Assembly (NCBI RefSeq): GCF_013149295.1
Contig: NZ_JABGCB010000002.1
Coordinates: forward strand, 1 to 64,000
Direction of reading: 5' to 3'
DNA: 64,000 nucleotides
Origin: Novosphingobium sp. SG751A
Lineage (GTDB): Bacteria > Pseudomonadota > Alphaproteobacteria > Sphingomonadales > Sphingomonadaceae
Shown: in pieces, positions 1 through 64,000 of the stretch
Layout of the letters: the number at the start of each line of letters is the position of its first letter
Numbering within the stretch: the stretch's first letter is position 1
The notes under the pieces: generated by a model
Seen by the model: only the letters and a program-made list of their open reading frames with translations
Database searches by the model: none
What the model was told of the DNA's origin: nothing
Program-made: the position numbers and the translations under genes

Positions 1-86
1 ATTGTGATAACCTCCGACACGGACGCCTCCTTCAGTGGTGTTCAACACCTCCACTATGGCACATCGATGCCGTCGGGGGGCGTCCA

Positions 87-110
87 CCCCATCAGCTTGA
101 TGGGGGCTTT
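87..110 (+). terminator. Hairpin with short T-run
   Basis: An 8-bp stem (CCCCATCA at 87-94 and TGATGGGG at 98-105) with loop GCT is followed by GCTTT. It could end transcription from a plus-strand gene left of the window, facing the minus-strand tad genes. The T-run is short, so its strength is doubtful. Bases 1-86 hold another imperfect inverted repeat around 33-54 but no recognisable gene. Confidence 0.45.
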
Positions 111-112
111 AT

Positions 113-128
113 GCCTCCGGCGGGTAAA
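113..128 (+). repeat. Partial copy of dispersed intergenic repeat
   Basis: GCCTCCGGCGGGTAAA matches the first 16 bases of the 43-bp repeat found whole at 4023-4065 (minus) and 57303-57345 (plus), with one T for C change. The palindromic part is missing; a 9-bp tandem repeat takes its place. Confidence 0.55.
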
Positions 129-159
129 CCCCTAAAACCCCTAAAACCCCTAAAACCCC
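129..159 (+). repeat. 9-bp tandem repeat, CCCCTAAAA
   Basis: Three perfect copies of CCCCTAAAA (129-137, 138-146, 147-155) are followed by CCCC. The array starts directly after the partial dispersed repeat and ends two bases before the stop codon of the adjacent TadE-like gene. It resembles a telomere repeat, but three units inside a bacterial chromosome are better explained by slippage. Confidence 0.85.
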
Positions 160-161
160 GA

Positions 162-785
162 TCAGCAAGTCGCCGTCTTCGTCCCCGACAACCCAGCCGT
201 CAGATTGCGCGAATCGCGGATGAGGAAGGCCGCTTCCTGATGCAGCGTCATGGGTTTGACGAACATGGATCCGAACAGGCCCGATTGCTGATAATAGACC
301 TCGACAAACATCACGGCCATGCCGCTGGCGGCTGTCACCTGATTGCCGGTGGGGCCCATGCCGGTCACGACCGCGCTTTCAACGCCATAGGCCGATGCGG
401 CGGTCATGCTGCCGGTGCAGCGTTGCCAGTGGATATATTGCTTGCTGGTGGAGGAATTGAGTTCGAGGCTGGAGACGATCACCTTGCCTTTGGTGCTCAG
501 GTTGATGCTCTTGCCTTCCTGCACCGCGCCGGTCAGCACCGAATTGATCTCGGTTTCGGTGACGGTGGGGCTGACGCTGGATGTGCTGCTTTGTTCAAGG
601 CGCGAGGCATTGTCGGCGGTGGACATGGCGATCTGGCTGACCTGAAGGCTGACGATCGTCATATTGGCCATTTCGATGCCATAGAGCCCGATGAGCAGCA
701 GCACGGGCATGGTGGCGCCCAATTCGATGATCGAGACGCCCGAACGATCGCGCCACAGGCGGCCAAGCAGCGCGCGCAGCCTCAT
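162..785 (-). CDS. TadE-like pseudopilin (second)
   Basis: This 207-residue protein belongs to the TadE-like family of minor pseudopilins of the Flp/Tad pilus. It has a short basic N-terminus (MRLRALLGRLWRDRSG), the TadE-type processing region GVSIIELGATMPVLL and one hydrophobic segment at about residues 18-40. The rest is presumably periplasmic. The chosen start overlaps the stop of the upstream tadE-like gene as ATGA, implying translational coupling. It is last of a three-gene set (vWA protein, TadE, TadE) that often lies apart from the main tad locus in sphingomonads. No secretion ATPase or prepilin peptidase is in the window, so assembly must depend on genes elsewhere. Confidence 0.8.
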   Translation of the reverse strand: MRLRALLGRLWRDRSGVSIIELGATMPVLLLIGLYGIEMANMTIVSLQVSQIAMSTADNASRLEQSSTSSVSPTVTETEINSVLTGAVQEGKSINLSTKGKVIVSSLELNSSTSKQYIHWQRCTGSMTAASAYGVESAVVTGMGPTGNQVTAASGMAVMFVEVYYQQSGLFGSMFVKPMTLHQEAAFLIRDSRNLTAGLSGTKTATC

Positions 786-1369
786 GTGCAGGTCCTCGTG
801 GCCGAACCATAGGCGACCTGTGCTGCCCATGGCTGGTTGCGCCGCACCGCCGTGGCGTTCAGCGTGACCTTGCCCCACATGCTTTTCATGAAGGGCACGC
901 TGAACATCGGGGTATAGCTGGCCGATGTGGTATAGACGATGATGTCGCCCGCCGCGCCATTGCCCGATGCGCCAATGTCCGAATTCCACGATCCGTCGCC
1001 ATTTTCGTCCGTATAGGGTTCGCCATTGTCACAGCGGCCATTGGCGTTGGAATCGGTCCATTTTTCCGCGCGGCCAATATCGGTGAAATCATAATAGGAC
1101 TTGCGGGTCGAGGTGACCGTCACCCCCGGCAGCGCGGGGGCCAGCACCTTGGCCACGTTCTGGTCGAGCGTGGTGGTGTTGGCGTTTTCCAGCGTGGCAT
1201 CGCGCGCGGCCTGACGCACCGCGCCATTGAGCAACGCGCGGCCATAGAACATCTGGCCATAGTAACCCATGCCCATCAGCAACAGCATCAGGATCGGCAG
1301 GACAAAGGCATATTCCACCGCCGTGGCCCCGCGCCGGTCGCGCCACAGATGGCCAAGCCGCCGCGCCAT
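782..1369 (-). CDS. TadE-like pseudopilin (first)
   Basis: This 195-residue protein begins MARRLGHLWRDRRGATAVEY, the classic TadE start: a basic head, the RRGATAVEY(A/S) prepilin-like motif with Glu at +5, then a single hydrophobic helix. The C-terminal part is Thr/Asn/Gly-rich and probably extracytoplasmic. A TTG lies one codon upstream, but the ATG at 1369 overlaps the stop of the vWA gene (ATGA) and fits the operon pattern. With its two neighbours it likely forms a minor component of a Flp/Tad pilus or pseudopilus. Family assignment is firm; the exact role is not known from sequence. Confidence 0.85.
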   Translation of the reverse strand: MARRLGHLWRDRRGATAVEYAFVLPILMLLLMGMGYYGQMFYGRALLNGAVRQAARDATLENANTTTLDQNVAKVLAPALPGVTVTSTRKSYYDFTDIGRAEKWTDSNANGRCDNGEPYTDENGDGSWNSDIGASGNGAAGDIIVYTTSASYTPMFSVPFMKSMWGKVTLNATAVRRNQPWAAQVAYGSATRTCT

Positions 1370-3291
1370 CAACTGGCCACCCGCAAGGCGCTGGCGGTCT
1401 TGGCGATCTGCTGAAACGCGCTGTTCAGCTCGCTGGCGCTATTGGCGGTAAAGCCGCTGTCGGGAGAGGCGCAATAGGACAGGTCGGTTGAAAGGCTGGT
1501 GGAATAGCCGATCACCCAGATACGCACCCCGCGCCCCTTGATCGCATCACAGATCGCGCGAAAACGGGCGATATGGCGGTTGTCATCGTTGCTGTAGCCA
1601 TCATCGGTGATGCGCCGGTCGTGATATTCGATGCCATAGGCCTGCTGAATGCTATAGGCAGCATTTGGCTCGCCGTCGGTCATATAGATGATGTGGCGCG
1701 TGACATTGCCGCCATTGGTGGGCACCTCGGTCACGTTGCTGGAAAAGATGCCGGTCGAGGAGATCAGCCGCGCCCCCCACAACATGCCGATGTCGTGATA
1801 GGTGCTGCCCGCCGGGGTCAACGAATTGACATAGGTGGTGAAATCGGTCTGCGTCATGGTGGCCAGCGTGCGCGCGGCCGCCGGGCAATAGGAATTGGCC
1901 AGCGAACCCGATGTGCTCAGGATCGAATTGCTGCTGCTGGTGCCGCGATAATAGGCGATATCGGGCCACATCGGCGCCCATTTAGTCGCATCGTCGCTGG
2001 TGGGCGCCATGTCGATGTTGAGATCGGTGGCAGTCGTAGGCGAAATACGGTCGGTCAGCGAGCTGTAGGTGAAGGCTGAGTCCGAGACGGTAAAGCGTTC
2101 CTCGATGCAGCCATTCCATGTCGAGCTTTGCGAAGCGCCACTGCTGCCGGTGCTGGTGGTGGCTGCGGCAAAGGTCTTGAACGTGCTGGTATCCACATTG
2201 GCCAGAACATAGTCGAAATGGTCGAAGGCGGTCCCGCTGGTGGGCGAGGAGGCCGTGCCCAGGCCGCTGTATGTATAGGATTTCAGGCTGAGATATGCGT
2301 AATAGCGATACTGGTAATAGCTGTCGCCCGAACGCGTGCAAGTGTAGAGTGATCGAACCTTGGGCTGGGTCACGATGCTGGCGCTGTAGGTATAGGAGCC
2401 GGTCGTGACATTGCCGGTGCTGTTGGTGGATGAGCCGTTGTTGGTCCATGCCGATGTCGCGGGCAGGGCGGCAAAGCACGCGCTCTGGCTGGCATAGGCG
2501 GTGCTGGAATAAAGCGCGGGGGTCGAGTTGGGGGTTGAGTTATAGACCTCTTCGGAGGTTTTCAGCGTGCGCGAATTATACACCGCATAGGTGATCGCCT
2601 CGAACTGGGGCACACGGGTCTGCAGCGCATAGGTGCTGGCCAGATAGGACGGGCTGAGATTGTAGAGCAGGCGCCCGACATTGACCGAGCTGCTGTAGGG
2701 CACGAAGCCATAGCGCACGCGGGCGTTGGTGCCCGCCGTGGCGTTGATGATGGTCGTGTTGAAATTCTTGAGCGCGGTTTGCAGGCCGGTGATCTTGACC
2801 GTGCCGTTATAGGTGTCCGACATCGACCCGGTGGTGTCCAGTACGAAGACGATATCGGAATTGCCGATGCTCTGCGTCGAGGCGCAGGTCAGGCTGAGAT
2901 TATAGGTATAGCGGCCAAAGAGCGCCATGATCCGCAGCGGCACGGTGGTGGTGGCGGTGCCGTTGACGGTGACGCCATTGTCGGTGCTCGACAGAGTAAA
3001 GGCGGTGCTTTTGGTGCCTTGCTGGGCGTCGGTGTAGTTGACGTTGAAATAGGATTTGCCCTGCGCGGTGGCGGTGGCGTCCAGCCCGCTCGTGGTCACC
3101 GCGCGCCGCGCGGCCAGCACACCGGCATCACATGCGCCCTGAAGCCGGTTTTGCGCGCGATAAACAAGGCTCAGATCCACCGCCCCGCCGATAAGGGCCG
3201 TCAGTACGAACATGATCGAGGCGGCCAGCATCAGCACATTGCCGCGCCGGTCATGGGCCAATCGGCGCAAGAAGGGCTGGGATCGCGGCAT
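1369..3291 (-). CDS. TadG-like protein with von Willebrand factor A domain
   Basis: This 640-residue protein starts with RRLAHDRRGNVLMLAAS and a hydrophobic helix (about residues 18-40), as in TadG-like pilus-assembly proteins. A vWA domain follows from about residue 145: the MIDAS motif DTTGSMS lies in DIVFVLDTTGSMS, and a late acidic loop IIYMTDGEPNAAY is visible. A long Ser/Thr/Tyr-rich insertion separates these two parts of the vWA fold, as is common for alphaproteobacterial members. It heads the operon with two TadE-like genes. It is probably anchored in the inner membrane with the vWA part in the periplasm, acting in Tad pilus assembly or adhesion. No sign of damage. Confidence 0.85.
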   Translation of the reverse strand: MPRSQPFLRRLAHDRRGNVLMLAASIMFVLTALIGGAVDLSLVYRAQNRLQGACDAGVLAARRAVTTSGLDATATAQGKSYFNVNYTDAQQGTKSTAFTLSSTDNGVTVNGTATTTVPLRIMALFGRYTYNLSLTCASTQSIGNSDIVFVLDTTGSMSDTYNGTVKITGLQTALKNFNTTIINATAGTNARVRYGFVPYSSSVNVGRLLYNLSPSYLASTYALQTRVPQFEAITYAVYNSRTLKTSEEVYNSTPNSTPALYSSTAYASQSACFAALPATSAWTNNGSSTNSTGNVTTGSYTYSASIVTQPKVRSLYTCTRSGDSYYQYRYYAYLSLKSYTYSGLGTASSPTSGTAFDHFDYVLANVDTSTFKTFAAATTSTGSSGASQSSTWNGCIEERFTVSDSAFTYSSLTDRISPTTATDLNIDMAPTSDDATKWAPMWPDIAYYRGTSSSNSILSTSGSLANSYCPAAARTLATMTQTDFTTYVNSLTPAGSTYHDIGMLWGARLISSTGIFSSNVTEVPTNGGNVTRHIIYMTDGEPNAAYSIQQAYGIEYHDRRITDDGYSNDDNRHIARFRAICDAIKGRGVRIWVIGYSTSLSTDLSYCASPDSGFTANSASELNSAFQQIAKTASALRVAS

Positions 3292-3571
3292 GATGATCGG
3301 GCCTTGTGTCAGCGGACAAGATGCGCGCCCGGCAGGACGCTCAATGGTTTTCCCTAGTGGTTAACGCTTAAAGATTCATAAATTCTCAGGACTTGGCCTT
3401 ACCCCGGCAGTATTGTGGCCCTGCCTGCATCCCCGCAAATGCACCACTTTTGCAACTGCGGATGCAGGAATCGAGTTTGAGTGTGTCGGAAATAGGCGTA
3501 AATCGGCGCCACCCCGATTGGCCGCCATCTTCGCATATCGTCGGAGTCGGCTTCCTTACATGGAGATCATC

Positions 3572-3943
3572 ATGAAGAACCTTTTGGCTTGGGCTTTTGC
3601 CGTGTCGCTGCTGTCTGGCGCGCCTGTGCAGGCGGCCGCGCCGGGTCTCGATTTCCACCTTTTTGAAAATGCCTATGTGCGCAATGGTGCGCCCGAGGCA
3701 GGCTATGACGCGGTGCGCCGCGCGGTGCCGGTGGGCGCCAATGCGCAGGGCGGCGTGGCGCTGTTGCGTCAGGCGGGCGCGCATTGCGGCGCGGCGCGCG
3801 GCGATATGGTCGATTGCTTTTATCGCGAACGCATTTCGGTCGACGATGTGGTGGACACTTACGCAACCTGGGACATGCAGCTTAACCTGAGCGGCGACAA
3901 GGTTGCCGCGCTCAACATCGAGCGCAGCGTCGAACAGCGCTGA
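3572..3943 (+). CDS. Small secreted protein of unknown function
   Basis: I do not recognise this 123-residue protein. It begins with a clear Sec signal peptide (MKNLLAWAFAVSLLSGAPVQAA, likely cleaved near residue 22). The mature part of about 100 residues has only two cysteines, at 72 and 82, which could form a disulfide. It has no other motif. The ATG at 3572 is preceded by GGAG about 7 bases upstream and starts exactly at the signal peptide. An in-frame extension to 3413 is possible but has no secretion signal. It stands alone, transcribed away from the tad operon and towards the patatin gene. Confidence 0.65.
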   Translation: MKNLLAWAFAVSLLSGAPVQAAAPGLDFHLFENAYVRNGAPEAGYDAVRRAVPVGANAQGGVALLRQAGAHCGAARGDMVDCFYRERISVDDVVDTYATWDMQLNLSGDKVAALNIERSVEQR

Positions 3944-3949
3944 GCCTGC

Positions 3950-3966
3950 GCCGCGAAGCGGCCTTT
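3950..3966 (+). terminator. Weak terminator-like hairpin
   Basis: GCCGC-GAA-GCGGC (3950-3962) followed by CTTT lies just after the stop of the small secreted protein gene. The stem is short and the T-run poor, so this is a tentative call. Confidence 0.35.
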
Positions 3967-4022
3967 AATCCGGCCCCGATGCGTTCTGCCGTTACGCCGA
4001 ACCTAAAGCGCGACGAGGACAG

Positions 4023-4065
4023 TAACGGGATTGCAAAGGGACCAGTCCCTTTGCCCGCCGGAGGC
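4023..4065 (-). repeat. Dispersed 43-bp palindrome-containing intergenic repeat
   Basis: Read on the minus strand this element starts GCCTCCGGCGGGCAAAGGGA and ends CAATCCCGTTA. Its centre is a perfect 9-bp inverted repeat, CAAAGGGAC/GTCCCTTTG, with a 2-base loop. The copy at 57303-57345 is 39/43 identical and a partial copy lies at 113-128. It sits between two convergent genes just after the patatin stop, so it may work as a terminator or be a REP-like mobile repeat. Confidence 0.75.
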
Positions 4066-4069
4066 TCTC

Positions 4070-5266
4070 TTAACTCTTACCCCCACCCGGACTGGTGAAA
4101 TCATACACCGCCAGCCCGGAAGGGTCGCTGGGTAATTCCAGCACTTCGCGCTGGGCCAGCGTATGGGCGGCATCCTCATAGCCGCTGCGCCAATGGTCCT
4201 CCATCGTCTGGCGGCTGAATTCATAGTCCTTGTAATCGCCTTCATAATTGGGCGACTGATAGACCATCTGCACAATATTGTAGCGGGCCGGATCGGTGGC
4301 TTCCATCAACAGCTTGCCCTCGGGGCTGGCCAGTTGCTCTTGCGTCATCGTCTCGGCCAGCTTGCGAAAGGCGTTGCGCAATTCCTGCCGCTCGCGAAAC
4401 ATGTCGGTGGCGGCGCGGGTGCGGCTGGAATACTGGATTTCTTTCATGCGCGAGGCGACGGCGGCCATGTCGCCGGGCATATGGCCGCGCGCGCTCCACA
4501 GATCGACCTGAAACACCAGCGTGTCGAGACGCGAGTCGGAGGAGAGCACCCAGTCGAGCGGCGTGTTCGACACCAGCCCGCCGTCCCAGTAATATTCGCC
4601 ATCGACCTCCACCGCCGGAAATCCGGGCGGCAGCGCGCCCGAGGCAATGATATGTTCGGGCCGGATCGCGCATTGGGCATTGTCGAAATATTTGAAATTG
4701 CCGGTGCGCACATTGACCGCGCCCACGCTGAAGCGGGTTTCGCGCGTATTGATCCGATCGAAATCGACCAGACTTTCCAGCGTGGCGCGCAAATGGCTGG
4801 TGTCATACCAGCTTGTCGCCTCGGCGGTCTTGTCGGGCTGGAAAAAGGGCGGGATCAGGCGGGGGGAAAAGAACCCCGGCGCGCCCTGCATCAAGACCTG
4901 CCCGGCCGCCATCTGGTTGATCGCCCCGCGCAGATGCGGGTTCACCGCCAGATGCGACAGGCCAAGCGTGGCCAGCCATGGCGCCCAAGCGGTTGAGCGG
5001 CCCGACACGCCCTCCCAGAACCGGCGCAATTGGCCCACGCGGGCATGGGGCGCATTGCCCGCGATGATCGCGCTGTTGATCGCGCCGATGGAAATGCCCG
5101 CGATCCAGCCCGGCTCGATGTCCCGTTCGGCCAGCGCTTCGTAAACGCCCGCCTGATAGGCTCCCAAGGCTCCCCCGCCTTGCAACAGCAGCGCTACGGT
5201 TTCAAAGGGCGTGCCATTGCCTCTCGCATGGGTGACGGGGGCTTTCCAGCGGCGCATTCGGGGCAT
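4070..5266 (-). CDS. Patatin-like phospholipase
   Basis: This 398-residue protein is a patatin-family acyl hydrolase with a Ser-Asp dyad. The oxyanion-hole motif LLLQGGGALGAYQAG is at about residues 26-40, the nucleophile elbow GISIG places Ser59, and DGG in YYWDGGLVSN gives Asp228. A C-terminal region of about 120 residues (from roughly GHMPGDM) resembles the domain that follows patatin in many proteobacterial family members (DUF3734 type). No signal peptide is seen, so it is probably cytoplasmic or exported by an unusual route. The ATG at 5266 has GGAG 6 bases upstream and is preferred over a start at 5299. It likely hydrolyses phospholipid or other acyl esters; the substrate is unknown. 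Confidence 0.88.
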   Translation of the reverse strand: MPRMRRWKAPVTHARGNGTPFETVALLLQGGGALGAYQAGVYEALAERDIEPGWIAGISIGAINSAIIAGNAPHARVGQLRRFWEGVSGRSTAWAPWLATLGLSHLAVNPHLRGAINQMAAGQVLMQGAPGFFSPRLIPPFFQPDKTAEATSWYDTSHLRATLESLVDFDRINTRETRFSVGAVNVRTGNFKYFDNAQCAIRPEHIIASGALPPGFPAVEVDGEYYWDGGLVSNTPLDWVLSSDSRLDTLVFQVDLWSARGHMPGDMAAVASRMKEIQYSSRTRAATDMFRERQELRNAFRKLAETMTQEQLASPEGKLLMEATDPARYNIVQMVYQSPNYEGDYKDYEFSRQTMEDHWRSGYEDAAHTLAQREVLELPSDPSGLAVYDFTSPGGGKS

Positions 5267-5336
5267 GGATGGACGGCTCCTTGATGATCCGCCCTTCAAG
5301 GTAGCGGTTAATGGCTGCTATTCAATCCACTCCTGT

Positions 5337-6821
5337 TCAATCCACCTTGGGCAAGGTCAGCGTGAACAGCGCGGCGACCATCAGCGTGGCGGCGGCAAAA
5401 GCCATGGTCCACACCGGCGCGCCGGGAAAGAAGGCGTCCATCACCGTATGCATGACCGTGGCCACCAGCAATTGCGGCACCACGACAAACACATTGAACA
5501 GGCCCATCGACACGCCCAGTTTCGATTGCGGCAGGCTGGAGGCCAGCATCGCGTAGGGCATGGCCAGAATGGAGGCCCATGCCAGCCCAATCGCCACCTC
5601 GCTGACCTGTAACCACGCCGGATCGCGCAGCACGAGATAGGAACCGAATCCCGCCGCCCCCGCGATCAGGCTGACCGCATGGGTGCGCGCCTTGCCGAGG
5701 CGCCGGGCCAGCCATGGCAGCACGATGAGCGCGGCGGGCGCGGCCACGCCATTATAGATGGAAAACAGGCGCCCGACATAGTTGGCCGCCGCCTGATAGG
5801 CCGGGCTGGCCGGATCGGTGGCGCCGAAATGATATTGGGCGACGATGGGCGTGGTATAGATCCACATGATGAACAGCGCGGACCAACTGAAGAACTGCAC
5901 CAGCGCCAGGCGCTTCATCAGCGGTGGCATTCCGGCAAAATCACCCACCACGCTGGAGAGCAGAGTGGTGCGCCCCGCGCGCGCCAGCAGGATGGCCGCC
6001 GCCAGCGCCGCACCATAGGCCGCCATCAGCCCGGCCAGCAGATAGAGTTCCTTGGCCAGCGCCCAATGCGCCACGCAGGACGCCAGCGCGCCACCCGCAC
6101 CGATCCACGGCAAAGCGCCCAGTGGTGAACGCGCTGCCAGAGCAAGGTCGGGGCCGATTTCTGGGGCTGCGGCCTCGCCGAACTCCTCCATCTGCGCGGG
6201 CGAATATTCCTGCGTGTTCAGAACCGTCCACAGCACGGCCGCGAGCAGGATCGCCCCGCCCGCCCAGAAACTGTAGCGCACCGTATCGGGGATCTGTCCG
6301 GCAGGCGCGACATTGGCCACGCCCAGCGCGTCGAGCAGCGAGGGGAACAGCGAGCCCACCACCGCGCCCCCGCCGATAAAGGCGGTCTGCACCGCATAGC
6401 CCGCCGTATGCTGGCTTTTATCGAGCACATCGCCTACGAAAGCGCGGAACGGCTCCATCGCCACATTCAGGCTGGCGTCGAGCAGCCAGAGCAGCATGGC
6501 CGCGCCCAGCAATATGCCCTGCAACGGCATGACCAGCAGCGCCAGACAGGCCAGCACCGCGCCCGCCAGAAAATAGGGCCGCCGCCGCCCCAGCCGCCCC
6601 AGCCATGTTCGGTCCGACAGATGCCCGATCACCGGCTGCACCAGCAGGCCCGTCAAAGGCGCGGCGATCCACAGCGCGGGCAGATCGTCGATTGAGGAAC
6701 CAAGCGACTGAAAAACGCGGCTCATATTGGCATTTTGCAGGGCAAAGCCGATCTGGATGCCGAAAAAGCCAAAGCTGACATTGCACAGCCCGGCCCAGCC
6801 AAGTTTGGGCTTGCCCGACAT
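5337..6821 (-). CDS. malY: MFS transporter, maltose/sucrose-type (MalY-like)
   Basis: This 494-residue protein has about 12 hydrophobic helices and the MFS loop motif GHLSDRTWLGRLGRRRPY between TM2 and TM3, characteristic of the SLC45/sucrose-maltose subgroup. In Caulobacter crescentus a homologous permease (MalY) carries maltose across the inner membrane after uptake by the TonB receptor MalA. This gene lies in the same kind of cluster, beside a LacI repressor and divergent from a MalA-like receptor. The ATG at 6821 has GGGGAGA upstream. A LacI-type operator at 6892-6905 lies in its promoter region, so it is probably repressed without maltodextrin. Substrate is inferred mostly from context. 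Confidence 0.82.
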   Translation of the reverse strand: MSGKPKLGWAGLCNVSFGFFGIQIGFALQNANMSRVFQSLGSSIDDLPALWIAAPLTGLLVQPVIGHLSDRTWLGRLGRRRPYFLAGAVLACLALLVMPLQGILLGAAMLLWLLDASLNVAMEPFRAFVGDVLDKSQHTAGYAVQTAFIGGGAVVGSLFPSLLDALGVANVAPAGQIPDTVRYSFWAGGAILLAAVLWTVLNTQEYSPAQMEEFGEAAAPEIGPDLALAARSPLGALPWIGAGGALASCVAHWALAKELYLLAGLMAAYGAALAAAILLARAGRTTLLSSVVGDFAGMPPLMKRLALVQFFSWSALFIMWIYTTPIVAQYHFGATDPASPAYQAAANYVGRLFSIYNGVAAPAALIVLPWLARRLGKARTHAVSLIAGAAGFGSYLVLRDPAWLQVSEVAIGLAWASILAMPYAMLASSLPQSKLGVSMGLFNVFVVVPQLLVATVMHTVMDAFFPGAPVWTMAFAAATLMVAALFTLTLPKVD

Positions 6822-6891
6822 GATCTCCCCTTCCGCGTGGTGGTCTGTTTGTTGCGCCCGGCGTTGCATGGACCGGGGCGCGGGGCAATCA

Positions 6892-6905
6892 CGTATACGA
6901 ATACC
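6892..6905. promoter_or_regulatory. LacI-type operator upstream of malY
   Basis: CGTATACGAATACC contains the 12-mer GTATACGAATAC, a palindrome with a central CG and 10 of 12 symmetric positions, as LacI-family repressors prefer. It lies 70 bases upstream of the malY start, just after the end of the LacI gene, and resembles the operator at 8041-8054. Confidence 0.6.
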
Positions 6906-6937
6906 TAGTGGTGGTTTGGGCATCCGGCCGGCGCCGT

Positions 6938-7972
6938 TTACCCTCCGCAACTTCTTCGCCGCACCAGCCTTGTGGGCAAAACCGGCGAGGGCAGGGCGCG
7001 ATCCTCGATCTGGGCCAGCAGCGTTTCGATCAGCAACACGCCCGCCGCTTTCAGATCCTGCATCATCGTGGTCAACGGAGGATTGGTCATGCCCGCCGCC
7101 GGAATATCGTCAAAGCCCATCAGCGCCACATCGCCCGGCACCGACAATCCCGCCTCGGAAAGCGCCCGCAGCGCGCCGATGGCGATCAGGTCCGATCCGG
7201 CAAAGATCGCGTCAAACCGCGCGCCTTGCGCAATCAGCGCGCGGGCGGCCAGATAGCCCGATTCCTCGGTGGTGAGTGCGTCAATCTGCAAATCGGGATT
7301 TACCGGCAGGCCGCCTTGCGCCAGCGCCGCCTGAAGCCCGCGATAACGGTCGGAAAATTCTGGATAATGCTCGTCCGCCTGCCCCAGAAAGGCGATGTCG
7401 CGGCGGCCCTGTGCGATCAGATGTTCGCCCGCCATCTGCCCGGCGCCGAAATTGTCGCTGCCCACGGTCGCGCCAATATTGTCGGGCCGCACTGAACCCC
7501 AGCGCACAAAGCGCGTCCCCTGCGCGACGAGGCCGGTCAGCCGCTGTTCGTATTGGGTGTAATCACCATAGCCCAGCAGGATCAGCCCGTCCGCGCGGTG
7601 GCTGTCCTGATAGCGGGTGTGCCAGTCATCCTCCATTTTCTGAAACGAAATCAAAAGGTCAAACCCGCGATTGGCGCATTGCCTTGTGATTGAGCCGAGC
7701 ATGGCGAGGAAGAAGGGATTGATGCGCGAATCATCCTCGCTGGGCTCTTCGAAAAATAACAGCGCAATCGTGTTGGCGCGTTGCGAGCGCAGCGAGGAGG
7801 CGTTTTTGTCGACCGTATAATTCAATTCGCGGGCAATCGCCTCGATCCTTGCGCGCGTCTCGGCGCTGACCGAACGCGACCCGCGCAGAGCCCGGCTGAC
7901 CGTGGGCTGGGACACGCCTGCGCGATAGGCGATGTCGAAACTGGTGGGCCTGTTCGACCTCTTTTGCCCCAT
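6938..7972 (-). CDS. LacI-family transcriptional repressor of the maltose locus
   Basis: This 344-residue protein has a LacI helix-turn-helix at the N-terminus (SFDIAYRAGVSQPTVSRALR at about 11-30), a hinge helix region (SSLRSQRANTIALLF) and a periplasmic-binding-protein-like effector domain to the C-terminus. The ATG at 7972 has AGGAGG 10 bases upstream; a much longer in-frame extension lacks an HTH context. It lies between malY (same strand, downstream) and the divergent malA-like receptor. Candidate operators flank it at both promoters. By analogy with the Caulobacter maltose repressor it probably releases DNA when maltose or a derivative binds. The effector is an inference. Confidence 0.88.
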   Translation of the reverse strand: MGQKRSNRPTSFDIAYRAGVSQPTVSRALRGSRSVSAETRARIEAIARELNYTVDKNASSLRSQRANTIALLFFEEPSEDDSRINPFFLAMLGSITRQCANRGFDLLISFQKMEDDWHTRYQDSHRADGLILLGYGDYTQYEQRLTGLVAQGTRFVRWGSVRPDNIGATVGSDNFGAGQMAGEHLIAQGRRDIAFLGQADEHYPEFSDRYRGLQAALAQGGLPVNPDLQIDALTTEESGYLAARALIAQGARFDAIFAGSDLIAIGALRALSEAGLSVPGDVALMGFDDIPAAGMTNPPLTTMMQDLKAAGVLLIETLLAQIEDRALPSPVLPTRLVRRRSCGG

Positions 7973-8040
7973 AATCGTGCGACCTCCTGACTGGCTCTTG
8001 CGTGGCCTTAGCGCAACATTACCCGATTGCGCATAATATG

Positions 8041-8054
8041 GGTATACGTATGCC
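8041..8054. promoter_or_regulatory. LacI-type operator between repressor and receptor genes
   Basis: GGTATACGTATGCC is a near-perfect palindrome centred on CG (one mismatched pair). It lies in the 228-bp divergent region between the LacI gene (start 7972) and the TonB receptor (start 8201). It shares the GTATNCGNAT core with the site upstream of malY. It probably controls the receptor-amylase operon and the repressor itself. Confidence 0.6.
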
Positions 8055-8200
8055 ATCTTTTGTTCGCGGCCATCACCGCTGTAAACGGGCTCCACGTTGA
8101 CCGGAACCAAGGGGCAGGGGTGCCCTATGCCGGGACGAAGCCGGCGCGCATGGACTGTGTGTCATCCATGCGCAGCCGGTGTGATCAGGAGAGGAATATC

Positions 8201-10987
8201 ATGAGCTTCCGCAGCTTCAAGGCGGGGCGCCTTGGTGCGTCCGCCGCATGCATTGCCGTGTCTGCTTTCATTTTTCCGGCGCTGGCCACAGCTCAGGAAG
8301 CCGCGCCTGCGGCCAATGATCAGGCCATCGTGGTGACGGGCATCCGCGCCTCGCTCGATGCTTCGGCCTCGCTCAAGCGCCGTTCGCCGGTGATCGTGGA
8401 ATCCATTTCGGCCGAAGACATCGGCAAATTGCCCGACGTGTCCATCGCGGACTCGCTGGCCCGTCTGCCCGGCGTCACGGCCCAGCGTCTGGAAGGGCGC
8501 GACCAGCGCCTCTCGATCCGCGGCCTTGGCCCCGATTTCGGCACCACACTGCTCAACGGCCGTGAACAGGTGACCGTGGGCGACAATCGCGGCGTGGAAT
8601 ATGACCAGTATCCGTCGGAATTCTTCAAGAATGTGGTGGTGTACAAGGCCTCCAATGCCGCGCTGATTTCGGCGGGCGTGTCGGGCACGGTGGATCTGCG
8701 CATGCTGCGCCCGCTGGCGCAAAAGGACCGGATCATCGCGGTGCAGCTGCGCGGCCAGATGAACGGCATGAAGGCGCTGAACCCCGACAGTGACAACAAG
8801 GGTTTCCGCGCCTCGGCCGCCTATGTCGACAAATTCGCCAATGACACTTTCGGCATCGCCATCGGCCTGTCGGCCACCCATGCCCCCTCGCAGAACGAGC
8901 GCTATAACGCATGGGGCTTCCCCAATGAGGCGGCGGCGGGCGGCTCGCTGTTCCTTGGCGGGGCCAAGCCCTATGTGCAGTCGAACATGCTCAAGCGCTA
9001 TGGCGGCGTGGTGACGCTGGAATGGGCGCCCAGCGACAATTTTCACTCCACGCTCGACCTGCTCTATTCCAAGTTCAAGGAAACCCAGCACCTGCGCGGC
9101 ATCGAATTCCCGATTGCCCCGACATGGGGCTCGGCAGCGACCATCCAGCCGGGCTATAGCACCACCAACGGTCTGGTCACCGACGCCACGCTGACCAATG
9201 TCCATGCGGTGCAGCGCAATGACCTGAACGAGCGCACGGCGGACAATTTCTCTGCCGGGTGGAACGGCGTGTGGACCGTGGCCGAGGACACCCACATCAC
9301 GCTCGACGCCAGCTACAGTACGGCCAAGCGCACCGACTTCCTGCTCGAAACCTATACGGGCACGGGCTATAACACGACCGGCGCGTCCGACACGATCCAT
9401 ATCAGCGCCAATCCCAATGGCACGTACCGGATCGTGCCCACGCTCGATTATTCGAACACCGCCCTTTTCGGCATCACCGACCCGCGCGGCTGGGGCTATA
9501 ATGGCACCACCGCCGTGGTTCAGGCAGGTTTCCTCAACAAGCCCAGCTTCAAGGACGATCTGCTGGCCCTGCGCGCCGGGGTCGATGGCAAGTTTGGCGG
9601 CCACTCGATCTTTTCGGGCTGGGAAGTGGGCGTGAATTATTCGCGTCGCAAGAAGACCTCGAACTTCCTGTCCTACTTCCTCTGCCCCAAGGGCACGGGC
9701 ACCAATTGCACCGTGTCGAGCGGCACCACCACCTTTGCCCCCGTGCCCAGCGCGGCGGTGATCGGCACGGTGGCGCTGGACTATCTGGGCGTGCCCAAGA
9801 TGCTCGCGCTCGATCCGATGTATCTGTATAATAACAGCCTGAGCGCGGCCTATGACAACCGCCCCGTCTCGCTGGTGCGCGACAATTCGGTGACGGAAAA
9901 TGTCATCACCGGCTATGCGATGCTGAAGATCGACGGCGATGTTGCGGGCCGTAAGCTGACCGGCAGCATCGGTGCGCAGGTGGTCCATACCAACCAAAGC
10001 TCGAACGGTTCGATCTCTAACTTCTCGAACGGTGCCGTCTCGCTCTATCCGGCCACGGGCGGGGCGAAATACACCAATGTCCTGCCCAGCCTGAACCTGT
10101 CGCTGGAAATGGACCCGTCGATGTTCGTGAAATTCTCGGCCTCGCACACGATGGTGCGCGCGCGCCTTGACCAGATCCGCGTCAATCAGGAATTCAACAT
10201 TGACCCCACCCGTCTGGGCTCGACCACGCCGGGCATGTCGGTGTTCAGCTCGACCGGGGGCAATTCGCAACTGCGCCCCTATCACTCCACCAACATCGAC
10301 CTCTCGCTGGAGCGTTATTTCCGCAAGGGCGGCTATGTCTCGGTGGCGGGTTATTACAAGAAGCTGACCCAGTTCGTCGATCCGTCGAACAATTTCCTCT
10401 ATGACTTCTCCTCCGCGCTCAGCAGCCTGACGCCCGCACAGCGCGCGGCGGTGGGCACCACGCTGGGCACGGTGAACGCTCCGGCCAACACCGGCCATGG
10501 CGATGTAAAGGGTGTGGAAGGCACGCTTTCGCTGCCCTTCTCGCTGCTGACGCCCAAGCTCGACGGCTTCGGCTTCTATGGCAGCCTGTCCTATACCGAC
10601 AGCACCATCTATCTGGCCAGCAATCCAGGGCAGGCGATCACGCTGCCTGGCCTGTCGGACTGGGTGCAGAACGCGGCGCTTTATTATGAAAAGCACGGGT
10701 TCCAGGCGCGCGTGAACTATCGCTTCCGCTCGACCTTCCTGGCCGAAGTGGCGGGCCTTTCGGCCAATCCCACCTATCGTCAGGCCAAGGCCGAAGCGAT
10801 TGTGGACGCCCAGATCGGCTATGAGTTCCAGCCCAGCTCCAAGCTCTACGGCCTCTCGGTCATGCTTCAGGCCAAGAACCTGACCGACCGGCCCTTCATC
10901 ACCTATCAGAACAATGATGTGCGCCAGCTGATCGACTATCAGCGCTATGGCCGCGATTATTACCTGAGCGTCAGCTACAAGTTCTGA
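8201..10987 (+). CDS. malA: TonB-dependent receptor, maltodextrin type (MalA-like)
   Basis: This 928-residue outer-membrane receptor has a signal peptide (cleavage near ATAQEAAP), a TonB box region QAIVVTGIRASLDAS and a plug domain (LPDVSIADSLARLPGVTAQR). A beta-barrel follows, ending in an aromatic residue (LSVSYKF), the usual outer-membrane insertion signal. The plug signature matches the large carbohydrate-type TonB receptors of Caulobacter and sphingomonads. It leads a run with two GH13 enzymes and a GH97 enzyme, and a LacI operator precedes it. It most likely imports maltodextrins with TonB-ExbB-ExbD energy. The ATG at 8201 has AGGAGAGGAA upstream and starts the signal peptide. Confidence 0.88.
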   Translation: MSFRSFKAGRLGASAACIAVSAFIFPALATAQEAAPAANDQAIVVTGIRASLDASASLKRRSPVIVESISAEDIGKLPDVSIADSLARLPGVTAQRLEGRDQRLSIRGLGPDFGTTLLNGREQVTVGDNRGVEYDQYPSEFFKNVVVYKASNAALISAGVSGTVDLRMLRPLAQKDRIIAVQLRGQMNGMKALNPDSDNKGFRASAAYVDKFANDTFGIAIGLSATHAPSQNERYNAWGFPNEAAAGGSLFLGGAKPYVQSNMLKRYGGVVTLEWAPSDNFHSTLDLLYSKFKETQHLRGIEFPIAPTWGSAATIQPGYSTTNGLVTDATLTNVHAVQRNDLNERTADNFSAGWNGVWTVAEDTHITLDASYSTAKRTDFLLETYTGTGYNTTGASDTIHISANPNGTYRIVPTLDYSNTALFGITDPRGWGYNGTTAVVQAGFLNKPSFKDDLLALRAGVDGKFGGHSIFSGWEVGVNYSRRKKTSNFLSYFLCPKGTGTNCTVSSGTTTFAPVPSAAVIGTVALDYLGVPKMLALDPMYLYNNSLSAAYDNRPVSLVRDNSVTENVITGYAMLKIDGDVAGRKLTGSIGAQVVHTNQSSNGSISNFSNGAVSLYPATGGAKYTNVLPSLNLSLEMDPSMFVKFSASHTMVRARLDQIRVNQEFNIDPTRLGSTTPGMSVFSSTGGNSQLRPYHSTNIDLSLERYFRKGGYVSVAGYYKKLTQFVDPSNNFLYDFSSALSSLTPAQRAAVGTTLGTVNAPANTGHGDVKGVEGTLSLPFSLLTPKLDGFGFYGSLSYTDSTIYLASNPGQAITLPGLSDWVQNAALYYEKHGFQARVNYRFRSTFLAEVAGLSANPTYRQAKAEAIVDAQIGYEFQPSSKLYGLSVMLQAKNLTDRPFITYQNNDVRQLIDYQRYGRDYYLSVSYKF

Positions 10988-11002
10988 TCGCTTGAGGATA
11001 AT

Positions 11003-11030
11003 GCGGGCGGGGTTTCGCGGTCCCGCCCGC
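11003..11030 (+). other. GC-rich RNA hairpin between receptor and amylase genes
   Basis: GCGGGCGGG (11003-11011) pairs with CCCGCCCGC (11022-11030) in a perfect 9-bp stem with a 10-base loop. No T-run follows, so it is not a classical terminator. Its place between a receptor gene and the downstream enzyme genes suggests a processing or mRNA-stabilising hairpin that lets the receptor be made in excess. Confidence 0.6.
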
Positions 11031-11058
11031 GCATAATAGTGACCGAGGGAAGAGCAGG

Positions 11059-12870
11059 ATGAAGCGGAACACCATCGCGGGCCTATTTATGGCCGGGGCC
11101 TTTGCTCTGACGTCTGCGGCGCAAGCCACGCCTGTTTCCGATCTGCGCGCCCGCACGCCCGAACAGGAAGTGATCTATTTCGTTCTGCCCGACCGCTTCG
11201 CCAATGGCGATCCGGCCAATGATACGGGCGGCATCGCCGGAGATCGCCTGACCCATGGTTTCGATCCTGCCGACAAGGGCTTCTATCATGGCGGCGACCT
11301 CAAAGGGCTGATCCAAAAGCTCGATTATATTCAGGGGCTGGGCGCCAGCGCGATCTGGGTCGGGCCGATTTTCAAGAACAAGCCGGTGCAGGGGGCCAAG
11401 GGCCACGAAAGCGCCGGCTATCACGGCTATTGGATCACCGATTTTCTGCATGTCGATCCGCATTTCGGCAGCGACGCGGATTTCGCCGCGCTGGTAAAGG
11501 CGGCCCATGCGCGGGGGATGAAGGTCTATATGGACATCATCGTCAACCACACCGCCGATGTCATCCAATACCGCGAGGCGGGCGATGCTGTCGCGCTCTA
11601 TCGTTCCAAGGCCGATTATCCTTTTTCGCGCCGGGGCGGGGTGGCGGCCACGCCGATCAATGCCGGGTTTGCGGGCGATGATGATGCCCGCCCTGCCAAC
11701 TGGGCGCATATGACCGATCCGGGTTTTGCCTATACGCCCTATGTGCCTGCGGGCGAGGAGAAGGCGAAGAACCCGGCCTGGCTTAACAATCCCATCTGGT
11801 ATCACAATCGCGGCGACACCGACTGGAAGGGCGAGAGCGCGCAATATGGCGATTTCGTCGGGTTGGACGATCTGGCCACGGAAAATCCGCGCGTGGTCCA
11901 AGGGTTCATCGACATATACAGCAGCTGGATCGACCGTTTCGGCATTGACGGCTATCGCATCGATACGGCCAAGCATGTGAACCCGCAATTCTGGCGCGCC
12001 TTTGTGCCCGCCATACAGGCGCGGGCGCGGGTGCGCGGCATCCCCAATTTCCACATCTTCGGCGAGGTGGCGACCGGGGATTATGATCCGGCGCTGCTGG
12101 CCGGATGGGTGCATCGCGCCGGTCTGCCTGCGGTGCTGGATTTCGCCTTCATGCGCGCGGCGACCGATGCGGCCAGCGGCAGGACCGGCACGCAGGAACT
12201 GGCCCGCATGGTAGAGGATGATGCGCTCTATGGGCCAAAGGGCGCGTTGCGTCTGCCCACCTTCCTTGGCAATCATGACAATGGCCGCTTCGCCATGGCC
12301 CTGCGTGAGGCCAAGCCGGGGATCGGCGCGCAGGAGTGGCTGGCGCGCGACCTGTTGGGCCATGCCATGCTGTTGACCCTGCGCGGCGTGCCCACGATCT
12401 ATTATGGCGACGAACAGGGCTTTGCCGGACGCGGGGGCGACCAATCCTCGCGTCAGGATATGTTCGCCAGCAAGGTGACGGAATATAATCAGGACGCCCT
12501 TGTCGGCACCGCTTCCTCCACCGCCGCTGCCAATTTCACGCCCGGCCATCCGCTCTATCAGGCCATCGCCCGGCTTGCGCAGATCCGGCGCGCCACCCCC
12601 GCGCTCTGGGGCGGGCGGACGCTGCTGCGCGCCTCGGGCGAGGGGGCGGGCCTGTTTGCCGTCTCGCGCCTCGATCCCAAAACCGGGTCCGAGGTGCTGC
12701 TGGCCTTCAACACCTCGGACCAGCCCATCACTGCGCAGGTTGCCGTCGAGAGCGCGACGCAGCGCTTCACCGCGCTGTCCGGCCCATGCCCCGCCGCGCC
12801 CGCCGCGCCGGGCAGCGCCACGATCAGCCTGCCCGCTTTCGGCTATGCCATCTGCGCCGCCACCAAGTAA
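11059..12870 (+). CDS. Secreted GH13 alpha-amylase / cyclomaltodextrinase-type enzyme
   Basis: This 603-residue glycoside hydrolase has a Sec signal peptide (MKRNTIAGLFMAGAFALTSAAQA), so it acts in the periplasm or at the outer membrane. The GH13 barrel shows all conserved regions: DIIVNH, nucleophile Asp302 in GYRIDTAKH, acid/base Glu336 in IFGEVATGD, and Asp407 in LGNHDNGRF. A small beta domain completes the C-terminus. It should cleave alpha-1,4-glucans or cyclodextrins to short maltodextrins. It lies 71 bases after the receptor gene and 12 bases before the next GH13 gene, within the maltose operon. Precise GH13 subfamily and product are not certain. Confidence 0.88.
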   Translation: MKRNTIAGLFMAGAFALTSAAQATPVSDLRARTPEQEVIYFVLPDRFANGDPANDTGGIAGDRLTHGFDPADKGFYHGGDLKGLIQKLDYIQGLGASAIWVGPIFKNKPVQGAKGHESAGYHGYWITDFLHVDPHFGSDADFAALVKAAHARGMKVYMDIIVNHTADVIQYREAGDAVALYRSKADYPFSRRGGVAATPINAGFAGDDDARPANWAHMTDPGFAYTPYVPAGEEKAKNPAWLNNPIWYHNRGDTDWKGESAQYGDFVGLDDLATENPRVVQGFIDIYSSWIDRFGIDGYRIDTAKHVNPQFWRAFVPAIQARARVRGIPNFHIFGEVATGDYDPALLAGWVHRAGLPAVLDFAFMRAATDAASGRTGTQELARMVEDDALYGPKGALRLPTFLGNHDNGRFAMALREAKPGIGAQEWLARDLLGHAMLLTLRGVPTIYYGDEQGFAGRGGDQSSRQDMFASKVTEYNQDALVGTASSTAAANFTPGHPLYQAIARLAQIRRATPALWGGRTLLRASGEGAGLFAVSRLDPKTGSEVLLAFNTSDQPITAQVAVESATQRFTALSGPCPAAPAAPGSATISLPAFGYAICAATK

Positions 12871-12882
12871 GGACCCCCGATA

Positions 12883-14487
12883 ATGACCCTCTCGCAAGGA
12901 CCATGGTGGCGCGGCGCCACCATCTACCAGATCTATCCGCGCAGCTTTGCCGACAGCAATGGTGATGGCATCGGCGACCTTCCGGGCATCACCGCGCATC
13001 TGGACCATATCGCGTCTCTGGGCGTCGATGCGATCTGGATCAGCCCGTTCTTCACCAGTCCGATGGCCGATTTCGGCTATGACGTGGCCGATTATCGCGA
13101 TGTCGATCCGATCTTTGGCACGCTGGGCGATTTCGACGCTTTGGTGGCGCGGGCGCATGGGCTGGGGCTGAAGGTCATGATCGACATGGTTTTCGCCCAT
13201 ACCAGCGATGCCCATGCATGGTTCGTGCAAAGCCGCTCCGACAAGACCAGCGCTTATGCCGACTGGTATGTCTGGCGCGATGCCAACCCGGACGGCACGC
13301 CGCCCAACAATTGGCAGTCCGTCTTTGGCGGCCCGGCATGGACATGGGACGCGCGCCGCCAGCAATATTACATGCACCAGTTCCTGAAAGAACAACCGCA
13401 ACTCAACGGCCATAATCCGGCGGTGCAGGAGGCCTGCCTTGATGTGCTGCGTTTCTGGCTGGACCGCGGGGTGGATGGGTTCCGGCTCGATGCGCTCAAC
13501 CATGCGATGTTCGACCCCGGTTTTGCCGACAATCCCATTGCGCCCGCAAATGGCAAGCCCCGCACCCGGCCCTATGATTTTCAGGCCAAGGTCAACAGCA
13601 TGAACCACCCCGATGTGGTCGGCTTTGTCGAACGCATCGCGGCCGTGTGTCAGGCGGCAGGCGCGACCTTTACCGTGGCCGAAATCGGGGGCGAGGATTC
13701 CGATCCGCTGATGAAGGCCTATACGGCGGGCGATGGGCGGCTTTCGAGCGCCTACAGCTTCGACTTCCTCTATGCCGACCGCCTGACCGCCGATCTGGTG
13801 GCCAAAACGCAGGTGCAGTGGGACGGCGCGCCGGATGCCGATGGCCGGGCGCAGGGCTGGCCAAGCTGGGCCTTTGAAAACCACGATGCGCCGCGCCATG
13901 TGTCGCGCTGGGTGGGGGCGGAGCATCGCGATGCCTATGCGCGGCTGACCATGGCGCTGTTGATGGCGCTGCGCGGCAATGCGTTTCTGTATCAGGGGCA
14001 GGAGCTTGGCCTGACGCAGGACGACATCCCGTTCCATCTGCTGCAAGACCCCGAGGCCATCGCCAACTGGCCGCTGACCTTGAGCCGCGACGGTGTGCGC
14101 ACGCCGATGCCATGGCAGGTGCAGGACGAGCAGGGCGGCTTTACCAAGGGTGCGCCTTGGTTGCCGCTCTCGCCGGAAAACATCGCCCGCGCGGTGGACC
14201 GGCAGGAGGCCGATCCGCACAGCCAATTGGCCATCACCCGCCGGATCATCGCCTTGCGCCGCGTGCATAGGGCGCTGGCGGTGGGCGCGATGGAGGATCT
14301 GCGCGTGGATGGCGACCTGCTCACTTTCACCCGGCGCGAGGGTGGCGAGGCAATTGTCTGCGCCTTTAACCTTGGCGATCAAACCATCGTCCATGCCGCG
14401 CCGGACGGGCAGATCCTGCTGGCGCTGAACGACGCGGATGAGGGGCAATTGCCGCCCTATGCCGCGCATTTCACCCTGTCTGCCTAA
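12883..14487 (+). CDS. Cytoplasmic GH13 alpha-glucosidase
   Basis: This 534-residue GH13 enzyme begins WWRGATIYQIYPRSFADSNG, typical of alpha-glucosidase/oligo-1,6-glucosidase-like members. It has no signal peptide. Catalytic residues are Asp203 (GFRLDALNH), Glu267 (VAEIGGED) and Asp335 (ENHDAPR). It should release glucose from maltose and short maltodextrins brought in by the MFS permease. The ATG at 12883 has AAGGAC upstream and follows the secreted amylase by 12 bases, so the two are co-transcribed. Together with the GH97 enzyme it completes the breakdown route. Confidence 0.9.
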   Translation: MTLSQGPWWRGATIYQIYPRSFADSNGDGIGDLPGITAHLDHIASLGVDAIWISPFFTSPMADFGYDVADYRDVDPIFGTLGDFDALVARAHGLGLKVMIDMVFAHTSDAHAWFVQSRSDKTSAYADWYVWRDANPDGTPPNNWQSVFGGPAWTWDARRQQYYMHQFLKEQPQLNGHNPAVQEACLDVLRFWLDRGVDGFRLDALNHAMFDPGFADNPIAPANGKPRTRPYDFQAKVNSMNHPDVVGFVERIAAVCQAAGATFTVAEIGGEDSDPLMKAYTAGDGRLSSAYSFDFLYADRLTADLVAKTQVQWDGAPDADGRAQGWPSWAFENHDAPRHVSRWVGAEHRDAYARLTMALLMALRGNAFLYQGQELGLTQDDIPFHLLQDPEAIANWPLTLSRDGVRTPMPWQVQDEQGGFTKGAPWLPLSPENIARAVDRQEADPHSQLAITRRIIALRRVHRALAVGAMEDLRVDGDLLTFTRREGGEAIVCAFNLGDQTIVHAAPDGQILLALNDADEGQLPPYAAHFTLSA

Positions 14488-14517
14488 ACCCCCTTCTTCC
14501 CCCGGAGAGAGACCATC

Positions 14518-16593
14518 ATGGCCCGCTCGCTTGCCCTCCCCCTCCCCCTCCCCCTTGCTCCACCCCTTGCCGCTTTTTTGCTGACCGCCACCTCGGCCTA
14601 TGCCCAGACCGCGCCTGCCAGCTATTCGGCCACATCGCCCGACGGCACCATCGCGGTTGCCATCACCACCGACAGCGACCACCGTCCCCGCTACAGCATC
14701 ACCCGCAAGGGCAAACCCCTGATCGCGCCCTCGCTGATGGGTTTCATCCTGACCGATGGCGTCAACATGGTGCGCGGCTGGGACATCACCGGCGCCGACA
14801 CCGGCAAGGGCGATGACACATGGGAGCAGCCCTGGGGCGAGCGCCGCTATGTGCGCGACCATTATAACGAGATCACCGTCCACCTGCGCCAGTCCAAGGA
14901 GCAGGGCGAGCGGTTGATGGATGTGCATTTCCGCGTCTTCGACAATGGCGTGGGCTTTCGCTACGAGCTGCCCAAACAGGCTGCGATGACCACGATGCGC
15001 ATCGCCGATGAAGTGACCGAATTCGACATCGTGCCCAAGGGTACCGCATGGTGGATCACCGGGGGCGAATGGAATCGCTATGAGCAGGTCTATCAAAAGA
15101 CCCCGATCGAGGCCGTTTCCACCGCCCATACGCCGATCACCATGCGCCTTGACGATGGCACGCATCTCTCCTTCCACGAGGCTGCGCTGGTCGATTATTC
15201 CGCCATGTGGTTCAAGCGGGCCGAGGGGCAGAAATTCCGCTCCACCCTTTCGCCTTCGGGGCAGGGGGCGCGGGTGGTACGCGATCTGCCTTTCAACACG
15301 CCATGGCGCGCGATCCGCATGGCCGATGATGCAGCCGGGTTGGTGGAAAACGACCTTGAATTGAACCTCAACGAGCCGAACAAGATCGGCGATGTAAGCT
15401 GGTTCAAGCCCCAGAAGTATATCGGCATCTGGTGGGGCATGATCCGGGGCGACTGGACATGGGCAGAAGGGCCCAAGCATGGCGCCACCACCGAGCGGGC
15501 TAAACAGTACATCGACTTTGCCGCCAAGAACGGCTTTTCCAGCGTGCTGATCGAAGGCTGGGACAAGGGTTGGAACGGCAACTGGCTGGGCACGGGGGGC
15601 GACTTCAGCTTTACCAAATCGGCCGATGGTTTCGATCTGGAGGCCGTCACCGCCTATGGCCACAAGAAGGGCGTGAACATCATTGGCCACCATGAAACGG
15701 GCGGCAATATCGCCAATTACGAGGCCCAGCTTGAGGATGCGATGAAGCTGTACAACCGCCTCGGCGTGTCGACGGTCAAGACCGGCTATGTGGCGGATGC
15801 GGGCGGCATTCAGGCGCCTTGCGGAAGTGATCCGGCCAAGATCTGCATGGAATATCACGATGGCCAGCGGCAGGTGCAGCATCACCTGCGCGTGGTGCAG
15901 GTGGCGGCGAAATATCACATCGCGGTCAACGCGCATGAGCCGGTGAAGGACACCGGCCTGCGCCGCACCTATCCCAACTGGATCGCACGCGAGGGCGCGC
16001 GCGGCATGGAATATAACGCATGGGGTGCCTTCGCCAATGGCCCGAGCCACGAGCCGACCTTGGTCTACACCCGCATGTTGTCCGGCCCGATGGATTTCAC
16101 CCCCGGCGTGCTAAGTCTTGAGGGCGCCAACCATGCGCCCTTGGCCTCGACGCTCGCCAAACAGCTTGGCCTCTATCTGGCGCTCTATTCGCCCATCCAG
16201 ATGGCGGCTGATTTTATCGAGAACCTTGAGGCGCATCCCAAGGAGTTGGCCTTTATCCGCCAAGTCCCCGCCGATTGGGCGCAGAGCCATCTGATCGTCG
16301 GGGCAGTGGGCGAATATGCGATCTTTGCTCGTCAGGATCGCAACAGCCCCGACTGGTATGTCGGCGGGGTCAATGATGCCACTGCGCGCGATGTGGATCT
16401 CAAACTCGACTTCCTTGACGCGGGCAAGACCTATACCGCCACGATCTACAAGGATGGCGAGGGCGCGACCTACCTGACCGAGGCGCGCCATCGCATCGCC
16501 TATGAAACGCGCAAGGTGAGCAAGGGTGACACCATCAAACTGTGGCTGGCGCCGGGCGGAGGCGGGGCAATTCGTCTCACCCCCGGCAAATAA
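14518..16593 (+). CDS. susB: GH97 alpha-glucosidase (SusB-like)
   Basis: This 691-residue protein is a GH97 family member. It has the N-terminal beta domain (YSATSPDGTIAVAITTD...YSITRKGKPLI) and a barrel with IIGHHETGGNIANYE. The hallmark VNAHEPVKDTGLRRTYPNW places it in the inverting SusB-like branch. A signal peptide is present; its hydrophobic core is a Leu-Pro repeat encoded by a CTCCCC tandem. It probably acts in the periplasm on maltodextrins. It follows the cytoplasmic alpha-glucosidase by 30 bases and is the last sugar gene of the operon. The start at 14518 has GGAGAGA upstream. Confidence 0.9.
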   Translation: MARSLALPLPLPLAPPLAAFLLTATSAYAQTAPASYSATSPDGTIAVAITTDSDHRPRYSITRKGKPLIAPSLMGFILTDGVNMVRGWDITGADTGKGDDTWEQPWGERRYVRDHYNEITVHLRQSKEQGERLMDVHFRVFDNGVGFRYELPKQAAMTTMRIADEVTEFDIVPKGTAWWITGGEWNRYEQVYQKTPIEAVSTAHTPITMRLDDGTHLSFHEAALVDYSAMWFKRAEGQKFRSTLSPSGQGARVVRDLPFNTPWRAIRMADDAAGLVENDLELNLNEPNKIGDVSWFKPQKYIGIWWGMIRGDWTWAEGPKHGATTERAKQYIDFAAKNGFSSVLIEGWDKGWNGNWLGTGGDFSFTKSADGFDLEAVTAYGHKKGVNIIGHHETGGNIANYEAQLEDAMKLYNRLGVSTVKTGYVADAGGIQAPCGSDPAKICMEYHDGQRQVQHHLRVVQVAAKYHIAVNAHEPVKDTGLRRTYPNWIAREGARGMEYNAWGAFANGPSHEPTLVYTRMLSGPMDFTPGVLSLEGANHAPLASTLAKQLGLYLALYSPIQMAADFIENLEAHPKELAFIRQVPADWAQSHLIVGAVGEYAIFARQDRNSPDWYVGGVNDATARDVDLKLDFLDAGKTYTATIYKDGEGATYLTEARHRIAYETRKVSKGDTIKLWLAPGGGGAIRLTPGK
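14537..14557 (+). repeat. CTCCCC hexanucleotide repeat within the susB signal peptide
   Basis: Roughly three tandem CTCCCC units encode the LPLPLPL stretch in the signal-peptide core. Because the unit is six bases, gain or loss of a unit keeps frame and changes only the length of the hydrophobic core. Confidence 0.6.
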
Positions 16594-16639
16594 GCCGCAG
16601 CCCGGTTGACGCGGGCGCATCACGGGATAGGGAAGGGCG

Positions 16640-17716
16640 ATGAGCCAAAAACCCTGTCCCAACTGGGTCAGCTGGGCCATCGGGCGCATCGACGCGGATT
16701 ATACCCGCAGCGCCGATACCCATCTGATCCCGGTGCCGCTGCCCGCCCTGCCGCATATCGCGATTTATCTGAAGGATGAATCGAGCCATCCCACCGGCAG
16801 CCTGAAGCACCGCCTCGCGCGCTCGCTCTTCCTCTATGCGCTGTGCAACGGCTGGATCGCGCAGGGGATGACGATTGTCGAGGCCTCCTCCGGCTCGACC
16901 GCCGTGTCCGAGGCTTACTTTGCGCGAATGCTGGGCCTGCCCTTCATCGCGGTGGTGCCGCGCAGCACCGCGCCGGAAAAGATCGCCGCCATCGAGGCGC
17001 TGGGCGGGCAATGTCACAAGGTCGACAGCGCGGGCGCGGTTTACGGTGAGGCCTCGCGTCTGGCCGCCGACCTCAACGGCCATTACATGGACCAGTTCAC
17101 CTATGCTGAGCGCGCGACCGACTGGCGCGGCAACAACAATATCGCCGACAGCATCTTCAGCCAGATGGCGCGCGAACCCCATCCGATCCCGGCATGGATC
17201 GTGACCGGTGCGGGCACGGGTGGCACCTCGGCCACCATTGGTCGCTATGTCCATTACAACCGCCATGCCACACAGGTCTGCGTGGCCGATCCGGCGGCCT
17301 CGGTGTTCCACCGCCATTGGCACGATGCCGCCGTCACCACCGCCGATGGCCCCACCAGCCGCATCGAGGGCATCGGCCGCCCCCGCGTCGAACCCAGCTT
17401 TATCCGCAGCGTGATCGACCGGATGGAAGTGGTCGAGGACCGCGCCTCCATCGCCGCCGCGAGGGTGCTCTCGCGCTATCTGGGGCGGCGGGTAGGCGGC
17501 TCGACCGGCACCAATCTGGTGGCCATCGCACGTATCGCCACGCAGATGGCGGCGGCGGGCGAGAAAGGTTCGATCGTCTCGATCCTGTGCGATGCGGGCG
17601 AGCGCTATGGCTCGACCTATTACAATGACGAATGGCTGGCCGCGCAGGGGCTTTTGGACGAAGCGGAGGAAGAACGCATGGCCGCCTTCCTTGCCAGCGG
17701 GCGTTACGCTTCCTAA
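16640..17716 (+). CDS. PLP-dependent L-cysteine desulfhydrase, Cds1-like
   Basis: This 358-residue fold-type II PLP enzyme resembles the cysteine synthase superfamily. The PLP lysine lies in HPTGSLKHR, the phosphate-binding loop in [12 protein letters not shown], and an ASSGSTA substrate loop is present. The [20 protein letters not shown] signature and length match the Cds1-type cysteine desulfhydrase subgroup described in mycobacteria rather than CysK/CysM. It would convert cysteine to pyruvate, ammonia and sulfide in the cytoplasm. It starts 46 bases after susB on the same strand but is functionally unrelated. The subgroup call is from remembered motifs, so the reaction is fairly but not fully sure. 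Confidence 0.75.
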
Positions 17717-17750
17717 ATTGCCTGAATACAATTCTCATTTGCAGGATCTT

Positions 17751-19757
17751 ATGTCGAACAACCCGCTGCTGGCCGCCGATGCTCTGCCCGATTTTGCCGC
17801 GATCCGGCCCGAACATGTCGTGCCCGCGGTCGAGGCCGCGATTGCCACCCATGCCGGGGCGATGAAGGCTCTGAGCGCGCGGAGCGGCGATCCGGCGCTG
17901 CTGGCGGACAAGGACGCGGCCGATGTGGCGATTTCGCGGGTCTGGGGCGTGGTCAGCCATCTGGTGATGGTGGCGACCACGCCGGAACTGCGCGAGGCGC
18001 ATGGGCAGGCGCAACCCCTGATCGACGCGCATTTCAGCGCGGTGGGTCAGGACAAGGCGCTGTATCAGGCGTTGAAGGCTATTGATCCGCAGGCCCTGCC
18101 GCAGGAGGAGCGTCGCGCCCTGACGCTGGCACTTCAGGATTTTGAACTGTCGGGCGTGGCGCTGGAAGGGCAGGCGGCGCAGGATTTCGTTGCCAACCGA
18201 ATCGAACAGGGCCGCCTCTCGACCGAATTTTCCAATGCCGTACTGGACGCGACCGAGGCGTGGACGCTTGAAATCACCGACGAAGCGCGCCTTGCCGGTA
18301 TTCCCGAGGCCGACCGGGCCGGGATGCGCGCAGCAGCGGAGCGCGCCGGTAAGGAAGGCTGGCTGGTCACGCTCCATGCGCCCAGCGTCATGGCGGTGCT
18401 CTCGCATGCCGAGGACCGGGCGCTGCGCGAGGAAGCTTATCGCGCATGGAACACCCGCGCTTCCGACCAAGGCCCGAACGCGGGCCAGTTCGACAATGGC
18501 CCGCGCATTGCCGAAATCCTTGCGCGCCGAGGTCAGGCCGCGCTGGCGCTGGGGTTTGACGATCCGGTGGCGGTGTCGCTGGCCGCGAAAATGGCGCGTG
18601 ACGGGGCGCAGGTGGATGAATTCCTCTCCAGCCTTGGCGCGGCGGCACGGCCTCAGGCGGCGCGCGATCTGGCCGCGCTGGCCGAATTTGCCCGCGACGA
18701 ATTGGGCATTGCGGACCTGCGCCCATGGGATGTCGGCTTTGCCAGCGAGCGGATGCGGCGCAAGCTGCACGATCTCGATACGTCGGAAATCCGCCGCTAT
18801 CTGCCGCTGCCCCGCGTGATGGAGGCTCTGTTCGGCCTTGTGCGCGAATTGTTCGGCGTCGAATTTCGCGCCGCGCAGGGCGTGCCGGTCTGGCATAGCG
18901 ATGTGCGCTATTTCACCCTGCACCGTGATGGGCATGAGGTGGCCTCGCTCTATGCCGATTTCTTTGCGCGCGAGGGCAAGCGCGGCGGGGCATGGATGGA
19001 TTCGGCCCGCCCGCGCCAGCATGGCGTCACGCCGGTGGCCTATCTGGTGACGAATTTCGCGCCGCCGGTGGGCGATGCGCCCGCCTATATCACGCATAAT
19101 GACATGGTGACGCTGTTCCACGAAATGGGCCACTGCCTGCATCACCTGCTGGGCGAGGTTGATCTGCCCAGCATCGGCGGTATCGCCGGGGTGGAATGGG
19201 ATGCGGTCGAATTACCCAGCCAGTTCCTTGAGAATTTCGCGTGGGAACCGGCCACGCTGAAAGCCGCGAGCGCGCATGAGGAAAGCGGCGAGCCTTTGCC
19301 CGATGCAATGATCGCGCGGATGCTGGGGGCGCAGAAATTTCTTGGCGCCATGGGATTGGTGCGACAGGCTGAATTCGCCCTTTTCGATTTGCGCCTGCAT
19401 CGCGCGGCGGGCGGCGACAATGCGCCCGATTACCGCGACGTTCTGGCGCAGGTGCGGTCCGAGGTCGCCGTCATCGACTATCCCGAATGGCACCGCTTCC
19501 CTACCAGTTTCAGCCATATTTTCGCCGGTGGCTATGCGGCGGGCTATTATTCCTATCTCTGGGCCGAGCGCTTGTCGGCCGACGCCTATGCCGCGTTTGA
19601 GGAAGGCAGCGCCCCGCGCGCGGAATTGGGCGAACGTTTCCGCGCCGAAGTCCTTTCGCGCGGGGGCACGCGCCCGGCGATTGAAAACTTCACCGCCTTT
19701 CGCGGGCGCGAGCCGGAGAATGAGCCGCTGCTGGAAAGCTGGGGAATCGCGGCGTAA
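17751..19757 (+). CDS. M3-family zinc oligopeptidase (Dcp/oligopeptidase A-like)
   Basis: This 668-residue protein is an M3 metallopeptidase. The zinc motif HEMGHCLHHLL lies in VTLFHEMGHCLHHLLG, and the third ligand Glu is about 25 residues further in GGIAGVEWDAVELPSQF. The helical N-terminal half is typical of the family. No signal peptide is seen, so it is cytoplasmic and degrades short peptides, for example cleaved signal peptides. The ATG at 17751 has AGGA upstream and lies 34 bases after the cysteine desulfhydrase gene; an in-frame extension into that gene is unlikely. Oligopeptidase A and peptidyl-dipeptidase Dcp cannot be told apart here. Confidence 0.9.
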   Translation: MSNNPLLAADALPDFAAIRPEHVVPAVEAAIATHAGAMKALSARSGDPALLADKDAADVAISRVWGVVSHLVMVATTPELREAHGQAQPLIDAHFSAVGQDKALYQALKAIDPQALPQEERRALTLALQDFELSGVALEGQAAQDFVANRIEQGRLSTEFSNAVLDATEAWTLEITDEARLAGIPEADRAGMRAAAERAGKEGWLVTLHAPSVMAVLSHAEDRALREEAYRAWNTRASDQGPNAGQFDNGPRIAEILARRGQAALALGFDDPVAVSLAAKMARDGAQVDEFLSSLGAAARPQAARDLAALAEFARDELGIADLRPWDVGFASERMRRKLHDLDTSEIRRYLPLPRVMEALFGLVRELFGVEFRAAQGVPVWHSDVRYFTLHRDGHEVASLYADFFAREGKRGGAWMDSARPRQHGVTPVAYLVTNFAPPVGDAPAYITHNDMVTLFHEMGHCLHHLLGEVDLPSIGGIAGVEWDAVELPSQFLENFAWEPATLKAASAHEESGEPLPDAMIARMLGAQKFLGAMGLVRQAEFALFDLRLHRAAGGDNAPDYRDVLAQVRSEVAVIDYPEWHRFPTSFSHIFAGGYAAGYYSYLWAERLSADAYAAFEEGSAPRAELGERFRAEVLSRGGTRPAIENFTAFRGREPENEPLLESWGIAA

Positions 19758-19762
19758 GGCGT

Positions 19763-20836
19763 GTGCCCCTGCCGCCGCATCTTTACACGCTGGCCGACTA
19801 TGCGCGTGAGGCGCAGGCGCGGATCGATGCTGCGGTCTGGGCTTGGCTGGAAGGCGCCAGCGGAGATGGTGCGGCGCGGCGGCGCGAGGAGTCCAGCTTT
19901 GCCGCCCACGCAATCCTGAACCGGCCTCTGGCCGATCTACGCGGGGGCCATACGCGGCGGCGCCTGCTGGGGCTGGAACTGGCGCATCCAGTGTTGCTCT
20001 CGCCGCTGGGCTATCATGGGCTGGTGCATCCCGAAGGCGAACTGGCCACCGCGCGCGGCTGCCTTGAAACGGTGATGACCGTCTCGACCATGGCCAGCCA
20101 GCCCATTGAGGCCATCGCGCAGGTGGCCGCCGGGCCGCTGTGGTTCCAGCTCTATGTCCAGCCTCGGCGCGAGGATACGCTGTGCCTGATCCGCCGGGCC
20201 GAGGCGGCGGGGGCAAGGGCGATTGTCGTGACGCTCGACACCCCCGCTCAGCCCGCCAGCCCGCAGGCCCTGCGCGCCGGTTTCGCCATTCCGCGCGGTA
20301 TCGAGGCGGTGCATCTCTCCGGTTTCACGCCCGCGCCTGAGGCATCGGGCCAATGGTACAATCCCGCGCTCTCGCGTCTGGCCGCCGTAGCGCCGGGGTG
20401 GGATGATATGGCATGGCTGCGCGGGCAAACCGACCTGCCGCTGCTGGCCAAGGGCATGTCGCGGGCCGATGATGCGGCGCGGCTGATGGCGCTGGGCTGG
20501 GATGGGCTGGTGCTTTCCACCCATGGCGGGCGGGCGATGGAGGCGGCGGAGGCGCCTTTGACGCTGCTGCGCGCGACGCGCGCGGCGCTGGGGAAAGATT
20601 GCGTGATCCTGCTGGACGGATCGGTGCGGACCGGGGCGGATGTGTTCCGGGCGCTCGCGCTGGGGGCCGATGCGGTGATGATCGGGCGGCCGCAATTGCA
20701 TGGGCTGGCCGTGGGCGGCGCTTTGGGCGTGGCCCATATGCTGAAAATTCTGCGCGAGGAGCTGGAACTGGCGATGGTGCTGGCGGGATGCGCCAAGCTG
20801 GACGCCATCGGGCCGGATGCGCTGACGGGGATGTAA
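19763..20836 (+). CDS. FMN-dependent alpha-hydroxyacid oxidase/dehydrogenase
   Basis: This 357-residue protein belongs to the LldD / glycolate oxidase / lactate oxidase family. The catalytic His is in STHGGRAM, the FMN phosphate site in LDGSVRTGADVFRALALGADAVMIGRP, and the N-terminal beta strand region HPVLLSPLGYHG is conserved. It would oxidise an L-2-hydroxyacid. The start is GTG at 19763, five bases after the peptidase stop, with AAGGCGT upstream. It ends one base before the dioxygenase gene, implying co-transcription. The substrate is not predictable. Confidence 0.85.
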   Translation: MPLPPHLYTLADYAREAQARIDAAVWAWLEGASGDGAARRREESSFAAHAILNRPLADLRGGHTRRRLLGLELAHPVLLSPLGYHGLVHPEGELATARGCLETVMTVSTMASQPIEAIAQVAAGPLWFQLYVQPRREDTLCLIRRAEAAGARAIVVTLDTPAQPASPQALRAGFAIPRGIEAVHLSGFTPAPEASGQWYNPALSRLAAVAPGWDDMAWLRGQTDLPLLAKGMSRADDAARLMALGWDGLVLSTHGGRAMEAAEAPLTLLRATRAALGKDCVILLDGSVRTGADVFRALALGADAVMIGRPQLHGLAVGGALGVAHMLKILREELELAMVLAGCAKLDAIGPDALTGM

Positions 20837-20837
20837 T

Positions 20838-21536
20838 ATGCTGATCGTGATCGAGAAACTCTTTACCCCCGGCGAGATTGCCGCCCTGCGCGAACGCCTG
20901 CTCTCCGCCCCATGGGCCGATGGCGCGGCCACAGCGGGCGAGCGGGCGGTGCAGGTAAAGCAAAACCTGCAAGTGCCGATGGACGATCCTGTGGCTAAGG
21001 ACATCGGGCAGGTGATCCTGACCCGGCTGGGCCAGAATCCGCAATTTCTCGCCGCCGCGCTGCCGGTGACGATCCATCCGCCGCGTTTCAACCTCTATCG
21101 CGACGGCGGCCATTATGGCGCCCATGTCGATGGCGCGCTGATGCGTATGCCGGGAGAGGACCGCCTGCTGCGCACCGATCTGTCGGCTACTTTGTTCCTG
21201 AACGATCCGACGGATTACGACGGCGGCGAATTGACCGTCGAGGGCCAGTTCGGCGGCCAGAGCGTCAAGCTGCCCGCCGGCGATATGGTGCTTTATCCCA
21301 GTTCCAGCCTGCACAAGGTGACGCCGGTCACGCGGGGGATGCGGATCGCCAGCTTCTTCTGGATGCAGAGCGCGGTGAAGGATGGCGAGGCGCGCGCGAT
21401 GCTCTATGACCTTGACCGTTCGATACAGGGCCTTTCGGTTCAGACGGGGGCGCCCGGACGGGGCAAGGATGATGCGGATATTGACCGTTTGATGCAGGTC
21501 TATCACAACCTGTTGCGCCGCTGGGCGCAGATTTGA
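20838..21536 (+). CDS. PKHD-type Fe(II)/2-oxoglutarate dioxygenase (PiuC/YbiX-like)
   Basis: This 232-residue protein is a PKHD-type hydroxylase. The facial triad is visible as HxD in YGAHVDGALM and the distal His in SSSLHKVTPVTRG, with the 2-oxoglutarate-binding Arg in that same motif. Such proteins (PiuC, YbiX) are often encoded with iron-siderophore receptors. Here it follows an FMN oxidase by one base and is not next to a receptor, so iron-linked function is only a family inference. Cytoplasmic; about the usual length for the family (225-230). Confidence 0.85.
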   Translation: MLIVIEKLFTPGEIAALRERLLSAPWADGAATAGERAVQVKQNLQVPMDDPVAKDIGQVILTRLGQNPQFLAAALPVTIHPPRFNLYRDGGHYGAHVDGALMRMPGEDRLLRTDLSATLFLNDPTDYDGGELTVEGQFGGQSVKLPAGDMVLYPSSSLHKVTPVTRGMRIASFFWMQSAVKDGEARAMLYDLDRSIQGLSVQTGAPGRGKDDADIDRLMQVYHNLLRRWAQI

Positions 21537-21556
21537 AGCCAAAGGGTCTGAAACGC

Positions 21557-22198
21557 ATGTCGAAATTCCCCGCTCACCTGTTTGCCGAACCCGAACCCGA
21601 TGTCGATACGCTGGCCAATCTAGGCCCCTTGGCGCCGATGGCGGGCGTGTGGGAAGGCATCAAGGGGCGCGATGTCAAACCCACCGAGGATGGCGCCGAG
21701 GAGCAGGCCTATATCGAGCGGATGACCATTCAGCCCATCGACCCCCAGATGAACGGGCCGCAATTGCTTTATGGCCTGCGCTATCACACGGCGATCACCA
21801 AGCCGGGCGAGGTCGAGATGTATCACGATCAGGTCGGTTATTGGCTGTGGGAACCGGCCACGGGGCGCATCCTGCACACGCTGACCATCCCGCGCGGACA
21901 GGCGGCGCTGGCCAAGGGCGAGGCGGCGGCGGACGCCACCAGCTTTACCCTGACGGCGCAGCGGGGCAGTACGGAGAATGGCATCATCTCGGCGGTATTT
22001 CTGGAACAGAATTTCAGGACCGACAGTTTTGCCATCACTGTCACCATCAACGGGCCGGATCAGTGGAGTTATGAGCAGACCACGATGTTGCAAATCCGCG
22101 GGGTGGAGCAGCCGTTTGAACATACCGACCGCAATACGTTGCACCGGGTTGGCCCGGCGGTGCCCAATCCCTTGGCGCGCGAGAATGCCGAGGCTTAA
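21557..22198 (+). CDS. Nitrobindin-like / FABP-like beta-barrel protein
   Basis: This 213-residue protein has the features of the heme-binding beta-barrel (nitrobindin, FABP-like) family: LGPLAPMAGVWEGIKG near the N-terminus (the GxWxG motif), alternating beta strands with VEMYHDQVGYWLWEPATG, and a C-terminal HRV. No signal peptide is present. The ATG at 21557 is chosen over an in-frame TTG overlapping the upstream stop. It closes a tight plus-strand run beginning with the cysteine desulfhydrase. Function is unknown; family members bind heme or small hydrophobic ligands. Confidence 0.65.
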   Translation: MSKFPAHLFAEPEPDVDTLANLGPLAPMAGVWEGIKGRDVKPTEDGAEEQAYIERMTIQPIDPQMNGPQLLYGLRYHTAITKPGEVEMYHDQVGYWLWEPATGRILHTLTIPRGQAALAKGEAAADATSFTLTAQRGSTENGIISAVFLEQNFRTDSFAITVTINGPDQWSYEQTTMLQIRGVEQPFEHTDRNTLHRVGPAVPNPLARENAEA

Positions 22199-22297
22199 GC
22201 CGTTCTGATTTTTGCGACAGGATAAGCGAAATTTTGCGCTTTATCGAACGCACTGCCAATCGCATGGAGAGATCAGGCTAAGATTAGGGGACGCGCC

Positions 22298-23467
22298 TTG
22301 GATATCACCGAATGGCTCAATCTGGGGCTGCGCTGGCTGCATCTGATCACCGGCATCGCGTGGATCGGCTCGTCCTTCTACTTCGTCTGGCTGGATAACC
22401 ATTTGAAACCGCCCAAGGAAGGTGAGGCCTCGGGCGAGGTCTGGTCGGTCCATGGCGGCGGCTTTTACCACAAGCAGAAATATCAGGTCGCCCCGTCCCA
22501 GATGCCGGACGAGCTGCACTGGTTCAAATGGGAGGCCTATTTCACCTGGGTCAGCGGGTTCTCGCTGCTGGTGCTGGTCTATTATATCGGGGCGCGCGCT
22601 TTCCTGATCGACACGGCCAAGGCGGCGCTGGAGCCGTGGCAGGCGGCAGGCATCGGCATGGGCGCGATTGTGCTGGGCTGGGTGGTGTATGACGGGCTGT
22701 GCCGGTCGGCGCTGGGGCGCAACAATCGGCTGCTGGGGGTGGTGTGGTATGCGTTTCTGGTCGCGGCGGCCTACGGCCTCAACAGCGTGTTCAGCGCGCG
22801 CGGGGCCTATCTGCATGTCGGCGCCATTATCGGCACGGTGATGGCGGCCAATGTGTTCATGATTATCATTCCCGGCCAGCGCAAGGTGGTCAATGCGCTG
22901 ATCGAGGGGCGCGAACCGGACCCGGCGCTGGGCGCGCGGGGCAAGCAAAGGTCGCTGCATAACAATTACATGACGCTGCCTGTGCTGTTCATCATGATAA
23001 GCCATCATTACCCGATGACCTTTGGCGCAGAGCGGCCTTGGCTGGTGCTGGCGATGATCTCGGCCATGGGGGTGGCGATCCGCCATGTATTCAACCTGCG
23101 CCACAAGGGCGTCGATCCGCGCTCGACCATGGCCGTTGCGGCGGCGATCGGCATTGCCACGATCACCTATGTCGCCATGGAGAAATCGGGCGCCAAGCCG
23201 GTGGGCGAGGCAAGCTATGCCGATATTCAACCCATTCTGGCCCGGCATTGCGTGACATGTCATGCGCCGCATCCCACCAATCCGGCCTTTGCCGCGCCGC
23301 CTTTAGGCGTGCTGCTGGACAATGCCGAACATGCCTCGGCCGCCGCGCCGCGCATCAAAAAGGTGGCTGTGGACGCGCAGGTCATGCCGCTGGGCAATAT
23401 GACCCATATGACGTTGGAAGAACGCGTAAAACTGGGCGCATGGATCGCCGGTGGGGCGCGGCAATAG
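22298..23467 (+). CDS. puuD: Urate hydroxylase PuuD with C-terminal cytochrome c domain
   Basis: This 389-residue protein matches the membrane-bound urate hydroxylase PuuD. The N-terminus DITEWLNLGLRWLHLITGIAWIGSS begins an eight-helix membrane domain (urate oxidase N-terminal family). The C-terminal 90 residues form a c-type cytochrome with HCVTCH and a likely Met ligand in AQVMPLGNMTHM. It oxidises urate to 5-hydroxyisourate and passes electrons to the respiratory chain through its heme. The start is TTG at 22298 with AGGGGA upstream. No other purine-degradation gene (allantoinase, HIU hydrolase, OHCU decarboxylase) is in the window. Confidence 0.88.
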   Translation: MDITEWLNLGLRWLHLITGIAWIGSSFYFVWLDNHLKPPKEGEASGEVWSVHGGGFYHKQKYQVAPSQMPDELHWFKWEAYFTWVSGFSLLVLVYYIGARAFLIDTAKAALEPWQAAGIGMGAIVLGWVVYDGLCRSALGRNNRLLGVVWYAFLVAAAYGLNSVFSARGAYLHVGAIIGTVMAANVFMIIIPGQRKVVNALIEGREPDPALGARGKQRSLHNNYMTLPVLFIMISHHYPMTFGAERPWLVLAMISAMGVAIRHVFNLRHKGVDPRSTMAVAAAIGIATITYVAMEKSGAKPVGEASYADIQPILARHCVTCHAPHPTNPAFAAPPLGVLLDNAEHASAAAPRIKKVAVDAQVMPLGNMTHMTLEERVKLGAWIAGGARQ

Positions 23468-23576
23468 GGGGCGATTTTACGCGGACTTTACGCACGACCC
23501 CCGCCTTGCCCATGGCGATTTAATGCCGATCCGTCCGATGCGTCAGGTTCCTATCCTTCAGGCGAACCGACGCATC

Positions 23577-25517
23577 ATGTTGATGACCGCATCCTCCACC
23601 AGCGAACATTCCGCACATAGTCCGGGCCATCACGGCCCCTCTTCGCTTTTCGCGCTCACGCTGGGCGCGATCGGCGTGGTCTATGGCGATATCGGCACCA
23701 GCCCGCTCTATGCCTTCCGCGAGGCATTGGCCCAGACCGCGCAGGGGGGCATCGACCGGGGCGAGATCCTTGGCGTGCTGGCGCTGGCGCTATGGGCGCT
23801 GATCATCGTGGTGACGATGAAATATGTGCTGTTTCTCAGCAGGATGGATAATCATGGCGAGGGCGGTGTGCTGTCGCTGATGGCGCTGGCGCGGCGGGCG
23901 ACGGGGGGCAAGTGGCTGATCGTGCTGCTGCTGGGCGCTACCGGCGCGGCGCTGTTTTACGGCGATGCGATCATTACGCCCGCGCTTTCAGTGCTTTCTG
24001 CCATCGAGGGGATGAAGACCGTCCCCGGCCTTGAGAGCATGAGCGAGCCGGTGATCCTTGGCCTCTCGCTCACGATCCTCATCGGCCTCTTTGCGCTTCA
24101 GGTGCGCGGCACGGCCAGCGTGGCGGGCCTGTTCGGCCCGGTCTGCGCGTTCTGGTTCGTGGCGATCGGCGCGCTGGGCCTGTGGCATATTGTCGAGGCG
24201 CCCGATGTTCTCTCGGCCTTTAACCCGATGTGGGCGGTCAATTTCATGCTGGGGCATGGCGTGGCGGGCCTGTTCGTGCTGGGCGCGGTGTTCCTGACCG
24301 TGACCGGGGCCGAGGCGCTGATTGCCGATATGGGCCATTTCGGGCGGCAGCCGATTCAACTGGGCTGGCTGACCTTTGTCTGGCCCGCGCTGACGCTCAA
24401 TTATCTGGGGCAGGGCGCGTTGGCGCTGACCGCACTGGCGCGCGCGCAGGCCCATGGGCAATTGCTGCAAAATGCCGACTGGTTCTTCCTGATGGCGCCG
24501 GATTCGCTGCGCGCGCCGCTGGTGGTGCTGGCCACGATGGCCACGATCATCGCCAGTCAGGCGGTCATCACCGGGGCCTATTCGCTGACCCAACAGGCCA
24601 TCGCGCTGGGCCTGATGCCGCGCCTTGTCATCCGCCAGACCTCGGCGGCGCAGATCGGTCAGATCTATATGCCTGGCGTCAACTGGATGCTGCTCTTGGG
24701 CGTCATCTGCCTCGTCTTCGCTTTCCGATCCAGCAGCGCGATGGCCGCGGCCTATGGCATTGCGGTGACGGGCACGATGGTGGTGACCACCTGCCTTGCC
24801 TTTATCATCGCGTGGCGGTCGTGGGGGTGGAACCCGATGCTGGCCATGCTGCTCATCGCGCCCTTCCTTGCGCTCGACATCTTCTTCTTTGGCGCCAATG
24901 TGCTGCGCGTAGCCGAGGGCGGCTGGGTGCCGCTGATGGTGGCCGGGATCATCGGGGTGGTGATCGCCACATGGCTGCGCGGGCGCAAGATGGCGCTGCA
25001 ACGCGCCAGTGAGCAGGGCGTCGCGCTTGATGAACTGGTCAAGGCGCTCTCTGCCCGCCCGCCGCTGGTGGTTGAAGGCACGGCGGTGTTCCTGACGCAG
25101 GACGCCAGCGTGGCCCCTTCGGCGCTGTTGCATAATCTCAAGCATAACAAGGCGCTGCACCGCACCAACATCATGCTGACCGTGGAAACCCAGACCACGC
25201 CCTATGTCGATCCGGAAAATCGCCTGTGCCTCGAACGGCTCGACGAACGCTTTTTGCGGGCCAAGCTGCGGTATGGCTATATGGACAAGATCGACGTGCC
25301 CAGCGACCTTGCGCGCGAAAAGGGCCTGCTGACGGGCACGGGCGGCACCTCGTTCTTCGTGGGCCGCAGCGCGATCCGCTTCGGTTCGCGCCCCTGCATG
25401 CCGCGCATCATGGTGCTGCTCTATCAGTTCCTGCATCGCAACGCATCCGATCCCACCGCCTTTTTTGCCATCCCCCCCAACCGCGTGGTCGAATTGGGCA
25501 CACAGATCGAGCTTTGA
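23577..25517 (+). CDS. kup: Kup-type potassium uptake transporter
   Basis: This 646-residue protein is a Kup/HAK potassium-proton symporter. The signature GAIGVVYGDIGTSPLYAFREAL lies in TM1, about 12 hydrophobic helices follow, and the cytoplasmic C-terminal domain of about 180 residues ends ...PPNRVVELGTQIEL, typical of Kup. The start is taken at ATG 23577 (ATG 23583 is equally possible); the in-frame region upstream to 23451 overlaps puuD and is not hydrophobic. It lies 9 bases before a KdpD-like sensor gene, which suggests that this two-component system reads potassium or cell-envelope state and controls Kup. Confidence 0.9.
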   Translation: MLMTASSTSEHSAHSPGHHGPSSLFALTLGAIGVVYGDIGTSPLYAFREALAQTAQGGIDRGEILGVLALALWALIIVVTMKYVLFLSRMDNHGEGGVLSLMALARRATGGKWLIVLLLGATGAALFYGDAIITPALSVLSAIEGMKTVPGLESMSEPVILGLSLTILIGLFALQVRGTASVAGLFGPVCAFWFVAIGALGLWHIVEAPDVLSAFNPMWAVNFMLGHGVAGLFVLGAVFLTVTGAEALIADMGHFGRQPIQLGWLTFVWPALTLNYLGQGALALTALARAQAHGQLLQNADWFFLMAPDSLRAPLVVLATMATIIASQAVITGAYSLTQQAIALGLMPRLVIRQTSAAQIGQIYMPGVNWMLLLGVICLVFAFRSSSAMAAAYGIAVTGTMVVTTCLAFIIAWRSWGWNPMLAMLLIAPFLALDIFFFGANVLRVAEGGWVPLMVAGIIGVVIATWLRGRKMALQRASEQGVALDELVKALSARPPLVVEGTAVFLTQDASVAPSALLHNLKHNKALHRTNIMLTVETQTTPYVDPENRLCLERLDERFLRAKLRYGYMDKIDVPSDLAREKGLLTGTGGTSFFVGRSAIRFGSRPCMPRIMVLLYQFLHRNASDPTAFFAIPPNRVVELGTQIEL

Positions 25518-25526
25518 TCGCTATAG

Positions 25527-26933
25527 ATGCCACCCATGTGGCGCGTGCTGACCTCTTATGCGATCCCCTTGCTGGGCGTCGCGCTGGTGACATGGATCAC
25601 CAGCGCGATGCTGGCGCAATGGGGGCTGGCGTCTGCGGCGCTGCTGTTCCTGCTGCCGGTGCTGCTGGGCGCGGCGCGTGGCGGGCTGGGGCCGGGTCTG
25701 CTGGCGGCGCTGGCCGGGGCGGGGGCGTATAATTTCTTCCTGCTGCCGCCTTATTTCAGCTTTCATGTCCATGGGCCCGATCATGCGGTGTCGGTTCTCG
25801 TGCTGGTGCTGGTGGCGCTGGTCACCAGCCGCCTTGCCACTCGGCTGCGCGCGCGTGAGGAAGAGGCCAATGCCCGCGCCGCGATCAGCGAGGAGCTGGC
25901 GCAGATCTCGCGCCTGCTGGCCAAGGGCGCCCCGGTCGAGGCGCTGGAGCGCGCGCGGGCCTATGTGGCGGGGATCTATGGCCCTGTGCGGATTGATGGC
26001 TCGCAGGACGGCTTTTCCTCGCTTGATCAGGCGGCCTTTGCATGGGCGATGCATAATGGCGACGCCACCGGCCATGGCACGGGCGTGATGGCGGCGGCGG
26101 AATGGACCTTTCTGCCGCTCTCGCCCAAGGGGCGGGGCAGCCATGCGTTGATGGCTCTGGCGCGGCCCGCTGATGGTCATACGCGCCCGATGGTCCAGAT
26201 CGAGCATATGCAGCAGGTCGCGCTTGTGCTGGGGCAGGGCTGCGACCGGATCGCGCTGGAGGAAGAGCGCCGCGCGCGCGAAACTCTGGCCGAGAGCGAC
26301 CGGTTGCGGCGGACCTTTCTGGCCAGCCTCGCGCATGATTTCCGCACGCCCTTGACCGTTATCACCGGGCAGCTTGAGACGCTGGCCACCCGCAGCCCCG
26401 AGGCGGGCGAGGCGCTGAACGCCGCGCGCAGGCTGGAGCGCACGATGAGCGACCTGATCGCGGCGGCACGGATCGAGGAAGGCTCGCTGCGTCCGCAGGC
26501 CGAGAGCCTCGATCTGATCGACGCCGCCGATGCCGCCTTTGGCGCGGTGGTGGTGCCGGCGGGCCTCTCGCTGGGCCATGTGATCCCGGCCGATCTGCCC
26601 TTTGTGCGGGCCGATGCGGTGCTGCTGCATCATGTACTGATCAATCTGATCGATAATGCGCTGGGCCATGCGGCATCGCGGGTGATGTTGGGCGCGGCTT
26701 TGCGGGACGGACAGGTTGCGCTTTGGGTCGAGGATGACGGGCCGGGTGTGCCGCCCGATCAACGCGCGCGGATTTTCGAACGTTTCGCCCGGATCGAGGG
26801 CGGCGACCGCGCGCAGGGCAGCGGGCTTGGCCTTGCCATCGTGCGCGGTTTTGCCGAAGCGATGGGCATGCAGGTGAGCATCGAGGACAGCCCGCTGGGC
26901 GGTGCGCGTTTCATATTGAGGATGGGGGCATGA
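25527..26933 (+). CDS. Short KdpD-like sensor histidine kinase
   Basis: This 468-residue kinase aligns with the C-terminal half of KdpD. It has four hydrophobic segments in residues 5-100 (DUF4118 type), a GAF-like region with FAWAMHNGDATGHGTG, and a kinase core. The core shows His270 in SLAHDFRTPL, the N box LINLIDNAL and G boxes VEDDGPG and GSGLGLAIVRG. It lacks the N-terminal KdpD domain and the universal-stress-protein domain of E. coli KdpD (about 890 residues). It overlaps the response regulator gene by 4 bases and follows kup by 9. It is probably a potassium or turgor sensor; the kdpFABC operon is not in the window. Confidence 0.85.
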   Translation: MPPMWRVLTSYAIPLLGVALVTWITSAMLAQWGLASAALLFLLPVLLGAARGGLGPGLLAALAGAGAYNFFLLPPYFSFHVHGPDHAVSVLVLVLVALVTSRLATRLRAREEEANARAAISEELAQISRLLAKGAPVEALERARAYVAGIYGPVRIDGSQDGFSSLDQAAFAWAMHNGDATGHGTGVMAAAEWTFLPLSPKGRGSHALMALARPADGHTRPMVQIEHMQQVALVLGQGCDRIALEEERRARETLAESDRLRRTFLASLAHDFRTPLTVITGQLETLATRSPEAGEALNAARRLERTMSDLIAAARIEEGSLRPQAESLDLIDAADAAFGAVVVPAGLSLGHVIPADLPFVRADAVLLHHVLINLIDNALGHAASRVMLGAALRDGQVALWVEDDGPGVPPDQRARIFERFARIEGGDRAQGSGLGLAIVRGFAEAMGMQVSIEDSPLGGARFILRMGA

Positions 26934-27613
26934 ACCGGGTTCTGGTGGTGGATGATGAACCGGCGATCCTGCGCCTGCTGGGCGCGGTGCTGGCGCGCGG
27001 GGGCTATGAGGCGGCGGGAGCGGCCACGGCATCGGCGGCGCTGGCTGCCTTGCGCGGGGGGGGATTGTCGGCGGCGATCCTCGATCTGGGCCTGCCGGAC
27101 CGCGATGGGCTGGAGCTTATCCCGCTGTTGCGGGCCGCCCATGTGCCGGTGATCGTCCTTTCCGCGCGTGAAGATGTGGGCGAGAAGGTGGCAGCGCTCG
27201 ATCTGGGCGCTTCGGACTATATCACCAAGCCCTTTGACGGCGAGGAATTGCTGGCCCGCCTGCGCGTGGCGTTGCGGCAATCGGGGCATCCATCGGGCGC
27301 GGCGGCGCAGGAGGTGCTGGCCTATGGCCCCCTGCGCATCGACACCGCCCGCCATGAGGCCAGCATTGACGGGCGCGGGCTGACCCTGCCTCCCAAGGAA
27401 TTCGCTTTGCTTCAGGCGCTGGTCGAGGCGGGCGGGCGCATCCTGACCCATGCCGCCTTGCTGGAAAAGGTCTGGGGCCGGGCGCATGTGGGCGATGTCG
27501 AATATTTGCGCGTGGCGATCCGGGCCTTGCGGCTGAAGGTCGAGGAGGACCCGGCCCACCCCCGCCTGATCCGCAACGAGCCGGGCATCGGTTATCGTTT
27601 GATGGAGGGCTGA
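26930..27613 (+). CDS. OmpR/KdpE-family response regulator
   Basis: This 227-residue protein has a receiver domain (VVDDEP acidic pair, phospho-acceptor Asp52 in AAILDLGLPDRDG, ITKPF lysine) and a C-terminal winged helix of the OmpR type (PPKEFALLQALVEAGGRILTHAALLEKVWG...VAIRALRLKVE, ending IGYRL). Its closest family is KdpE. The ATG overlaps the stop of the sensor gene, so the two are coupled. It probably regulates transcription of kup and other genes in response to the partner kinase. Confidence 0.88.
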   Translation: MNRVLVVDDEPAILRLLGAVLARGGYEAAGAATASAALAALRGGGLSAAILDLGLPDRDGLELIPLLRAAHVPVIVLSAREDVGEKVAALDLGASDYITKPFDGEELLARLRVALRQSGHPSGAAAQEVLAYGPLRIDTARHEASIDGRGLTLPPKEFALLQALVEAGGRILTHAALLEKVWGRAHVGDVEYLRVAIRALRLKVEEDPAHPRLIRNEPGIGYRLMEG

Positions 27614-27664
27614 ACTCTTACTGTACTTGACCGGCTGCCTGCCTTGCGTGCAAGGCCGCGCGGC

Positions 27665-29674
27665 ATGGCATCCCATCCCAAACCCTTTCACCGCGCCGAT
27701 ATTGACGGCCTGCGCGCGATCAGCGTGGGCGTGGTTGTCGCCTTTCATGCGTGGTGGCGGCAGGGCTTCGGCGGCTTTGTCGGGGTGGACATTTTCTTTG
27801 TCATCTCGGGCTATCTGATCTCAGGCGCGATTTTCGATGATGTGAGGGCCGGGGGCTTCTCGCTGGCGGCGTTTTACGGGCGGCGGGTGCGGCGGATCTA
27901 TCCCGCGCTGATCACTGTGCTGCTGGCCACTTTCGCGTTCGGCTGGGTGCAGTTGTTCGATGACCGGTTTGCGCAACTGGGCGCGCATCTGGCGGGGGCT
28001 GCGGTGTTCGCCTCCAACCTCGTCCTCTATGCCGAGAGCGGCTATTTCGACGCCTCCTCCGATGCCAAACCCCTGCTCCATCTGTGGAGCCTTGGGGTGG
28101 AGGAGCAATTCTACATCCTCTGGCCGCTGGCGGTCATGCTGGCGTGGCGATGGCGGGGCGCGCAGGGGGTGGTTTGGGCGCTGGGGCTGGGCTTTGCGGC
28201 CAGCATGGCCCACGAACTATTCCTGATGCGGATTGACACATCGGCCGCCTTTTACATCCCCACCGCGCGTTTCTGGGAAATGCTGGCGGGGGCCGCGCTG
28301 GCCTGGGTCGAGCGTCGCCGGGTCGGCGCGATACCGCTGCGCATGGCGCATGGGTTCAGCCTGATCGGCCTCGCGCTGTTGCTCGGCAGTTTCCGCTACA
28401 TCACTGAGGGCGGGGTGCCTTTCCCCGGTTGGGCGGCCCTGGCGCCGGTGGGCGGGGCGGTGCTGTTGCTGGCGGCAGGGCCAAGGGCGCTGGTCAATGC
28501 GCGGCTGCTCTCGCTTTTGCCGATGCGCTGGCTGGGGCAAATCTCCTATCCGCTCTATCTGTGGCACTGGCCGGTGCTGGTGCTGGCGCGGACATCGGGA
28601 TGGGTCGATGGTTGGGCGATGCTGGTCTGTGTGGGCGTGGCCGTCGCACTGTCATGGATCACGGCGCGCTGGATCGAGCCGCCTTTGCGCTATGGCGGCT
28701 CGGCCACGCGCAAGGTCAAGGGCCTGCTGGCGGCGATGGGGTTGCTGGGGCTGGGCGGGCTGGTGGTGGCATGGGCGCATGTCCCCTCGGCCGGCCATGC
28801 GCGGGTCGAACCGCTGACGCGCGAGATCGGCTGGAGCATCCCGGTGGGCAGCGAGGCGCAGGGGCGGGCCTGCGTCGCGCTGATGCCGGGGCGGGGCGCG
28901 CTTGTGCCGGGGGTTGCGGGCAATGATTTCTGCTATCTGGCGCGTCCCGGCGCGCCCGATGTTGCGCTCATCGGCGATTCGCTCAATCTCAGCCTGTTTC
29001 CGGGTCTGGCTTCCTATCCGGACCTCAACGTGCTTATCGCCTCGGCCAGCGAGGCCGCGCCTTTCTATGACACGACCACCACCGAGAGCTTTGACCGCAC
29101 CCGCCTCAACAATTGGAAGCTGACCAATCAGGCACTGGATTACGCGGTGGTCAGCCCTTCGATCCGGGTGGTGGTGCTGTCCTATGCCAATGGCGACCAG
29201 TTGCTGCGGCGCAGTTCAGCCCATGACATGACCGACCGCGCCGACCCCACGCCCGCGCCGCCCGAGGCCCGCCTTGAACGCGCGCTGCGCCGGACGTTGG
29301 CGCGGCTGACGGGGGCGGGCAAGGGTGTGATTATCACGCTGCCCAACCGGCGGATGGGGTTTGATCCGCCCGATTGCCTGACCGACCTGCGGCCCCTGCA
29401 CGGCCCCGCCTATCGCCACCCCTGCGGCGAACCGCGCGGCGGCGTGCTGGAGGATGCGCAGGACGCCTATGCCGCGCAGGTCCGCCGCGTGGCGAAGGAT
29501 TTTTCCGGCGTGGTGCTGGTCGATCTGGCCGGGCCTTTGTGCGATGCGCGCCTGTGTTATGCGATGCGGGGTGGGCAGATGTATTATCGCGACCGCTTGC
29601 ACCTGTCCGATGCCGGATCGCGGGCGGTGGCGCCGGTGTTGCATGACGCCATTCGGGCGATGATGCATCGGTAA
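27665..29674 (+). CDS. OafA/YrhL-type membrane O-acyltransferase with SGNH domain
   Basis: This 669-residue protein starts FHRADIDGLRAISVGVVVAFHAW, the entry motif of acyltransferase family 3. About 10 hydrophobic helices follow, with GGFVGVDIFFVISGYLISG and LLHLWSLGVEEQFYILWP. The C-terminal 280 residues form an SGNH-type hydrolase domain (ALIGDSLNLSL as the GDS block, YYRDRLHLSDAGSRAV as the DxxH block). Such fusions O-acetylate surface polysaccharide, lipopolysaccharide or peptidoglycan. ATG 27665 is preferred because the extension to 27644 adds only basic residues. It is unrelated to the neighbouring kdp and mod genes. Confidence 0.87.
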   Translation: MASHPKPFHRADIDGLRAISVGVVVAFHAWWRQGFGGFVGVDIFFVISGYLISGAIFDDVRAGGFSLAAFYGRRVRRIYPALITVLLATFAFGWVQLFDDRFAQLGAHLAGAAVFASNLVLYAESGYFDASSDAKPLLHLWSLGVEEQFYILWPLAVMLAWRWRGAQGVVWALGLGFAASMAHELFLMRIDTSAAFYIPTARFWEMLAGAALAWVERRRVGAIPLRMAHGFSLIGLALLLGSFRYITEGGVPFPGWAALAPVGGAVLLLAAGPRALVNARLLSLLPMRWLGQISYPLYLWHWPVLVLARTSGWVDGWAMLVCVGVAVALSWITARWIEPPLRYGGSATRKVKGLLAAMGLLGLGGLVVAWAHVPSAGHARVEPLTREIGWSIPVGSEAQGRACVALMPGRGALVPGVAGNDFCYLARPGAPDVALIGDSLNLSLFPGLASYPDLNVLIASASEAAPFYDTTTTESFDRTRLNNWKLTNQALDYAVVSPSIRVVVLSYANGDQLLRRSSAHDMTDRADPTPAPPEARLERALRRTLARLTGAGKGVIITLPNRRMGFDPPDCLTDLRPLHGPAYRHPCGEPRGGVLEDAQDAYAAQVRRVAKDFSGVVLVDLAGPLCDARLCYAMRGGQMYYRDRLHLSDAGSRAVAPVLHDAIRAMMHR

Positions 29675-29695
29675 AGCGCTTGCCCGGCGCAAGTT

Positions 29696-29713
29696 TCGAT
29701 ATACATAGCGATA
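29696..29713. promoter_or_regulatory. Candidate ModE-type Mo-box upstream of modA
   Basis: TCGATATACATAGCGATA lies 20-37 bases upstream of the modA start. On the minus strand it includes ATCGCTATGTATAT, close to the half-site ATCGCTATATA of E. coli ModE. The 13-mer ATACATAGCGATA (29701-29713) recurs with one mismatch in the iorA promoter (51676-51688). The likely binder is a ModE-type repressor such as the protein encoded at 59759-60136. Confidence 0.6.
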
Positions 29714-29732
29714 TTGAAAGGGGCGCCCTCCA

Positions 29733-30512
29733 ATGTTTCGCAGGATGATCTTTGCCGCGCTGGCCTTGCTTGCAATGTCCGCCGTGGGGCCCGCCATGGC
29801 GCAGGCGCCGCGCGGGCCGCTGGTTCTGGCTGCGGCCAGCCTTCAGGAATCGCTCAATGCCGCCGCCGACACATGGGCGGCGCAAGGCCATCCGCGCCCG
29901 GTTCTCTCTTTTGCGGCCTCATCCGCCCTTGCGCGCCAGATCGAGAATGGCGCGCCCGCTGACCTGTTCCTATCGGCCGATGAGGAATGGATGGACCATG
30001 TGGTCAAGGCCCCCGGCGGCCGGGTAAAGCCCGGTACGCGGATCAGCCTGCTGACCAATTCGCTGGCCCTGATTGCGCCTGCGCAGAGCGCGGTGCGGTT
30101 GACCATCGCGCCGGGTTTCCCGCTGGCTGCTGCGCTGGGGCCGACCGGGCGTCTGGCGATGGGGCAGGTGGCCTCGGTCCCGGCGGGCAAATATGGGCGC
30201 GACGCGTTGATCGCCCTGCGCGTTTGGCCCGCCGTTGAGGGCCGCGTGGCGGGCGCCGACAGCGTGCGTTCGGCCATGGCGCTGGTCTCGCACGGCGAGG
30301 CGCCGCTGGGCATTGTTTACGCCACCGATGCGCGGGCGGATAAAAAGGTGCGCGTGGTCGGTATCTTCCCGGCTAATTCGCATAAACCTATCGTCTATCC
30401 GCTGGCCCGCCTGTCGGCCTCGACCAACCCGGATGCCGAGGGCTTCCGCCGCTTCCTTGCATCGCCGCAGGGCAAGGCGATATTCCGCGCCTATGGCTTT
30501 GGCACCAAATAG
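29733..30512 (+). CDS. modA: Molybdate ABC transporter substrate-binding protein
   Basis: This 259-residue protein has a signal peptide (MFRRMIFAALALLAMSAVGPAMA) and the ModA fold. It has LVLAAASLQESLNAAADTW, FAASSALARQIENGAPADLFLSAD and the late motif EAPLGIVYATDARADKKVRVVG, typical of molybdate binders. It would capture molybdate in the periplasm for ModBC. The ATG at 29733 has GAAAGGGGCG upstream. It overlaps modB by 20 bases. A candidate Mo-box sits just upstream, so expression is probably reduced when molybdate is plentiful. Confidence 0.93.
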   Translation: MFRRMIFAALALLAMSAVGPAMAQAPRGPLVLAAASLQESLNAAADTWAAQGHPRPVLSFAASSALARQIENGAPADLFLSADEEWMDHVVKAPGGRVKPGTRISLLTNSLALIAPAQSAVRLTIAPGFPLAAALGPTGRLAMGQVASVPAGKYGRDALIALRVWPAVEGRVAGADSVRSAMALVSHGEAPLGIVYATDARADKKVRVVGIFPANSHKPIVYPLARLSASTNPDAEGFRRFLASPQGKAIFRAYGFGTK

Positions 30513-31197
30513 CATCAGCCCCGAGGAATGGGGCATCATCTGGCTTTCGCTGAAGGTCAGCGCGGCGGCGATGGTCGCCACGCTGCCGGTGGGCTTTGCG
30601 CTGGCATGGGCGCTGGCGCGGGGGCGGTTTCCGGGGCGGGTGTTGCTTGATGGGCTGGTGCATCTGCCGCTGGTGCTGCCGCCGGTGGTGACGGGTTGGA
30701 TGCTGCTGATCGTGTTTGGCGGACAGGGCGTGGCGGGGCGCTGGCTGGCAGCGATGGGGATGCCGGTGATGTTTCGCTGGACCGGGGCGGCGCTGGCGGC
30801 CTCGGTCATGGCGCTGCCTTTGATGGTGCGGGCGATCCGCCTGTCGCTGGAAAGTGTGGACCGGCGGCTGGAGGCGGCGGCGCGCACGCTGGGGGCCTCA
30901 CCCATGCGGGTGTTTGTCACGATCACTTTGCCGCTGGCGCTGCCCGGCGTGCTGGCTGGCATGGTGCTGGGCTTTGCGCGCAGCCTTGGCGAATTTGGCG
31001 CGACGATCACCTTTGTTTCGAACATTCCGGGCGAGACGCAGACCCTGCCGCTGGCGATCTATGCCGCCTTGCAGGTGCCGGGGCAGGAGGGGATCGTGAC
31101 GCGACTTGCGCTGATTTCGGTTGGCCTGTCGCTGGTGGCGCTGGTGGCGTCCGAGGTGTTGACGCGGCGGATGGGGATGCGCGCGCATGTCCTTTGA
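30493..31197 (+). CDS. modB: Molybdate ABC transporter permease
   Basis: This 234-residue permease has about five hydrophobic helices and the EAA loop LEAAARTLGASPMRVFVTITLPLALPGVL that docks on the ATPase. LPPVVTGWMLL is typical of ModB. The ATG at 30493 lies within the end of modA, implying translational coupling; the longer in-frame extension has no helix and is out of place. It forms the inner-membrane channel with ModC. Confidence 0.92.
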   Translation: MALAPNSISPEEWGIIWLSLKVSAAAMVATLPVGFALAWALARGRFPGRVLLDGLVHLPLVLPPVVTGWMLLIVFGGQGVAGRWLAAMGMPVMFRWTGAALAASVMALPLMVRAIRLSLESVDRRLEAAARTLGASPMRVFVTITLPLALPGVLAGMVLGFARSLGEFGATITFVSNIPGETQTLPLAIYAALQVPGQEGIVTRLALISVGLSLVALVASEVLTRRMGMRAHVL

Positions 31198-31810
31198 GGT
31201 TGACGTAAGCATCACGCGCGGCAGCCGCCGAATTGCCGCCGGCTTTGCGACCGGGCCGGGGATCACCGCGCTGTTTGGTCGGTCGGGCGCGGGCAAGACC
31301 AGCGTGCTGGACATGATCGCGGGGCTGGCGCGGCCCGATGAGGGGCGGATCGCGGTCGGTGGGCGGGTGCTGTTCGATGCGGAGGCAGGGATCGACCTGC
31401 GGCCGGAGGTGCGCGGATGCGGCTATGTGTTCCAGGATTACCGCCTGTTTCCGCATATGAGCGTCGAGGGCAATCTGCGCTATGGCTGGCGCATGGCCGC
31501 GCCCGATGCGCGATGGATCGCCTTTGAACAGGTGGTGGAGTTTCTTGGCCTTGGCGGCTTGCTCACCGCCCGCCCGCGCCGCCTGTCGGGGGGCGAGGCG
31601 CAGCGGGTGGCGATTGGCCGCGCGCTGCTCTCGGGCGCGCGTTTCCTGTTGATGGACGAGCCGCTTTCCTCGCTGGATGCGGACCGCCGCGAGGAGATCA
31701 TGCGCGTTATCGAGCGCATCCGCGACGAACTGGCCCTGCCGATCCTTTACGTCAGCCATGACCGGCGCGAGGTGGAGCGACTGGCGGGCCAGATTGTCGA
31801 GATGGACTGA
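31187..31810 (+). CDS. modC: Molybdate ABC transporter ATPase without TOBE domain
   Basis: This 207-residue ATPase has a full ABC domain: Walker A GRSGAGKT, Q-loop FQDYRLFPHMSV, signature LSGGEAQR, Walker B FLLMDEPL, D-loop SSLDA and switch His in VSHDRRE. It stops right after the ABC fold (VERLAGQIVEMD). E. coli ModC has about 350 residues because of a C-terminal molybdate-binding TOBE domain, which is missing here. The gene overlaps modB by 11 bases. It should power molybdate uptake but cannot show the TOBE-based feedback. Confidence 0.92.
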   Translation: MSFEVDVSITRGSRRIAAGFATGPGITALFGRSGAGKTSVLDMIAGLARPDEGRIAVGGRVLFDAEAGIDLRPEVRGCGYVFQDYRLFPHMSVEGNLRYGWRMAAPDARWIAFEQVVEFLGLGGLLTARPRRLSGGEAQRVAIGRALLSGARFLLMDEPLSSLDADRREEIMRVIERIRDELALPILYVSHDRREVERLAGQIVEMD

Positions 31811-33139
31811 TTATTTCCCCGCTACTGACAGCACGGCCAGCGCCAGCGTCTGCACCCCGGCGCGGATCGAGGGCTGGGCCAAGGGCGCGAAGAAGGGCGA
31901 GTGGTTGACCGGAACCGGCTTGCCCTCGGCCTTCAGCCGGTCCAGCATCGCCGGATCGCTGCCGCCGATGGAAAAGAACACCGATTTGGACACGCCCGCC
32001 ATCACGAATTCGGAATAATCCTCGCTGGCGGTCCAGCCCGGCTTATAAGCAGGCTCCAGCCGCACCGCGCCGGGCAGGCCCGCTTTAGACAGCACGGCAT
32101 AGGTGCTGGCGCCAAGGGCCTCGTCATTGACCACGCTGGAAATACCATGGCGGCGGGTCACTTCGGGCGCGGGCGCGCGCGACATGTCAGCCACCGATTT
32201 GGCGGTGATATCAACGCCGGTGTTGAGCAGTTTACGCGTTTCATCGTCGAAGGAGCGCAGCGAGAGGCCCAGTTCCGCCGTGTCGGGGATGATGTTGGCC
32301 ACCGTGCCTGAACGGAAATAGCCCACCGTGACGACGCCGAATTTCTGCGGGTCCTTCTGGCGGCTGATGACGGTCTGCACGTCCTCGACAAAGCGGGCGC
32401 CCATGACGATGGGGTCGATGCTCATATTGGGCATCGAGCCATGCGCGCCTTGCCCGTGAAAGATGATGCGCACCGAATCGGAATTGCTCGTGGCCACGCC
32501 CTGCTTGACCTCGATGTCGCCCGCCCGCGCCGCGCCGACATGGGCGGCAAAGGCGTAATCGGGTTTGGGGAAGCGGGTAAACAGGCCATCGTCGATCATC
32601 GCGCGCGCGCCTTCGCCGATTTCCTCCGAAGGCTGGCCGATCATGATCAGCGTGCCCTTCCACTGATCCTTCATCGCCACCAGCGCCTGCGCCGTGCCCA
32701 GCCACCATGCCATGTGGATGTCATGGCCGCAGGCATGCATGACATAGGTGGTCTTGCCGTCTGCTCCGGTCTGCTGCGCCTTGCTGGCCCATGCAAGGCC
32801 CGTCTTTTCCTCCATGGGCAGCGCGTCCATTTCCACACGCACCATGACCACCGGGCCGGGGCCGTTCTTCAACACGCCGACAAGCCCGGTCTTGCCGACA
32901 TGCTCGGTCACCTCAAAACCCAGCTTGCGCAGCTTTTCGCTCAGGATGCCCGCCGTGCGCGTCTCGGTAAAACCGATCTCCGGGTGGCTGTGCAGATCCT
33001 TGTAAAGCGCTTCCAGTTCGGGCCAGTTCTTGGTGGTCTGCGCGTCGATGCGGGCGGCGGTGCCGGGCTTGACCGGGGCGGCAAGGGCGGGAAAAGCAGC
33101 CATCATCAAGGGCAGGCAAAGCAGCATCGCGCGGCGCAT
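31811..33139 (-). CDS. Secreted M20D-family amidohydrolase
   Basis: This 442-residue protein has a signal peptide (MRRAMLLCLPLMMAAFPALA) and an M20D metallopeptidase fold similar to hippurate hydrolase/N-acyl-amino-acid amidohydrolases. The metal-binding residues are visible: HACGHD, QPSEE, AAHVGAA and a late His in PVNHSPFFAP. The dimerisation/lid domain lies between FHGQGAHGS and PAPEVTRRHG. It would cleave an acyl-amino acid or related amide in the periplasm. It is convergent with modC (they abut without a gap) and divergent from sdaA. Substrate unknown. Confidence 0.87.
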   Translation of the reverse strand: MRRAMLLCLPLMMAAFPALAAPVKPGTAARIDAQTTKNWPELEALYKDLHSHPEIGFTETRTAGILSEKLRKLGFEVTEHVGKTGLVGVLKNGPGPVVMVRVEMDALPMEEKTGLAWASKAQQTGADGKTTYVMHACGHDIHMAWWLGTAQALVAMKDQWKGTLIMIGQPSEEIGEGARAMIDDGLFTRFPKPDYAFAAHVGAARAGDIEVKQGVATSNSDSVRIIFHGQGAHGSMPNMSIDPIVMGARFVEDVQTVISRQKDPQKFGVVTVGYFRSGTVANIIPDTAELGLSLRSFDDETRKLLNTGVDITAKSVADMSRAPAPEVTRRHGISSVVNDEALGASTYAVLSKAGLPGAVRLEPAYKPGWTASEDYSEFVMAGVSKSVFFSIGGSDPAMLDRLKAEGKPVPVNHSPFFAPLAQPSIRAGVQTLALAVLSVAGK

Positions 33140-33268
33140 CGGGATCTCCTGAGGTGAATGTGTTATGTTGCATAAGGCTTTACTGGCCGCGCTGCGTCAA
33201 GGAGCGTATTGTGCGGCCAGCATGGTGCGGCAGGAAAGCGCAACCAAGGTCGCGGGAAGAGAAGCCAG

Positions 33269-34636
33269 ATGGCAGTCAGCATATTTGAATTGTTCAAGAT
33301 CGGTGTGGGGCCGTCATCGAGCCACACGATGGGGCCGATGACGGCGGCCTGTCGGTTCGTCTCGGCCTTGGGCGAGAGTATCAGCCGCGTGGCGCGGGTC
33401 GAGGTGGCGCTCTATGCCAGCCTCGCGCTGACCGGGCGGGGCCATGCCACCGATACGGCCACCATCGTTGGCCTGCATGGCATTGCGCCCGAAGAGGCCG
33501 ACCCCGATGCCGCCGTGGCGCTGATCGAGCAGGTGCGCGCCAGCGGGCGGATGATGCTGGGCGGGGTGCAGGACATTGCCTTTGACGAGCGGGCCGACAT
33601 CTTGTGGCTGGGGCGCGAGAGCCTGCCGTTTCACCCCAATGGCATCCGGTTCACCGGATTTGATGCGGAGGGCGGGGTTCTCCTGACCCGCACCTATTTC
33701 TCCATTGGCGGCGGCTTTGTGGTGGACGAGGATCAGACCACGGCGAACGCCCCGGTCGAGGATCACGACGAGCCCTATCCCTTCACCACGGCGGCCGAAC
33801 TGCTGGAAATGGCGCAGCAGGGCGGCTTGACGATTGCGGGCCTTGCGCTGGCCAATGAAGACGCGCGGCGGCCGCGCGCCGAGACGGAGGCGGGCATTGC
33901 CCGGATCGCGGCGGCGATGGACGCCTGCATCGAACGCGGCATGAGCCAGCGCGGCGAATTGCCCGGCGGGCTGAAGGTCCAGCGCCGGGCTGCCCACTTG
34001 CGCGAGCGTTTCTATGCGCGGGTCGAAAGGGTGCTGGCCGATCCGCTGGCTACGCTCGATCTGGTCAATCTCTGGGCCATTGCGGTCAATGAGGAGAATG
34101 CGGCGGGCGGCAAGGTGGTGACTTCCCCCACCAATGGCGCGGCTGGGATCATCCCGGCGGTGCTGCGCTATGCCGAGCGATACCATGGCGCCGACGATGC
34201 GGCCAAGGGGACCTTCCTGTTGACCGCCACCGCGATTGGCGGATTGTACAAGCGCAACGCCAGCATTTCGGCCGCTGAGGTGGGCTGTCAGGGCGAGGTG
34301 GGCGTGGCCTGCTCGATGGCGGCGGCGGGGCTGACCGCGATCATGGGCGGCAGCAATGGCCAGATCGAGAATGCCGCCGAAATCGCCATGGAGCATAATC
34401 TGGGCCTGACCTGCGACCCTATTGGCGGATTGGTCCAGATCCCCTGCATCGAGCGCAATGCGATGGGCGCGGTCAAGGCCATTGATGCGGCCCGTCTGGC
34501 GCTGGGCGGGGATGGCACGCATCTGGTCAGTCTGGATCAGGTGATCGAAACCATGCGCCGTACCGGGGCAGATATGATGAGCCAGTACAAGGAAACCTCG
34601 CTGGGCGGATTGGCGGTTTGCGTTCCGGCTTGCTGA
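33269..34636 (+). CDS. sdaA: L-serine dehydratase (iron-sulfur type)
   Basis: This 455-residue single-chain L-serine ammonia-lyase has the N-terminal beta domain ([21 protein letters not shown]) and the C-terminal alpha domain. The iron-sulfur cysteines lie in [15 protein letters not shown] and [19 protein letters not shown]. It converts serine to pyruvate and ammonia. The ATG at 33269 begins exactly at the family's conserved MxxSxFELFKIGxGPSSSHT start and is chosen over an upstream in-frame codon. It is divergent from the amidohydrolase gene. Length agrees with the usual 455-460. Confidence 0.95.
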
Positions 34637-34742
34637 TCGCACGGCTGGACCGTTCCGTTACGGGCCTGCGACAAAAACGCGCTTGCCTATAGCCATCGAG
34701 TATCTATCACCACGCGCCACGGGTTCGCAGGAGTTTGTTTCG

Positions 34743-35468
34743 ATGAAGAGATTGGTGTTGGCGGTTGCGGCGATGCTGATGGTGGCCGCGCCGGCCCAGG
34801 CCCGGCATCATAGGGCCTCGCATACGGCGGCCAAGGTCACGAAGAAGAAAGCCGTTGCCACGTCCGTCAAGGGGCGCAAGGCCGAGAAGGCGGTTCACGG
34901 CAAGGTTGCGGCAAAGAAGCTGAGCCGGGCGGAAAAGCGTGCGCTGGCGCGGGCTGAGGCCAAGGCGAAGACGCGGCCCAAGCTGACGCGGGCCCAAAAG
35001 CGGGCAGAGCAGCGCGAACTGGCCCGTGGCAAGCACAAGGTCGAGCCCAGGCTGACCCGTGCGCAGCAGCGCGAACTGGCGCGTGCCGCCAAGGCTGAAA
35101 AGCAGGCTGCACCCAAGCTGACGCGGGCGCAGAAGCGCGCAATGGCCAAGGCGGAAAAGCACGGCAAGCTGACCCGTGCGGAAAAGCGGGCGTTGGCCCA
35201 GGCGCAAAAGGCGACTGCCAAGGCGGCCCCCGCGCATCGCATGACCCGCGCCGAACGCCGCGCCGCCGCGCGTGAGGCACGCCAGTCGCGCCATAGCTCG
35301 CGCTATGCCTCGCGTCGTTCGTCGGGTCGTGGTTCCTCTGGGCGCTCGGCTGCGCACACTGCCTATACGCCGCCGCATTACAACGCCCCGCCGCCGGTGC
35401 CCAGCGCCAGCGGGCCGAGCAGCGGGTTCAACGCTGCCTTTCGGGATATCCATCCCAACGGGCAATAA
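34743..35468 (+). CDS. Secreted Lys/Arg/Ala-rich protein with LTRAQKR repeats
   Basis: I do not recognise this 241-residue protein. It begins with a signal peptide (MKRLVLAVAAMLMVAAPAQA). The mature protein is very basic and low in complexity. From about residue 58 to 180 it carries six copies of a short motif, (K/R)(L/M)(S/T)RA(E/Q)(K/R/Q)R, spaced 12 to 30 residues apart and likely helical. A Ser/Arg-rich stretch and a Pro-rich tail (HYNAPPPVPSASGPSS) follow. It has no cysteine and no catalytic motif. The ATG at 34743 begins the signal peptide. It is monocistronic and ends in a bidirectional terminator. A role binding anionic envelope polymers is possible but speculative. Confidence 0.7.
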   Translation: MKRLVLAVAAMLMVAAPAQARHHRASHTAAKVTKKKAVATSVKGRKAEKAVHGKVAAKKLSRAEKRALARAEAKAKTRPKLTRAQKRAEQRELARGKHKVEPRLTRAQQRELARAAKAEKQAAPKLTRAQKRAMAKAEKHGKLTRAEKRALAQAQKATAKAAPAHRMTRAERRAAAREARQSRHSSRYASRRSSGRGSSGRSAAHTAYTPPHYNAPPPVPSASGPSSGFNAAFRDIHPNGQ

Positions 35469-35474
35469 GCAAAA

Positions 35475-35499
35475 GGGCGCCGCAACCGGCGCCCTTTTT
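35475..35499. terminator. Bidirectional intrinsic terminator
   Basis: GGGCGCCG (35475-35482) pairs with CGGCGCCC (35487-35494) around a CAAC loop. AAAA precedes and TTTTT follows, so it can act in both directions. It separates the convergent repeat-protein gene and sulfotransferase gene, and the T-run touches the sulfotransferase stop codon. Confidence 0.9.
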
Positions 35500-37565
35500 C
35501 ATTGGGCCAGATGCGCGGCCCAATCCTGCGGCGGATCGGGATAGGCCTCGATCACCGGCCCCAGCGCATCACGCAGCGGGGCCAGCCAATCGGCGTAATG
35601 GGTCCATTGCTCCAGCCCGTCGCGATAGATCGGGCGGCGGACCTGTTCGCTGCTGGCGGTGCGTACGGCGCGTTTGTTTTCCCAGAAGGACAGGCAGGCC
35701 TCTTCAAAATCGACACCGACATAGGTCAGCAGACGCGCAACCTCGGCCTGGGTGTCGGCCACCATCTGTTCGTAGATGACCCGGTGGACAGCGCCGGGCA
35801 CAGCCTCGTCAAAAGCAGCCATTTGGGCGACATAATCGCGGTAATATGCCCCGATTTCGGCCAGATCATAGGTGAACACCTGACCGCGCGCGAAATGCTG
35901 TTTCCAGCCTGAAAAGCAGCAGGCCATCGGGTGACGCCGCGCATCGATGATCCTGGCGCGCGGCAGGATCATCTTGATAAGCCCCGCATTCTGCCAGTTA
36001 TTGGGCATCTTGTCGATGAACAGTGGCCGGTCTGTCTGGCGATGAATCCGAGTCAGGTCGATATATTCCTCGCCCAGTCTCGTCCGGTCGGCGGGCGAGA
36101 GCGAGGCCAGCAGGTCGCCATAGGAGGCGTACTCGCCCTGCTCGGCGCGCGATTTCAGACGTCCGGCGATCATCATCATCTCGGGCAGTTCATGCGTGCC
36201 CTCGATCATCGAATGGCTCGACAGGATCTGTTCCACCAGCGTCGAGCCGGAGCGGGGCAGGCCGAGGATGAAGATCGGATCGGGGGCCATGCAGCCGCCT
36301 TCGCCATCGCGCGCGGCATAGAAAGGCGCGGTGAAAGTGGCCGCATGTTCGGCCGCCGCCTCATGTGTGCCTTGCGCGCTATAGTCGATCTCGGCGCGGC
36401 GCAGGCGGTTGGCTGTCGCGTAATGATCAAAGGAGGCGGCGTAATCGCTGGCATCCTCCAGCGCCTTGCCCAGCGCGAAGTGGAGGTGAAACAGGTCTTC
36501 GCCGGTCGGACCCGTGGCAATCGCGGCCTGCATCGCGGCGCGGTCCTCGGCCGTGAATTTGGCGGTTTTCAGATTGGCCAGCGACCACCATGCTTCGCCC
36601 ATCGTGGCGGTGATGCCGATGGCGCGGCGATAGGCCTCGACCGCGGCGTTTTGATCGCCCAACGTCTTGCGCACATGGCCCAGATTTTGCCAGACATGAG
36701 CGTTGTCGGGCGCGTCCCTCAGCAATGCTTCATAGATCGCCCCCGCGCCCTCCTGATCGCCCAGCCGCACCAGCACCGAGGCTCGCAACAGCCGGTGCGC
36801 GGGGCTTTGCATCGGCGAGGCGCAGAGCGTTTCGGCATGGGCCTGCGCCTCGGGCAGGCGGTTGGTCTGCAGCAGCAGGCGGATCAGGAAATCGCGCGCG
36901 AGATCGAAACCGGGCGCCATGTCCAGCGCCTTTTCCACCCATACCATCGCCTCGGCCAGATCGCCCCGGCGCCAGTGGATTTCCCCGATCAGCCGGGTGG
37001 CCGAGGCATCGTCCGGGACGCGGCCGAGGCGGGCGCGCAGCATCGCCTCGGCCGCGTCCAATTCACCCGCGTTCATCGCCAAGGCGGCCTTGACCAGTTC
37101 GGGGTCTGAGGAGGATGCGTGGATCGCCGACAGATCCGCGCGCCATGCCTTGTCCGTCTCGCCCAGCCGCCGCCATTCGCGCGCCAACAGATACCATCCG
37201 CTGGCCACCTGCGGCTGCGCGCGGGTCAGAGTTTCGAGCGCGGCCACGGCACGGCGGCCATCGCCCACCTCGCCGGCAGCCTGCGCCAGTTCCCACAGGA
37301 TCGGTGCCACACCCGGCTGCGCCCGGTCCAGCGCGATCAGGCGGGTCAGCGCCGATTGCCCTTTGCCCATCCGGCGCAGGGCCTGCGCCGCGATCAGTTC
37401 GGCGGGTGGAAGGCCGCGATGCGCCTTGATTAGTGCCTCTGCCCGCGCCAGTGCCATGGCCGGATCGCTGTCCAGCAAACGCGCCGCCTCGGCCAGCGCC
37501 GCCCCCGGCACAGCCTGCGCAGATGGGCGCGGCGAAGGTCGCGCAGCGATGGTCCCAAGAGCCAT
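35499..37565 (-). CDS. TPR-repeat sulfotransferase
   Basis: This 688-residue protein has an N-terminal array of TPR repeats (about residues 20-390) and a C-terminal sulfotransferase domain. The PAPS 5'-phosphosulfate loop is FILGLPRSGSTLVEQIL, and the 3'-phosphate region is IIDARRHPMACCFSGWKQ. GTHELPEM is also typical of this TPR-sulfotransferase family. It has no signal peptide and probably acts in the cytoplasm; acceptors are unknown. The ATG at 37565 has AGGAC upstream and is preferred to an extension to 37658. The TPR half may bind a protein substrate. Confidence 0.85.
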   Translation of the reverse strand: MALGTIAARPSPRPSAQAVPGAALAEAARLLDSDPAMALARAEALIKAHRGLPPAELIAAQALRRMGKGQSALTRLIALDRAQPGVAPILWELAQAAGEVGDGRRAVAALETLTRAQPQVASGWYLLAREWRRLGETDKAWRADLSAIHASSSDPELVKAALAMNAGELDAAEAMLRARLGRVPDDASATRLIGEIHWRRGDLAEAMVWVEKALDMAPGFDLARDFLIRLLLQTNRLPEAQAHAETLCASPMQSPAHRLLRASVLVRLGDQEGAGAIYEALLRDAPDNAHVWQNLGHVRKTLGDQNAAVEAYRRAIGITATMGEAWWSLANLKTAKFTAEDRAAMQAAIATGPTGEDLFHLHFALGKALEDASDYAASFDHYATANRLRRAEIDYSAQGTHEAAAEHAATFTAPFYAARDGEGGCMAPDPIFILGLPRSGSTLVEQILSSHSMIEGTHELPEMMMIAGRLKSRAEQGEYASYGDLLASLSPADRTRLGEEYIDLTRIHRQTDRPLFIDKMPNNWQNAGLIKMILPRARIIDARRHPMACCFSGWKQHFARGQVFTYDLAEIGAYYRDYVAQMAAFDEAVPGAVHRVIYEQMVADTQAEVARLLTYVGVDFEEACLSFWENKRAVRTASSEQVRRPIYRDGLEQWTHYADWLAPLRDALGPVIEAYPDPPQDWAAHLAQ

Positions 37566-37943
37566 GGATGTCCTTTCAGCAGGCCGGTCTGGCTTGCTGT
37601 TGTCGCGCGCTGCACCTGCGTAAACATATACGTCAGACGACGTAACCCCTCGGGACATCTTGCGTTGTTTGCTCCCTTGACTCGCGGGGCACCTATGACA
37701 TTCTTGCGAAACCGGACGACCGTACTAATTGCTGCAATCGCGTAAGGGGCACCAGACGCAGCGCAGCCAATCGGGTCGCCAGGGGGTTCAATGACGTTTC
37801 GGCATCCGGCGGGTGCATTGGCGTAAAACATTGTTTTCGCCGGATGATCCCGCTTGTCTGGCGAACATGGCCTGAGCCCGTTGCGGGAAGAACAGGGCTG
37901 AGGATTTCGGGGCAGATTGGCCAGTAATGGGGGAAGCATTACG
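37566..37943. other. Divergent intergenic region between sulfotransferase and TonB receptor
   Basis: These 378 bases hold promoters for both genes but I cannot place them with confidence. I looked for a cobalamin-type riboswitch and found no B12 box. The main structure is the long inverted repeat at 37803-37846. No ORF here looks real. Confidence 0.5.
37803..37846 (+). other. Long inverted repeat upstream of TonB receptor
   Basis: CATCCGGCG (37803-37811) pairs with CGCCGGATG (37838-37846). An inner AAAAC/GTTTT stem (25-29 and 33-37 of the 37800 block) stacks directly on the right arm, leaving a 13-base bulge on the left. It lies about 100 bases upstream of the receptor start and could be an RNA structure in the leader or an operator. 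No T-run follows. Confidence 0.5.
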
Positions 37944-40607
37944 ATGATTGCAGAGTTTTCCAAAAGATCGCGCCGGGTGATCGCGCTGAGCGCGGCGACA
38001 TTCCTGACGCCCTTCGCGCTGGTTGGGGCTGCCCATGCCGCGGGCACCGATGCTGCGGCTGATCCTGCGCCGGCGGCTGCCGATGGCGGCGGTCTGGGCG
38101 ACATCGTGGTGACCGCCACCCGCCGTTCGGAAAGCGTCCAGAAAGTGCCGATCTCGATGCAGGCGCTGAGCATGGAAAAGCTGGCCGAGCGCAACGTTAA
38201 AGGTTTGTCCGACTTTGCTTTGCTGATGCCCTCGGTCTCTTTCGCCGGGCTTGGGCCGGGGCGCCAGACCGCTTATTTCCGCGGCATTGTTCCGGCGGGC
38301 GGCACTTACGCCTCGGTCGGCTATTACCTTGACGATATTCCCATCACCGGCACCGGCGTTCCCGACATATTCGTTTATGATATGGAGCGCGTCGAGGGCC
38401 TGTCGGGACCGCAAGGCACCCTGTATGGCGCAGGCTCGCTGGCGGGCACCATCCGCATGATCACGAACAAGCCCAAACTGGGCAAGTTCGAATGGGGTTA
38501 TGACACTGAGGCCAACAAATACGGCAAGGGCGCTTTTGGCGGCCAGTTGGCCACTTATGCCAACATCCCCTTTGGCGACAATCTGGCCGCGCGCGTGGTG
38601 GGTTTTTATCGCAAGGAGGGCGGCTATGTTGATAACACGCCCAACAATGGCAAGTTCAACGATGGTACGACCTCGACCCTGAAGCTTGGCGATGCCAATC
38701 CGGCTACCAATTACACGCTGAACAATGCTGCCATCGCCAAGAAGGATTACAACCCCGTCTATATGTACGGCGGGCGCCTTTCGGTGCTGTGGGAACCGAC
38801 GCCGGGCTGGCAGATCACCCCCGAACTGGCGGGCCAGTCGCAGACGGCCTATGGCTATTTCGGCTATGACCCGCGCGTCGGCGATCTTCAGGTGCATGAC
38901 TATGACCTGACGCGCCGTCAGGATTCATGGTATCAGGGCGCGCTGTCGGTCCATGGCCATATTGGCGATTTCGATGTGGTGTCCTCGACCGGCTATTTCG
39001 GTCGCAAGGTTCACCTGCAAAACGACTACACCTACTATACCGTGACCTATGACAATTTTGGTCCGGGCTATGAGAACTATCTGCAATTCTTCAGCAAGGA
39101 TGGTTGCACTGGTTCGGGTGCTTCGATGAAGTGCAACAAGCTGATCAATCCGACCCAGTATTTCGAAGGCTGGACCTATTCGGAAAAGCTGACCCAGGAA
39201 TTGCGCCTCTCCACCCCTAAGAGCTGGCCCTTTGACGCCACCTTTGGCGGTTTCTATCAGTGGCAGAAGACCGAGAACAACAATTACTATGGCATCCATG
39301 GTCTGGCCGATATTGCCGGTTATACCAAGGCGGGCGGCGGAGACAGCAATCCGGCCGGTTTCGGCATTCCCACCACGGCGGGCGGCACCATGATCCTCGG
39401 CTCGCCTGCGGTAAAGGGCGATGGCTTTTATATCAACGAAAACAATCAGTACACGCATGACACTGCGGTGTTTGTCGAAGGCCATTACAACATCACGCCC
39501 AAGTTGAAGATCACGGGCGGGTTGCGCTATTTCTGGACTGATTACTGGACCACCGGTTTTGCCGGTGTGGCCGCTTCGGCCCGCAGCACGACGACATCGA
39601 AGAACATGCTGACCGGCACGATGGGCTGTTCGCTGCCGCTGCCGACCGAGCGCCTGACCTGCCGCAACACCAACATGCTCGATCCCAACCAGATCGGTCG
39701 GTACAGCGAGCAGGGCGAGACACATAAGGTCGCGGTCAATTATCAGTTGACGCCCAGCAAGATGGTTTATGCCAATTATTCCACCGGCTTCCGTCCCGGC
39801 GGCTATAACCGTCCGCTGCGTGTCAGCGGGGTGGGCGTGTTCAGGGTCGATCCCTTCAAGTCGGAGACGCTGACCAATTACGAAATCGGCATCAAGACCC
39901 AATGGGGCAATAATTTCCGCTTCAACACCGCCATCTACATGGAAGAATGGAATAATATCCAGTATTCCGTCGTGGTGGCCGGCACCCAGGGCGCGGGCAT
40001 GACCGGCAATGCCGGCAAGGCCAAGGTCTATGGCATGGAATATGAAGCCGACCTCAAGCTGGGCAAGGTGACGGTTTCCAGTTCGGGCGCCTATAACCGC
40101 GCGCGGCTGGATGGCAATTTCTGCAATTTCAAGGCCGACAAGACCAATTTGACGATTGCCGCCGACCCCACCTGTTCTTCGGGCATCGCCGCGGCCAGCG
40201 GTAGCCGCCTGCCGCGTCAGCCGGAATTCAAGGGCAATGTTTCGGTCCGCTATGACACCGAATTTGGTGACTATAAGGCCTATCTGCTCGGCTCTGCGCT
40301 GTATCAGAGCAGCGCCACGCAGGACCTTAAGTTGTCCAATAACAACCTGCTGAACTGTCAGGATATTGCAGCGGCCGAAACGGCGGCAGGGCGTCAATGC
40401 ACGACGAAGGGCTTTACCACCTTCGATTTTTCGGCCGGTTTGAAAAAGGATAACTGGGCCTTTGACATCTATATCCAGAACGCCTTCGACGGTCGAGGCG
40501 TGCTGACCACCAATACGTTCTGTTCGATTGATTTCTGTGCCGGTTCCTCGCGCAACTTTACCGTGCGCCCGCAGATCTTCGGCATCAAGTTTGGTCAGAA
40601 ATTCTGA
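37944..40607 (+). CDS. TonB-dependent receptor
   Basis: This 887-residue outer-membrane receptor has a signal peptide (cleavage near GAAHAAGTD), a TonB-box region DIVVTATRRSESVQKVPISM, a plug and a C-terminal barrel ending in Phe (IFGIKFGQKF). The plug sequence (MPSVSFAGLGPGRQTAYFRGI, VEGLSGPQGTLYGAGSLAGTIRMITNKP) matches the iron-complex-like receptors expanded in sphingomonads. The ligand is not predictable. The ATG at 37944 has GGGGGAAGC upstream. It is monocistronic, ends in a strong terminator, and is convergent with the qhp operon. A link with amine metabolism is possible only by position. Confidence 0.88.
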   Translation: MIAEFSKRSRRVIALSAATFLTPFALVGAAHAAGTDAAADPAPAAADGGGLGDIVVTATRRSESVQKVPISMQALSMEKLAERNVKGLSDFALLMPSVSFAGLGPGRQTAYFRGIVPAGGTYASVGYYLDDIPITGTGVPDIFVYDMERVEGLSGPQGTLYGAGSLAGTIRMITNKPKLGKFEWGYDTEANKYGKGAFGGQLATYANIPFGDNLAARVVGFYRKEGGYVDNTPNNGKFNDGTTSTLKLGDANPATNYTLNNAAIAKKDYNPVYMYGGRLSVLWEPTPGWQITPELAGQSQTAYGYFGYDPRVGDLQVHDYDLTRRQDSWYQGALSVHGHIGDFDVVSSTGYFGRKVHLQNDYTYYTVTYDNFGPGYENYLQFFSKDGCTGSGASMKCNKLINPTQYFEGWTYSEKLTQELRLSTPKSWPFDATFGGFYQWQKTENNNYYGIHGLADIAGYTKAGGGDSNPAGFGIPTTAGGTMILGSPAVKGDGFYINENNQYTHDTAVFVEGHYNITPKLKITGGLRYFWTDYWTTGFAGVAASARSTTTSKNMLTGTMGCSLPLPTERLTCRNTNMLDPNQIGRYSEQGETHKVAVNYQLTPSKMVYANYSTGFRPGGYNRPLRVSGVGVFRVDPFKSETLTNYEIGIKTQWGNNFRFNTAIYMEEWNNIQYSVVVAGTQGAGMTGNAGKAKVYGMEYEADLKLGKVTVSSSGAYNRARLDGNFCNFKADKTNLTIAADPTCSSGIAAASGSRLPRQPEFKGNVSVRYDTEFGDYKAYLLGSALYQSSATQDLKLSNNNLLNCQDIAAAETAAGRQCTTKGFTTFDFSAGLKKDNWAFDIYIQNAFDGRGVLTTNTFCSIDFCAGSSRNFTVRPQIFGIKFGQKF

Positions 40608-40645
40608 CCTGACTCATTCTCTTCACCCTGCGAAGGACAACTTAA

Positions 40646-40678
40646 GCCCCCATGGTTCGCGCCATGGGGGCGTTTTTT
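40646..40678 (+). terminator. Strong intrinsic terminator after TonB receptor
   Basis: GCCCCCATGG (40646-40655) pairs with CCATGGGGGC (40662-40671) around TTCGCG, followed by G and six T. It ends the receptor transcript. The T-run overlaps the qhpE stop codon on the other strand; in that direction the hairpin is present but no T-run follows. Confidence 0.92.
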
Positions 40679-41345
40679 ACAGGGCGGGATGGGAAGATAG
40701 CGCCGCCCGCAGGGCGACGGACGTCTTATGCACCCGCGCCAAAGCCGCGGCAAATCCGCTGGCCTGGGCCACGGCAAAGCTGATGCCATAGAGGTTGCGC
40801 CGTTGCGGCACACCGGGGATTGGCCGGGGATAGCCGCTGGCGACCATCTGTCCATCGCGCCACTGGAATGTCTCGCGCGGAATATCCCAATCCAGCCCCA
40901 CGCCCAAGACACCGGGCAGCGATCCGGGCAGGCAAGGCAGGCCATCGGCCTGCGCGGCGGCCAACACCAGCGCGCCCGGCGCCCCGGCGATGGCTTCGGC
41001 AAACAACGGGGCATGGGCGGCATTGGTGGTGCCAAGGCTGAGGTTGATGATATGCGCGCCTTGCTGCGCAGCGATGCCTATGGCGCTGGCCAAACCCATC
41101 GCGCTGCTGCGCAGGGCATCGTGAAAGACGCGGATGGGCAGGATGTCGGCCTCCGGCGCCTTTTCCTGTATCGCGGCGGTGACGGCGGTGCCATGGCCTA
41201 ATCGGTCGATAGGGATGGCGCCCTGTTCGATGATCATACCATCCGCGCCGATCGCGAAACCGGGGCGCAGGCGGGCCGGGTCGATATGCGGGTGATCGGG
41301 ATGCACGCCGCTGTCGATCACCGCGACCAGAATGCGTTCAGCCAT
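40677..41345 (-). CDS. qhpE: Subtilisin-like protease QhpE, maturation of amine dehydrogenase gamma subunit
   Basis: This 222-residue serine protease has the subtilase triad Asp11 (AVIDSGVH), His51 (GHGTAV) and Ser189 (YGISFAVAQ). It has no signal peptide, so it is cytoplasmic. In Paracoccus denitrificans QhpE removes the N-terminal leader of QhpC after QhpD has made the thioether crosslinks. The gene overlaps qhpF by 8 bases and is last in the operon. The GxSFA motif replaces the usual GTSxA and keeps the catalytic Ser. Position and motifs make the assignment firm. Confidence 0.9.
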   Translation of the reverse strand: MAERILVAVIDSGVHPDHPHIDPARLRPGFAIGADGMIIEQGAIPIDRLGHGTAVTAAIQEKAPEADILPIRVFHDALRSSAMGLASAIGIAAQQGAHIINLSLGTTNAAHAPLFAEAIAGAPGALVLAAAQADGLPCLPGSLPGVLGVGLDWDIPRETFQWRDGQMVASGYPRPIPGVPQRRNLYGISFAVAQASGFAAALARVHKTSVALRAALSSHPAL

Positions 41346-43035
41346 AAGTCGTCATGCCATCTTTCAGGGTAATCACCATGTCCGCCATCGCGGCCAGCGC
41401 GGGCTTATGCGTGATGACGATCAGCGTGGCATGGGGCAGGGCCCGGCGCAGGCCGGCGGCGATCAGCGCCTCGGTATCGCCATCGAGCGCGGCGGTGGGC
41501 TCATCCAGGATCAGCACATCGGGCCGCCGCAACAGCGCGCGGGCCAGCGCCACGCGCTGCCGCTCGCCCGCCGAGAGGGCCAGCCCGCGCTCGCCCACCG
41601 GCGTATCCAGCCCCTGCGGCAGGCGGGCCAGCAAAGCCTCCAGCCCGGCATCATGCGCGGCGGCGATCACCGCATCGTGCCCCGGATCGTTCAGGCCAAA
41701 GGCGATATTGGCATAAAGCGAGGCGTTGAACAGAAAGGGCGTCTGTTCGACCAGCAGCACCGCATGGCGCAGATCGCCCAGCGCCACCTCGCGCAGGTCC
41801 AGATCGCCCAGCATCACCTGCCCGCCATCGGGGTCGATCATCCGCACCATCAGATCGGCCATCGTCGATTTACCCGCCCCGCTGGGGCCGAGGATCGCGC
41901 AGAAGGCCCCCGCGTGTATGGTGAAATCGGCGTCATGCAGCACCGGCGCCCGGCCATGCGAGAGGCGCACGTGATCGAAGCGGATGCTGCAAGGCCCGGC
42001 GGGCAGGGGCAGGGGGCTGGTCGCCTCCTCCACCTCGGGCGCGGTGTCCATCAATTCAAAGATCCGCGCCAGCGCCACGCGCGTCTGGGCCAGCGTGGCG
42101 GACAGGCCGAGCAGGCCCTGAATAGGCGCGAACAGGCGCTGCTGATAGGCGAGGAAGGCAACCAGCGTGCCGATGGTCATGCGCCCGGCGGTGATCTCAT
42201 AGCCGCCCCACAGCATGGCGCCCGCCGTCGAGGCGGAAAGCAGGGTGCCCGGCACCGCGCCGGAGAGAAAGGATGTCACCTGCATCCGCAACATGGCGCG
42301 CACGAAGCCGCCATTGGCGATGGCAAAACGCTCCCGCTCGCGCTCCTGCGCGCCCAGCGTCACCACCGTGCGCATCCCCATGATCGTATCGACCAGCATG
42401 CTGCCAATATCGGCGCCTGCCTCGCGCATTTGCCGCGACAGTTCGGTCAGCCGTTTTTGCGCGCGCAGGAAAGCCCCCACCGCCAGCGGCACCAGCACCA
42501 CGCCCACCACAAACAGGCGCCAGTCGAGCCAGAGCATCAGCGCGATGCTGCCCGCCAGAAACAGCAGATTGGCCAGCGCGGCCAGTAATGTGTCGCCCGC
42601 CACGCGCTGAATATCGGACACATCGCTGTTCAACCGGCTCATCAGATCGCCAAGGCGGAAGCGGCCGAAGAAGCGAGGCGAGAGCTTTTGCAGATGCGAC
42701 AACACCGCGATGCGAATATCAAACAGCATCGCCGCCGAGAGCGAGACATGCAGCCAGCTTGCCGCAATGTTGAGCACATAAGAGCCCACCGTCGCTCCCA
42801 GCATCAGCCCTGCCACGCGCCACAGCACGCCCATATCGTGCCGCATCAACGCGCCATCGATCATCAGCTTGGAAATATAGGGCTGGGCCAGGCTGAGCCC
42901 GGTGGCCATCAGGCTGACCAGCATGACGGCGGGCAGGCGCGGCAGATAGGGGCGCAGATAGGGCCAGAGCCGCCGATAGGCCGCCCATGGCGCAGGAGGT
43001 GGGGAAGCATGGAAAGCGTTATGCGGCGCGTTCAG
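41338..43035 (-). CDS. qhpF: ABC transporter QhpF (exporter of the crosslinked gamma subunit)
   Basis: This fused exporter (565 residues from the proposed start) has six membrane helices and an ATPase domain. The ATPase shows Walker A GPSGAGKS, a signature region LALSAGERQRVALARALL, Walker B VLILDEPTAALDG and switch His in VITHKP. QhpF homologues move the processed gamma subunit to the periplasm. The signature is LSAGE rather than LSGGQ. No ATG or GTG lies before TM1. A CTG at 43035 overlaps the qhpG stop (CTGA) and has GGGAGG 8 bases upstream, so I propose a CTG start; a start at ATG 43119 inside qhpG is the alternative. Confidence 0.85.
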   Translation of the reverse strand: MNAPHNAFHASPPPAPWAAYRRLWPYLRPYLPRLPAVMLVSLMATGLSLAQPYISKLMIDGALMRHDMGVLWRVAGLMLGATVGSYVLNIAASWLHVSLSAAMLFDIRIAVLSHLQKLSPRFFGRFRLGDLMSRLNSDVSDIQRVAGDTLLAALANLLFLAGSIALMLWLDWRLFVVGVVLVPLAVGAFLRAQKRLTELSRQMREAGADIGSMLVDTIMGMRTVVTLGAQERERERFAIANGGFVRAMLRMQVTSFLSGAVPGTLLSASTAGAMLWGGYEITAGRMTIGTLVAFLAYQQRLFAPIQGLLGLSATLAQTRVALARIFELMDTAPEVEEATSPLPLPAGPCSIRFDHVRLSHGRAPVLHDADFTIHAGAFCAILGPSGAGKSTMADLMVRMIDPDGGQVMLGDLDLREVALGDLRHAVLLVEQTPFLFNASLYANIAFGLNDPGHDAVIAAAHDAGLEALLARLPQGLDTPVGERGLALSAGERQRVALARALLRRPDVLILDEPTAALDGDTEALIAAGLRRALPHATLIVITHKPALAAMADMVITLKDGMTTYG

Positions 43036-44036
43036 GTCGCGGCCTCCCGTTCGATCAGTTGAAACCCGCGCAGCAGATAGCGCGGTTCGGGCATATGCGC
43101 GAGCTGCGCGGTGGTCCATGCGTAACCTTGCGCAAGGGCTGCCACCTGTTCGCGCCACCATGGGCCGTCGCCGCCGGTGGCATAGAATTGACCTGAAATC
43201 TGAATATGGCGGCGCAAAGAGGCCGTCAGCATCGAATGGTAATGCGTGGCCAGCGCAGTCGGATCGCCCTTGTGCGCGATCACCGCAGCGGCGAGGATCG
43301 CCTCGCGCACCGATTGCGCGCTGCCATCGCCACAGATAGGGTCAAACGCGATGGCCGACATGCCGCAGGCCAGCCAATCCGGCCCGGCCAGCCGCGCCAA
43401 TTGACGCGGCGCGGTTTCAAACCCCGGCGAACTCTCGCCAAGGCCCGCGATCAGGGGCGCGATCAGCAGGCTGCCCTCCAGCAGGCGCTCCAAGGGCGCG
43501 CCTACGCCCAGCAACCAGCATTGCGCCGGGCAGGAGGGGATCAGAAACAGCCAGCCCTGCGCCACCGCCTCGATATGGCAGCACGCATGATCGGCCCCGG
43601 CCCGCAGCATCACGCGCGCTGCCATCGCCCGCCGCTGGCCAAAGCGCATCAGCGAGGCATCAGGAAAGGGCGGGGCACAATGGAGCGTGGCGACGGGCGC
43701 AAGGGCATCGGCATCGCCCGCCAGTTCTCCGCCCAGCGCCGTGATCAGATCATCCTCGGACACGACCACCGCGCCATGGGGCATGGACAGTGCATCACCG
43801 CCCCAGCGCACCACGCGCCGCGCGATCCGGTGGGCATCGGCAAACAGATCATCCCGCCCAAAGGCATCGCGGATCAGCCCCAGCGCTGCGTCCGAAAGCA
43901 TGATCACCGGCACGGGCGAACGCCGCATCGGCTCATGCCCAATCGCAAACCCCGCGTCGCGCAGCAAATGCGCCGCGCAAGCCCCCGCCAGTCCGCCGCC
44001 CCGGATCAGCACGGACTGGCGCGGCGCTTCGCTCAC
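43032..44036 (-). CDS. qhpG: FAD-dependent monooxygenase QhpG
   Basis: This 334-residue flavoprotein has the dinucleotide-binding start VLIRGGGLAGACAAHLLRDAG and the late FAD motif LACGMSAIAFDPICGDGSAQSVREAI (DPxxGDG type). In characterised systems QhpG hydroxylates the gamma-subunit tryptophan that becomes cysteine tryptophylquinone. It starts with GTG, overlapping the qhpB stop (GTGA). Its stop overlaps the proposed qhpF start. Cytoplasmic by lack of a signal peptide, in keeping with modification before export. Confidence 0.85.
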   Translation of the reverse strand: MSEAPRQSVLIRGGGLAGACAAHLLRDAGFAIGHEPMRRSPVPVIMLSDAALGLIRDAFGRDDLFADAHRIARRVVRWGGDALSMPHGAVVVSEDDLITALGGELAGDADALAPVATLHCAPPFPDASLMRFGQRRAMAARVMLRAGADHACCHIEAVAQGWLFLIPSCPAQCWLLGVGAPLERLLEGSLLIAPLIAGLGESSPGFETAPRQLARLAGPDWLACGMSAIAFDPICGDGSAQSVREAILAAAVIAHKGDPTALATHYHSMLTASLRRHIQISGQFYATGGDGPWWREQVAALAQGYAWTTAQLAHMPEPRYLLRGFQLIEREAAT

Positions 44037-45133
44037 TGGGCGTAAACCAGCCCCGCCATGGTGGCGTCGGCGTCAAGGTTCCACGTCTTGTCCCATTTCA
44101 GCGTCTTGGCGTCATAGACCTCGATGTCATAGCTGGCGCCATAGATGTAGAGCTTCTTGCCATCGCTCGACATGCCGAACTGGAAACGCGAGCGGCAGGG
44201 GAATTCGGCCTTGTCCACCACCTTGTTGGTGCCAAGGTCGAAGTGCCAGATTTCGCAGCGTTTGTTGCCCGTCGTGCCCTGCGTGGTGACGGTATAACCG
44301 TCCTTGCTGTCGGGCGTGATCTGCAGGCCCGCCATCTGATAGGGCGCCGGGCCGATGGGGGTGAAATCGAAGGTTTTCGACGCCAGCTTGAAGCGGCCGA
44401 TGCCAAAGATCTTGTTGTGAATATAGGGATCGGCCGCGGTAAACAGCGAGACATATTCGTCATTGTTGCGCAGCAATTCCACCCCGCCGCCAAAGCTGGT
44501 GTTTTCCAGCCCGGCGCCCTCGGGCTTGGCCATGTCGATGCGGTCCACCACCTTGAAATCGCTGGTGTTGAGGATCACCACTTTGTCGCGGAACAGATAG
44601 AGCAGCTTGCCATCGGGCGAGATCATCATGTTGGCACGCGCGGCGTTGAGCGCATTGTCCTCGTCGGGCAGATCGACGGTCTTCACCACCTTCTTGAGCG
44701 TCAGGTCAATGGTGGCATATTGCCATTTGCTGACCTTGTAGCGGTCGACCGATTTGTCGATCGTCATCATGATCGTATAGAAATACTTGCCCGTCGGATC
44801 GGGCACGCCGCCGGTAAAGCGATATTTGGTGGTCGGCGTGTTCAGGCTGAACTTGTTCAAAACCTTGCGCGTCGCGGTGTCCAGCACCTCAATCCCGCCG
44901 GTGGTGATGGTGGTGACATAGATCCGTTTGTGATCGTTCGACAGGCGCAGCGAGGTGGGCAGGCCGGTGTCGAGCTTGATATGCTCGGCGATCTTGCCGG
45001 TGGTTTCCTCCACCACGAACAGCTTGTCCGGGTAGGTGCCCATCACGATGGGGGCGGCACTTGCGGCCACAGGAGCGGCGGCCAGCAACAGACCGGCCAG
45101 ACGGAAAGGTTTGCCAAAGCGAGAATGCGTCAT
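44033..45133 (-). CDS. qhpB: Quinohemoprotein amine dehydrogenase beta subunit
   Basis: This 366-residue protein has a signal peptide (ending ...APVAASA) and a seven-bladed beta-propeller (repeated strands such as LRLSNDHKRIYVTT, MMISPDGKLLYLF, FGMSSDGKKLYIYG), as in the QHNDH beta subunit. It would complete the periplasmic alpha-beta-gamma enzyme that oxidises primary amines to aldehydes. It follows qhpC after a 53-base gap, the only real gap in the operon, and overlaps qhpG. Confidence 0.92.
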   Translation of the reverse strand: MTHSRFGKPFRLAGLLLAAAPVAASAAPIVMGTYPDKLFVVEETTGKIAEHIKLDTGLPTSLRLSNDHKRIYVTTITTGGIEVLDTATRKVLNKFSLNTPTTKYRFTGGVPDPTGKYFYTIMMTIDKSVDRYKVSKWQYATIDLTLKKVVKTVDLPDEDNALNAARANMMISPDGKLLYLFRDKVVILNTSDFKVVDRIDMAKPEGAGLENTSFGGGVELLRNNDEYVSLFTAADPYIHNKIFGIGRFKLASKTFDFTPIGPAPYQMAGLQITPDSKDGYTVTTQGTTGNKRCEIWHFDLGTNKVVDKAEFPCRSRFQFGMSSDGKKLYIYGASYDIEVYDAKTLKWDKTWNLDADATMAGLVYAQ

Positions 45134-45186
45134 GTGGCAGGCTCTTTCATAAGAAGACTCGCGAAATCAGGGCCGCCAAGGCCCGA

Positions 45187-45528
45187 TTACGGAAAGATGA
45201 TGTCCAGACTGCGCCAGTCCTTGGCCGCGGCAGAGCAATTGCTGGCCCAATCGGGCGAGTAATTGACATGGTCGGGCACCTGCACCGGCCAGAAGCAGGT
45301 GACATAGCAGTCATAGATGTCACGCTCGACGGGCTGGCAAAGGCCCGCCGTGCCGCCGCTGGCATCCACTTCCCAGCCGGGCGAGAAGGACAGGGTGCAG
45401 CCCATCGGCACATGCGGGCGCACTTGCTGTTGCAGGGCCACGACATCGTCCTGCATGGCCGCAATCTGCGTGTCCACGCTTTCGTCAATCGCCTTGGCCT
45501 TTTGGTTGATGGGGCGCAAATGCTTCAT
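45187..45528 (-). CDS. qhpC: Quinohemoprotein amine dehydrogenase gamma subunit (CTQ-bearing)
   Basis: This 113-residue protein is the catalytic gamma subunit. Every crosslinking residue of the Paracoccus enzyme has its counterpart at identical spacing: thioether pairs Cys44-Glu53, Cys64-Asp70 and Cys78-Asp86, and the cofactor pair Cys74-Trp80 that forms cysteine tryptophylquinone. The leader before the core is about 37 residues (MKHLRPINQKAKAID...QQQV), not a Sec signal, and would be cut by QhpE. The start overlaps the qhpD stop (ATGA). This exact residue match makes it the surest identification of the cluster. Confidence 0.96.
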   Translation of the reverse strand: MKHLRPINQKAKAIDESVDTQIAAMQDDVVALQQQVRPHVPMGCTLSFSPGWEVDASGGTAGLCQPVERDIYDCYVTCFWPVQVPDHVNYSPDWASNCSAAAKDWRSLDIIFP

Positions 45529-46976
45529 GACAGGCCCTTTCTTTCAGCAAACTTTTCGAGGAATTCGGGGTTTTGCACCGCCAGCGTGCCCTGAATTTTT
45601 AGGCACGTATCGGTCCATTCGCGGATCCAGTCGCAATAATGCAGATTGGCGTGACCGGTGTCGCCATAGCGCACGAAGGCCTCGTGATGGCACCCGCCCG
45701 CGCATAAAGGACGCGCCCAGCAGGATTGGCATTCATACTTGGCGCCCACATGGCCCTTGGTCAGGAACTCGCCCTGCGCCTTGCGGTCGATGCCCGATGA
45801 AACATGGCCCATCACATGGCTGTCGGCGTCGGTAAAGCGATGGCAGGGCGAGAGATCGCCCGAAGGGCCGACGCCCAGCAGGCCCAGACCTGCGCCGCAG
45901 GGATGGCTCTTGTTGGTGCCCTGAACCAGCTCGCCAATGGTTTCCGAAACATTGGAAAACCCGTGCATTCGGCCTTTAAGCGCGTAATCGAGCCATTCAT
46001 CGGCCAGTTGGTGGAACTGCTCCAGCACAGTGACCATGCCTTCCTCGCCCAAGGCATAGGCCTGCTCGCCCGATTCCGTGACCGGCGCAAAACCGACCTC
46101 GTGAAAGCCGATATCCTCGCGCAGGTGGCGGAAGATGCTGACCACATCGGTCACGCCCTTGCTCAGCGTCACGCGCGCGGTGATCGCGCGGGTGCGATGG
46201 CGGGCGATCAGCTTGCGCAGCTTGGGCTCGATAACGTCATAGCTGCCCTTGCCGCTCTTATAGACGCGGCGCTTGTCCTGCATCTCCTTGGGACCGTCGA
46301 TGCTGACGGTGACGCCAATCTGCTGGGTCGCGAGAAATTCGATGATCTCGTCGGTCAGCAGCGTGGCATTGGTGGTCAGGCTGAAGGTTATGGTGCGACC
46401 CTGGGCCGTGGCCTGATCCGTGGCATAGGCGACGACCTGCCGCAGCAGCGGAAAGTTCATGAGCGTTTCGCCGCCGAAGAAGGTGATATGCACCGCCGGA
46501 CGCCCGCCCGACTGCGCCAGCAGCAGATCGACCGAGGCCTTGGCCGTGTCGATCGTCATATATTTGGGTTTGCCGTTTGGCGTGGCGATCTTGTCCGCGC
46601 CAAATTCATAGCAATAGGTGCAGGCCAGATTGCACTGGTTGGTGACGTTGAGCACCAGCGCCTGAAGCGGATAATCGCCCTCCGGCTTGGCCGGGGCGGG
46701 GGCTGCCACCGTCTGATCCGAAACGATCACGCGGGCAAGGCGCAGCTCGCGCACCAGATCTTCGGCATCGGCCGCGCTGTAGCCCGAGCCGGTCAGCGCC
46801 GTAACCAGATCGGCATGGGCCATCTCGGCGCTGTCCAGCATGGCCAGCACGTCGCCCACCGCGCCGTCGAGCGCGAAGATCGCGCCAGCCGATACGAGGT
46901 AGATGAAATCCTGCCCCTGTGCGTCAAAGCGGTGGACTTCGCCGCTGCGATAGGTGTGGGTCAAGGGCGCGCTCAT
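45525..46976 (-). CDS. qhpD: Radical SAM/SPASM enzyme QhpD
   Basis: This 483-residue enzyme installs the Cys-to-Asp/Glu thioether crosslinks in QhpC. The radical SAM cluster motif CNLACTYC uses Cys115, Cys119 and Cys122. ITFFGGETLMN is the SAM-binding GGE region. A C-terminal SPASM domain follows with cysteines in HPCGAGLG, SPCHRF, YECQSCWARPLCAGGCHHE and HYCDW. An N-terminal 95-residue region without cysteine probably binds the substrate leader (RiPP-recognition-like). The ATG at 46976 overlaps the qhpA stop (ATGA). Confidence 0.94.
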   Translation of the reverse strand: MSAPLTHTYRSGEVHRFDAQGQDFIYLVSAGAIFALDGAVGDVLAMLDSAEMAHADLVTALTGSGYSAADAEDLVRELRLARVIVSDQTVAAPAPAKPEGDYPLQALVLNVTNQCNLACTYCYEFGADKIATPNGKPKYMTIDTAKASVDLLLAQSGGRPAVHITFFGGETLMNFPLLRQVVAYATDQATAQGRTITFSLTTNATLLTDEIIEFLATQQIGVTVSIDGPKEMQDKRRVYKSGKGSYDVIEPKLRKLIARHRTRAITARVTLSKGVTDVVSIFRHLREDIGFHEVGFAPVTESGEQAYALGEEGMVTVLEQFHQLADEWLDYALKGRMHGFSNVSETIGELVQGTNKSHPCGAGLGLLGVGPSGDLSPCHRFTDADSHVMGHVSSGIDRKAQGEFLTKGHVGAKYECQSCWARPLCAGGCHHEAFVRYGDTGHANLHYCDWIREWTDTCLKIQGTLAVQNPEFLEKFAERKGLS

Positions 46977-48775
46977 TGATTCACCTCCGGCTGATCCCAA
47001 CGCTTATAGGCAGGGACGGTTACGACCATGAAAGCCTTGGCGGTCAAAGGCTTGCCATCGGCGCCCTTTTCAGCCTTGGCGGTCGCGGTCACCCAGACCT
47101 CGCCGTAATTGTTGCGGTTCCATTTGCGCTGGGGGTTGGGCCCGTCGATGTTGGGGGTGAAGAAGCCGGCGGTCGAAAGCTTGCCGACGAAATTCACGTC
47201 ATCATCGTAATAGACCGAGGGGAATTCTCCCATCGAGAAGGTGGCGTCGATCGGGCCGATAGCGACATCGTCGGCCGTGCCCACCTTGCCATCGGCGCCC
47301 TTGTCATAACCAATGGCCTCGAATTGCAGATAGCCCTTGGGGTGCTTCTCGCTGCCGCCAAGGCGGGCCAGCGAGGTTTCGGGCGTGACCTTGATGTAAT
47401 CGACCTTTTTGTAGATCGGCAGCGCCTTTTCCAGCACCGCCCCGCCAATGGCCACGTCATGCGCGCCCACTGTGGCGTCGGCCGCCACATCGACGCTCAG
47501 CACGATCTCGTCATCGCTGGCCGAAACGATCTTTCTGGCCACAACGCCCTTGCCCAGCGTGATGTCCGACAGGACAAATTTGGTCGGCAGCTTGTCGCCA
47601 ATGATGTGGAGCTGCGCGCCCATCGTGCCGGTCTTGACCGCATCGGGGGTGACGCTGGCGATGGTGGGTTCGGCGCTGGCCTTGGTCAGCTTGACGTCAA
47701 AGCCGAATTCCTCATAGGCGCCCCAGTACCAGCGCCCCGCCGCCGACTTCTGATCGGGGGCAAACCACATGGTTTCGCGGGCCTCATGGGCGGGGGCATC
47801 CGGGGCGGCCATATCGCCCGCGCCCTTCGACTTGCCGCGCCAGGAATAGCCTGAATAGACGATGCCGCTGCCCGTGCGGGTGATCGTGCTGCCGTCCTTG
47901 AGCGATTTCAGCGTGATCGTGGTGGTGAAATCATCACCCTTGGGCGCGATCACCATCGATCCGGCATAGCGGCCCTTGCCGGGAAGGTCGGCCGAAACCA
48001 GCCATTTGCCCGCCAGAGCGGCCGGGCGCATCCGCGCGCTCCACGATGCCCATTCGGCTGAATGCAGCGGGGCGGTCTTGCGCATATATTCCAGCGCAAC
48101 CTCGCCCGGCGTCGGCCCCTTGGCCGCCGGTGCGCCATAGCCCTGCGGGATGCCATGTTCGTCAACGCCGCGGCGATATTGCACTTCGGCCTGCGAATAG
48201 AGCGCGACGTGGAATTCCTGAAGCAGCTTCCACTCATTGGCCGACCGGCGCCAGCTCAGCGGCTGGGCAAAGGCGTGGCACGAGGCGCAAGCCGCGCGAA
48301 CCGTTTCGTTGGGGATGTTGGTTTCATCCAGCACGCGCTTTTCGGTCAGATACATGACCGGCTTGGCCTCGTCCGGCGCCAGACCATGGCTGGCCGAAAG
48401 CGAGCGGATGACCTTCTTGGCGTCCTCGGCGGTGATGACCAGCCCGTTGAGCTTGACCATGCGGTGGATCGCCTGCGCCCAGCCCTCGGGCGTGGTGCGC
48501 ATCCACGAAATGCGCGACAGGTTGCCCTTGCCGTCATTGGTGTGGCACGCGCCGCATTTGTCGATGACCAGCTTGTCGGTCACGGGAATGCCCGCTTCCT
48601 TTTCGCCGGCCTGTTCGTCGGCCTGCGCCACCGCCGGCGCTGCGCCATGCAGCACCGCCATGCCCAGCGCTGTGGCCGTCAGGCCCAGCAGAGCCAAGCG
48701 GCGCCGATGCCTTGATGGCGTATGTTTGAATGACGCAGGCGCGCCAATATCCGAAGGATCGGACGGGAAGGTCAT
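46973..48775 (-). CDS. qhpA: Quinohemoprotein amine dehydrogenase alpha subunit, diheme cytochrome c
   Basis: This 600-residue subunit has a signal segment (RRRLALLGLTATALGMAVLHG...AVAQA) and two c-type heme motifs, CGACH (74-78) and CASCH (163-167). About 400 residues of beta domains follow, as in the QHNDH alpha subunit. The hemes take electrons from the CTQ cofactor and pass them to an external acceptor such as azurin or cytochrome c. The ATG at 48775 has GGGGGGAA upstream and begins the N-terminal extension; a start 39 bases upstream is less likely. It heads the qhpADCBGFE operon. The AraC-type activator QhpR known from other species is not seen in the window. Confidence 0.93.
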   Translation of the reverse strand: MTFPSDPSDIGAPASFKHTPSRHRRRLALLGLTATALGMAVLHGAAPAVAQADEQAGEKEAGIPVTDKLVIDKCGACHTNDGKGNLSRISWMRTTPEGWAQAIHRMVKLNGLVITAEDAKKVIRSLSASHGLAPDEAKPVMYLTEKRVLDETNIPNETVRAACASCHAFAQPLSWRRSANEWKLLQEFHVALYSQAEVQYRRGVDEHGIPQGYGAPAAKGPTPGEVALEYMRKTAPLHSAEWASWSARMRPAALAGKWLVSADLPGKGRYAGSMVIAPKGDDFTTTITLKSLKDGSTITRTGSGIVYSGYSWRGKSKGAGDMAAPDAPAHEARETMWFAPDQKSAAGRWYWGAYEEFGFDVKLTKASAEPTIASVTPDAVKTGTMGAQLHIIGDKLPTKFVLSDITLGKGVVARKIVSASDDEIVLSVDVAADATVGAHDVAIGGAVLEKALPIYKKVDYIKVTPETSLARLGGSEKHPKGYLQFEAIGYDKGADGKVGTADDVAIGPIDATFSMGEFPSVYYDDDVNFVGKLSTAGFFTPNIDGPNPQRKWNRNNYGEVWVTATAKAEKGADGKPLTAKAFMVVTVPAYKRWDQPEVNQ

Positions 48776-48848
48776 AGTATCAAATTCCCCCCAAGCTGGA
48801 ACTCGCTGGCTCAAACTGTGGCGCCATGAATCGGCGGCTTCGGGGAGA

Positions 48849-48877
48849 AGATTGGACAGGCGTCAAAAATCCTTCAA
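48849..48877 (-). promoter_or_regulatory. Candidate qhpA promoter with shared dyad operator
   Basis: On the minus strand TTGAAG (48877-48872), 17 bases and CAATCT (48854-48849) form a promoter-like element. The 14-mer TTGACGCCTGTCCA (48866-48853) straddles the spacer and the first two bases of the -10. The same arrangement occurs upstream of iorA and aauB. The -10 is weak, so an activator may be needed. Confidence 0.5.
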
Positions 48878-48930
48878 GCGCCTTTTTGCCTTATACGCAG
48901 TTTGGCGCAAACCGCCCGGGGCCATGACAG

Positions 48931-48966
48931 AAAAACCCGCCCCCTGCTGTGCAAGGGACGGGTTTT
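48931..48966 (-). terminator. Intrinsic terminator after iorB
   Basis: On the minus strand AAAACCCGTCCCTT pairs with AGGGGGCGGGTTTT (one mismatch or bulge) around GCACAGC, followed by a T-run. It ends iorB transcription before the qhpA promoter. Confidence 0.8.
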
Positions 48967-48987
48967 ATCGTGCATTTCGGGCGTTTT

Positions 48988-50040
48988 TCAGGCCGGCTTC
49001 AGCGGCAATTGGCGCAGCCTCTGACCCGTTGCGGCAAAGATCGCATTGGCCAGCGCCGGGATCACCGGGGGCAGCGAGGGTTCGCCAAGCCCGGTGGGCG
49101 GATAATCGGTTTTCAGAAATTGCACCGCGATTTCGCGCGGCACCTGCTCGATGCGGATGAGGGGGAAGTCACCAAAGCTCTCGGCCTGCACCACGCCCTT
49201 CACCTGCTCGATCTTCTGCTCGACCATGCCCTGGCCAAGGCCTTCGTTGACCGCGCCCTGCACCTGATGGCGCGCGTTGATCGGGTTGATGATCTGGCTG
49301 CCGATGTCACCGCAGGCCCAAACCTTGTCCACCCGCACATTCGCGCCGTCGGTGATGGTGACATCCACCACTTCGGCAAAATAGCCGCGATGGCTGAAAT
49401 AGAAGCCAAAGCCGCGCCCGCGTTTCTCGCCCTTGGGGCCGGGGGCCAGCTTGCCGCCCTGCCAGCCCGCCATTTTGCACACGCCGTCGATCACCGCGCG
49501 CGCCCGGCCCGAATTGAGCACTGGCCGCCCCGGCACCACCGCCAGATCGCGCGGCGCCCCCAGCGTGCGGCGCATCAGTTCGGGCAGATCGATCCCGGCG
49601 GCTTGTGCGATTTCGTCCATAAAACTTTGATAGACAAAGGATACCGCATTGGATGTGGGCGCGCGCAGCCAGCCTGTCGCCAGATTGGTCGGCAGATAGG
49701 TGATGCCGATTTCGGAATCGGCCAGCACATTGACCGGGAATTCAAACGGGCTCATCTCCGCCGCGCGGATCGGTTTGCCATCCTTGCCAAAGCTGACGAA
49801 ATGGTCGCGGAAGGCGATCAGATCCCCTTTGGCGTCCAGCCCAGCAGTAAAGCGGTGCCAGCCTGCGGGGCGGTAATAATCGTGGCGCAGATCATCGGTC
49901 CGGTCGAACAGGATCTTGACCGGTTTGCCCGGCAGAGCCTTGGCCACCTGCGCCACCATCACCATGTAATCATTGATCAGCCGTCGCCCAAAGCCGCCGC
50001 CGATCCGCGTCTGGTGGATGGTGATGTCCTCGCCCTTCAT
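48988..50040 (-). CDS. iorB: IorB-like molybdopterin subunit, C-terminal part (split by apparent frameshift)
   Basis: These 350 residues continue the large molybdopterin subunit of an aldehyde/isoquinoline oxidoreductase. They begin MKGEDITIHQTRIGGGFGRRLINDYM; GGGFGRR is a conserved cofactor-domain motif normally internal to the protein. The late region DIGSQIINPINARHQVQGAVNEGLGQGM is also typical. The apparent start codon ATGA overlaps the stop of the preceding ORF. Inserting one G into GG at about 50042-50044 would give ...MLGMKGED and one intact protein. Thus this is either a frameshifted gene (real or sequencing error) or a coupled split gene. See finding. Confidence 0.8.
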   Translation of the reverse strand: MKGEDITIHQTRIGGGFGRRLINDYMVMVAQVAKALPGKPVKILFDRTDDLRHDYYRPAGWHRFTAGLDAKGDLIAFRDHFVSFGKDGKPIRAAEMSPFEFPVNVLADSEIGITYLPTNLATGWLRAPTSNAVSFVYQSFMDEIAQAAGIDLPELMRRTLGAPRDLAVVPGRPVLNSGRARAVIDGVCKMAGWQGGKLAPGPKGEKRGRGFGFYFSHRGYFAEVVDVTITDGANVRVDKVWACGDIGSQIINPINARHQVQGAVNEGLGQGMVEQKIEQVKGVVQAESFGDFPLIRIEQVPREIAVQFLKTDYPPTGLGEPSLPPVIPALANAIFAATGQRLRQLPLKPA

Positions 50041-51170
50041 GCCAACATGGCGGCGGTGTCATTGCGGCCATTGTTCGGCGCCTGACTTGGCGCCCAGATT
50101 TCCAGCTTGCCATCGACCCAGCGGCCCGTGCAATTCTGCGGCTCCAGCGTGCCATGGGCGAGGAAGGGATAGGAGTAGTCCGCCGTGATGGTCTTGACCG
50201 CGCCCGCCAGCGCCTTGGCCACATCGCCGTTTTTGGCGTGTGTAACCTGCGGCCCGGAGGCAAAGGCGGCGGCGGCTTGCCGGTCATAGGCCTCGGTGGA
50301 AAAGCCGACTTGCGCGGCATCGTCCCACGTCACCTTGACCGCCTCGCGCGCATTCTTGGCCGTCCACCAACTGTCGGCCACCACGACCAGCGTGTCGAAC
50401 TTGCCGGGCGCGACCGAATTGCTGTTCACCGGCACCACGGCCAGCACGCCCTTGCGTTTCAGCGCGGCAGCGGGGTCATGGGATGCGATGGTAGCGCCAT
50501 GGGCGGGGGCCTTGATGATCGCGCCATGGATCAGGCCGGGCATATCCACGTCGATGCCGAACAGCGGCTTGCCCTGCGTGATGGCCACCGTATCGACGCC
50601 GATCTTGGACTGGCCGATGATGGAAAAGCGCGAGGGATCTTTCAGCGCCACCTTGGCCAAATCGGGTGCCGTTTCGGAGGCAGCGCCCCGCGCAAAGGCG
50701 GCATAGGGTGCGCTCCGGCCCGAGGCCGCATGGGAAACCTTGCCCGCCGCCGTGGTCAGGCTGCTCGCCTCCACGCCCCATTCCTTGGCCGCCGCACTCA
50801 GGATCATCGCCCGCGCCGCCGCGCCGACCTGTCGCATCGGCAGCCAGTTGTTCGGCGTCGAATTCGACCCGCCCGCGCTTTGCACGCCATAGATCTTGTC
50901 ATTGGCCAGCGTGGGCTCGATCACCACCTGATCCCAGCCCAGATCCAGCTCTTCGGCGATCAGCATGGGCAGCATGGTTCGGATGCCCTGACCGATCTCG
51001 GGGTTCTTGGAGCCGATGACGACCTTGTTATCCGCCCCGATGCGGATGAAGGCATTGAGCGCAACCGCTCCCGGCTCCTGCGCCAGAGCGATCCGCGCCT
51101 CAAATGCCAGTGCGCCAGCCCCCACCAGCGAGGCGGCCATGAAACCGCGACGATCAATAACAGCGCTCAT
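50037..51170 (-). CDS. iorB: IorB-like molybdopterin subunit, N-terminal part (split by apparent frameshift)
   Basis: These 377 residues start with a twin-arginine signal (MSAVIDRRGFMAASLVGAGALAF), as in periplasmic IorB-like proteins, and contain IGQGIRTMLPMLIAEELDLGWDQV and APAHGATIASHDPAA typical of this xanthine dehydrogenase-superfamily branch. The ORF stops after ...IWAPSQAPNNGRNDTAAMLA, just where the family continues into the GGGFGRR motif. The start overlaps the iorA stop (ATGA). With IorA it would form a periplasmic molybdenum hydroxylase acting on an aldehyde or N-heterocycle; beside two amine dehydrogenases an aldehyde substrate is plausible. Confidence 0.8.
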   Translation of the reverse strand: MSAVIDRRGFMAASLVGAGALAFEARIALAQEPGAVALNAFIRIGADNKVVIGSKNPEIGQGIRTMLPMLIAEELDLGWDQVVIEPTLANDKIYGVQSAGGSNSTPNNWLPMRQVGAAARAMILSAAAKEWGVEASSLTTAAGKVSHAASGRSAPYAAFARGAASETAPDLAKVALKDPSRFSIIGQSKIGVDTVAITQGKPLFGIDVDMPGLIHGAIIKAPAHGATIASHDPAAALKRKGVLAVVPVNSNSVAPGKFDTLVVVADSWWTAKNAREAVKVTWDDAAQVGFSTEAYDRQAAAAFASGPQVTHAKNGDVAKALAGAVKTITADYSYPFLAHGTLEPQNCTGRWVDGKLEIWAPSQAPNNGRNDTAAMLA

Positions 51171-51655
51171 GCCGCGTCTCCCGTCACATCGGCCATTCCG
51201 GCTGCTTTCCTGATCGCGCGGCGGATGCGCAGGTATGTGGCGCAGCGGCACAGATTGCCGTTCATCCCCGCGTCGATCTCCTCATCGCTGGGCTTTGGAT
51301 TGGCCAGCAACAGCGCCGTTGCCGACAGGATCTGGCCCGCCTGGCAATATCCGCATTGCGGCACGTCGATCTCGCGCCACATTTCCACCAATTTCGCGCC
51401 TTGCGGCACGGCGCTTGCGCCCTCGATGGTGGTGATCTTATGCCCTGCCGCGGCCGATACCGGGGTCTGGCACGAGCGCACCGCCTGTCCGTCGAGCAGC
51501 ACCGTGCAGGCCCCGCAAAGCCCTTGTCCGCAGCCGAACTTGGTGCCCGGCATCTTCAATTCCTCGCGCAGCACCCAGAGCAAAGGCTTGTCCGCATCGG
51601 CGCTCACGCTGACCGGTTTGCGGTTGATGGTCAGGGCGAATTTTCCTTGGCTCAC
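51167..51655 (-). CDS. iorA: 2Fe-2S subunit of IorAB-type molybdenum hydroxylase
   Basis: This 162-residue protein has both [2Fe-2S] domains of the small subunit: the plant-type ferredoxin motif FGCGQGLCGACTVLLDGQAVRSC and the helical-domain motifs CGYCQAGQI and NLCRCATYLRIRRAI. It transfers electrons from the molybdopterin site of IorB. It starts with GTG at 51655, with AGGAG 10 bases upstream. The gene overlaps iorB by 4 bases. Its promoter region holds both the amine-cluster dyad and a candidate Mo-box. Small subunits of aldehyde oxidoreductases and IorA cannot be separated with certainty. Confidence 0.88.
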   Translation of the reverse strand: MSQGKFALTINRKPVSVSADADKPLLWVLREELKMPGTKFGCGQGLCGACTVLLDGQAVRSCQTPVSAAAGHKITTIEGASAVPQGAKLVEMWREIDVPQCGYCQAGQILSATALLLANPKPSDEEIDAGMNGNLCRCATYLRIRRAIRKAAGMADVTGDAA

Positions 51656-51675
51656 GTTTGCGGGCTCCTGATGGG

Positions 51676-51688
51676 ATACTTAGCGATA
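51676..51688 (-). promoter_or_regulatory. Candidate ModE-type Mo-box in iorA promoter
   Basis: ATACTTAGCGATA matches the 13-mer upstream of modA (29701-29713) at 12 of 13 positions, and TAGCGAT is the reverse complement of the E. coli ModE half-site ATCGCTA. It overlaps the iorA -10 and lies just downstream of it. Bound ModE would compete with RNA polymerase. Confidence 0.5.
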
Positions 51689-51714
51689 CTGGACGCGCTT
51701 CAAGATTTCGTCAA
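51686..51714 (-). promoter_or_regulatory. iorA promoter with shared dyad operator
   Basis: On the minus strand TTGACG (51714-51709), 17 bases and CAGTAT (51691-51686) form a good sigma-70-like promoter about 30 bases before the iorA start. The 14-mer TTGAAGCGCGTCCA (51703-51690) ends on the first two bases of the -10, in the same register as the qhpA and aauB elements. The divergent TetR gene starts at 51783. Confidence 0.65.
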
Positions 51715-51782
51715 GCGGGGCGCCCGGGAAGGTTGCAAGACGGGCAAGCCGATGGCATGGCGCCCCAAGGAGAAGAAGCCCC

Positions 51783-52451
51783 ATGGATCTATCGGAAGAC
51801 ATCGTCAGCACCGCGCGCCCCGGCACCTACTCGCGCGGGACAGAGACGGTGGACGCGATTTTGAAAGCAGCGCTTGGCGTGCTGATCGACGAGGGCGCGG
51901 CGGCCTTTACCATCCGGCGAATCGCGGCGGCCTGCGGGATGAAGGTGGGCAATGTCTCCTATCATTTCCCGCGCAAGGAAATGCTGGTTCAGGTGCTGCT
52001 CGATGAATTGCTGGCTTCCTATGAAAAGGTGCTGGAGGACCGGGTGCGCCAGCCCGACCTGACCACCGAGGAGCGGCTGCGGCTGCTGATCGTGATTTGC
52101 CTTGAGGATATTGCGGGCAAGCGGACCACGCGCCTGTTCACGGAACTGTGGGCGCTGGCCAATCACAATGATTTCATCGCCGACCGGGTGCGCGGTTTTT
52201 ATCAGCGGGTACATGATTTCATTGGCGAATATGTCGCCGCGCTCAATCCCGCGCTCTCGGCGGACGAGGTGCGCACGGTGGCCATCTATATCAGCGCCAG
52301 CATGGAGGGCTCGACGCCGTTTCTGGGCTTTGAAAAGCCATGGGCCGACCGGATGCCAGCCTATACGTCAATTGCCGCCCATGCGCTTGTATCGCTTGCC
52401 AAAACGATCACTTCGCGAGAGATTGCCGGAATGACAAGCCAGACGGCCTGA
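51783..52451 (+). CDS. TetR-family transcriptional regulator
   Basis: This 222-residue protein has a TetR helix-turn-helix (FTIRRIAAACGMKVGNVSYHFPRKEMLVQVLL at about residues 40-72) and an all-helical C-terminal ligand domain. The ATG at 51783 has AAGGAG 11 bases upstream. It is divergent from iorAB and precedes the MFS and TTQ amine dehydrogenase genes, so it is the obvious local candidate to control the three shared promoter elements (qhpA, iorA, aauB). The inducing ligand might be an amine or aldehyde; that is inference. Confidence 0.87.
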   Translation: MDLSEDIVSTARPGTYSRGTETVDAILKAALGVLIDEGAAAFTIRRIAAACGMKVGNVSYHFPRKEMLVQVLLDELLASYEKVLEDRVRQPDLTTEERLRLLIVICLEDIAGKRTTRLFTELWALANHNDFIADRVRGFYQRVHDFIGEYVAALNPALSADEVRTVAIYISASMEGSTPFLGFEKPWADRMPAYTSIAAHALVSLAKTITSREIAGMTSQTA

Positions 52452-52520
52452 GCCGTCGGCGCCTTCTGACGCAGGACACCGGTCCGTCGCGATGGTCGCG
52501 GCGGGCAAAGGGGGCTGTTT

Positions 52521-53738
52521 ATGCGTCGGACTTTGCTTGCAGAGCAGGATGGCTGGGCATTGGGGCTGGGCTGGGGGCGTGCGCGTGGTTGCGCCTTGCC
52601 GGCGGCGGCGGTGCTGGGGTGTCTGCAACCGGCGATTGATCCGGTGTTCCTCACGCTGCTCTCGCTGGCCACGCCTTTGCGCGTCGCCGATCATGGCTGG
52701 GTGGTGGGCATGACCCAAAGCGCTTCGGCGTTGGCGGCAATGATGGTGTGGTGGCTGGGGCCAAGGATGCCGATGCGGGCTGTGATGGCGCTGGCGCTGG
52801 GTGCGATGGCGGCGGGTCTGCTGACGCCGCTGGCGCAGGGGTTGGCCGGATTGCTGGCGCTGCGCGGGATCTATGGGCTGGGGATGGGGGCCGTCTATGC
52901 CCGCGCGATGGGGGGCTTTGCCGCGGCGCGGCCCACGGGCGCCTATGCCATTGTCCTGCTTGTGCAATTGATGCTGGCCACGCTGCTCTCGCTGGCTCTG
53001 CCCGATCTGGCCGCAACGATTGGGGCGGGGCGGGCGCTGGGGCTGTTGGCGCTGGTGCCGCTGGCGGCGGCGGTGGCTTTGCGCTTTGCCCGCGAAGGGG
53101 GCGGCGCGCGCGTCATGCCGGTGGGTGATGGGGCCACGCCGCGCGCGGGCTGGGCGCTGGCGCTTGCCAATTTCTGGTTCATTTGCGCGACGATGATGGT
53201 GTGGAGCCTGTGCGGCGCACTGGCCGTGCAGGCCGGGCACAGCGAGGGGCTGATCGGGCGCGCGGTGGCGATCGGTTCGTTGGCGGGGGCGGCCACGGCG
53301 ATTGCGGTGATGCGCGAGAGGTTGCGCGTGCCTTTGCCGGTCACGGCCTGTCTGGTGGGGGCGGCCCTACTGGCCCCGCTGGTGCTGACGCGGCCCGGCG
53401 CTGGGGCCGGTTTCGTGCTGGCGATGGTCCTGCTTAATGTCGGGTCCACCGCGATCATCATCCGCTGCTCGGGTCTGGCCAGCGCCTTGGGGTTGGGGCC
53501 GCGCTTCCGGGTCTTTGTGGCAGCCACGCATAATCTGGGGATGAGCGCGGGGCCCGCGCTGGGGTCGGGAATGCTCTGGGTGATGCCGGATGGGGGATTG
53601 CTGCTGGGCGCGGGGCTGGCGGTGCTGGCCGGGGTGGGCGCGGTTGTGATAGGCTGGCGTGGTTTACGCCATTGTGCGCATTGGCCATTGTCGCGCCCGG
53701 TTTTCGCACGATTGGGCCATCAGAAGGGGCTTGATTAA
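52521..53738 (+). CDS. MFS transporter
   Basis: This 405-residue protein is almost entirely hydrophobic with about 12 predicted helices and the overall length of a major facilitator permease. RGIYGLGMGAVYARAMGGFA and the repeated Gly/Ala-rich helices fit drug/metabolite MFS carriers; a canonical loop 2-3 motif is weak. ATG 52521 has AAAGGGGGC upstream. It lies between the TetR gene and the amine dehydrogenase genes, so it may carry an amine, an aldehyde or the acid product. Its last codons overlap the aauB promoter element. Confidence 0.7.
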   Translation: MRRTLLAEQDGWALGLGWGRARGCALPAAAVLGCLQPAIDPVFLTLLSLATPLRVADHGWVVGMTQSASALAAMMVWWLGPRMPMRAVMALALGAMAAGLLTPLAQGLAGLLALRGIYGLGMGAVYARAMGGFAAARPTGAYAIVLLVQLMLATLLSLALPDLAATIGAGRALGLLALVPLAAAVALRFAREGGGARVMPVGDGATPRAGWALALANFWFICATMMVWSLCGALAVQAGHSEGLIGRAVAIGSLAGAATAIAVMRERLRVPLPVTACLVGAALLAPLVLTRPGAGAGFVLAMVLLNVGSTAIIIRCSGLASALGLGPRFRVFVAATHNLGMSAGPALGSGMLWVMPDGGLLLGAGLAVLAGVGAVVIGWRGLRHCAHWPLSRPVFARLGHQKGLD

Positions 53739-53759
53739 TTCTGGACACTCGTCCAGCCT
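53731..53759 (+). promoter_or_regulatory. Candidate aauB promoter with palindromic operator
   Basis: TTGATT (53731-53736), 17 bases and CAGCCT (53754-53759) follow the same plan as the iorA and qhpA elements. Within it CTGGAC-ACTC-GTCCAG (53741-53756) is a perfect 6-bp inverted repeat, the most symmetric copy of the shared dyad. It overlaps the MFS stop codon and lies about 100 bases before aauB. Confidence 0.5.
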
Positions 53760-53859
53760 TGGCCGGTCTGAACGCATGATCGGTTCCGCAGGGGGTTGGA
53801 CCAGCGCCCCGGCCTGTTTTTGCCGCCATTATGCCGCTTTCAAGGAGGGTTTCGGCCAG

Positions 53860-55026
53860 ATGTCTCGCCACACTTCGCAAGCTTTCGCCCTTCGTGCCGC
53901 TATGATGCTGATCGGAACGGCGCTGGCTTCTTCTGGCGCGCAAGCCGCCGTGCCCACCGAGCCCGAAACCCCCAATGTCGCAACGCTTGCCTCGCCCAAT
54001 CCGGGCTGGTTCTATGTGCGCGGCGGGTTTGATACGGCGGGCACCCAGATCGTGGACAGCGCCACCGGCAAAATGGTGGGCATGGTCGACACCAGCCGCA
54101 CATCGGATATGGCGGTCGATCCGGCGGGCAAATTCTATTACGTTTCTGAAACGATCTGGAGCAAGGGCAACCGGGGGACGCGGCAGGACCTGCTGAGCAT
54201 CTATGACGCCAACAGCTTGAAACTGCAGACCGAGGTGCCGTTTCCGGGCCGTCTGATCATTGGCGCGCAGGTCAATAATTTCGCGATCTCGCCCGATGGC
54301 AAGAGCGCCTATATCTTCAACCTGACGCCGGCCGCGTCGGTCAATATTGTTGATCTGGGCAAGCGCAAATTTGCTCGCAATGTCGAATTGCCGGGCTGCG
54401 CGGGGCTGATGCCGATTTCTGAAGGGTTGGTGTCGGTCTGTTCGGATGGCTCGCTGGCCTCGCTCAACCTGTCGGGCGGCAAGGCCGAGATCACCCGCAG
54501 TGCGCCTTTCTTTTCGGCCACCAATGACCCGGTGTTTGACGCCTATAACTATTCGGTCAAGCGCAAGGAGGCGGTGTTCCTCAGCTATACCGGGCTGATC
54601 TATATGGCGAAAATCGGACTGAAGCCCGAAGTCGCCGCGCCCTTTTCCATTCAGGCCGCCGCAGGTCTGCGTCCCGGTGATACCAAGCCGCTCGATGTCA
54701 ACTGGCTGCCCGGTGGGCGGCAGTTGACCGCATGGCATCATGCCAGCAACCACCTCTATGTGCTGATGCATATGGGCGAATTCTGGACCCAGAAGGATGC
54801 GGGCGAGGAAATCTGGGACGTGGATCTGTCGGCCAAGAAGGTGGTCAAGCGCTTCCCGCTGGAGGATCACATCGACAATATCGAGGTGACGCAGGGGGAA
54901 AAGCCCAAGCTCTTCGTCAATACCGGCAAGAATGACGGCTACATCCTCGATCTGGCGACATGGACGCTGGGGCCGAAAATCGGCGCGATTGGCGGCGGCA
55001 TTATCGCCACGGTCGAGGCGCCGTGA
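53860..55026 (+). CDS. aauB: TTQ-type amine dehydrogenase large subunit (aromatic amine / methylamine)
   Basis: This 388-residue protein is the heavy chain of a tryptophan tryptophylquinone amine dehydrogenase. It has a signal peptide (ending ...SSGAQA) and a beta-propeller with DTSRTSDMAVDPAGKFYYVSETIWSKGNRGTR, typical of MauB/AauB. It pairs with AauA in the periplasm to oxidise a primary amine to an aldehyde. The ATG at 53860 has AGGAGGG about 10 bases upstream; a longer in-frame reading to 53659 overlaps the MFS gene and lacks a signal. The stop overlaps mauE. I favour the aromatic amine type because of AauA residue numbering and the downstream cytochrome. Confidence 0.88.
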   Translation: MSRHTSQAFALRAAMMLIGTALASSGAQAAVPTEPETPNVATLASPNPGWFYVRGGFDTAGTQIVDSATGKMVGMVDTSRTSDMAVDPAGKFYYVSETIWSKGNRGTRQDLLSIYDANSLKLQTEVPFPGRLIIGAQVNNFAISPDGKSAYIFNLTPAASVNIVDLGKRKFARNVELPGCAGLMPISEGLVSVCSDGSLASLNLSGGKAEITRSAPFFSATNDPVFDAYNYSVKRKEAVFLSYTGLIYMAKIGLKPEVAAPFSIQAAAGLRPGDTKPLDVNWLPGGRQLTAWHHASNHLYVLMHMGEFWTQKDAGEEIWDVDLSAKKVVKRFPLEDHIDNIEVTQGEKPKLFVNTGKNDGYILDLATWTLGPKIGAIGGGIIATVEAP

Positions 55027-55601
55027 TGGCTGCGCTTCTGGCGACATTGCTGACGGGCTTTGGCATCGGGGCGGGGTTGATCTTTGCCTTTGCCGGGCTG
55101 GGCCATTGGCGACATCGGCGCCTGCTGGTCGGGGTTGTCGGCAATTATCGCCTGTTGCTCGATGGGCTGATCGCTCCCGTGGCGGGGCTGTTGCCATGGG
55201 GCGAAATGGCGATTGGGCTGGCTCTGGTGATGGCGCCTTTTGCGGCGGGGGTTGGGCGCGCCGGTGCGCTGGCGGGTGGCGGTTTGCTGCTGCTGTTCGG
55301 CTGGGCGATGGCGGTCAATCTGCGGCGCGGACGCGGCTTTATCGATTGCGGCTGCGGCCATGCGGAATTGCGTCAACCGCTTAGCTGGATGCTGGTGGCG
55401 CGCAATCTGGTGCTGGCGCTGCCCTTGCTGGCTTTTGCCGCGCTTGGTCCGGTTTTGCCCGACGGCATGGCGCTGATCGCCGCGATGGTCGCGGGGCTGG
55501 CGGTATGGTTGGGCTATCATTTGTTCAATGCCTTGGCGGCGCTGCAATCCAGCCCGCTTTCGGCCAGTCTGCATCCCATTCGGCTTCCCACTCGGAGATA
55601 G
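55026..55601 (+). CDS. mauE: MauE-like membrane protein for TTQ subunit maturation
   Basis: This 191-residue membrane protein has about five hydrophobic helices and a cysteine cluster FIDCGCGHAELRQPLSWMLVARN, typical of MauE. MauE and MauD are needed for export, folding or disulfide formation of the light chain, which has 14 cysteines here. The ATG at 55026 overlaps the aauB stop (TGATG). It lies 4 bases before mauD. Confidence 0.87.
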   Translation: MAALLATLLTGFGIGAGLIFAFAGLGHWRHRRLLVGVVGNYRLLLDGLIAPVAGLLPWGEMAIGLALVMAPFAAGVGRAGALAGGGLLLLFGWAMAVNLRRGRGFIDCGCGHAELRQPLSWMLVARNLVLALPLLAFAALGPVLPDGMALIAAMVAGLAVWLGYHLFNALAALQSSPLSASLHPIRLPTRR

Positions 55602-55605
55602 AGCC

Positions 55606-56205
55606 ATGATCCTTTCGCTGGTCATTTCACAGGTTGTTTCGTGGCTGGTCATTGCCGGGCTGGTGGTGGCGCTGCTGGCGCTGGCGCGGCAGGTGGGCGT
55701 TTTGCATATGCGCGTGGCGCCTGCCGGTGCGCTGACCACGGCGGGCGGGCCTGCGGTGGGTTCGGGCAGCCCGGTGATCGAGGCCAATGATCTGAACGGT
55801 CGCCATGTCCATATCGGCGGCCCGGCCAAGGACAAGCCGCTGCGCTTGCTGATGTTCGTGTCGGCCATGTGTCCTTTGTGCAAGGGGCTGATCCCGGTGG
55901 CCAAGAGCTTTGCCAAGGATGAGCGGCTCGACCTGACCTTCATCGGCGACGATGATGCGGCAACCCAGCGCAAGCTGATCGCGCAGCAGGGGCTGGAGGC
56001 CTATACTTTCGTCAATGGCCCGGATGTGGGTCAGGCCTTCGCCGTGGGCAAGCTGCCCTATGCGGTGCTGATGGATGCCGATGGGGTCGTGCTGTCCAAG
56101 GGGCTGGTGAACAGCCGCGAGCATCTTGAGAGCCTGATTATCGCTCATGAGATGGGCGTGAAGAGCGTGCAGGACTATATCGCTTCGCTCAAGGTCGTCG
56201 GCTGA
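55606..56205 (+). CDS. mauD: MauD-like thioredoxin-fold protein
   Basis: This 199-residue protein has one N-terminal membrane helix (residues 1-25) and a periplasmic thioredoxin-like domain with the redox motif CPLC in FVSAMCPLCKGLIPVAKSF. It ends with a conserved cis-Pro loop region KLPYAVLMDADG. It probably forms or shuffles the disulfides of AauA. The ATG at 55606 has GGAGATAGA upstream. It is required in known mau/aau systems. Confidence 0.9.
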   Translation: MILSLVISQVVSWLVIAGLVVALLALARQVGVLHMRVAPAGALTTAGGPAVGSGSPVIEANDLNGRHVHIGGPAKDKPLRLLMFVSAMCPLCKGLIPVAKSFAKDERLDLTFIGDDDAATQRKLIAQQGLEAYTFVNGPDVGQAFAVGKLPYAVLMDADGVVLSKGLVNSREHLESLIIAHEMGVKSVQDYIASLKVVG

Positions 56206-56238
56206 AGGCTTTTTTCATTTTTCTACGGGGGTTTGCCG

Positions 56239-56781
56239 ATGAAACTGTTCAATCCCGATGCCGCCGCCGAAAAGCTGCTGCGCCGCTTTGCCGGGGGCAC
56301 ATCGCGCCGGGGGATGCTGGCGCGCCTTGGCGGGGCGCTGGTGGCCGCGCCTGTGTTCCCGCTGCTGCCCGTCAGCCGCGCCGGGGCCGCCAAGCCCGAC
56401 CGCAGCCCGGAGGCCAAGACCGCCTTTGCCCGCAAGGCGCAGACGGTCGATGACACCAAATGCGATTACTGGCGCTATTGCGCGATCGACGGGGCGCTGT
56501 GCTCATGCTGCGGCGGGGGCATCCACACCTGCCCGCCGGGCGCGGAATCCTCGCCGGTGTCATGGGTCGGCACCTGTATGAACCCCGAGGACGGCAAGGC
56601 CTATATGATCGCCTATCGCGATTGCTGCGGCAAGCCGATGTGCACCCAGTGCATGTGCGACAATCAGGACCGCGAAACGCCGCTCTATGTGCCGCAGCTC
56701 AACAATAACATCATCTGGTGTTTCGGCACGCAGAGCATGGAATATCACTGCTCGACCGCGGTGATGGTGGGGCCGGCCTGA
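56239..56781 (+). CDS. aauA: TTQ-type amine dehydrogenase small subunit
   Basis: This 180-residue light chain carries the tryptophan tryptophylquinone cofactor. Trp109 (VSWVGTC) and Trp160 (NNIIWCFG) are 51 apart, as the crosslinked pair always is, and Asp128 (YRDCCGK) matches the catalytic base. These three numbers equal those of aromatic amine dehydrogenase. Fourteen cysteines surround them, fitting the disulfide-rich fold. The N-terminus is a long twin-arginine signal (TSRRGMLARLGG). ATG 56239 has GGGGG upstream; a TTG two codons earlier is possible. It lies 2 bases before the cytochrome gene. Confidence 0.94.
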   Translation: MKLFNPDAAAEKLLRRFAGGTSRRGMLARLGGALVAAPVFPLLPVSRAGAAKPDRSPEAKTAFARKAQTVDDTKCDYWRYCAIDGALCSCCGGGIHTCPPGAESSPVSWVGTCMNPEDGKAYMIAYRDCCGKPMCTQCMCDNQDRETPLYVPQLNNNIIWCFGTQSMEYHCSTAVMVGPA

Positions 56782-56783
56782 GG

Positions 56784-57296
56784 ATGAAAGTAGCGCGGTG
56801 GATCGGGGCCGGCGCTTTGCTGACGCTGCCTTGGCTGGCGGCGTCGGTGTCGGCGCAGGCTGATCCGGCAAAGGGCATCAGCGATCCTGACCTCGCACGG
56901 TCCGATTTTATCGAGCATTGTGGCGGGTGCCATGGGCCGGACGGGCGCTCGGCGCCTGCCGCTTTGCCTGAATTGCGGGGTAGGGTGGGCTGGCTGATGT
57001 GTACACCCGCCTCGCGTGCCTATCTGCTGCGCCTGCCCAATATCGCGCATAGCCGGATCACCGATAATGCCGAGCTGGCCGATATGCTCAATTATATGGT
57101 GTTCGTGGTGGGCGGGGATAGCGCCCCTGTGGGCACCCGGCCTTTTACCGCCGAGGAAGTAACCCGCGAAAGGGGGCATCCTTTGGTCTCAGGGTCCCTG
57201 ACAGCCGAGCGGGCGCAGCATGTGGGCGAGGCGATCCGGCAGTGTCATGCGCCGGTTTCGCTGCGGCTGAACTATCCTGGCGAGAAGAAGGGGTAG
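56784..57296 (+). CDS. Periplasmic monoheme c-type cytochrome
   Basis: This 170-residue protein has a signal peptide (ending ...SVSAQA) and one heme c motif, CGGCH at 46-50. It ends the amine dehydrogenase operon. The Alcaligenes faecalis aau cluster, as I recall it, also has a small monoheme cytochrome gene right after aauA and no mauG. The protein may accept electrons from the enzyme or take part in TTQ biogenesis; it is not a diheme MauG-type protein (one CxxCH only, too short). A late Cys-His (RQCHAPV) lacks the second motif cysteine. Confidence 0.85.
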   Translation: MKVARWIGAGALLTLPWLAASVSAQADPAKGISDPDLARSDFIEHCGGCHGPDGRSAPAALPELRGRVGWLMCTPASRAYLLRLPNIAHSRITDNAELADMLNYMVFVVGGDSAPVGTRPFTAEEVTRERGHPLVSGSLTAERAQHVGEAIRQCHAPVSLRLNYPGEKKG

Positions 57297-57302
57297 GGTT
57301 TT

Positions 57303-57345
57303 GCCTCCGGCGGGCAAAGGGACTTGTTCCCTTGCAATCCTGTTA
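57303..57345 (+). repeat. Dispersed 43-bp palindrome-containing intergenic repeat
   Basis: GCCTCCGGCGGGCAAAGGGA starts this copy, which is 39/43 identical to the minus-strand copy at 4023-4065 and ends CAATCCTGTTA. The central inverted repeat CAAAGGGA/TTCCCTTG has two imperfections. Like the other copy it lies at the 3' end of a gene in a convergent region. Confidence 0.75.
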
Positions 57346-57398
57346 ATGGAGGCGCGCTTCGGCTCGTAGGGCTGGCTTACTTTGCGATATGATAAAGC

Positions 57399-57436
57399 CT
57401 GCGGCGCTTTGATTGGCGCCGCAGCTTTGAAATTTT
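57399..57436 (+). terminator. Intrinsic terminator after cytochrome gene
   Basis: CTGCGGCGC (57399-57407) pairs with GCGCCGCAG (57416-57424) around TTTGATTG, followed by CTTTGAAATTTTTT. It ends the aauB-cytochrome operon. Confidence 0.82.
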
Positions 57437-57484
57437 TTACATTACGTCCGACACGAAATGCCGAACCTGATCAGTATAGGGAGC

Positions 57485-57504
57485 GCGAGGGTCTGGACCC
57501 TCGC
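57485..57504. terminator. Perfect inverted repeat between convergent operons
   Basis: GCGAGGGTC and GACCCTCGC form a 9-bp stem with a 2-base TG loop. It lies 9 bases after the pit gene stop (minus strand). No T-run follows on either strand, so it may slow polymerase or protect the 3' end rather than terminate by itself. Confidence 0.5.
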
Positions 57505-57513
57505 ATAGACCCC

Positions 57514-58530
57514 TTAAAGCGCCCGGTCGATCAGCACCGCGATTTCATAGAAGGCCGCGCCCACCAGAGCTGCGGCCGGAATGGTCACCAACCATGCCAC
57601 AACCAGACGCTGCGCCACGCCCCAGCGCACCGCGCTGGTCCGCTTGGCAGCACCCACGCCCATGATGCAGCCGGTGATTGTGTGCGTCGTCGAAACCGGG
57701 ATACCGAAAGCGGTGGCGCCGAACAGCAGCAGCGAACCGCCCATCGAGGCGCAGAAGCCCTGATGATGCGACAGCTTGGTGATGCGGCTGCCCATGGTTT
57801 CGATGATTTTCCACCCGCCCGACAGCGTGCCAAGGCCCATGGCGACATAGCAGCCGATCACGACCCAGCCCGGCACCGCAAAGTCGCCCTTGAGCAGACC
57901 CTGCGAATAGAGCAGCACCGTGATGATGCCCATGGTCTTTTGCGCGTCATTGGCGCCGTGGCCCAGCGAATAGGCCGCCGCCGAGACGATATGCAGCTTC
58001 TTGAACACGCCTTCCGCGCTCTTGGCGGTGGCCTTCATGAAGATCCACGAGGTGATCATCATCAGCATCATCGCCGCCATCATGCCCAGCAAAGGCGCCA
58101 GCGCGATGAAGGAGGTGGTCTTGATGATGCCCGACCATACGACGGCATGGGTGCCCGCATGCATCACGCCCGAGCCGACCAGCCCGCCCACCAGCGCATG
58201 GCTGGATGACGAGGGGATGCCTTTAATCCATGTGAACACATTCCAGACCATCGCGCCCACCAGGGCGCCGAAGATGACATGGGGGGTGACCACATCCTTG
58301 TCGATGATGCCCTTGCCCACCGTTTCGGCCACTTTCAACCCGAACAGCCAATAGGCGGCAAAGTTGAAGAAGGCGGCGAAAAGCACCGCCTGCACCGGCG
58401 TCAACAGCTTGGTCGAAACCACCGTTGCGATGGAATTGGCTGCGTCATGCAGGCCGTTGATAAAGTCGAATGCCAGCGCCAGCGCCACAAGGGCGATGAT
58501 CAAGGGCAGGGCCACGATAACATGGTCCAT
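57514..58530 (-). CDS. pitA: PiT-family low-affinity inorganic phosphate transporter
   Basis: This 338-residue membrane protein has the two PiT signature repeats, DFINGLHDAANSIATVV near the N-terminus and GHGANDAQKTMG in the second half, with about 10 helices. It exchanges phosphate (as metal phosphate) with protons across the inner membrane. It follows the Nudix-DUF47 gene by 15 bases on the same strand; DUF47 proteins are standard partners of PiT. Confidence 0.94.
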   Translation of the reverse strand: MDHVIVALPLIIALVALALAFDFINGLHDAANSIATVVSTKLLTPVQAVLFAAFFNFAAYWLFGLKVAETVGKGIIDKDVVTPHVIFGALVGAMVWNVFTWIKGIPSSSSHALVGGLVGSGVMHAGTHAVVWSGIIKTTSFIALAPLLGMMAAMMLMMITSWIFMKATAKSAEGVFKKLHIVSAAAYSLGHGANDAQKTMGIITVLLYSQGLLKGDFAVPGWVVIGCYVAMGLGTLSGGWKIIETMGSRITKLSHHQGFCASMGGSLLLFGATAFGIPVSTTHTITGCIMGVGAAKRTSAVRWGVAQRLVVAWLVTIPAAALVGAAFYEIAVLIDRAL

Positions 58531-58545
58531 GATCTGTTCGCCCCC

Positions 58546-59688
58546 TTAGGCGTGGTCGATCACGAGACCGTCGATCTCGTTGGCGACGTCCTCGAAACGG
58601 TCCACCACCTTTTCGAGGTGAATGTAGATTTCGCGCTGGATAAAGAAAGTCAGCGGATCGGCCTTGCCATAAAGCTTGAAGGTCTTCTTCAGGCCCTTGG
58701 CGTGGATTTCGTCCGAATGGCCTTCCATTTCGACGATGCGCCCGGTCAGCTCGTGCAGGCGGGCGGCATTGCCGTGAATGTCGCGCAGCAGCGGCATCGC
58801 TTCGGCCAGCAGGCGCGAGCAATCGACGATGATCGCGGCCATGTCGCGCATTTCCTGCTCGAATTCGGTCACTTCATACAGGCTGACCGCGCCGGCGGTC
58901 TGCTGCATCTGGTCGATCGAATCGTCCATCGAACCGATCAGGCTGGTGATCGCGCTGCGGTCGAACGGGGTCAGGAACGTCTTGCGCACCGTGGTGAGCA
59001 CTTCGCGCGTGATATTGTCGGCTTCTTCCTCGCGCTCGACAATCTCGCGGATATGCTGATTCATGCCCGAACCGCCTTGAAGCAGGCGGGCCAAAGCGTC
59101 GCTGCCCGCGGTCAGCGTGGCAACATGGGCTTCAAACAGCGCGAAGAAATTGCCCTGCTTGGGGAGCAGCGCCTGAAACCAGTGAAACATTCGAACAGTT
59201 TCCCTCATCAGTGCCAGACTGCGGCCCACGATTGGCTTGCCGGACGAATCGGCAAAGTCGGATGGCCGAAACCGGACCATCAGTGCGCGCAGTTCTGGCT
59301 CATCAACAAGGTCCGCCGCCGTTGCCAGCGGGAACCATTGCCGCGTCCGCTGCCCTGCTTCGGGCCATTCGTCAAGTTCGGTTGTTACAGCCAACGGAAA
59401 AACCCTCACGTCCACAAGGAGTGAGGCGCCCGATTTTAACTGCTTGCGATAGCGGTAATCGCCCAGAGGAGTGGGACAAACCGCGCCTTCCAGCCCTGCT
59501 TCCTCATACGCTTCCTGCGCAGCGGCGGCATGGGCGGACAGACCCTTCATCGCATTGCCTTTGGGCAAAACCCAACGTCCGGTCCCCCGCGAGGTAACCA
59601 TAAGGACCTCAACAGGCGAATCGGGCGAATCACCAACGCGTCGATAGGGCAGGCTGGCGATCTGACGAATTGTCACTATCCTTGTCAT
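58546..59688 (-). CDS. Nudix hydrolase fused to DUF47 (PhoU-like) domain
   Basis: This 380-residue protein joins two domains. Residues 1-150 are a Nudix hydrolase with LPKGNAMKG and the catalytic QEAYEEAGL, resembling enzymes that cleave diadenosine or inositol polyphosphates; R of the REUXEE box is Gln, while the metal-binding Glu residues remain. Residues 167-380 are a DUF47/PhoU-like helical domain (MFHWFQALLPKQGNFFALFEAH). No stop separates them. A second start for DUF47 alone exists at ATG 59190 with GAGGGA 11 bases upstream, so both a fusion and a short DUF47 form may be made. It precedes the PiT gene and likely controls phosphate uptake. Confidence 0.85.
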   Translation of the reverse strand: MTRIVTIRQIASLPYRRVGDSPDSPVEVLMVTSRGTGRWVLPKGNAMKGLSAHAAAAQEAYEEAGLEGAVCPTPLGDYRYRKQLKSGASLLVDVRVFPLAVTTELDEWPEAGQRTRQWFPLATAADLVDEPELRALMVRFRPSDFADSSGKPIVGRSLALMRETVRMFHWFQALLPKQGNFFALFEAHVATLTAGSDALARLLQGGSGMNQHIREIVEREEEADNITREVLTTVRKTFLTPFDRSAITSLIGSMDDSIDQMQQTAGAVSLYEVTEFEQEMRDMAAIIVDCSRLLAEAMPLLRDIHGNAARLHELTGRIVEMEGHSDEIHAKGLKKTFKLYGKADPLTFFIQREIYIHLEKVVDRFEDVANEIDGLVIDHA

Positions 59689-59758
59689 GAAAATGAAACA
59701 ATAGGGAATTTGCTGGCTGTCATTTTAACCCGCAAACCTTGCCATACACAAGCGATCC

Positions 59759-60136
59759 CTATTGGTGTTCGCGCGGGATGGGCAAAAGCTGGGCCTTCAG
59801 GCTTTGCCATTCCGCCCCGTTTTCCACCATCGCGGCGCCGCTTTGCAGGGCGCGATAGGCGTCCAGCACCTTGCGCCCGGCAACGCTGAGCCGCGCGCCC
59901 GAACGCGCCGCGCCATTGGGCATGGTTTCCACCAAAGGCGAGGCCCAGCACCGGTTCATCGCATCGACCAGCAGCCATGCCCGGCGATAGCTCATGTCCA
60001 TGGCCCGCCCGGCGGCCGAAATCGACCCGGTGGCATCAATCGCCTCAAGCAGATCGGCTTTGCCCGGCCCCATGGCGATTTCATCCCCGCTCATCACCCG
60101 GATCGCGATTTTCAGGCGCAGGCTGGTATCGCTCAT
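59759..60136 (-). CDS. ModE-like winged-helix regulator, DNA-binding domain only
   Basis: This 125-residue protein matches the N-terminal domain of ModE: MGPGKADLLEAIDATGSISAAGRAMDMSYRRAWLLVDAMNR is the characteristic winged-helix. It ends soon after (QSLKAQLLPIPREHQ), with no molybdate-binding Mop/TOBE domains, which in E. coli ModE bring the length to about 260. The ATG at 60136 has GGGAGAG upstream; a longer in-frame reading adds a basic stretch overlapping nothing known. It could bind the candidate Mo-boxes upstream of modA and iorA, but it is 28 kb from modABC and how it would sense molybdate is unclear. Confidence 0.85.
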   Translation of the reverse strand: MSDTSLRLKIAIRVMSGDEIAMGPGKADLLEAIDATGSISAAGRAMDMSYRRAWLLVDAMNRCWASPLVETMPNGAARSGARLSVAGRKVLDAYRALQSGAAMVENGAEWQSLKAQLLPIPREHQ

Positions 60137-60173
60137 GACTCTCCCTTTTATCCTTCCTGCCCCGGCTAGCGCC

Positions 60174-61748
60174 TTACAGCGCTTCCCACCAGCCTGCATG
60201 GGCCTTTTCCAGACCCAGCCCATCGCGGGCCCGATCAATTGCCTGCGCGCGCGCCGCAGCGTGCAGGGCCATGGCCGCGTCGAGCTGCGATTGCAACGTC
60301 AGCGCCTCGCCGCGCGGCATGTCGAGCAGGCGTGCAATGGCCACGCCCGCCTGCATCGCGCTGGCCTGATCCTGTATCCGGCCCAGCGCTTCCTGCACCT
60401 GCTCCAGTGCATCCTGATGCGCGCGCGCGGTCCGGCTTTTGTCCAGCGGCTGAAAGAATCCCGCCGAATAGCGCAGCTTTTTCAAATCCTTGCGCAGGTC
60501 ATGCAGGTCCCGGTCGCTCATCCCGGCCAGACGTTTGCGCATCCCCCGGATCGCGCCGCGCTGGCGCTCGATCATGGTGGCGGCCAAAGGTTCTACCGCT
60601 GCCCCGGCCAGCGGCGAAGCCAGATAGGCGCCTTCTTCCAGCCAGAGTGCGAGTTGCAGCCAGAGTCGCTGAAACCGGGGTTGGCCCAACCCCTCGCGTG
60701 CGGCCTGAGTTGCGATGGTCTGCGCGCGCAGCAGCGCTTCGGGCGGATGTTTGATCCCCTGCGCCAACACATAGAGATCGCGCGCCGGGGCCAGCAGTAT
60801 CGCGGCCTCGCGCAATTCCTGCCGCCATTCCCGCGCCCGCGGATCACCCGTCAGCAGATCTTTGCCAAACAGCGAAAGCGCCGCGCGCAGCCGCCGGATC
60901 GCCACCCGCAACTGATGGATCGCCCCTGCATCGCCCCGCGTGATCACCAGCCCCAGATTGCCCACCGCATGGGCCAGCGCATTCCACCCGATCGTCTGAA
61001 CGGCGCGGCCCGCGCTCATGCCCCGCGTCAGGGCCACCGGGGCGGCGGATACGGCCTGCGGTGCGCGCCCCTTGGCCAGCGCCTGCGCCCGGTGCGCCTT
61101 GGTGCGGATCGACCAGCCCAGATCCGGCCCCAGCGGCAATTCCAGCGCCAGTCGCAAAAGGTCCGCCAACCGCCCTTCGCATAATTCCAGCTCGATTTCG
61201 GCAATCGGCTGACTGGGACGTTCACCAGCACGGATCTCGCCCGTGTCAAAGGCGACCTCGATCAAAGCCTTGTCCCGCCGCAGCAGTCTCGTTTCACGCT
61301 CCACGATCAGCTCGGCATAAGGCACAAGATGCGCGCCCTGCCGCATCTGATCCAGCGCCAGCGCCGCCGGGGCCGGAAAGGCGGCCGGGTCGGGGGCCTG
61401 CGCATCGGCATGCAAGGGCTGGTTCCATTCGCTGCGCTGCATCTGGCTCTTGCGGCCCAGCGCGATTTTCAGCGTCTGTTCGCAGCCCTTCGCCCGCCGC
61501 CTGACGCGCAGACTGGCCTTGCCCGCCGCCAGCGCGCCGTCCAGCGTGTCGAAATAGGTTGTACGCAGGCTTTCGCATTGGCTTTCGCCCTGCAAGGCGG
61601 GATGTCGGCGCAAGGCTTTGAGCATGGCCTCGCCGGTGGCCAGCTTGATCTCCACCTCTTCGGGCCCAGAATCAGACAGCGCATCGGGCGCGGGCTTTCG
61701 CAAGGTTGTGTCGACAGCGCCAGTCTCGTTTATGCGCGTCTGGTTCAT
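60174..61748 (-). CDS. CYTH-CHAD domain protein
   Basis: This 524-residue protein has an N-terminal CYTH (triphosphate tunnel) domain with the ExExK motif in PEEVEIKLATG and a C-terminal CHAD helical domain with HQLRVAIRRLRAALSLFGK and HDLRKDLKKLRY. CYTH domains bind or cleave triphosphates, and CHAD domains bind polyphosphate. The ATG at 61748 starts just before the CYTH motif; a huge in-frame extension upstream is antisense to the next gene and not real. It is near the PiT-DUF47 operon and fits a phosphate or polyphosphate theme. Enzymatic activity is not proven. Confidence 0.88.
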   Translation of the reverse strand: MNQTRINETGAVDTTLRKPAPDALSDSGPEEVEIKLATGEAMLKALRRHPALQGESQCESLRTTYFDTLDGALAAGKASLRVRRRAKGCEQTLKIALGRKSQMQRSEWNQPLHADAQAPDPAAFPAPAALALDQMRQGAHLVPYAELIVERETRLLRRDKALIEVAFDTGEIRAGERPSQPIAEIELELCEGRLADLLRLALELPLGPDLGWSIRTKAHRAQALAKGRAPQAVSAAPVALTRGMSAGRAVQTIGWNALAHAVGNLGLVITRGDAGAIHQLRVAIRRLRAALSLFGKDLLTGDPRAREWRQELREAAILLAPARDLYVLAQGIKHPPEALLRAQTIATQAAREGLGQPRFQRLWLQLALWLEEGAYLASPLAGAAVEPLAATMIERQRGAIRGMRKRLAGMSDRDLHDLRKDLKKLRYSAGFFQPLDKSRTARAHQDALEQVQEALGRIQDQASAMQAGVAIARLLDMPRGEALTLQSQLDAAMALHAAARAQAIDRARDGLGLEKAHAGWWEAL

Positions 61749-61895
61749 GCGTGGCTTTCTTCGCTGGGCGGGGCCATAAGGCGGTTTCCATAGCATCGCG
61801 CGCGCGGCTGATCCAGCCAGCCTTGTTGACGAGGCGCAACATGCGCCATGATCTGATATGCAATAGATTGAGCAGAAGGCATAAAGGCGCATCCC

Positions 61896-63443
61896 ATGGC
61901 CATGGATCACAGCGAGCAGGACCAGAGCGTGACCATCGCCTTTCTCTCCGCGCCCGGCGTCGAGCGGATCGACACCCATGGGGCGATGATCTTCCTTGGC
62001 CCCGACACAGTCTATAAGCTCAAGCGCGCGGTTGATCTGGGCTATCTCGATTTCTCCACGCTGGCCCTGCGTGAGGCGGCGTGCCGGGCCGAACTGGTGC
62101 TCAACCGACGCACGGCGCCCGACCTCTATTGCGGGCTGCGCGCGATCCGGCGTGGGGCGGACGGGGCGCCGGGCTGGGATGGGGCAGGCGAGGTGATCGA
62201 CTGGGTGGTCGTCATGCGCCGCTTTCCCGCGCAGGACCTGTTGACGCAGGTGGCCGCGCGTGGGGCGCTGACCCAGCCGATGCTCCATGCTCTGGCCGAT
62301 GGCGTGGCCGATTTTCATGGCAAGGCGCAGATCCTGCCCGACGCCGATGGGGCGGCTCGGATGCGGGAGGTGATTATCGGCAACGCCCGCTCCTTTGCCG
62401 CCATCGCCCCCGATCTGCTGCCCGCGGGCAAGGTCGCTGATTTGCAGGCGCGAAGCCTTGAGGCTCTGGCCCAGGTGGCCGATCTGCTCGACGTCCGGGC
62501 GCGGGCGGGCAAGGTGCGCCATGGGCACGGCGATCTCCATCTGGCCAATATATGCCTGTGGCAGGGGCGGCCCGTGCCTTTCGACTGCCTTGAATTCAGC
62601 GCCGAACTGGCGACGACTGACCTGCTTTATGATCTGGCTTTTCTGCTGATGGATCTGTGGCACAAGGGCTATGCCCAAGCCGCCAATCTCATCGCCAATC
62701 GCTATGCTGATCGGATGGGCGAGGAGGATGGCTGGCCCGCGCTGCCGCTGTTCCTGTCGGTGCGCGCGGCGATCCGGGCGCATGTGGGGGCGGCCACGGC
62801 GGTGCGGTTGAGCGGCGCGGCGCGCGCGGACAAGGCGGGCGAGGCGCTTGCTTATCTCGATGCGGCGCTGAAATTTTTGCGGCCCGGCGCGGTGGGGCTG
62901 ATCGCGGTGGGCGGGCTGTCGGGCACGGGCAAATCGACGTTGGCCGGGGCGCTGGCGCACAGGATCGGCGCGGCGCCGGGTGCGCGCTGGCTGCGTTCCG
63001 ATGTGATCCGCAAGAGTTTGGCGGGCGTGGCCCCCGAAGATCGCCTGCCGGGCGAAACCTATACAAGAGAGGCCAGCGCGCTGGTCTATGCCGCGATGGT
63101 TGATCGGGCCGGGGCGATGCTGTGCCGGGGATGGCCGGTGGTGGCCGATGCGGTCTTTGCCGCGCCGGACGAACGCGCGGCCATCGCGCAGGCGGCCCGT
63201 GCGGCGGATGCGCCCTTTCTCGGTCTTTGGCTGACGGCCGATGGCGCGACGATGCAGCAAAGGGTTACGGCGCGGCGGGGCGATGCTTCGGATGCCGATG
63301 CCGCCGTGGTGGCGCGCCAGATGGCCTATAATTGCGGCGATCTGTCGGATTGGCGCGTCCTTGCGGCGGATGGTTCGCGCGATGCGGTGGTCGCGGCCGC
63401 ACTCGATGCGGCACAGGGCCTGTTCATCTTGCAAAAGTCATAA
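61896..63443 (+). CDS. Aminoglycoside phosphotransferase-like / AAA kinase fusion protein
   Basis: This 515-residue protein has an N-terminal phosphotransferase-like domain (catalytic-loop motif HGHGDLHLANICL, then PFDCLEFSAELATTDLLYDLAFLLMDL) and a C-terminal P-loop kinase domain (Walker A GGLSGTGKSTLA). The architecture is a known family of bifunctional aminoglycoside phosphotransferase/ATP-binding proteins whose substrates are not established; it is not evidence for antibiotic resistance. The ATG at 61896 has AAAGGCG upstream. It is divergent from the CYTH-CHAD gene. Confidence 0.85.
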   Translation: MAMDHSEQDQSVTIAFLSAPGVERIDTHGAMIFLGPDTVYKLKRAVDLGYLDFSTLALREAACRAELVLNRRTAPDLYCGLRAIRRGADGAPGWDGAGEVIDWVVVMRRFPAQDLLTQVAARGALTQPMLHALADGVADFHGKAQILPDADGAARMREVIIGNARSFAAIAPDLLPAGKVADLQARSLEALAQVADLLDVRARAGKVRHGHGDLHLANICLWQGRPVPFDCLEFSAELATTDLLYDLAFLLMDLWHKGYAQAANLIANRYADRMGEEDGWPALPLFLSVRAAIRAHVGAATAVRLSGAARADKAGEALAYLDAALKFLRPGAVGLIAVGGLSGTGKSTLAGALAHRIGAAPGARWLRSDVIRKSLAGVAPEDRLPGETYTREASALVYAAMVDRAGAMLCRGWPVVADAVFAAPDERAAIAQAARAADAPFLGLWLTADGATMQQRVTARRGDASDADAAVVARQMAYNCGDLSDWRVLAADGSRDAVVAAALDAAQGLFILQKS

Positions 63444-63494
63444 GGCGCACCAGATCACGTTGCGGCGCGGCTTGCGTCAAATGGAGTGAGGAAG

Positions 63495-64000
63495 ATGAAG
63501 AAGTCTGCCCTGTGGCTTTTGGCCCCTGTGGCCCTGATGATGGTGTCGGCGCCGGTGATGGCGGCCGAACCAAGCGTGCGCGATGTCTATGCCACCGCCC
63601 GCGCGGGGCAGGTGGACAAGGCCGTGACCATGATGGACGAGGTGCTCAAGGCTCACCCGAACAGCGCCAAGGCCCATTACGTTCAGGCCGAATTGCTGGC
63701 CAAGCAGGGCAAGACCGCCGATGCGCGGGCGCAACTGGCGCAGGCGGAAAAGCTGGCGCCGGGTCTGCCGGGCATCCAGCCGCAATCGGTGGCCGCGCTC
63801 AAGTCGCAGCTTAATGGCGGATCGGTGGGAAACGGCGCGGTCACGCGCAGTGAGGCGCCCCAGCCTGCGCAATCGCGCGGGATCTCGTGGGTCGGCATCG
63901 TACTGATCGGCGCGCTGGTGTTTGGCGTACTGGCCTTTTTCCGCCGCCGCAGCCGTCAGGCCGAGGTCTATAATGCGCCCTATGGTGCGCAGGGCGGGCA
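63495..64000 (+). CDS. Secreted TPR-like protein with C-terminal membrane anchor (partial)
   Basis: This ORF runs off the window end after 168 codons. It has a signal peptide (MKKSALWLLAPVALMMVSAPVMA), a TPR-like helical region (VYATARAGQVDKAVTMMDEVLKAHPNSAKAHYVQAELLAKQGK, then AQLAQAEKLAPG) and a membrane helix near ISWVGIVLIGALVFGVLAFFRRRS. It starts 51 bases after the upstream stop. The rest is outside the window. Function is not recognised; it may be a membrane-anchored periplasmic protein. Confidence 0.75.
   Translation, partial: MKKSALWLLAPVALMMVSAPVMAAEPSVRDVYATARAGQVDKAVTMMDEVLKAHPNSAKAHYVQAELLAKQGKTADARAQLAQAEKLAPGLPGIQPQSVAALKSQLNGGSVGNGAVTRSEAPQPAQSRGISWVGIVLIGALVFGVLAFFRRRSRQAEVYNAPYGAQGG

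Follow-up and report, generated by a model that had tools for sequence, protein, structure and literature searches.

The best-described relatives of the locus reported here are gene clusters for amine dehydrogenases with protein-derived quinone cofactors. The TTQ enzymes are represented by the aau cluster of Alcaligenes faecalis, which we take to encode aromatic amine dehydrogenase (AADH), by an aau cluster on a plasmid of Pseudomonas aeruginosa RW109, and by the mau cluster of Paracoccus denitrificans PD1222. The CTQ enzyme QHNDH is encoded by the qhp operon of P. denitrificans and Pseudomonas, with the gene set A-B-C-D-E-F-G (PMC7876137). IorAB-type molybdenum hydroxylases, which combine a 2Fe-2S subunit with a Mo-binding large subunit, provide the comparison for a third enzyme of the locus.

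Gene content of the locus

The window, i.e., the whole 64,000-nucleotide stretch that was analyzed (NZ_JABGCB010000002.1, positions 1 to 64,000), derives from the 5.73-Mb genome of Novosphingobium sp. SG751A (GCF_013149295.1). The CTQ and TTQ enzyme sets lie side by side between position 40677, where qhpE stops, and position 57296, where the cytochrome gene stops; qhpADCBGFE is separated from aauB-mauE-mauD-aauA-cytochrome by genes for a TetR regulator, a molybdenum hydroxylase, and an MFS carrier (Table 1). Profile and fold matches bore out a preliminary description of this DNA gene by gene and position by position, with two amendments: the reading frame of the Mo hydroxylase large subunit is broken in two, and the aauB start was moved from the ORF start at 53659 to 53860, the most likely start because an AAGGAGG ribosome-binding site precedes it.

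Table 1. Genes and promoter-like sites of the locus (window positions)
Feature	Coordinates	Strand	Evidence or remark
TonB-dependent receptor, convergent with qhpE	37917..40607	+	PF00593/PF07715
qhpE, subtilisin-like leader protease	40677..41345	-	NF049966 164.3 bits, just under cut-off of 165; PF00082
qhpF, ABC transporter	41338..43161	-	PF00664, PF00005; operon position
qhpG, flavoprotein tryptophan dihydroxylase, divergent	43032..44036	-	NF049967 49 bits, under cut-off of 240
qhpB, QHNDH beta propeller, divergent	44033..45133	-	TIGR03907 63 bits, under cut-off of 223
qhpC, QHNDH gamma subunit, CTQ precursor	45187..45528	-	PF08992 1.3e-37; NF037958 144 bits, cut-off 50
qhpD, radical SAM thioether maturase	45525..47000	-	TIGR03906 662 bits, cut-off 453
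qhpA, QHNDH alpha subunit, two CxxCH	46973..48814	-	TIGR03908 599 bits, cut-off 274
Operator/promoter-like site before qhpA	48852..48877	-	PWM 30.3 bits, own locus left out
Mo hydroxylase large subunit, second fragment	48988..50040	-	PF02738, PF20256
Mo hydroxylase large subunit, first fragment, interrupted at its end	50037..51251	-	PF20256, PF02738
Mo hydroxylase [2Fe-2S] subunit	51167..51655	-	PF01799, PF00111
Operator/promoter-like site between Mo operon and tetR	51689..51714	-	PWM 34.7 bits
TetR/BetI-type regulator, proposed switch	51783..52451	+	PF00440, PF13977; genome-by-genome concordance with operator
MFS carrier	52521..53738	+	AF2 model pLDDT 84; best PDB folds 6hcl/6zgs, E 2.5e-8
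Operator/promoter-like site before aauB	53731..53756	+	PWM 26.3 bits
aauB, TTQ dehydrogenase heavy chain	53860..55026	+	PF06433 5.8e-43
mauE/aauE	54960..55601	+	PF07291 1.2e-16
mauD/aauD	55528..56205	+	TIGR02661 175 bits, cut-off 189
aauA, TTQ dehydrogenase light chain	56239..56781	+	PF02975 1.5e-53
Monohaem c-type cytochrome	56784..57296	+	acceptor or candidate TTQ maturase

In the qhp module, QhpC, QhpA, and QhpD pass curated NCBIfam models, and the CTQ precursor residues C74 and W80 of QhpC are invariant in 14/14 aligned sequences (the window and 13 others). Profiles built from relatives matched QhpG to the QhpG structure 7ctq (5.7e-6) and QhpB to the QHNDH beta chain 1jju_B (1.2e-9), the latter ranking below the S-layer propeller 1l0q. 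Compared with the P. denitrificans and Pseudomonas operon, the window has the same gene set, the C74/W80 precursor, and a QhpD clearly of the same family, whereas its QhpB and QhpG fall far under the family cut-offs, a TetR gene occupies the control position, and a promoter-like site is shared with the TTQ enzyme. The TonB-dependent receptor is a probable member of the system, acting in outer-membrane uptake: among 13 further mapped stretches with qhp, 12 carry a homologue, at most about 4 kb from qhp. The operator-like match upstream of this gene (37709; 7.2 bits) is inside the random range.

The TTQ set follows the aau gene order, B-E-D-A-monohaem cytochrome. The TTQ tryptophans W109 and W160 and the catalytic Asp D128 of the light chain, in what is presumably AADH numbering, are invariant in 14/14 sequences (the window and 13 others), and the aauA leader appears twin-arginine-like by eye. 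The MADH equivalog models are not passed, narrowly by the light chain (193.2 versus 196.85) and widely by the heavy chain (148.8 versus 454.45). The RW109 cluster shares the gene order and the Met-less cytochrome, and like the window it has neither mauG nor amicyanin among its identified neighboring genes; the window differs in its light chain (43% identical), in the missing Met-type cytochrome, and in adjoining TetR, Mo hydroxylase, and qhp genes. With the PD1222 mau cluster, the window has in common both TTQ chains, MauE, and MauD, but none of its identified genes encodes amicyanin, MauG, MauJ, MauF, or MauR, and both chains are under the MADH cut-offs. Novosphingobium KN65.2, which has a mauBEDA set, is reported to fail on methylamine (PMC8292978); the set may belong to another subfamily, and the result bears at most indirectly on a preference for aromatic amines.

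A palindromic site shared by both enzyme sets

The stretch very probably constitutes one TetR-repressed regulon for periplasmic primary-amine oxidation, a reading that centers on a 16-bp palindrome (CTKGAC-N4-GTCMAG) situated after a -35-like TTGA. A position weight matrix (PWM) built from 14 qhpA promoters, with the own locus left out, was scanned along the window; its top three places were the qhpA, Mo operon/tetR, and aauB promoters, the next place reached 7.2 bits, and the maximum in 60 random 20-kb sequences was 14.3 bits. When at most one mismatch was allowed, the pattern matched the 5.73-Mb genome three times, always at these promoters (reversed control, none); the pattern was derived from these promoters, and its presence there is therefore partly circular, its absence elsewhere not.

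A second matrix, made from only five qhpA sites of genomes with unlinked modules, recovered the same three window sites and ranked the aauB site first in 5/5 unlinked TTQ loci (16.8 to 22.0 bits, on either palindrome strand; 100 random 20-kb sequences, mean of 8.8 and maximum of 14.7 bits). The site precedes both enzyme sets in all five examined genomes in which the sets are unlinked. Its sharing in cis and in trans suggests that the two sets are run as one system. Departures from the pattern include a qhpA site longer by one base in two loci (L063 and L066) and, in several unlinked loci (L077, L079, and L080), a Mo operon whose upstream site is weak or absent. A sigma-70 consensus scan of positions 48700 to 54000 found 0 promoters (0.7 expected), so the -10 element would be a poor match in the window, and the putative promoter elements were read by eye; a terminator scan of the same interval gave three terminator-like structures, none beyond chance. 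These scans lend no support to reading the sites as promoters.

The site and the regulator were traced through 119 Novosphingobium genomes and 377 genomes of the family. Exact sites numbered 60 in Novosphingobium, of which 57 have qhpC or a TTQ light-chain gene at most 9 kb away and 3 lie within 2 kb of TetR in fragmented drafts. TetR is present in 36/36 genomes with an exact site and in 35/36 genomes with qhpC, and the site (up to one mismatch) is present in 43/43 genomes with TetR. The TetR count was based on the first 40 residues of the protein and left out five genomes with weaker matches only (43 to 58%). In the family set, all 16 exact sites, including 11/11 outside the genus, stand beside aauB, tetR, or qhpA (control, 0). 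Some true loci escape the exact pattern, such as that of G146 (one mismatch; L073). TetR and the site are both missing from one qhp genome (G478; L202), and G403 (L206) keeps the site although its qhp set is reduced to remnants. No site was found near 12 of the 44 light chains scoring at least 175 bits, a split set by eye after the list was seen; at least one of them (L075) belongs to another subfamily.

These distributions bear on the possibility that another regulator binds the palindrome, or that it is just a strong promoter type, with TetR controlling only itself and the carrier. The -35-like element and the bases upstream of it are likewise conserved, as this explanation would have it, but a common promoter type would be expected elsewhere in the genome, where none was found, and the distribution of TetR across the 119 genomes matches that of the site. 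We regard it as improbable.

The two sets could also be mere neighbors, brought together by a chance rearrangement or within a transferred catabolic island and under no common control. They are unlinked in half or more of the qhp genomes: linkage was seen in 7/14 of a smaller set, and of the 36/119 Novosphingobium genomes with qhpC, 28 also have a TTQ light chain, within 20 kb in 11 and at separate places or on separate contigs in 17, partly through contig breaks. However, the light chain occurs in 28/36 qhpC genomes versus 17/83 others (Fisher P = 5e-9, descent ignored), and the search for this gene combination in other sphingomonads, which the preliminary description had called for, showed the sets to be adjacent in four or more arrangements within Novosphingobium and Sphingobium. 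The G+C content shows no step (window, 0.64; qhp, 0.64; aau, 0.63). Chance adjacency is ruled out by the shared site, the co-occurrence, and the 16/16 family sites beside these genes, and the neighbors-only explanation as a whole, largely refuted by the site before both sets even where unlinked and by the site-regulator concordance, is highly improbable. Conserved linkage and co-occurrence, together with the common regulator and operator, argue against both a chance rearrangement and dehydrogenases that are never co-expressed, the two outcomes that the preliminary description had named as refuting its reading of a "dedicated amine-catabolic island." That proposal is supported in part, by the linkage, the co-occurrence, and the one regulator/operator set, which persists even when the enzyme sets are unlinked.

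A more serious alternative, though one we favor less than a single system, is that the sets are co-regulated but serve two pathways, responding to a general signal, acting on different amines, and sharing only promoter logic. QHNDH and AADH have substrate ranges that overlap yet differ, and the sets exist apart, with 8/36 qhp genomes giving no TTQ light-chain match (partly through contig breaks) and 17/45 light-chain genomes having no qhpC. On the other hand, either set is accompanied by the same regulator, in many cases also by the same carrier, and in some by the same Mo enzyme; in three genomes without a TTQ light-chain match (L073, L074, and L205), qhp is immediately preceded by tetR and the carrier gene.

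In the single regulon that we prefer, the TetR/BetI-type protein (51783) would both bind the palindrome and repress at three promoters, those of qhpADCBGFE, of aauBEDA-cyt, and of the Mo hydroxylase operon, which diverges from tetR, and an amine, or its aldehyde or acid, would release it. The CTQ/two-haem and TTQ dehydrogenases, possibly dividing the labor, would convert amines to aldehydes in the periplasm. Where its genes are unbroken, the Mo/2Fe-2S enzyme would oxidize the aldehyde to the acid, which the MFS carrier may import.

The Mo enzyme differs from the IorAB type in sharing its promoter-like site with two amine dehydrogenases and in its broken frame. The break lies at about 50037 to 50040 in this assembly; two near-identical genomes (L200 and L201) have one unbroken frame, and the large subunit reads straight across the junction in 8/8 other relatives. 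A natural two-gene large subunit is ruled out by these single frames. Mo genes were found in 8/20 mapped stretches (two with both enzyme sets, five with TTQ only, and one with qhp only). The enzyme, which the preliminary description had counted as an island member, is often nearby; because its gene is broken here and it occurs in only these 8 stretches, it is a frequent, not a constant, partner. The carrier has no Pfam or NCBIfam match and was assigned to the MFS by its fold; its best matches, 6hcl/6zgs, are of an MFS transporter solved with aromatic acids, and it is a possible monocarboxylate importer.

The cytochrome after aauA

The cytochrome, which we take to be of the aau Orf-2 type, follows aauA in 78/80 loci, and the remaining two contigs end at aauA. 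It has one CxxCH in 170 residues, in contrast to the two of the MauG type. The chances appear evenly balanced that it accepts electrons from the TTQ enzyme, in the place of amicyanin and with no cofactor-making role. Its position right after the light-chain gene is that of amicyanin in mau clusters, and in sequence and fold it most resembles an electron carrier, the cytochrome c552 of Thermus (profile, 1.4e-18; VIA Z, 10.4; Foldseek alone, best match 1c52 with an E value of 0.023). Against this, neither Met nor His forms a conserved sixth-ligand column in 72 sequences (at best 47 with Met and 43 with His), and the segment that separates the two c552-matched parts, into which the c552 ligand loop presumably falls, is missing. 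The P. aeruginosa aau cluster, moreover, encodes this cytochrome plus a separate one with Met in the usual place.

MauG and amicyanin are absent among the genes of the window stretch, and the sole CCP_MauG-family gene found in the genome lies on another contig and matches best as MbnH-type, under that model's cut-off. The TIGR03791 cut-off was rejected as a MauG test: 0/119 genomes pass, but genuine P. denitrificans MauG scores 97 versus 444, and similarity to that protein was therefore used instead. By this measure, MauG was not detectable in 31/45 light-chain-bearing Novosphingobium genomes; relatives occur in 14/45 of these versus 22/74 others (Fisher P = 1.0, descent ignored) and look unconnected with TTQ, yet not avoided. 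In a plasmid comparison, 11/24 MauG matches (10 Azospirillum and 1 Comamonadaceae) came from records that gave no TTQ light-chain match, two mauA records (Indioceanicola and Methylobacterium DM1) gave no MauG match at 1e-40, and the non-mau records of Haematobacter and P. aeruginosa (NZ_CP115216) gave no cytochrome match at 1e-5.

The lack of a detectable MauG in 31/45 genomes and of a conserved sixth haem ligand makes the cytochrome a candidate TTQ maturase. We tentatively propose, as a possibility that falls short of an even chance, that the Met-less monohaem cytochrome is the enzyme that makes TTQ in aau-type clusters, where this small protein would stand in with one haem for the dihaem MauG, and that the regulon would thus build two tryptophan-derived quinones by unrelated routes. 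If this is true, CTQ would be made via a radical SAM enzyme and a flavoprotein and TTQ via a monohaem oxidase, in a single regulon.

Significance of the proposed regulon

Each enzyme type was already known; the promoter-like site with its palindrome is the new result. No conserved regulon owning both the CTQ and the TTQ enzymes was found in the open-access literature, beyond whose reach most subscription papers lie, and a full-text search of that literature for aauB returned only papers unrelated by title. The proposed regulon would offer a natural setting in which to compare CTQ and TTQ chemistry in one cell and under one switch, with named type strains available (N. nitrogenifigens DSM 19370 and Sphingobium fontiphilum DSM 29348), and TTQ formation in clusters without mauG becomes a one-gene question.

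Gene content and recurrence of the two dehydrogenase sets

The preliminary description rightly read this region as two quinone amine dehydrogenase sets lying side by side: all of the gene sets are present, including the molybdenum (Mo) hydroxylase operon, the TetR gene, and the MFS carrier that accompany them (see table). The TTQ light chain contains both of the tryptophans that we take to form the cofactor, as well as the presumed catalytic Asp, and the QhpC gamma subunit contains the Cys/Trp pair to which we likewise assign the CTQ role. QhpB and QhpG are divergent yet recognizable. The carrier returned no family match; it has an MFS fold, and a transporter whose structure was determined with aromatic acids is among its best structural matches. 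The Mo hydroxylase gene for the large subunit has a broken frame, through either a frameshift or an assembly error. Its counterpart is a single frame of 2,262 bases without stops in two relatives (G474 and G468; stretches L200 and L201), whose regional proteins are about 89 to 100% identical to those of the window (81% for one TonB-receptor fragment), and the junction is read through in all eight other relatives. Elsewhere in the window, the 1,086-amino-acid CHAD/CYTH open reading frame overlaps an AAA_33 gene on the opposite strand, and its first half is probably noncoding.

Across 396 genomes of the order, the TTQ light chain was found in 44 and qhpC in 32. Within the strain's own family in this sample, 14 genomes carry qhpC, of which 7 have both sets within 12 kb, 5 have both sets apart, and 2 gave no light-chain match. 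In an overlapping sample of 119 Novosphingobium genomes, 36 encode qhpC, 45 the light chain, and 28 both. The combination, which the preliminary description proposed to seek in relatives, recurs in several gene arrangements, with both sets linked (same contig, at most 20 kb) in 11 of the 119 genomes; some of the cases scored as apart in this sample (e.g., G488) are probably contig breaks. A scan of public genomes for AauA-type loci found qhp genes nearby (within flanks of up to 10 kb) in 16 of the best 80 of 584 relatives; one of these loci, L125, has a qhp remnant.

Four arrangements were observed: (i) divergent around tetR, with or without the Mo genes (window, L062 to L066, L123, L143, L158, and L204); (ii) qhp downstream of the cytochrome and codirectional with it (L067/L155, L157, L163, L188, L203, and L220); (iii) qhp upstream of tetR, again codirectional (L127); and (iv) qhp about 6 kb further downstream and convergent (L137, L148, and L156). 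In L206 (genome G403), a reduced qhp set is left, in which the start of qhpA is fused into the end of qhpB, the sites are retained, and neither qhpD nor qhpC was matched.

Coordinates of features in the window and in related stretches
Feature	Stretch	Position	Strand
qhpADCBGFE and Mo hydroxylase operon (within the region given)	Window	40677-57296	-
TetR gene, MFS carrier, aauB-mauE-mauD-aauA-cytochrome (within the region given)	Window	40677-57296	+
Interruption of Mo large subunit	Window	50037-50040	
CHAD/CYTH protein frame	Window	60174-63434	-
AAA_33 gene	Window	61896-63443	+
MbnH/MauG-type diheme protein	G000:C28	20504-21286	
Light chain without C91 and C135	L066	15815-16354	
qhpA-qhpB fusion	L206 (G403)	13160-14031	
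qhp set of G478	L202	3260-11234	
Second-subfamily TTQ genes	L078	6188-9805	
Different palindrome	L078	6901	
Second monoheme cytochrome	L148	4918-5391	
Second monoheme cytochrome	L205	11136-11435	
Second monoheme cytochrome	L074	15570-16001	

A palindromic site common to both sets

The pattern TTGA...CTKGAC-N4-GTCMAG occurs, with variations, upstream of qhpA in 14 loci including the window, with one extra base in 2 of them. A matrix built from these 14 sites, which in each case excluded the locus under test, locates the MoS/tetR and aauB promoters of the window and the corresponding promoters elsewhere, and a matrix trained on only five sites from unlinked genomes gave the same outcome. At TTQ loci of another subfamily, the best matrix scores were 8.4 (L075) and 15.0 (L078), against a random maximum of 14.3. 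The palindrome lies behind a -35-like TTGA, and a -10-like stretch comes after it in several relatives, a placement expected for a repressor; a consensus promoter scan called no promoter in the window.

With at most one mismatch, the pattern occurs three times in the strain's own genome. In the Novosphingobium sample, it occurs at 102 places (60 exact and 42 with one mismatch), of which 57 exact and 27 one-mismatch sites are within 9 kb of qhpC or the light chain; the remaining 3 exact sites are at most 2 kb from a TetR gene. The other 15 one-mismatch sites are taken as noise, their number being similar to the approximately 23 matches that we counted for a reversed-pattern control. Sites were found near 32 of 44 light chains scoring at least 175 bits and near 1 of 31 weaker ones. 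A family sample of 377 genomes, mostly from other genera, yielded 16 exact sites in 12 genomes (5 of the 16 in Novosphingobium), all beside aauB, tetR, or qhpA. TetR and site are concordant in all 43 TetR-bearing genomes, and we infer that TetR binds the palindrome. A natural exception is G478, which encodes a qhp set (QhpC 81% identical) and gave no match to TetR or the TTQ light chain and no site (best score of 6.9 with the five-site matrix).

The second TTQ subfamily of Novosphingobium, represented by L078 and by weaker TTQ matches, has a light chain that is about 50% identical. It adjoins a TetR relative (44% identical; weaker TetR matches, 43 to 58%), and a different palindrome lies near its genes.

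TTQ genes without MauG and the adjacent cytochrome

In 31 of the 45 light-chain-bearing Novosphingobium genomes, Paracoccus denitrificans MauG matched nothing at 1e-3; 20 of these 31 are at least 99% complete. The other 14 have matches that are 34 to 45% identical, none of which shares a contig with a light chain at a distance of 90 kb or less. The MauG relative of the window genome (G000), an MbnH/MauG-type diheme protein, scored best as an MbnH type, below the cutoff; it adjoins a TonB-receptor-like frame on a contig other than that of the TTQ genes. Plasmid records with a TTQ light-chain match numbered 31: the cytochrome lies at most 0.7 kb away in 13, MauG is matched at 1e-40 in another 13, the two never occur together, and 5 records lack both. 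The Alcaligenes faecalis aau cluster is not known to contain mauG.

The cytochrome family is related to Thermus c552 (profile, 1.4e-18; VIA Z of 10.4 over 110 residues with an rmsd of 2.7; Foldseek E value of only 0.023), and the match omits the c552 stretch that presumably holds the Met ligand. Of 72 cytochrome sequences, at most 47 share any one Met or His position following the heme motif, and R78, P85, A99, N103, and R130 are invariant. A Pseudomonas aau cluster has the same cytochrome together with a neighboring one that has Met in the usual place. The frequent lack of a MauG match, the absence of a conserved sixth ligand, and this two-cytochrome cluster make a catalytic role for the cytochrome after aauA plausible. 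In L066, the light chain lacks C91 and C135 (window numbering), as if one disulfide had been lost.

Working model and relation to previous studies

In the periplasm, c-type cytochromes would accept electrons from both dehydrogenases. Oxidation of the aldehyde would fall to the Mo enzyme, and uptake of the acid could be the task of the MFS carrier. Of the 13 other qhp stretches, 12 contain a TonB receptor; thus, an outer-membrane step may belong to the system. Sphingobium and some Novosphingobium encode a second monoheme cytochrome divergently from tetR (with the site between the two genes in L148 and L074); this protein may serve as acceptor for the Mo enzyme. Candidate reasons for retaining two enzymes are different amines, affinities, or electron acceptors.

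A 2021 Nature Communications article (PMC7876137) describes qhp as an operon in over 1,300 species with a regulator inducible by n-butylamine, contrasts QhpG with MauG, and does not contain the term "aromatic amine." According to other studies, Novosphingobium KN65.2 has mauBEDA and does not grow on methylamine (PMC8292978), qhp genes are upregulated about 10-fold in Methyloversatilis on methylamine (PMC5023235), and the MauG superfamily is treated in PMC6405878. A search mostly covering literature outside subscription found no paper joining CTQ and TTQ systems. Each part has precedents, and what varies here is how they are combined and controlled. They very probably form a conserved regulon in which a single repressor governs two unrelated protein-derived quinone enzymes.
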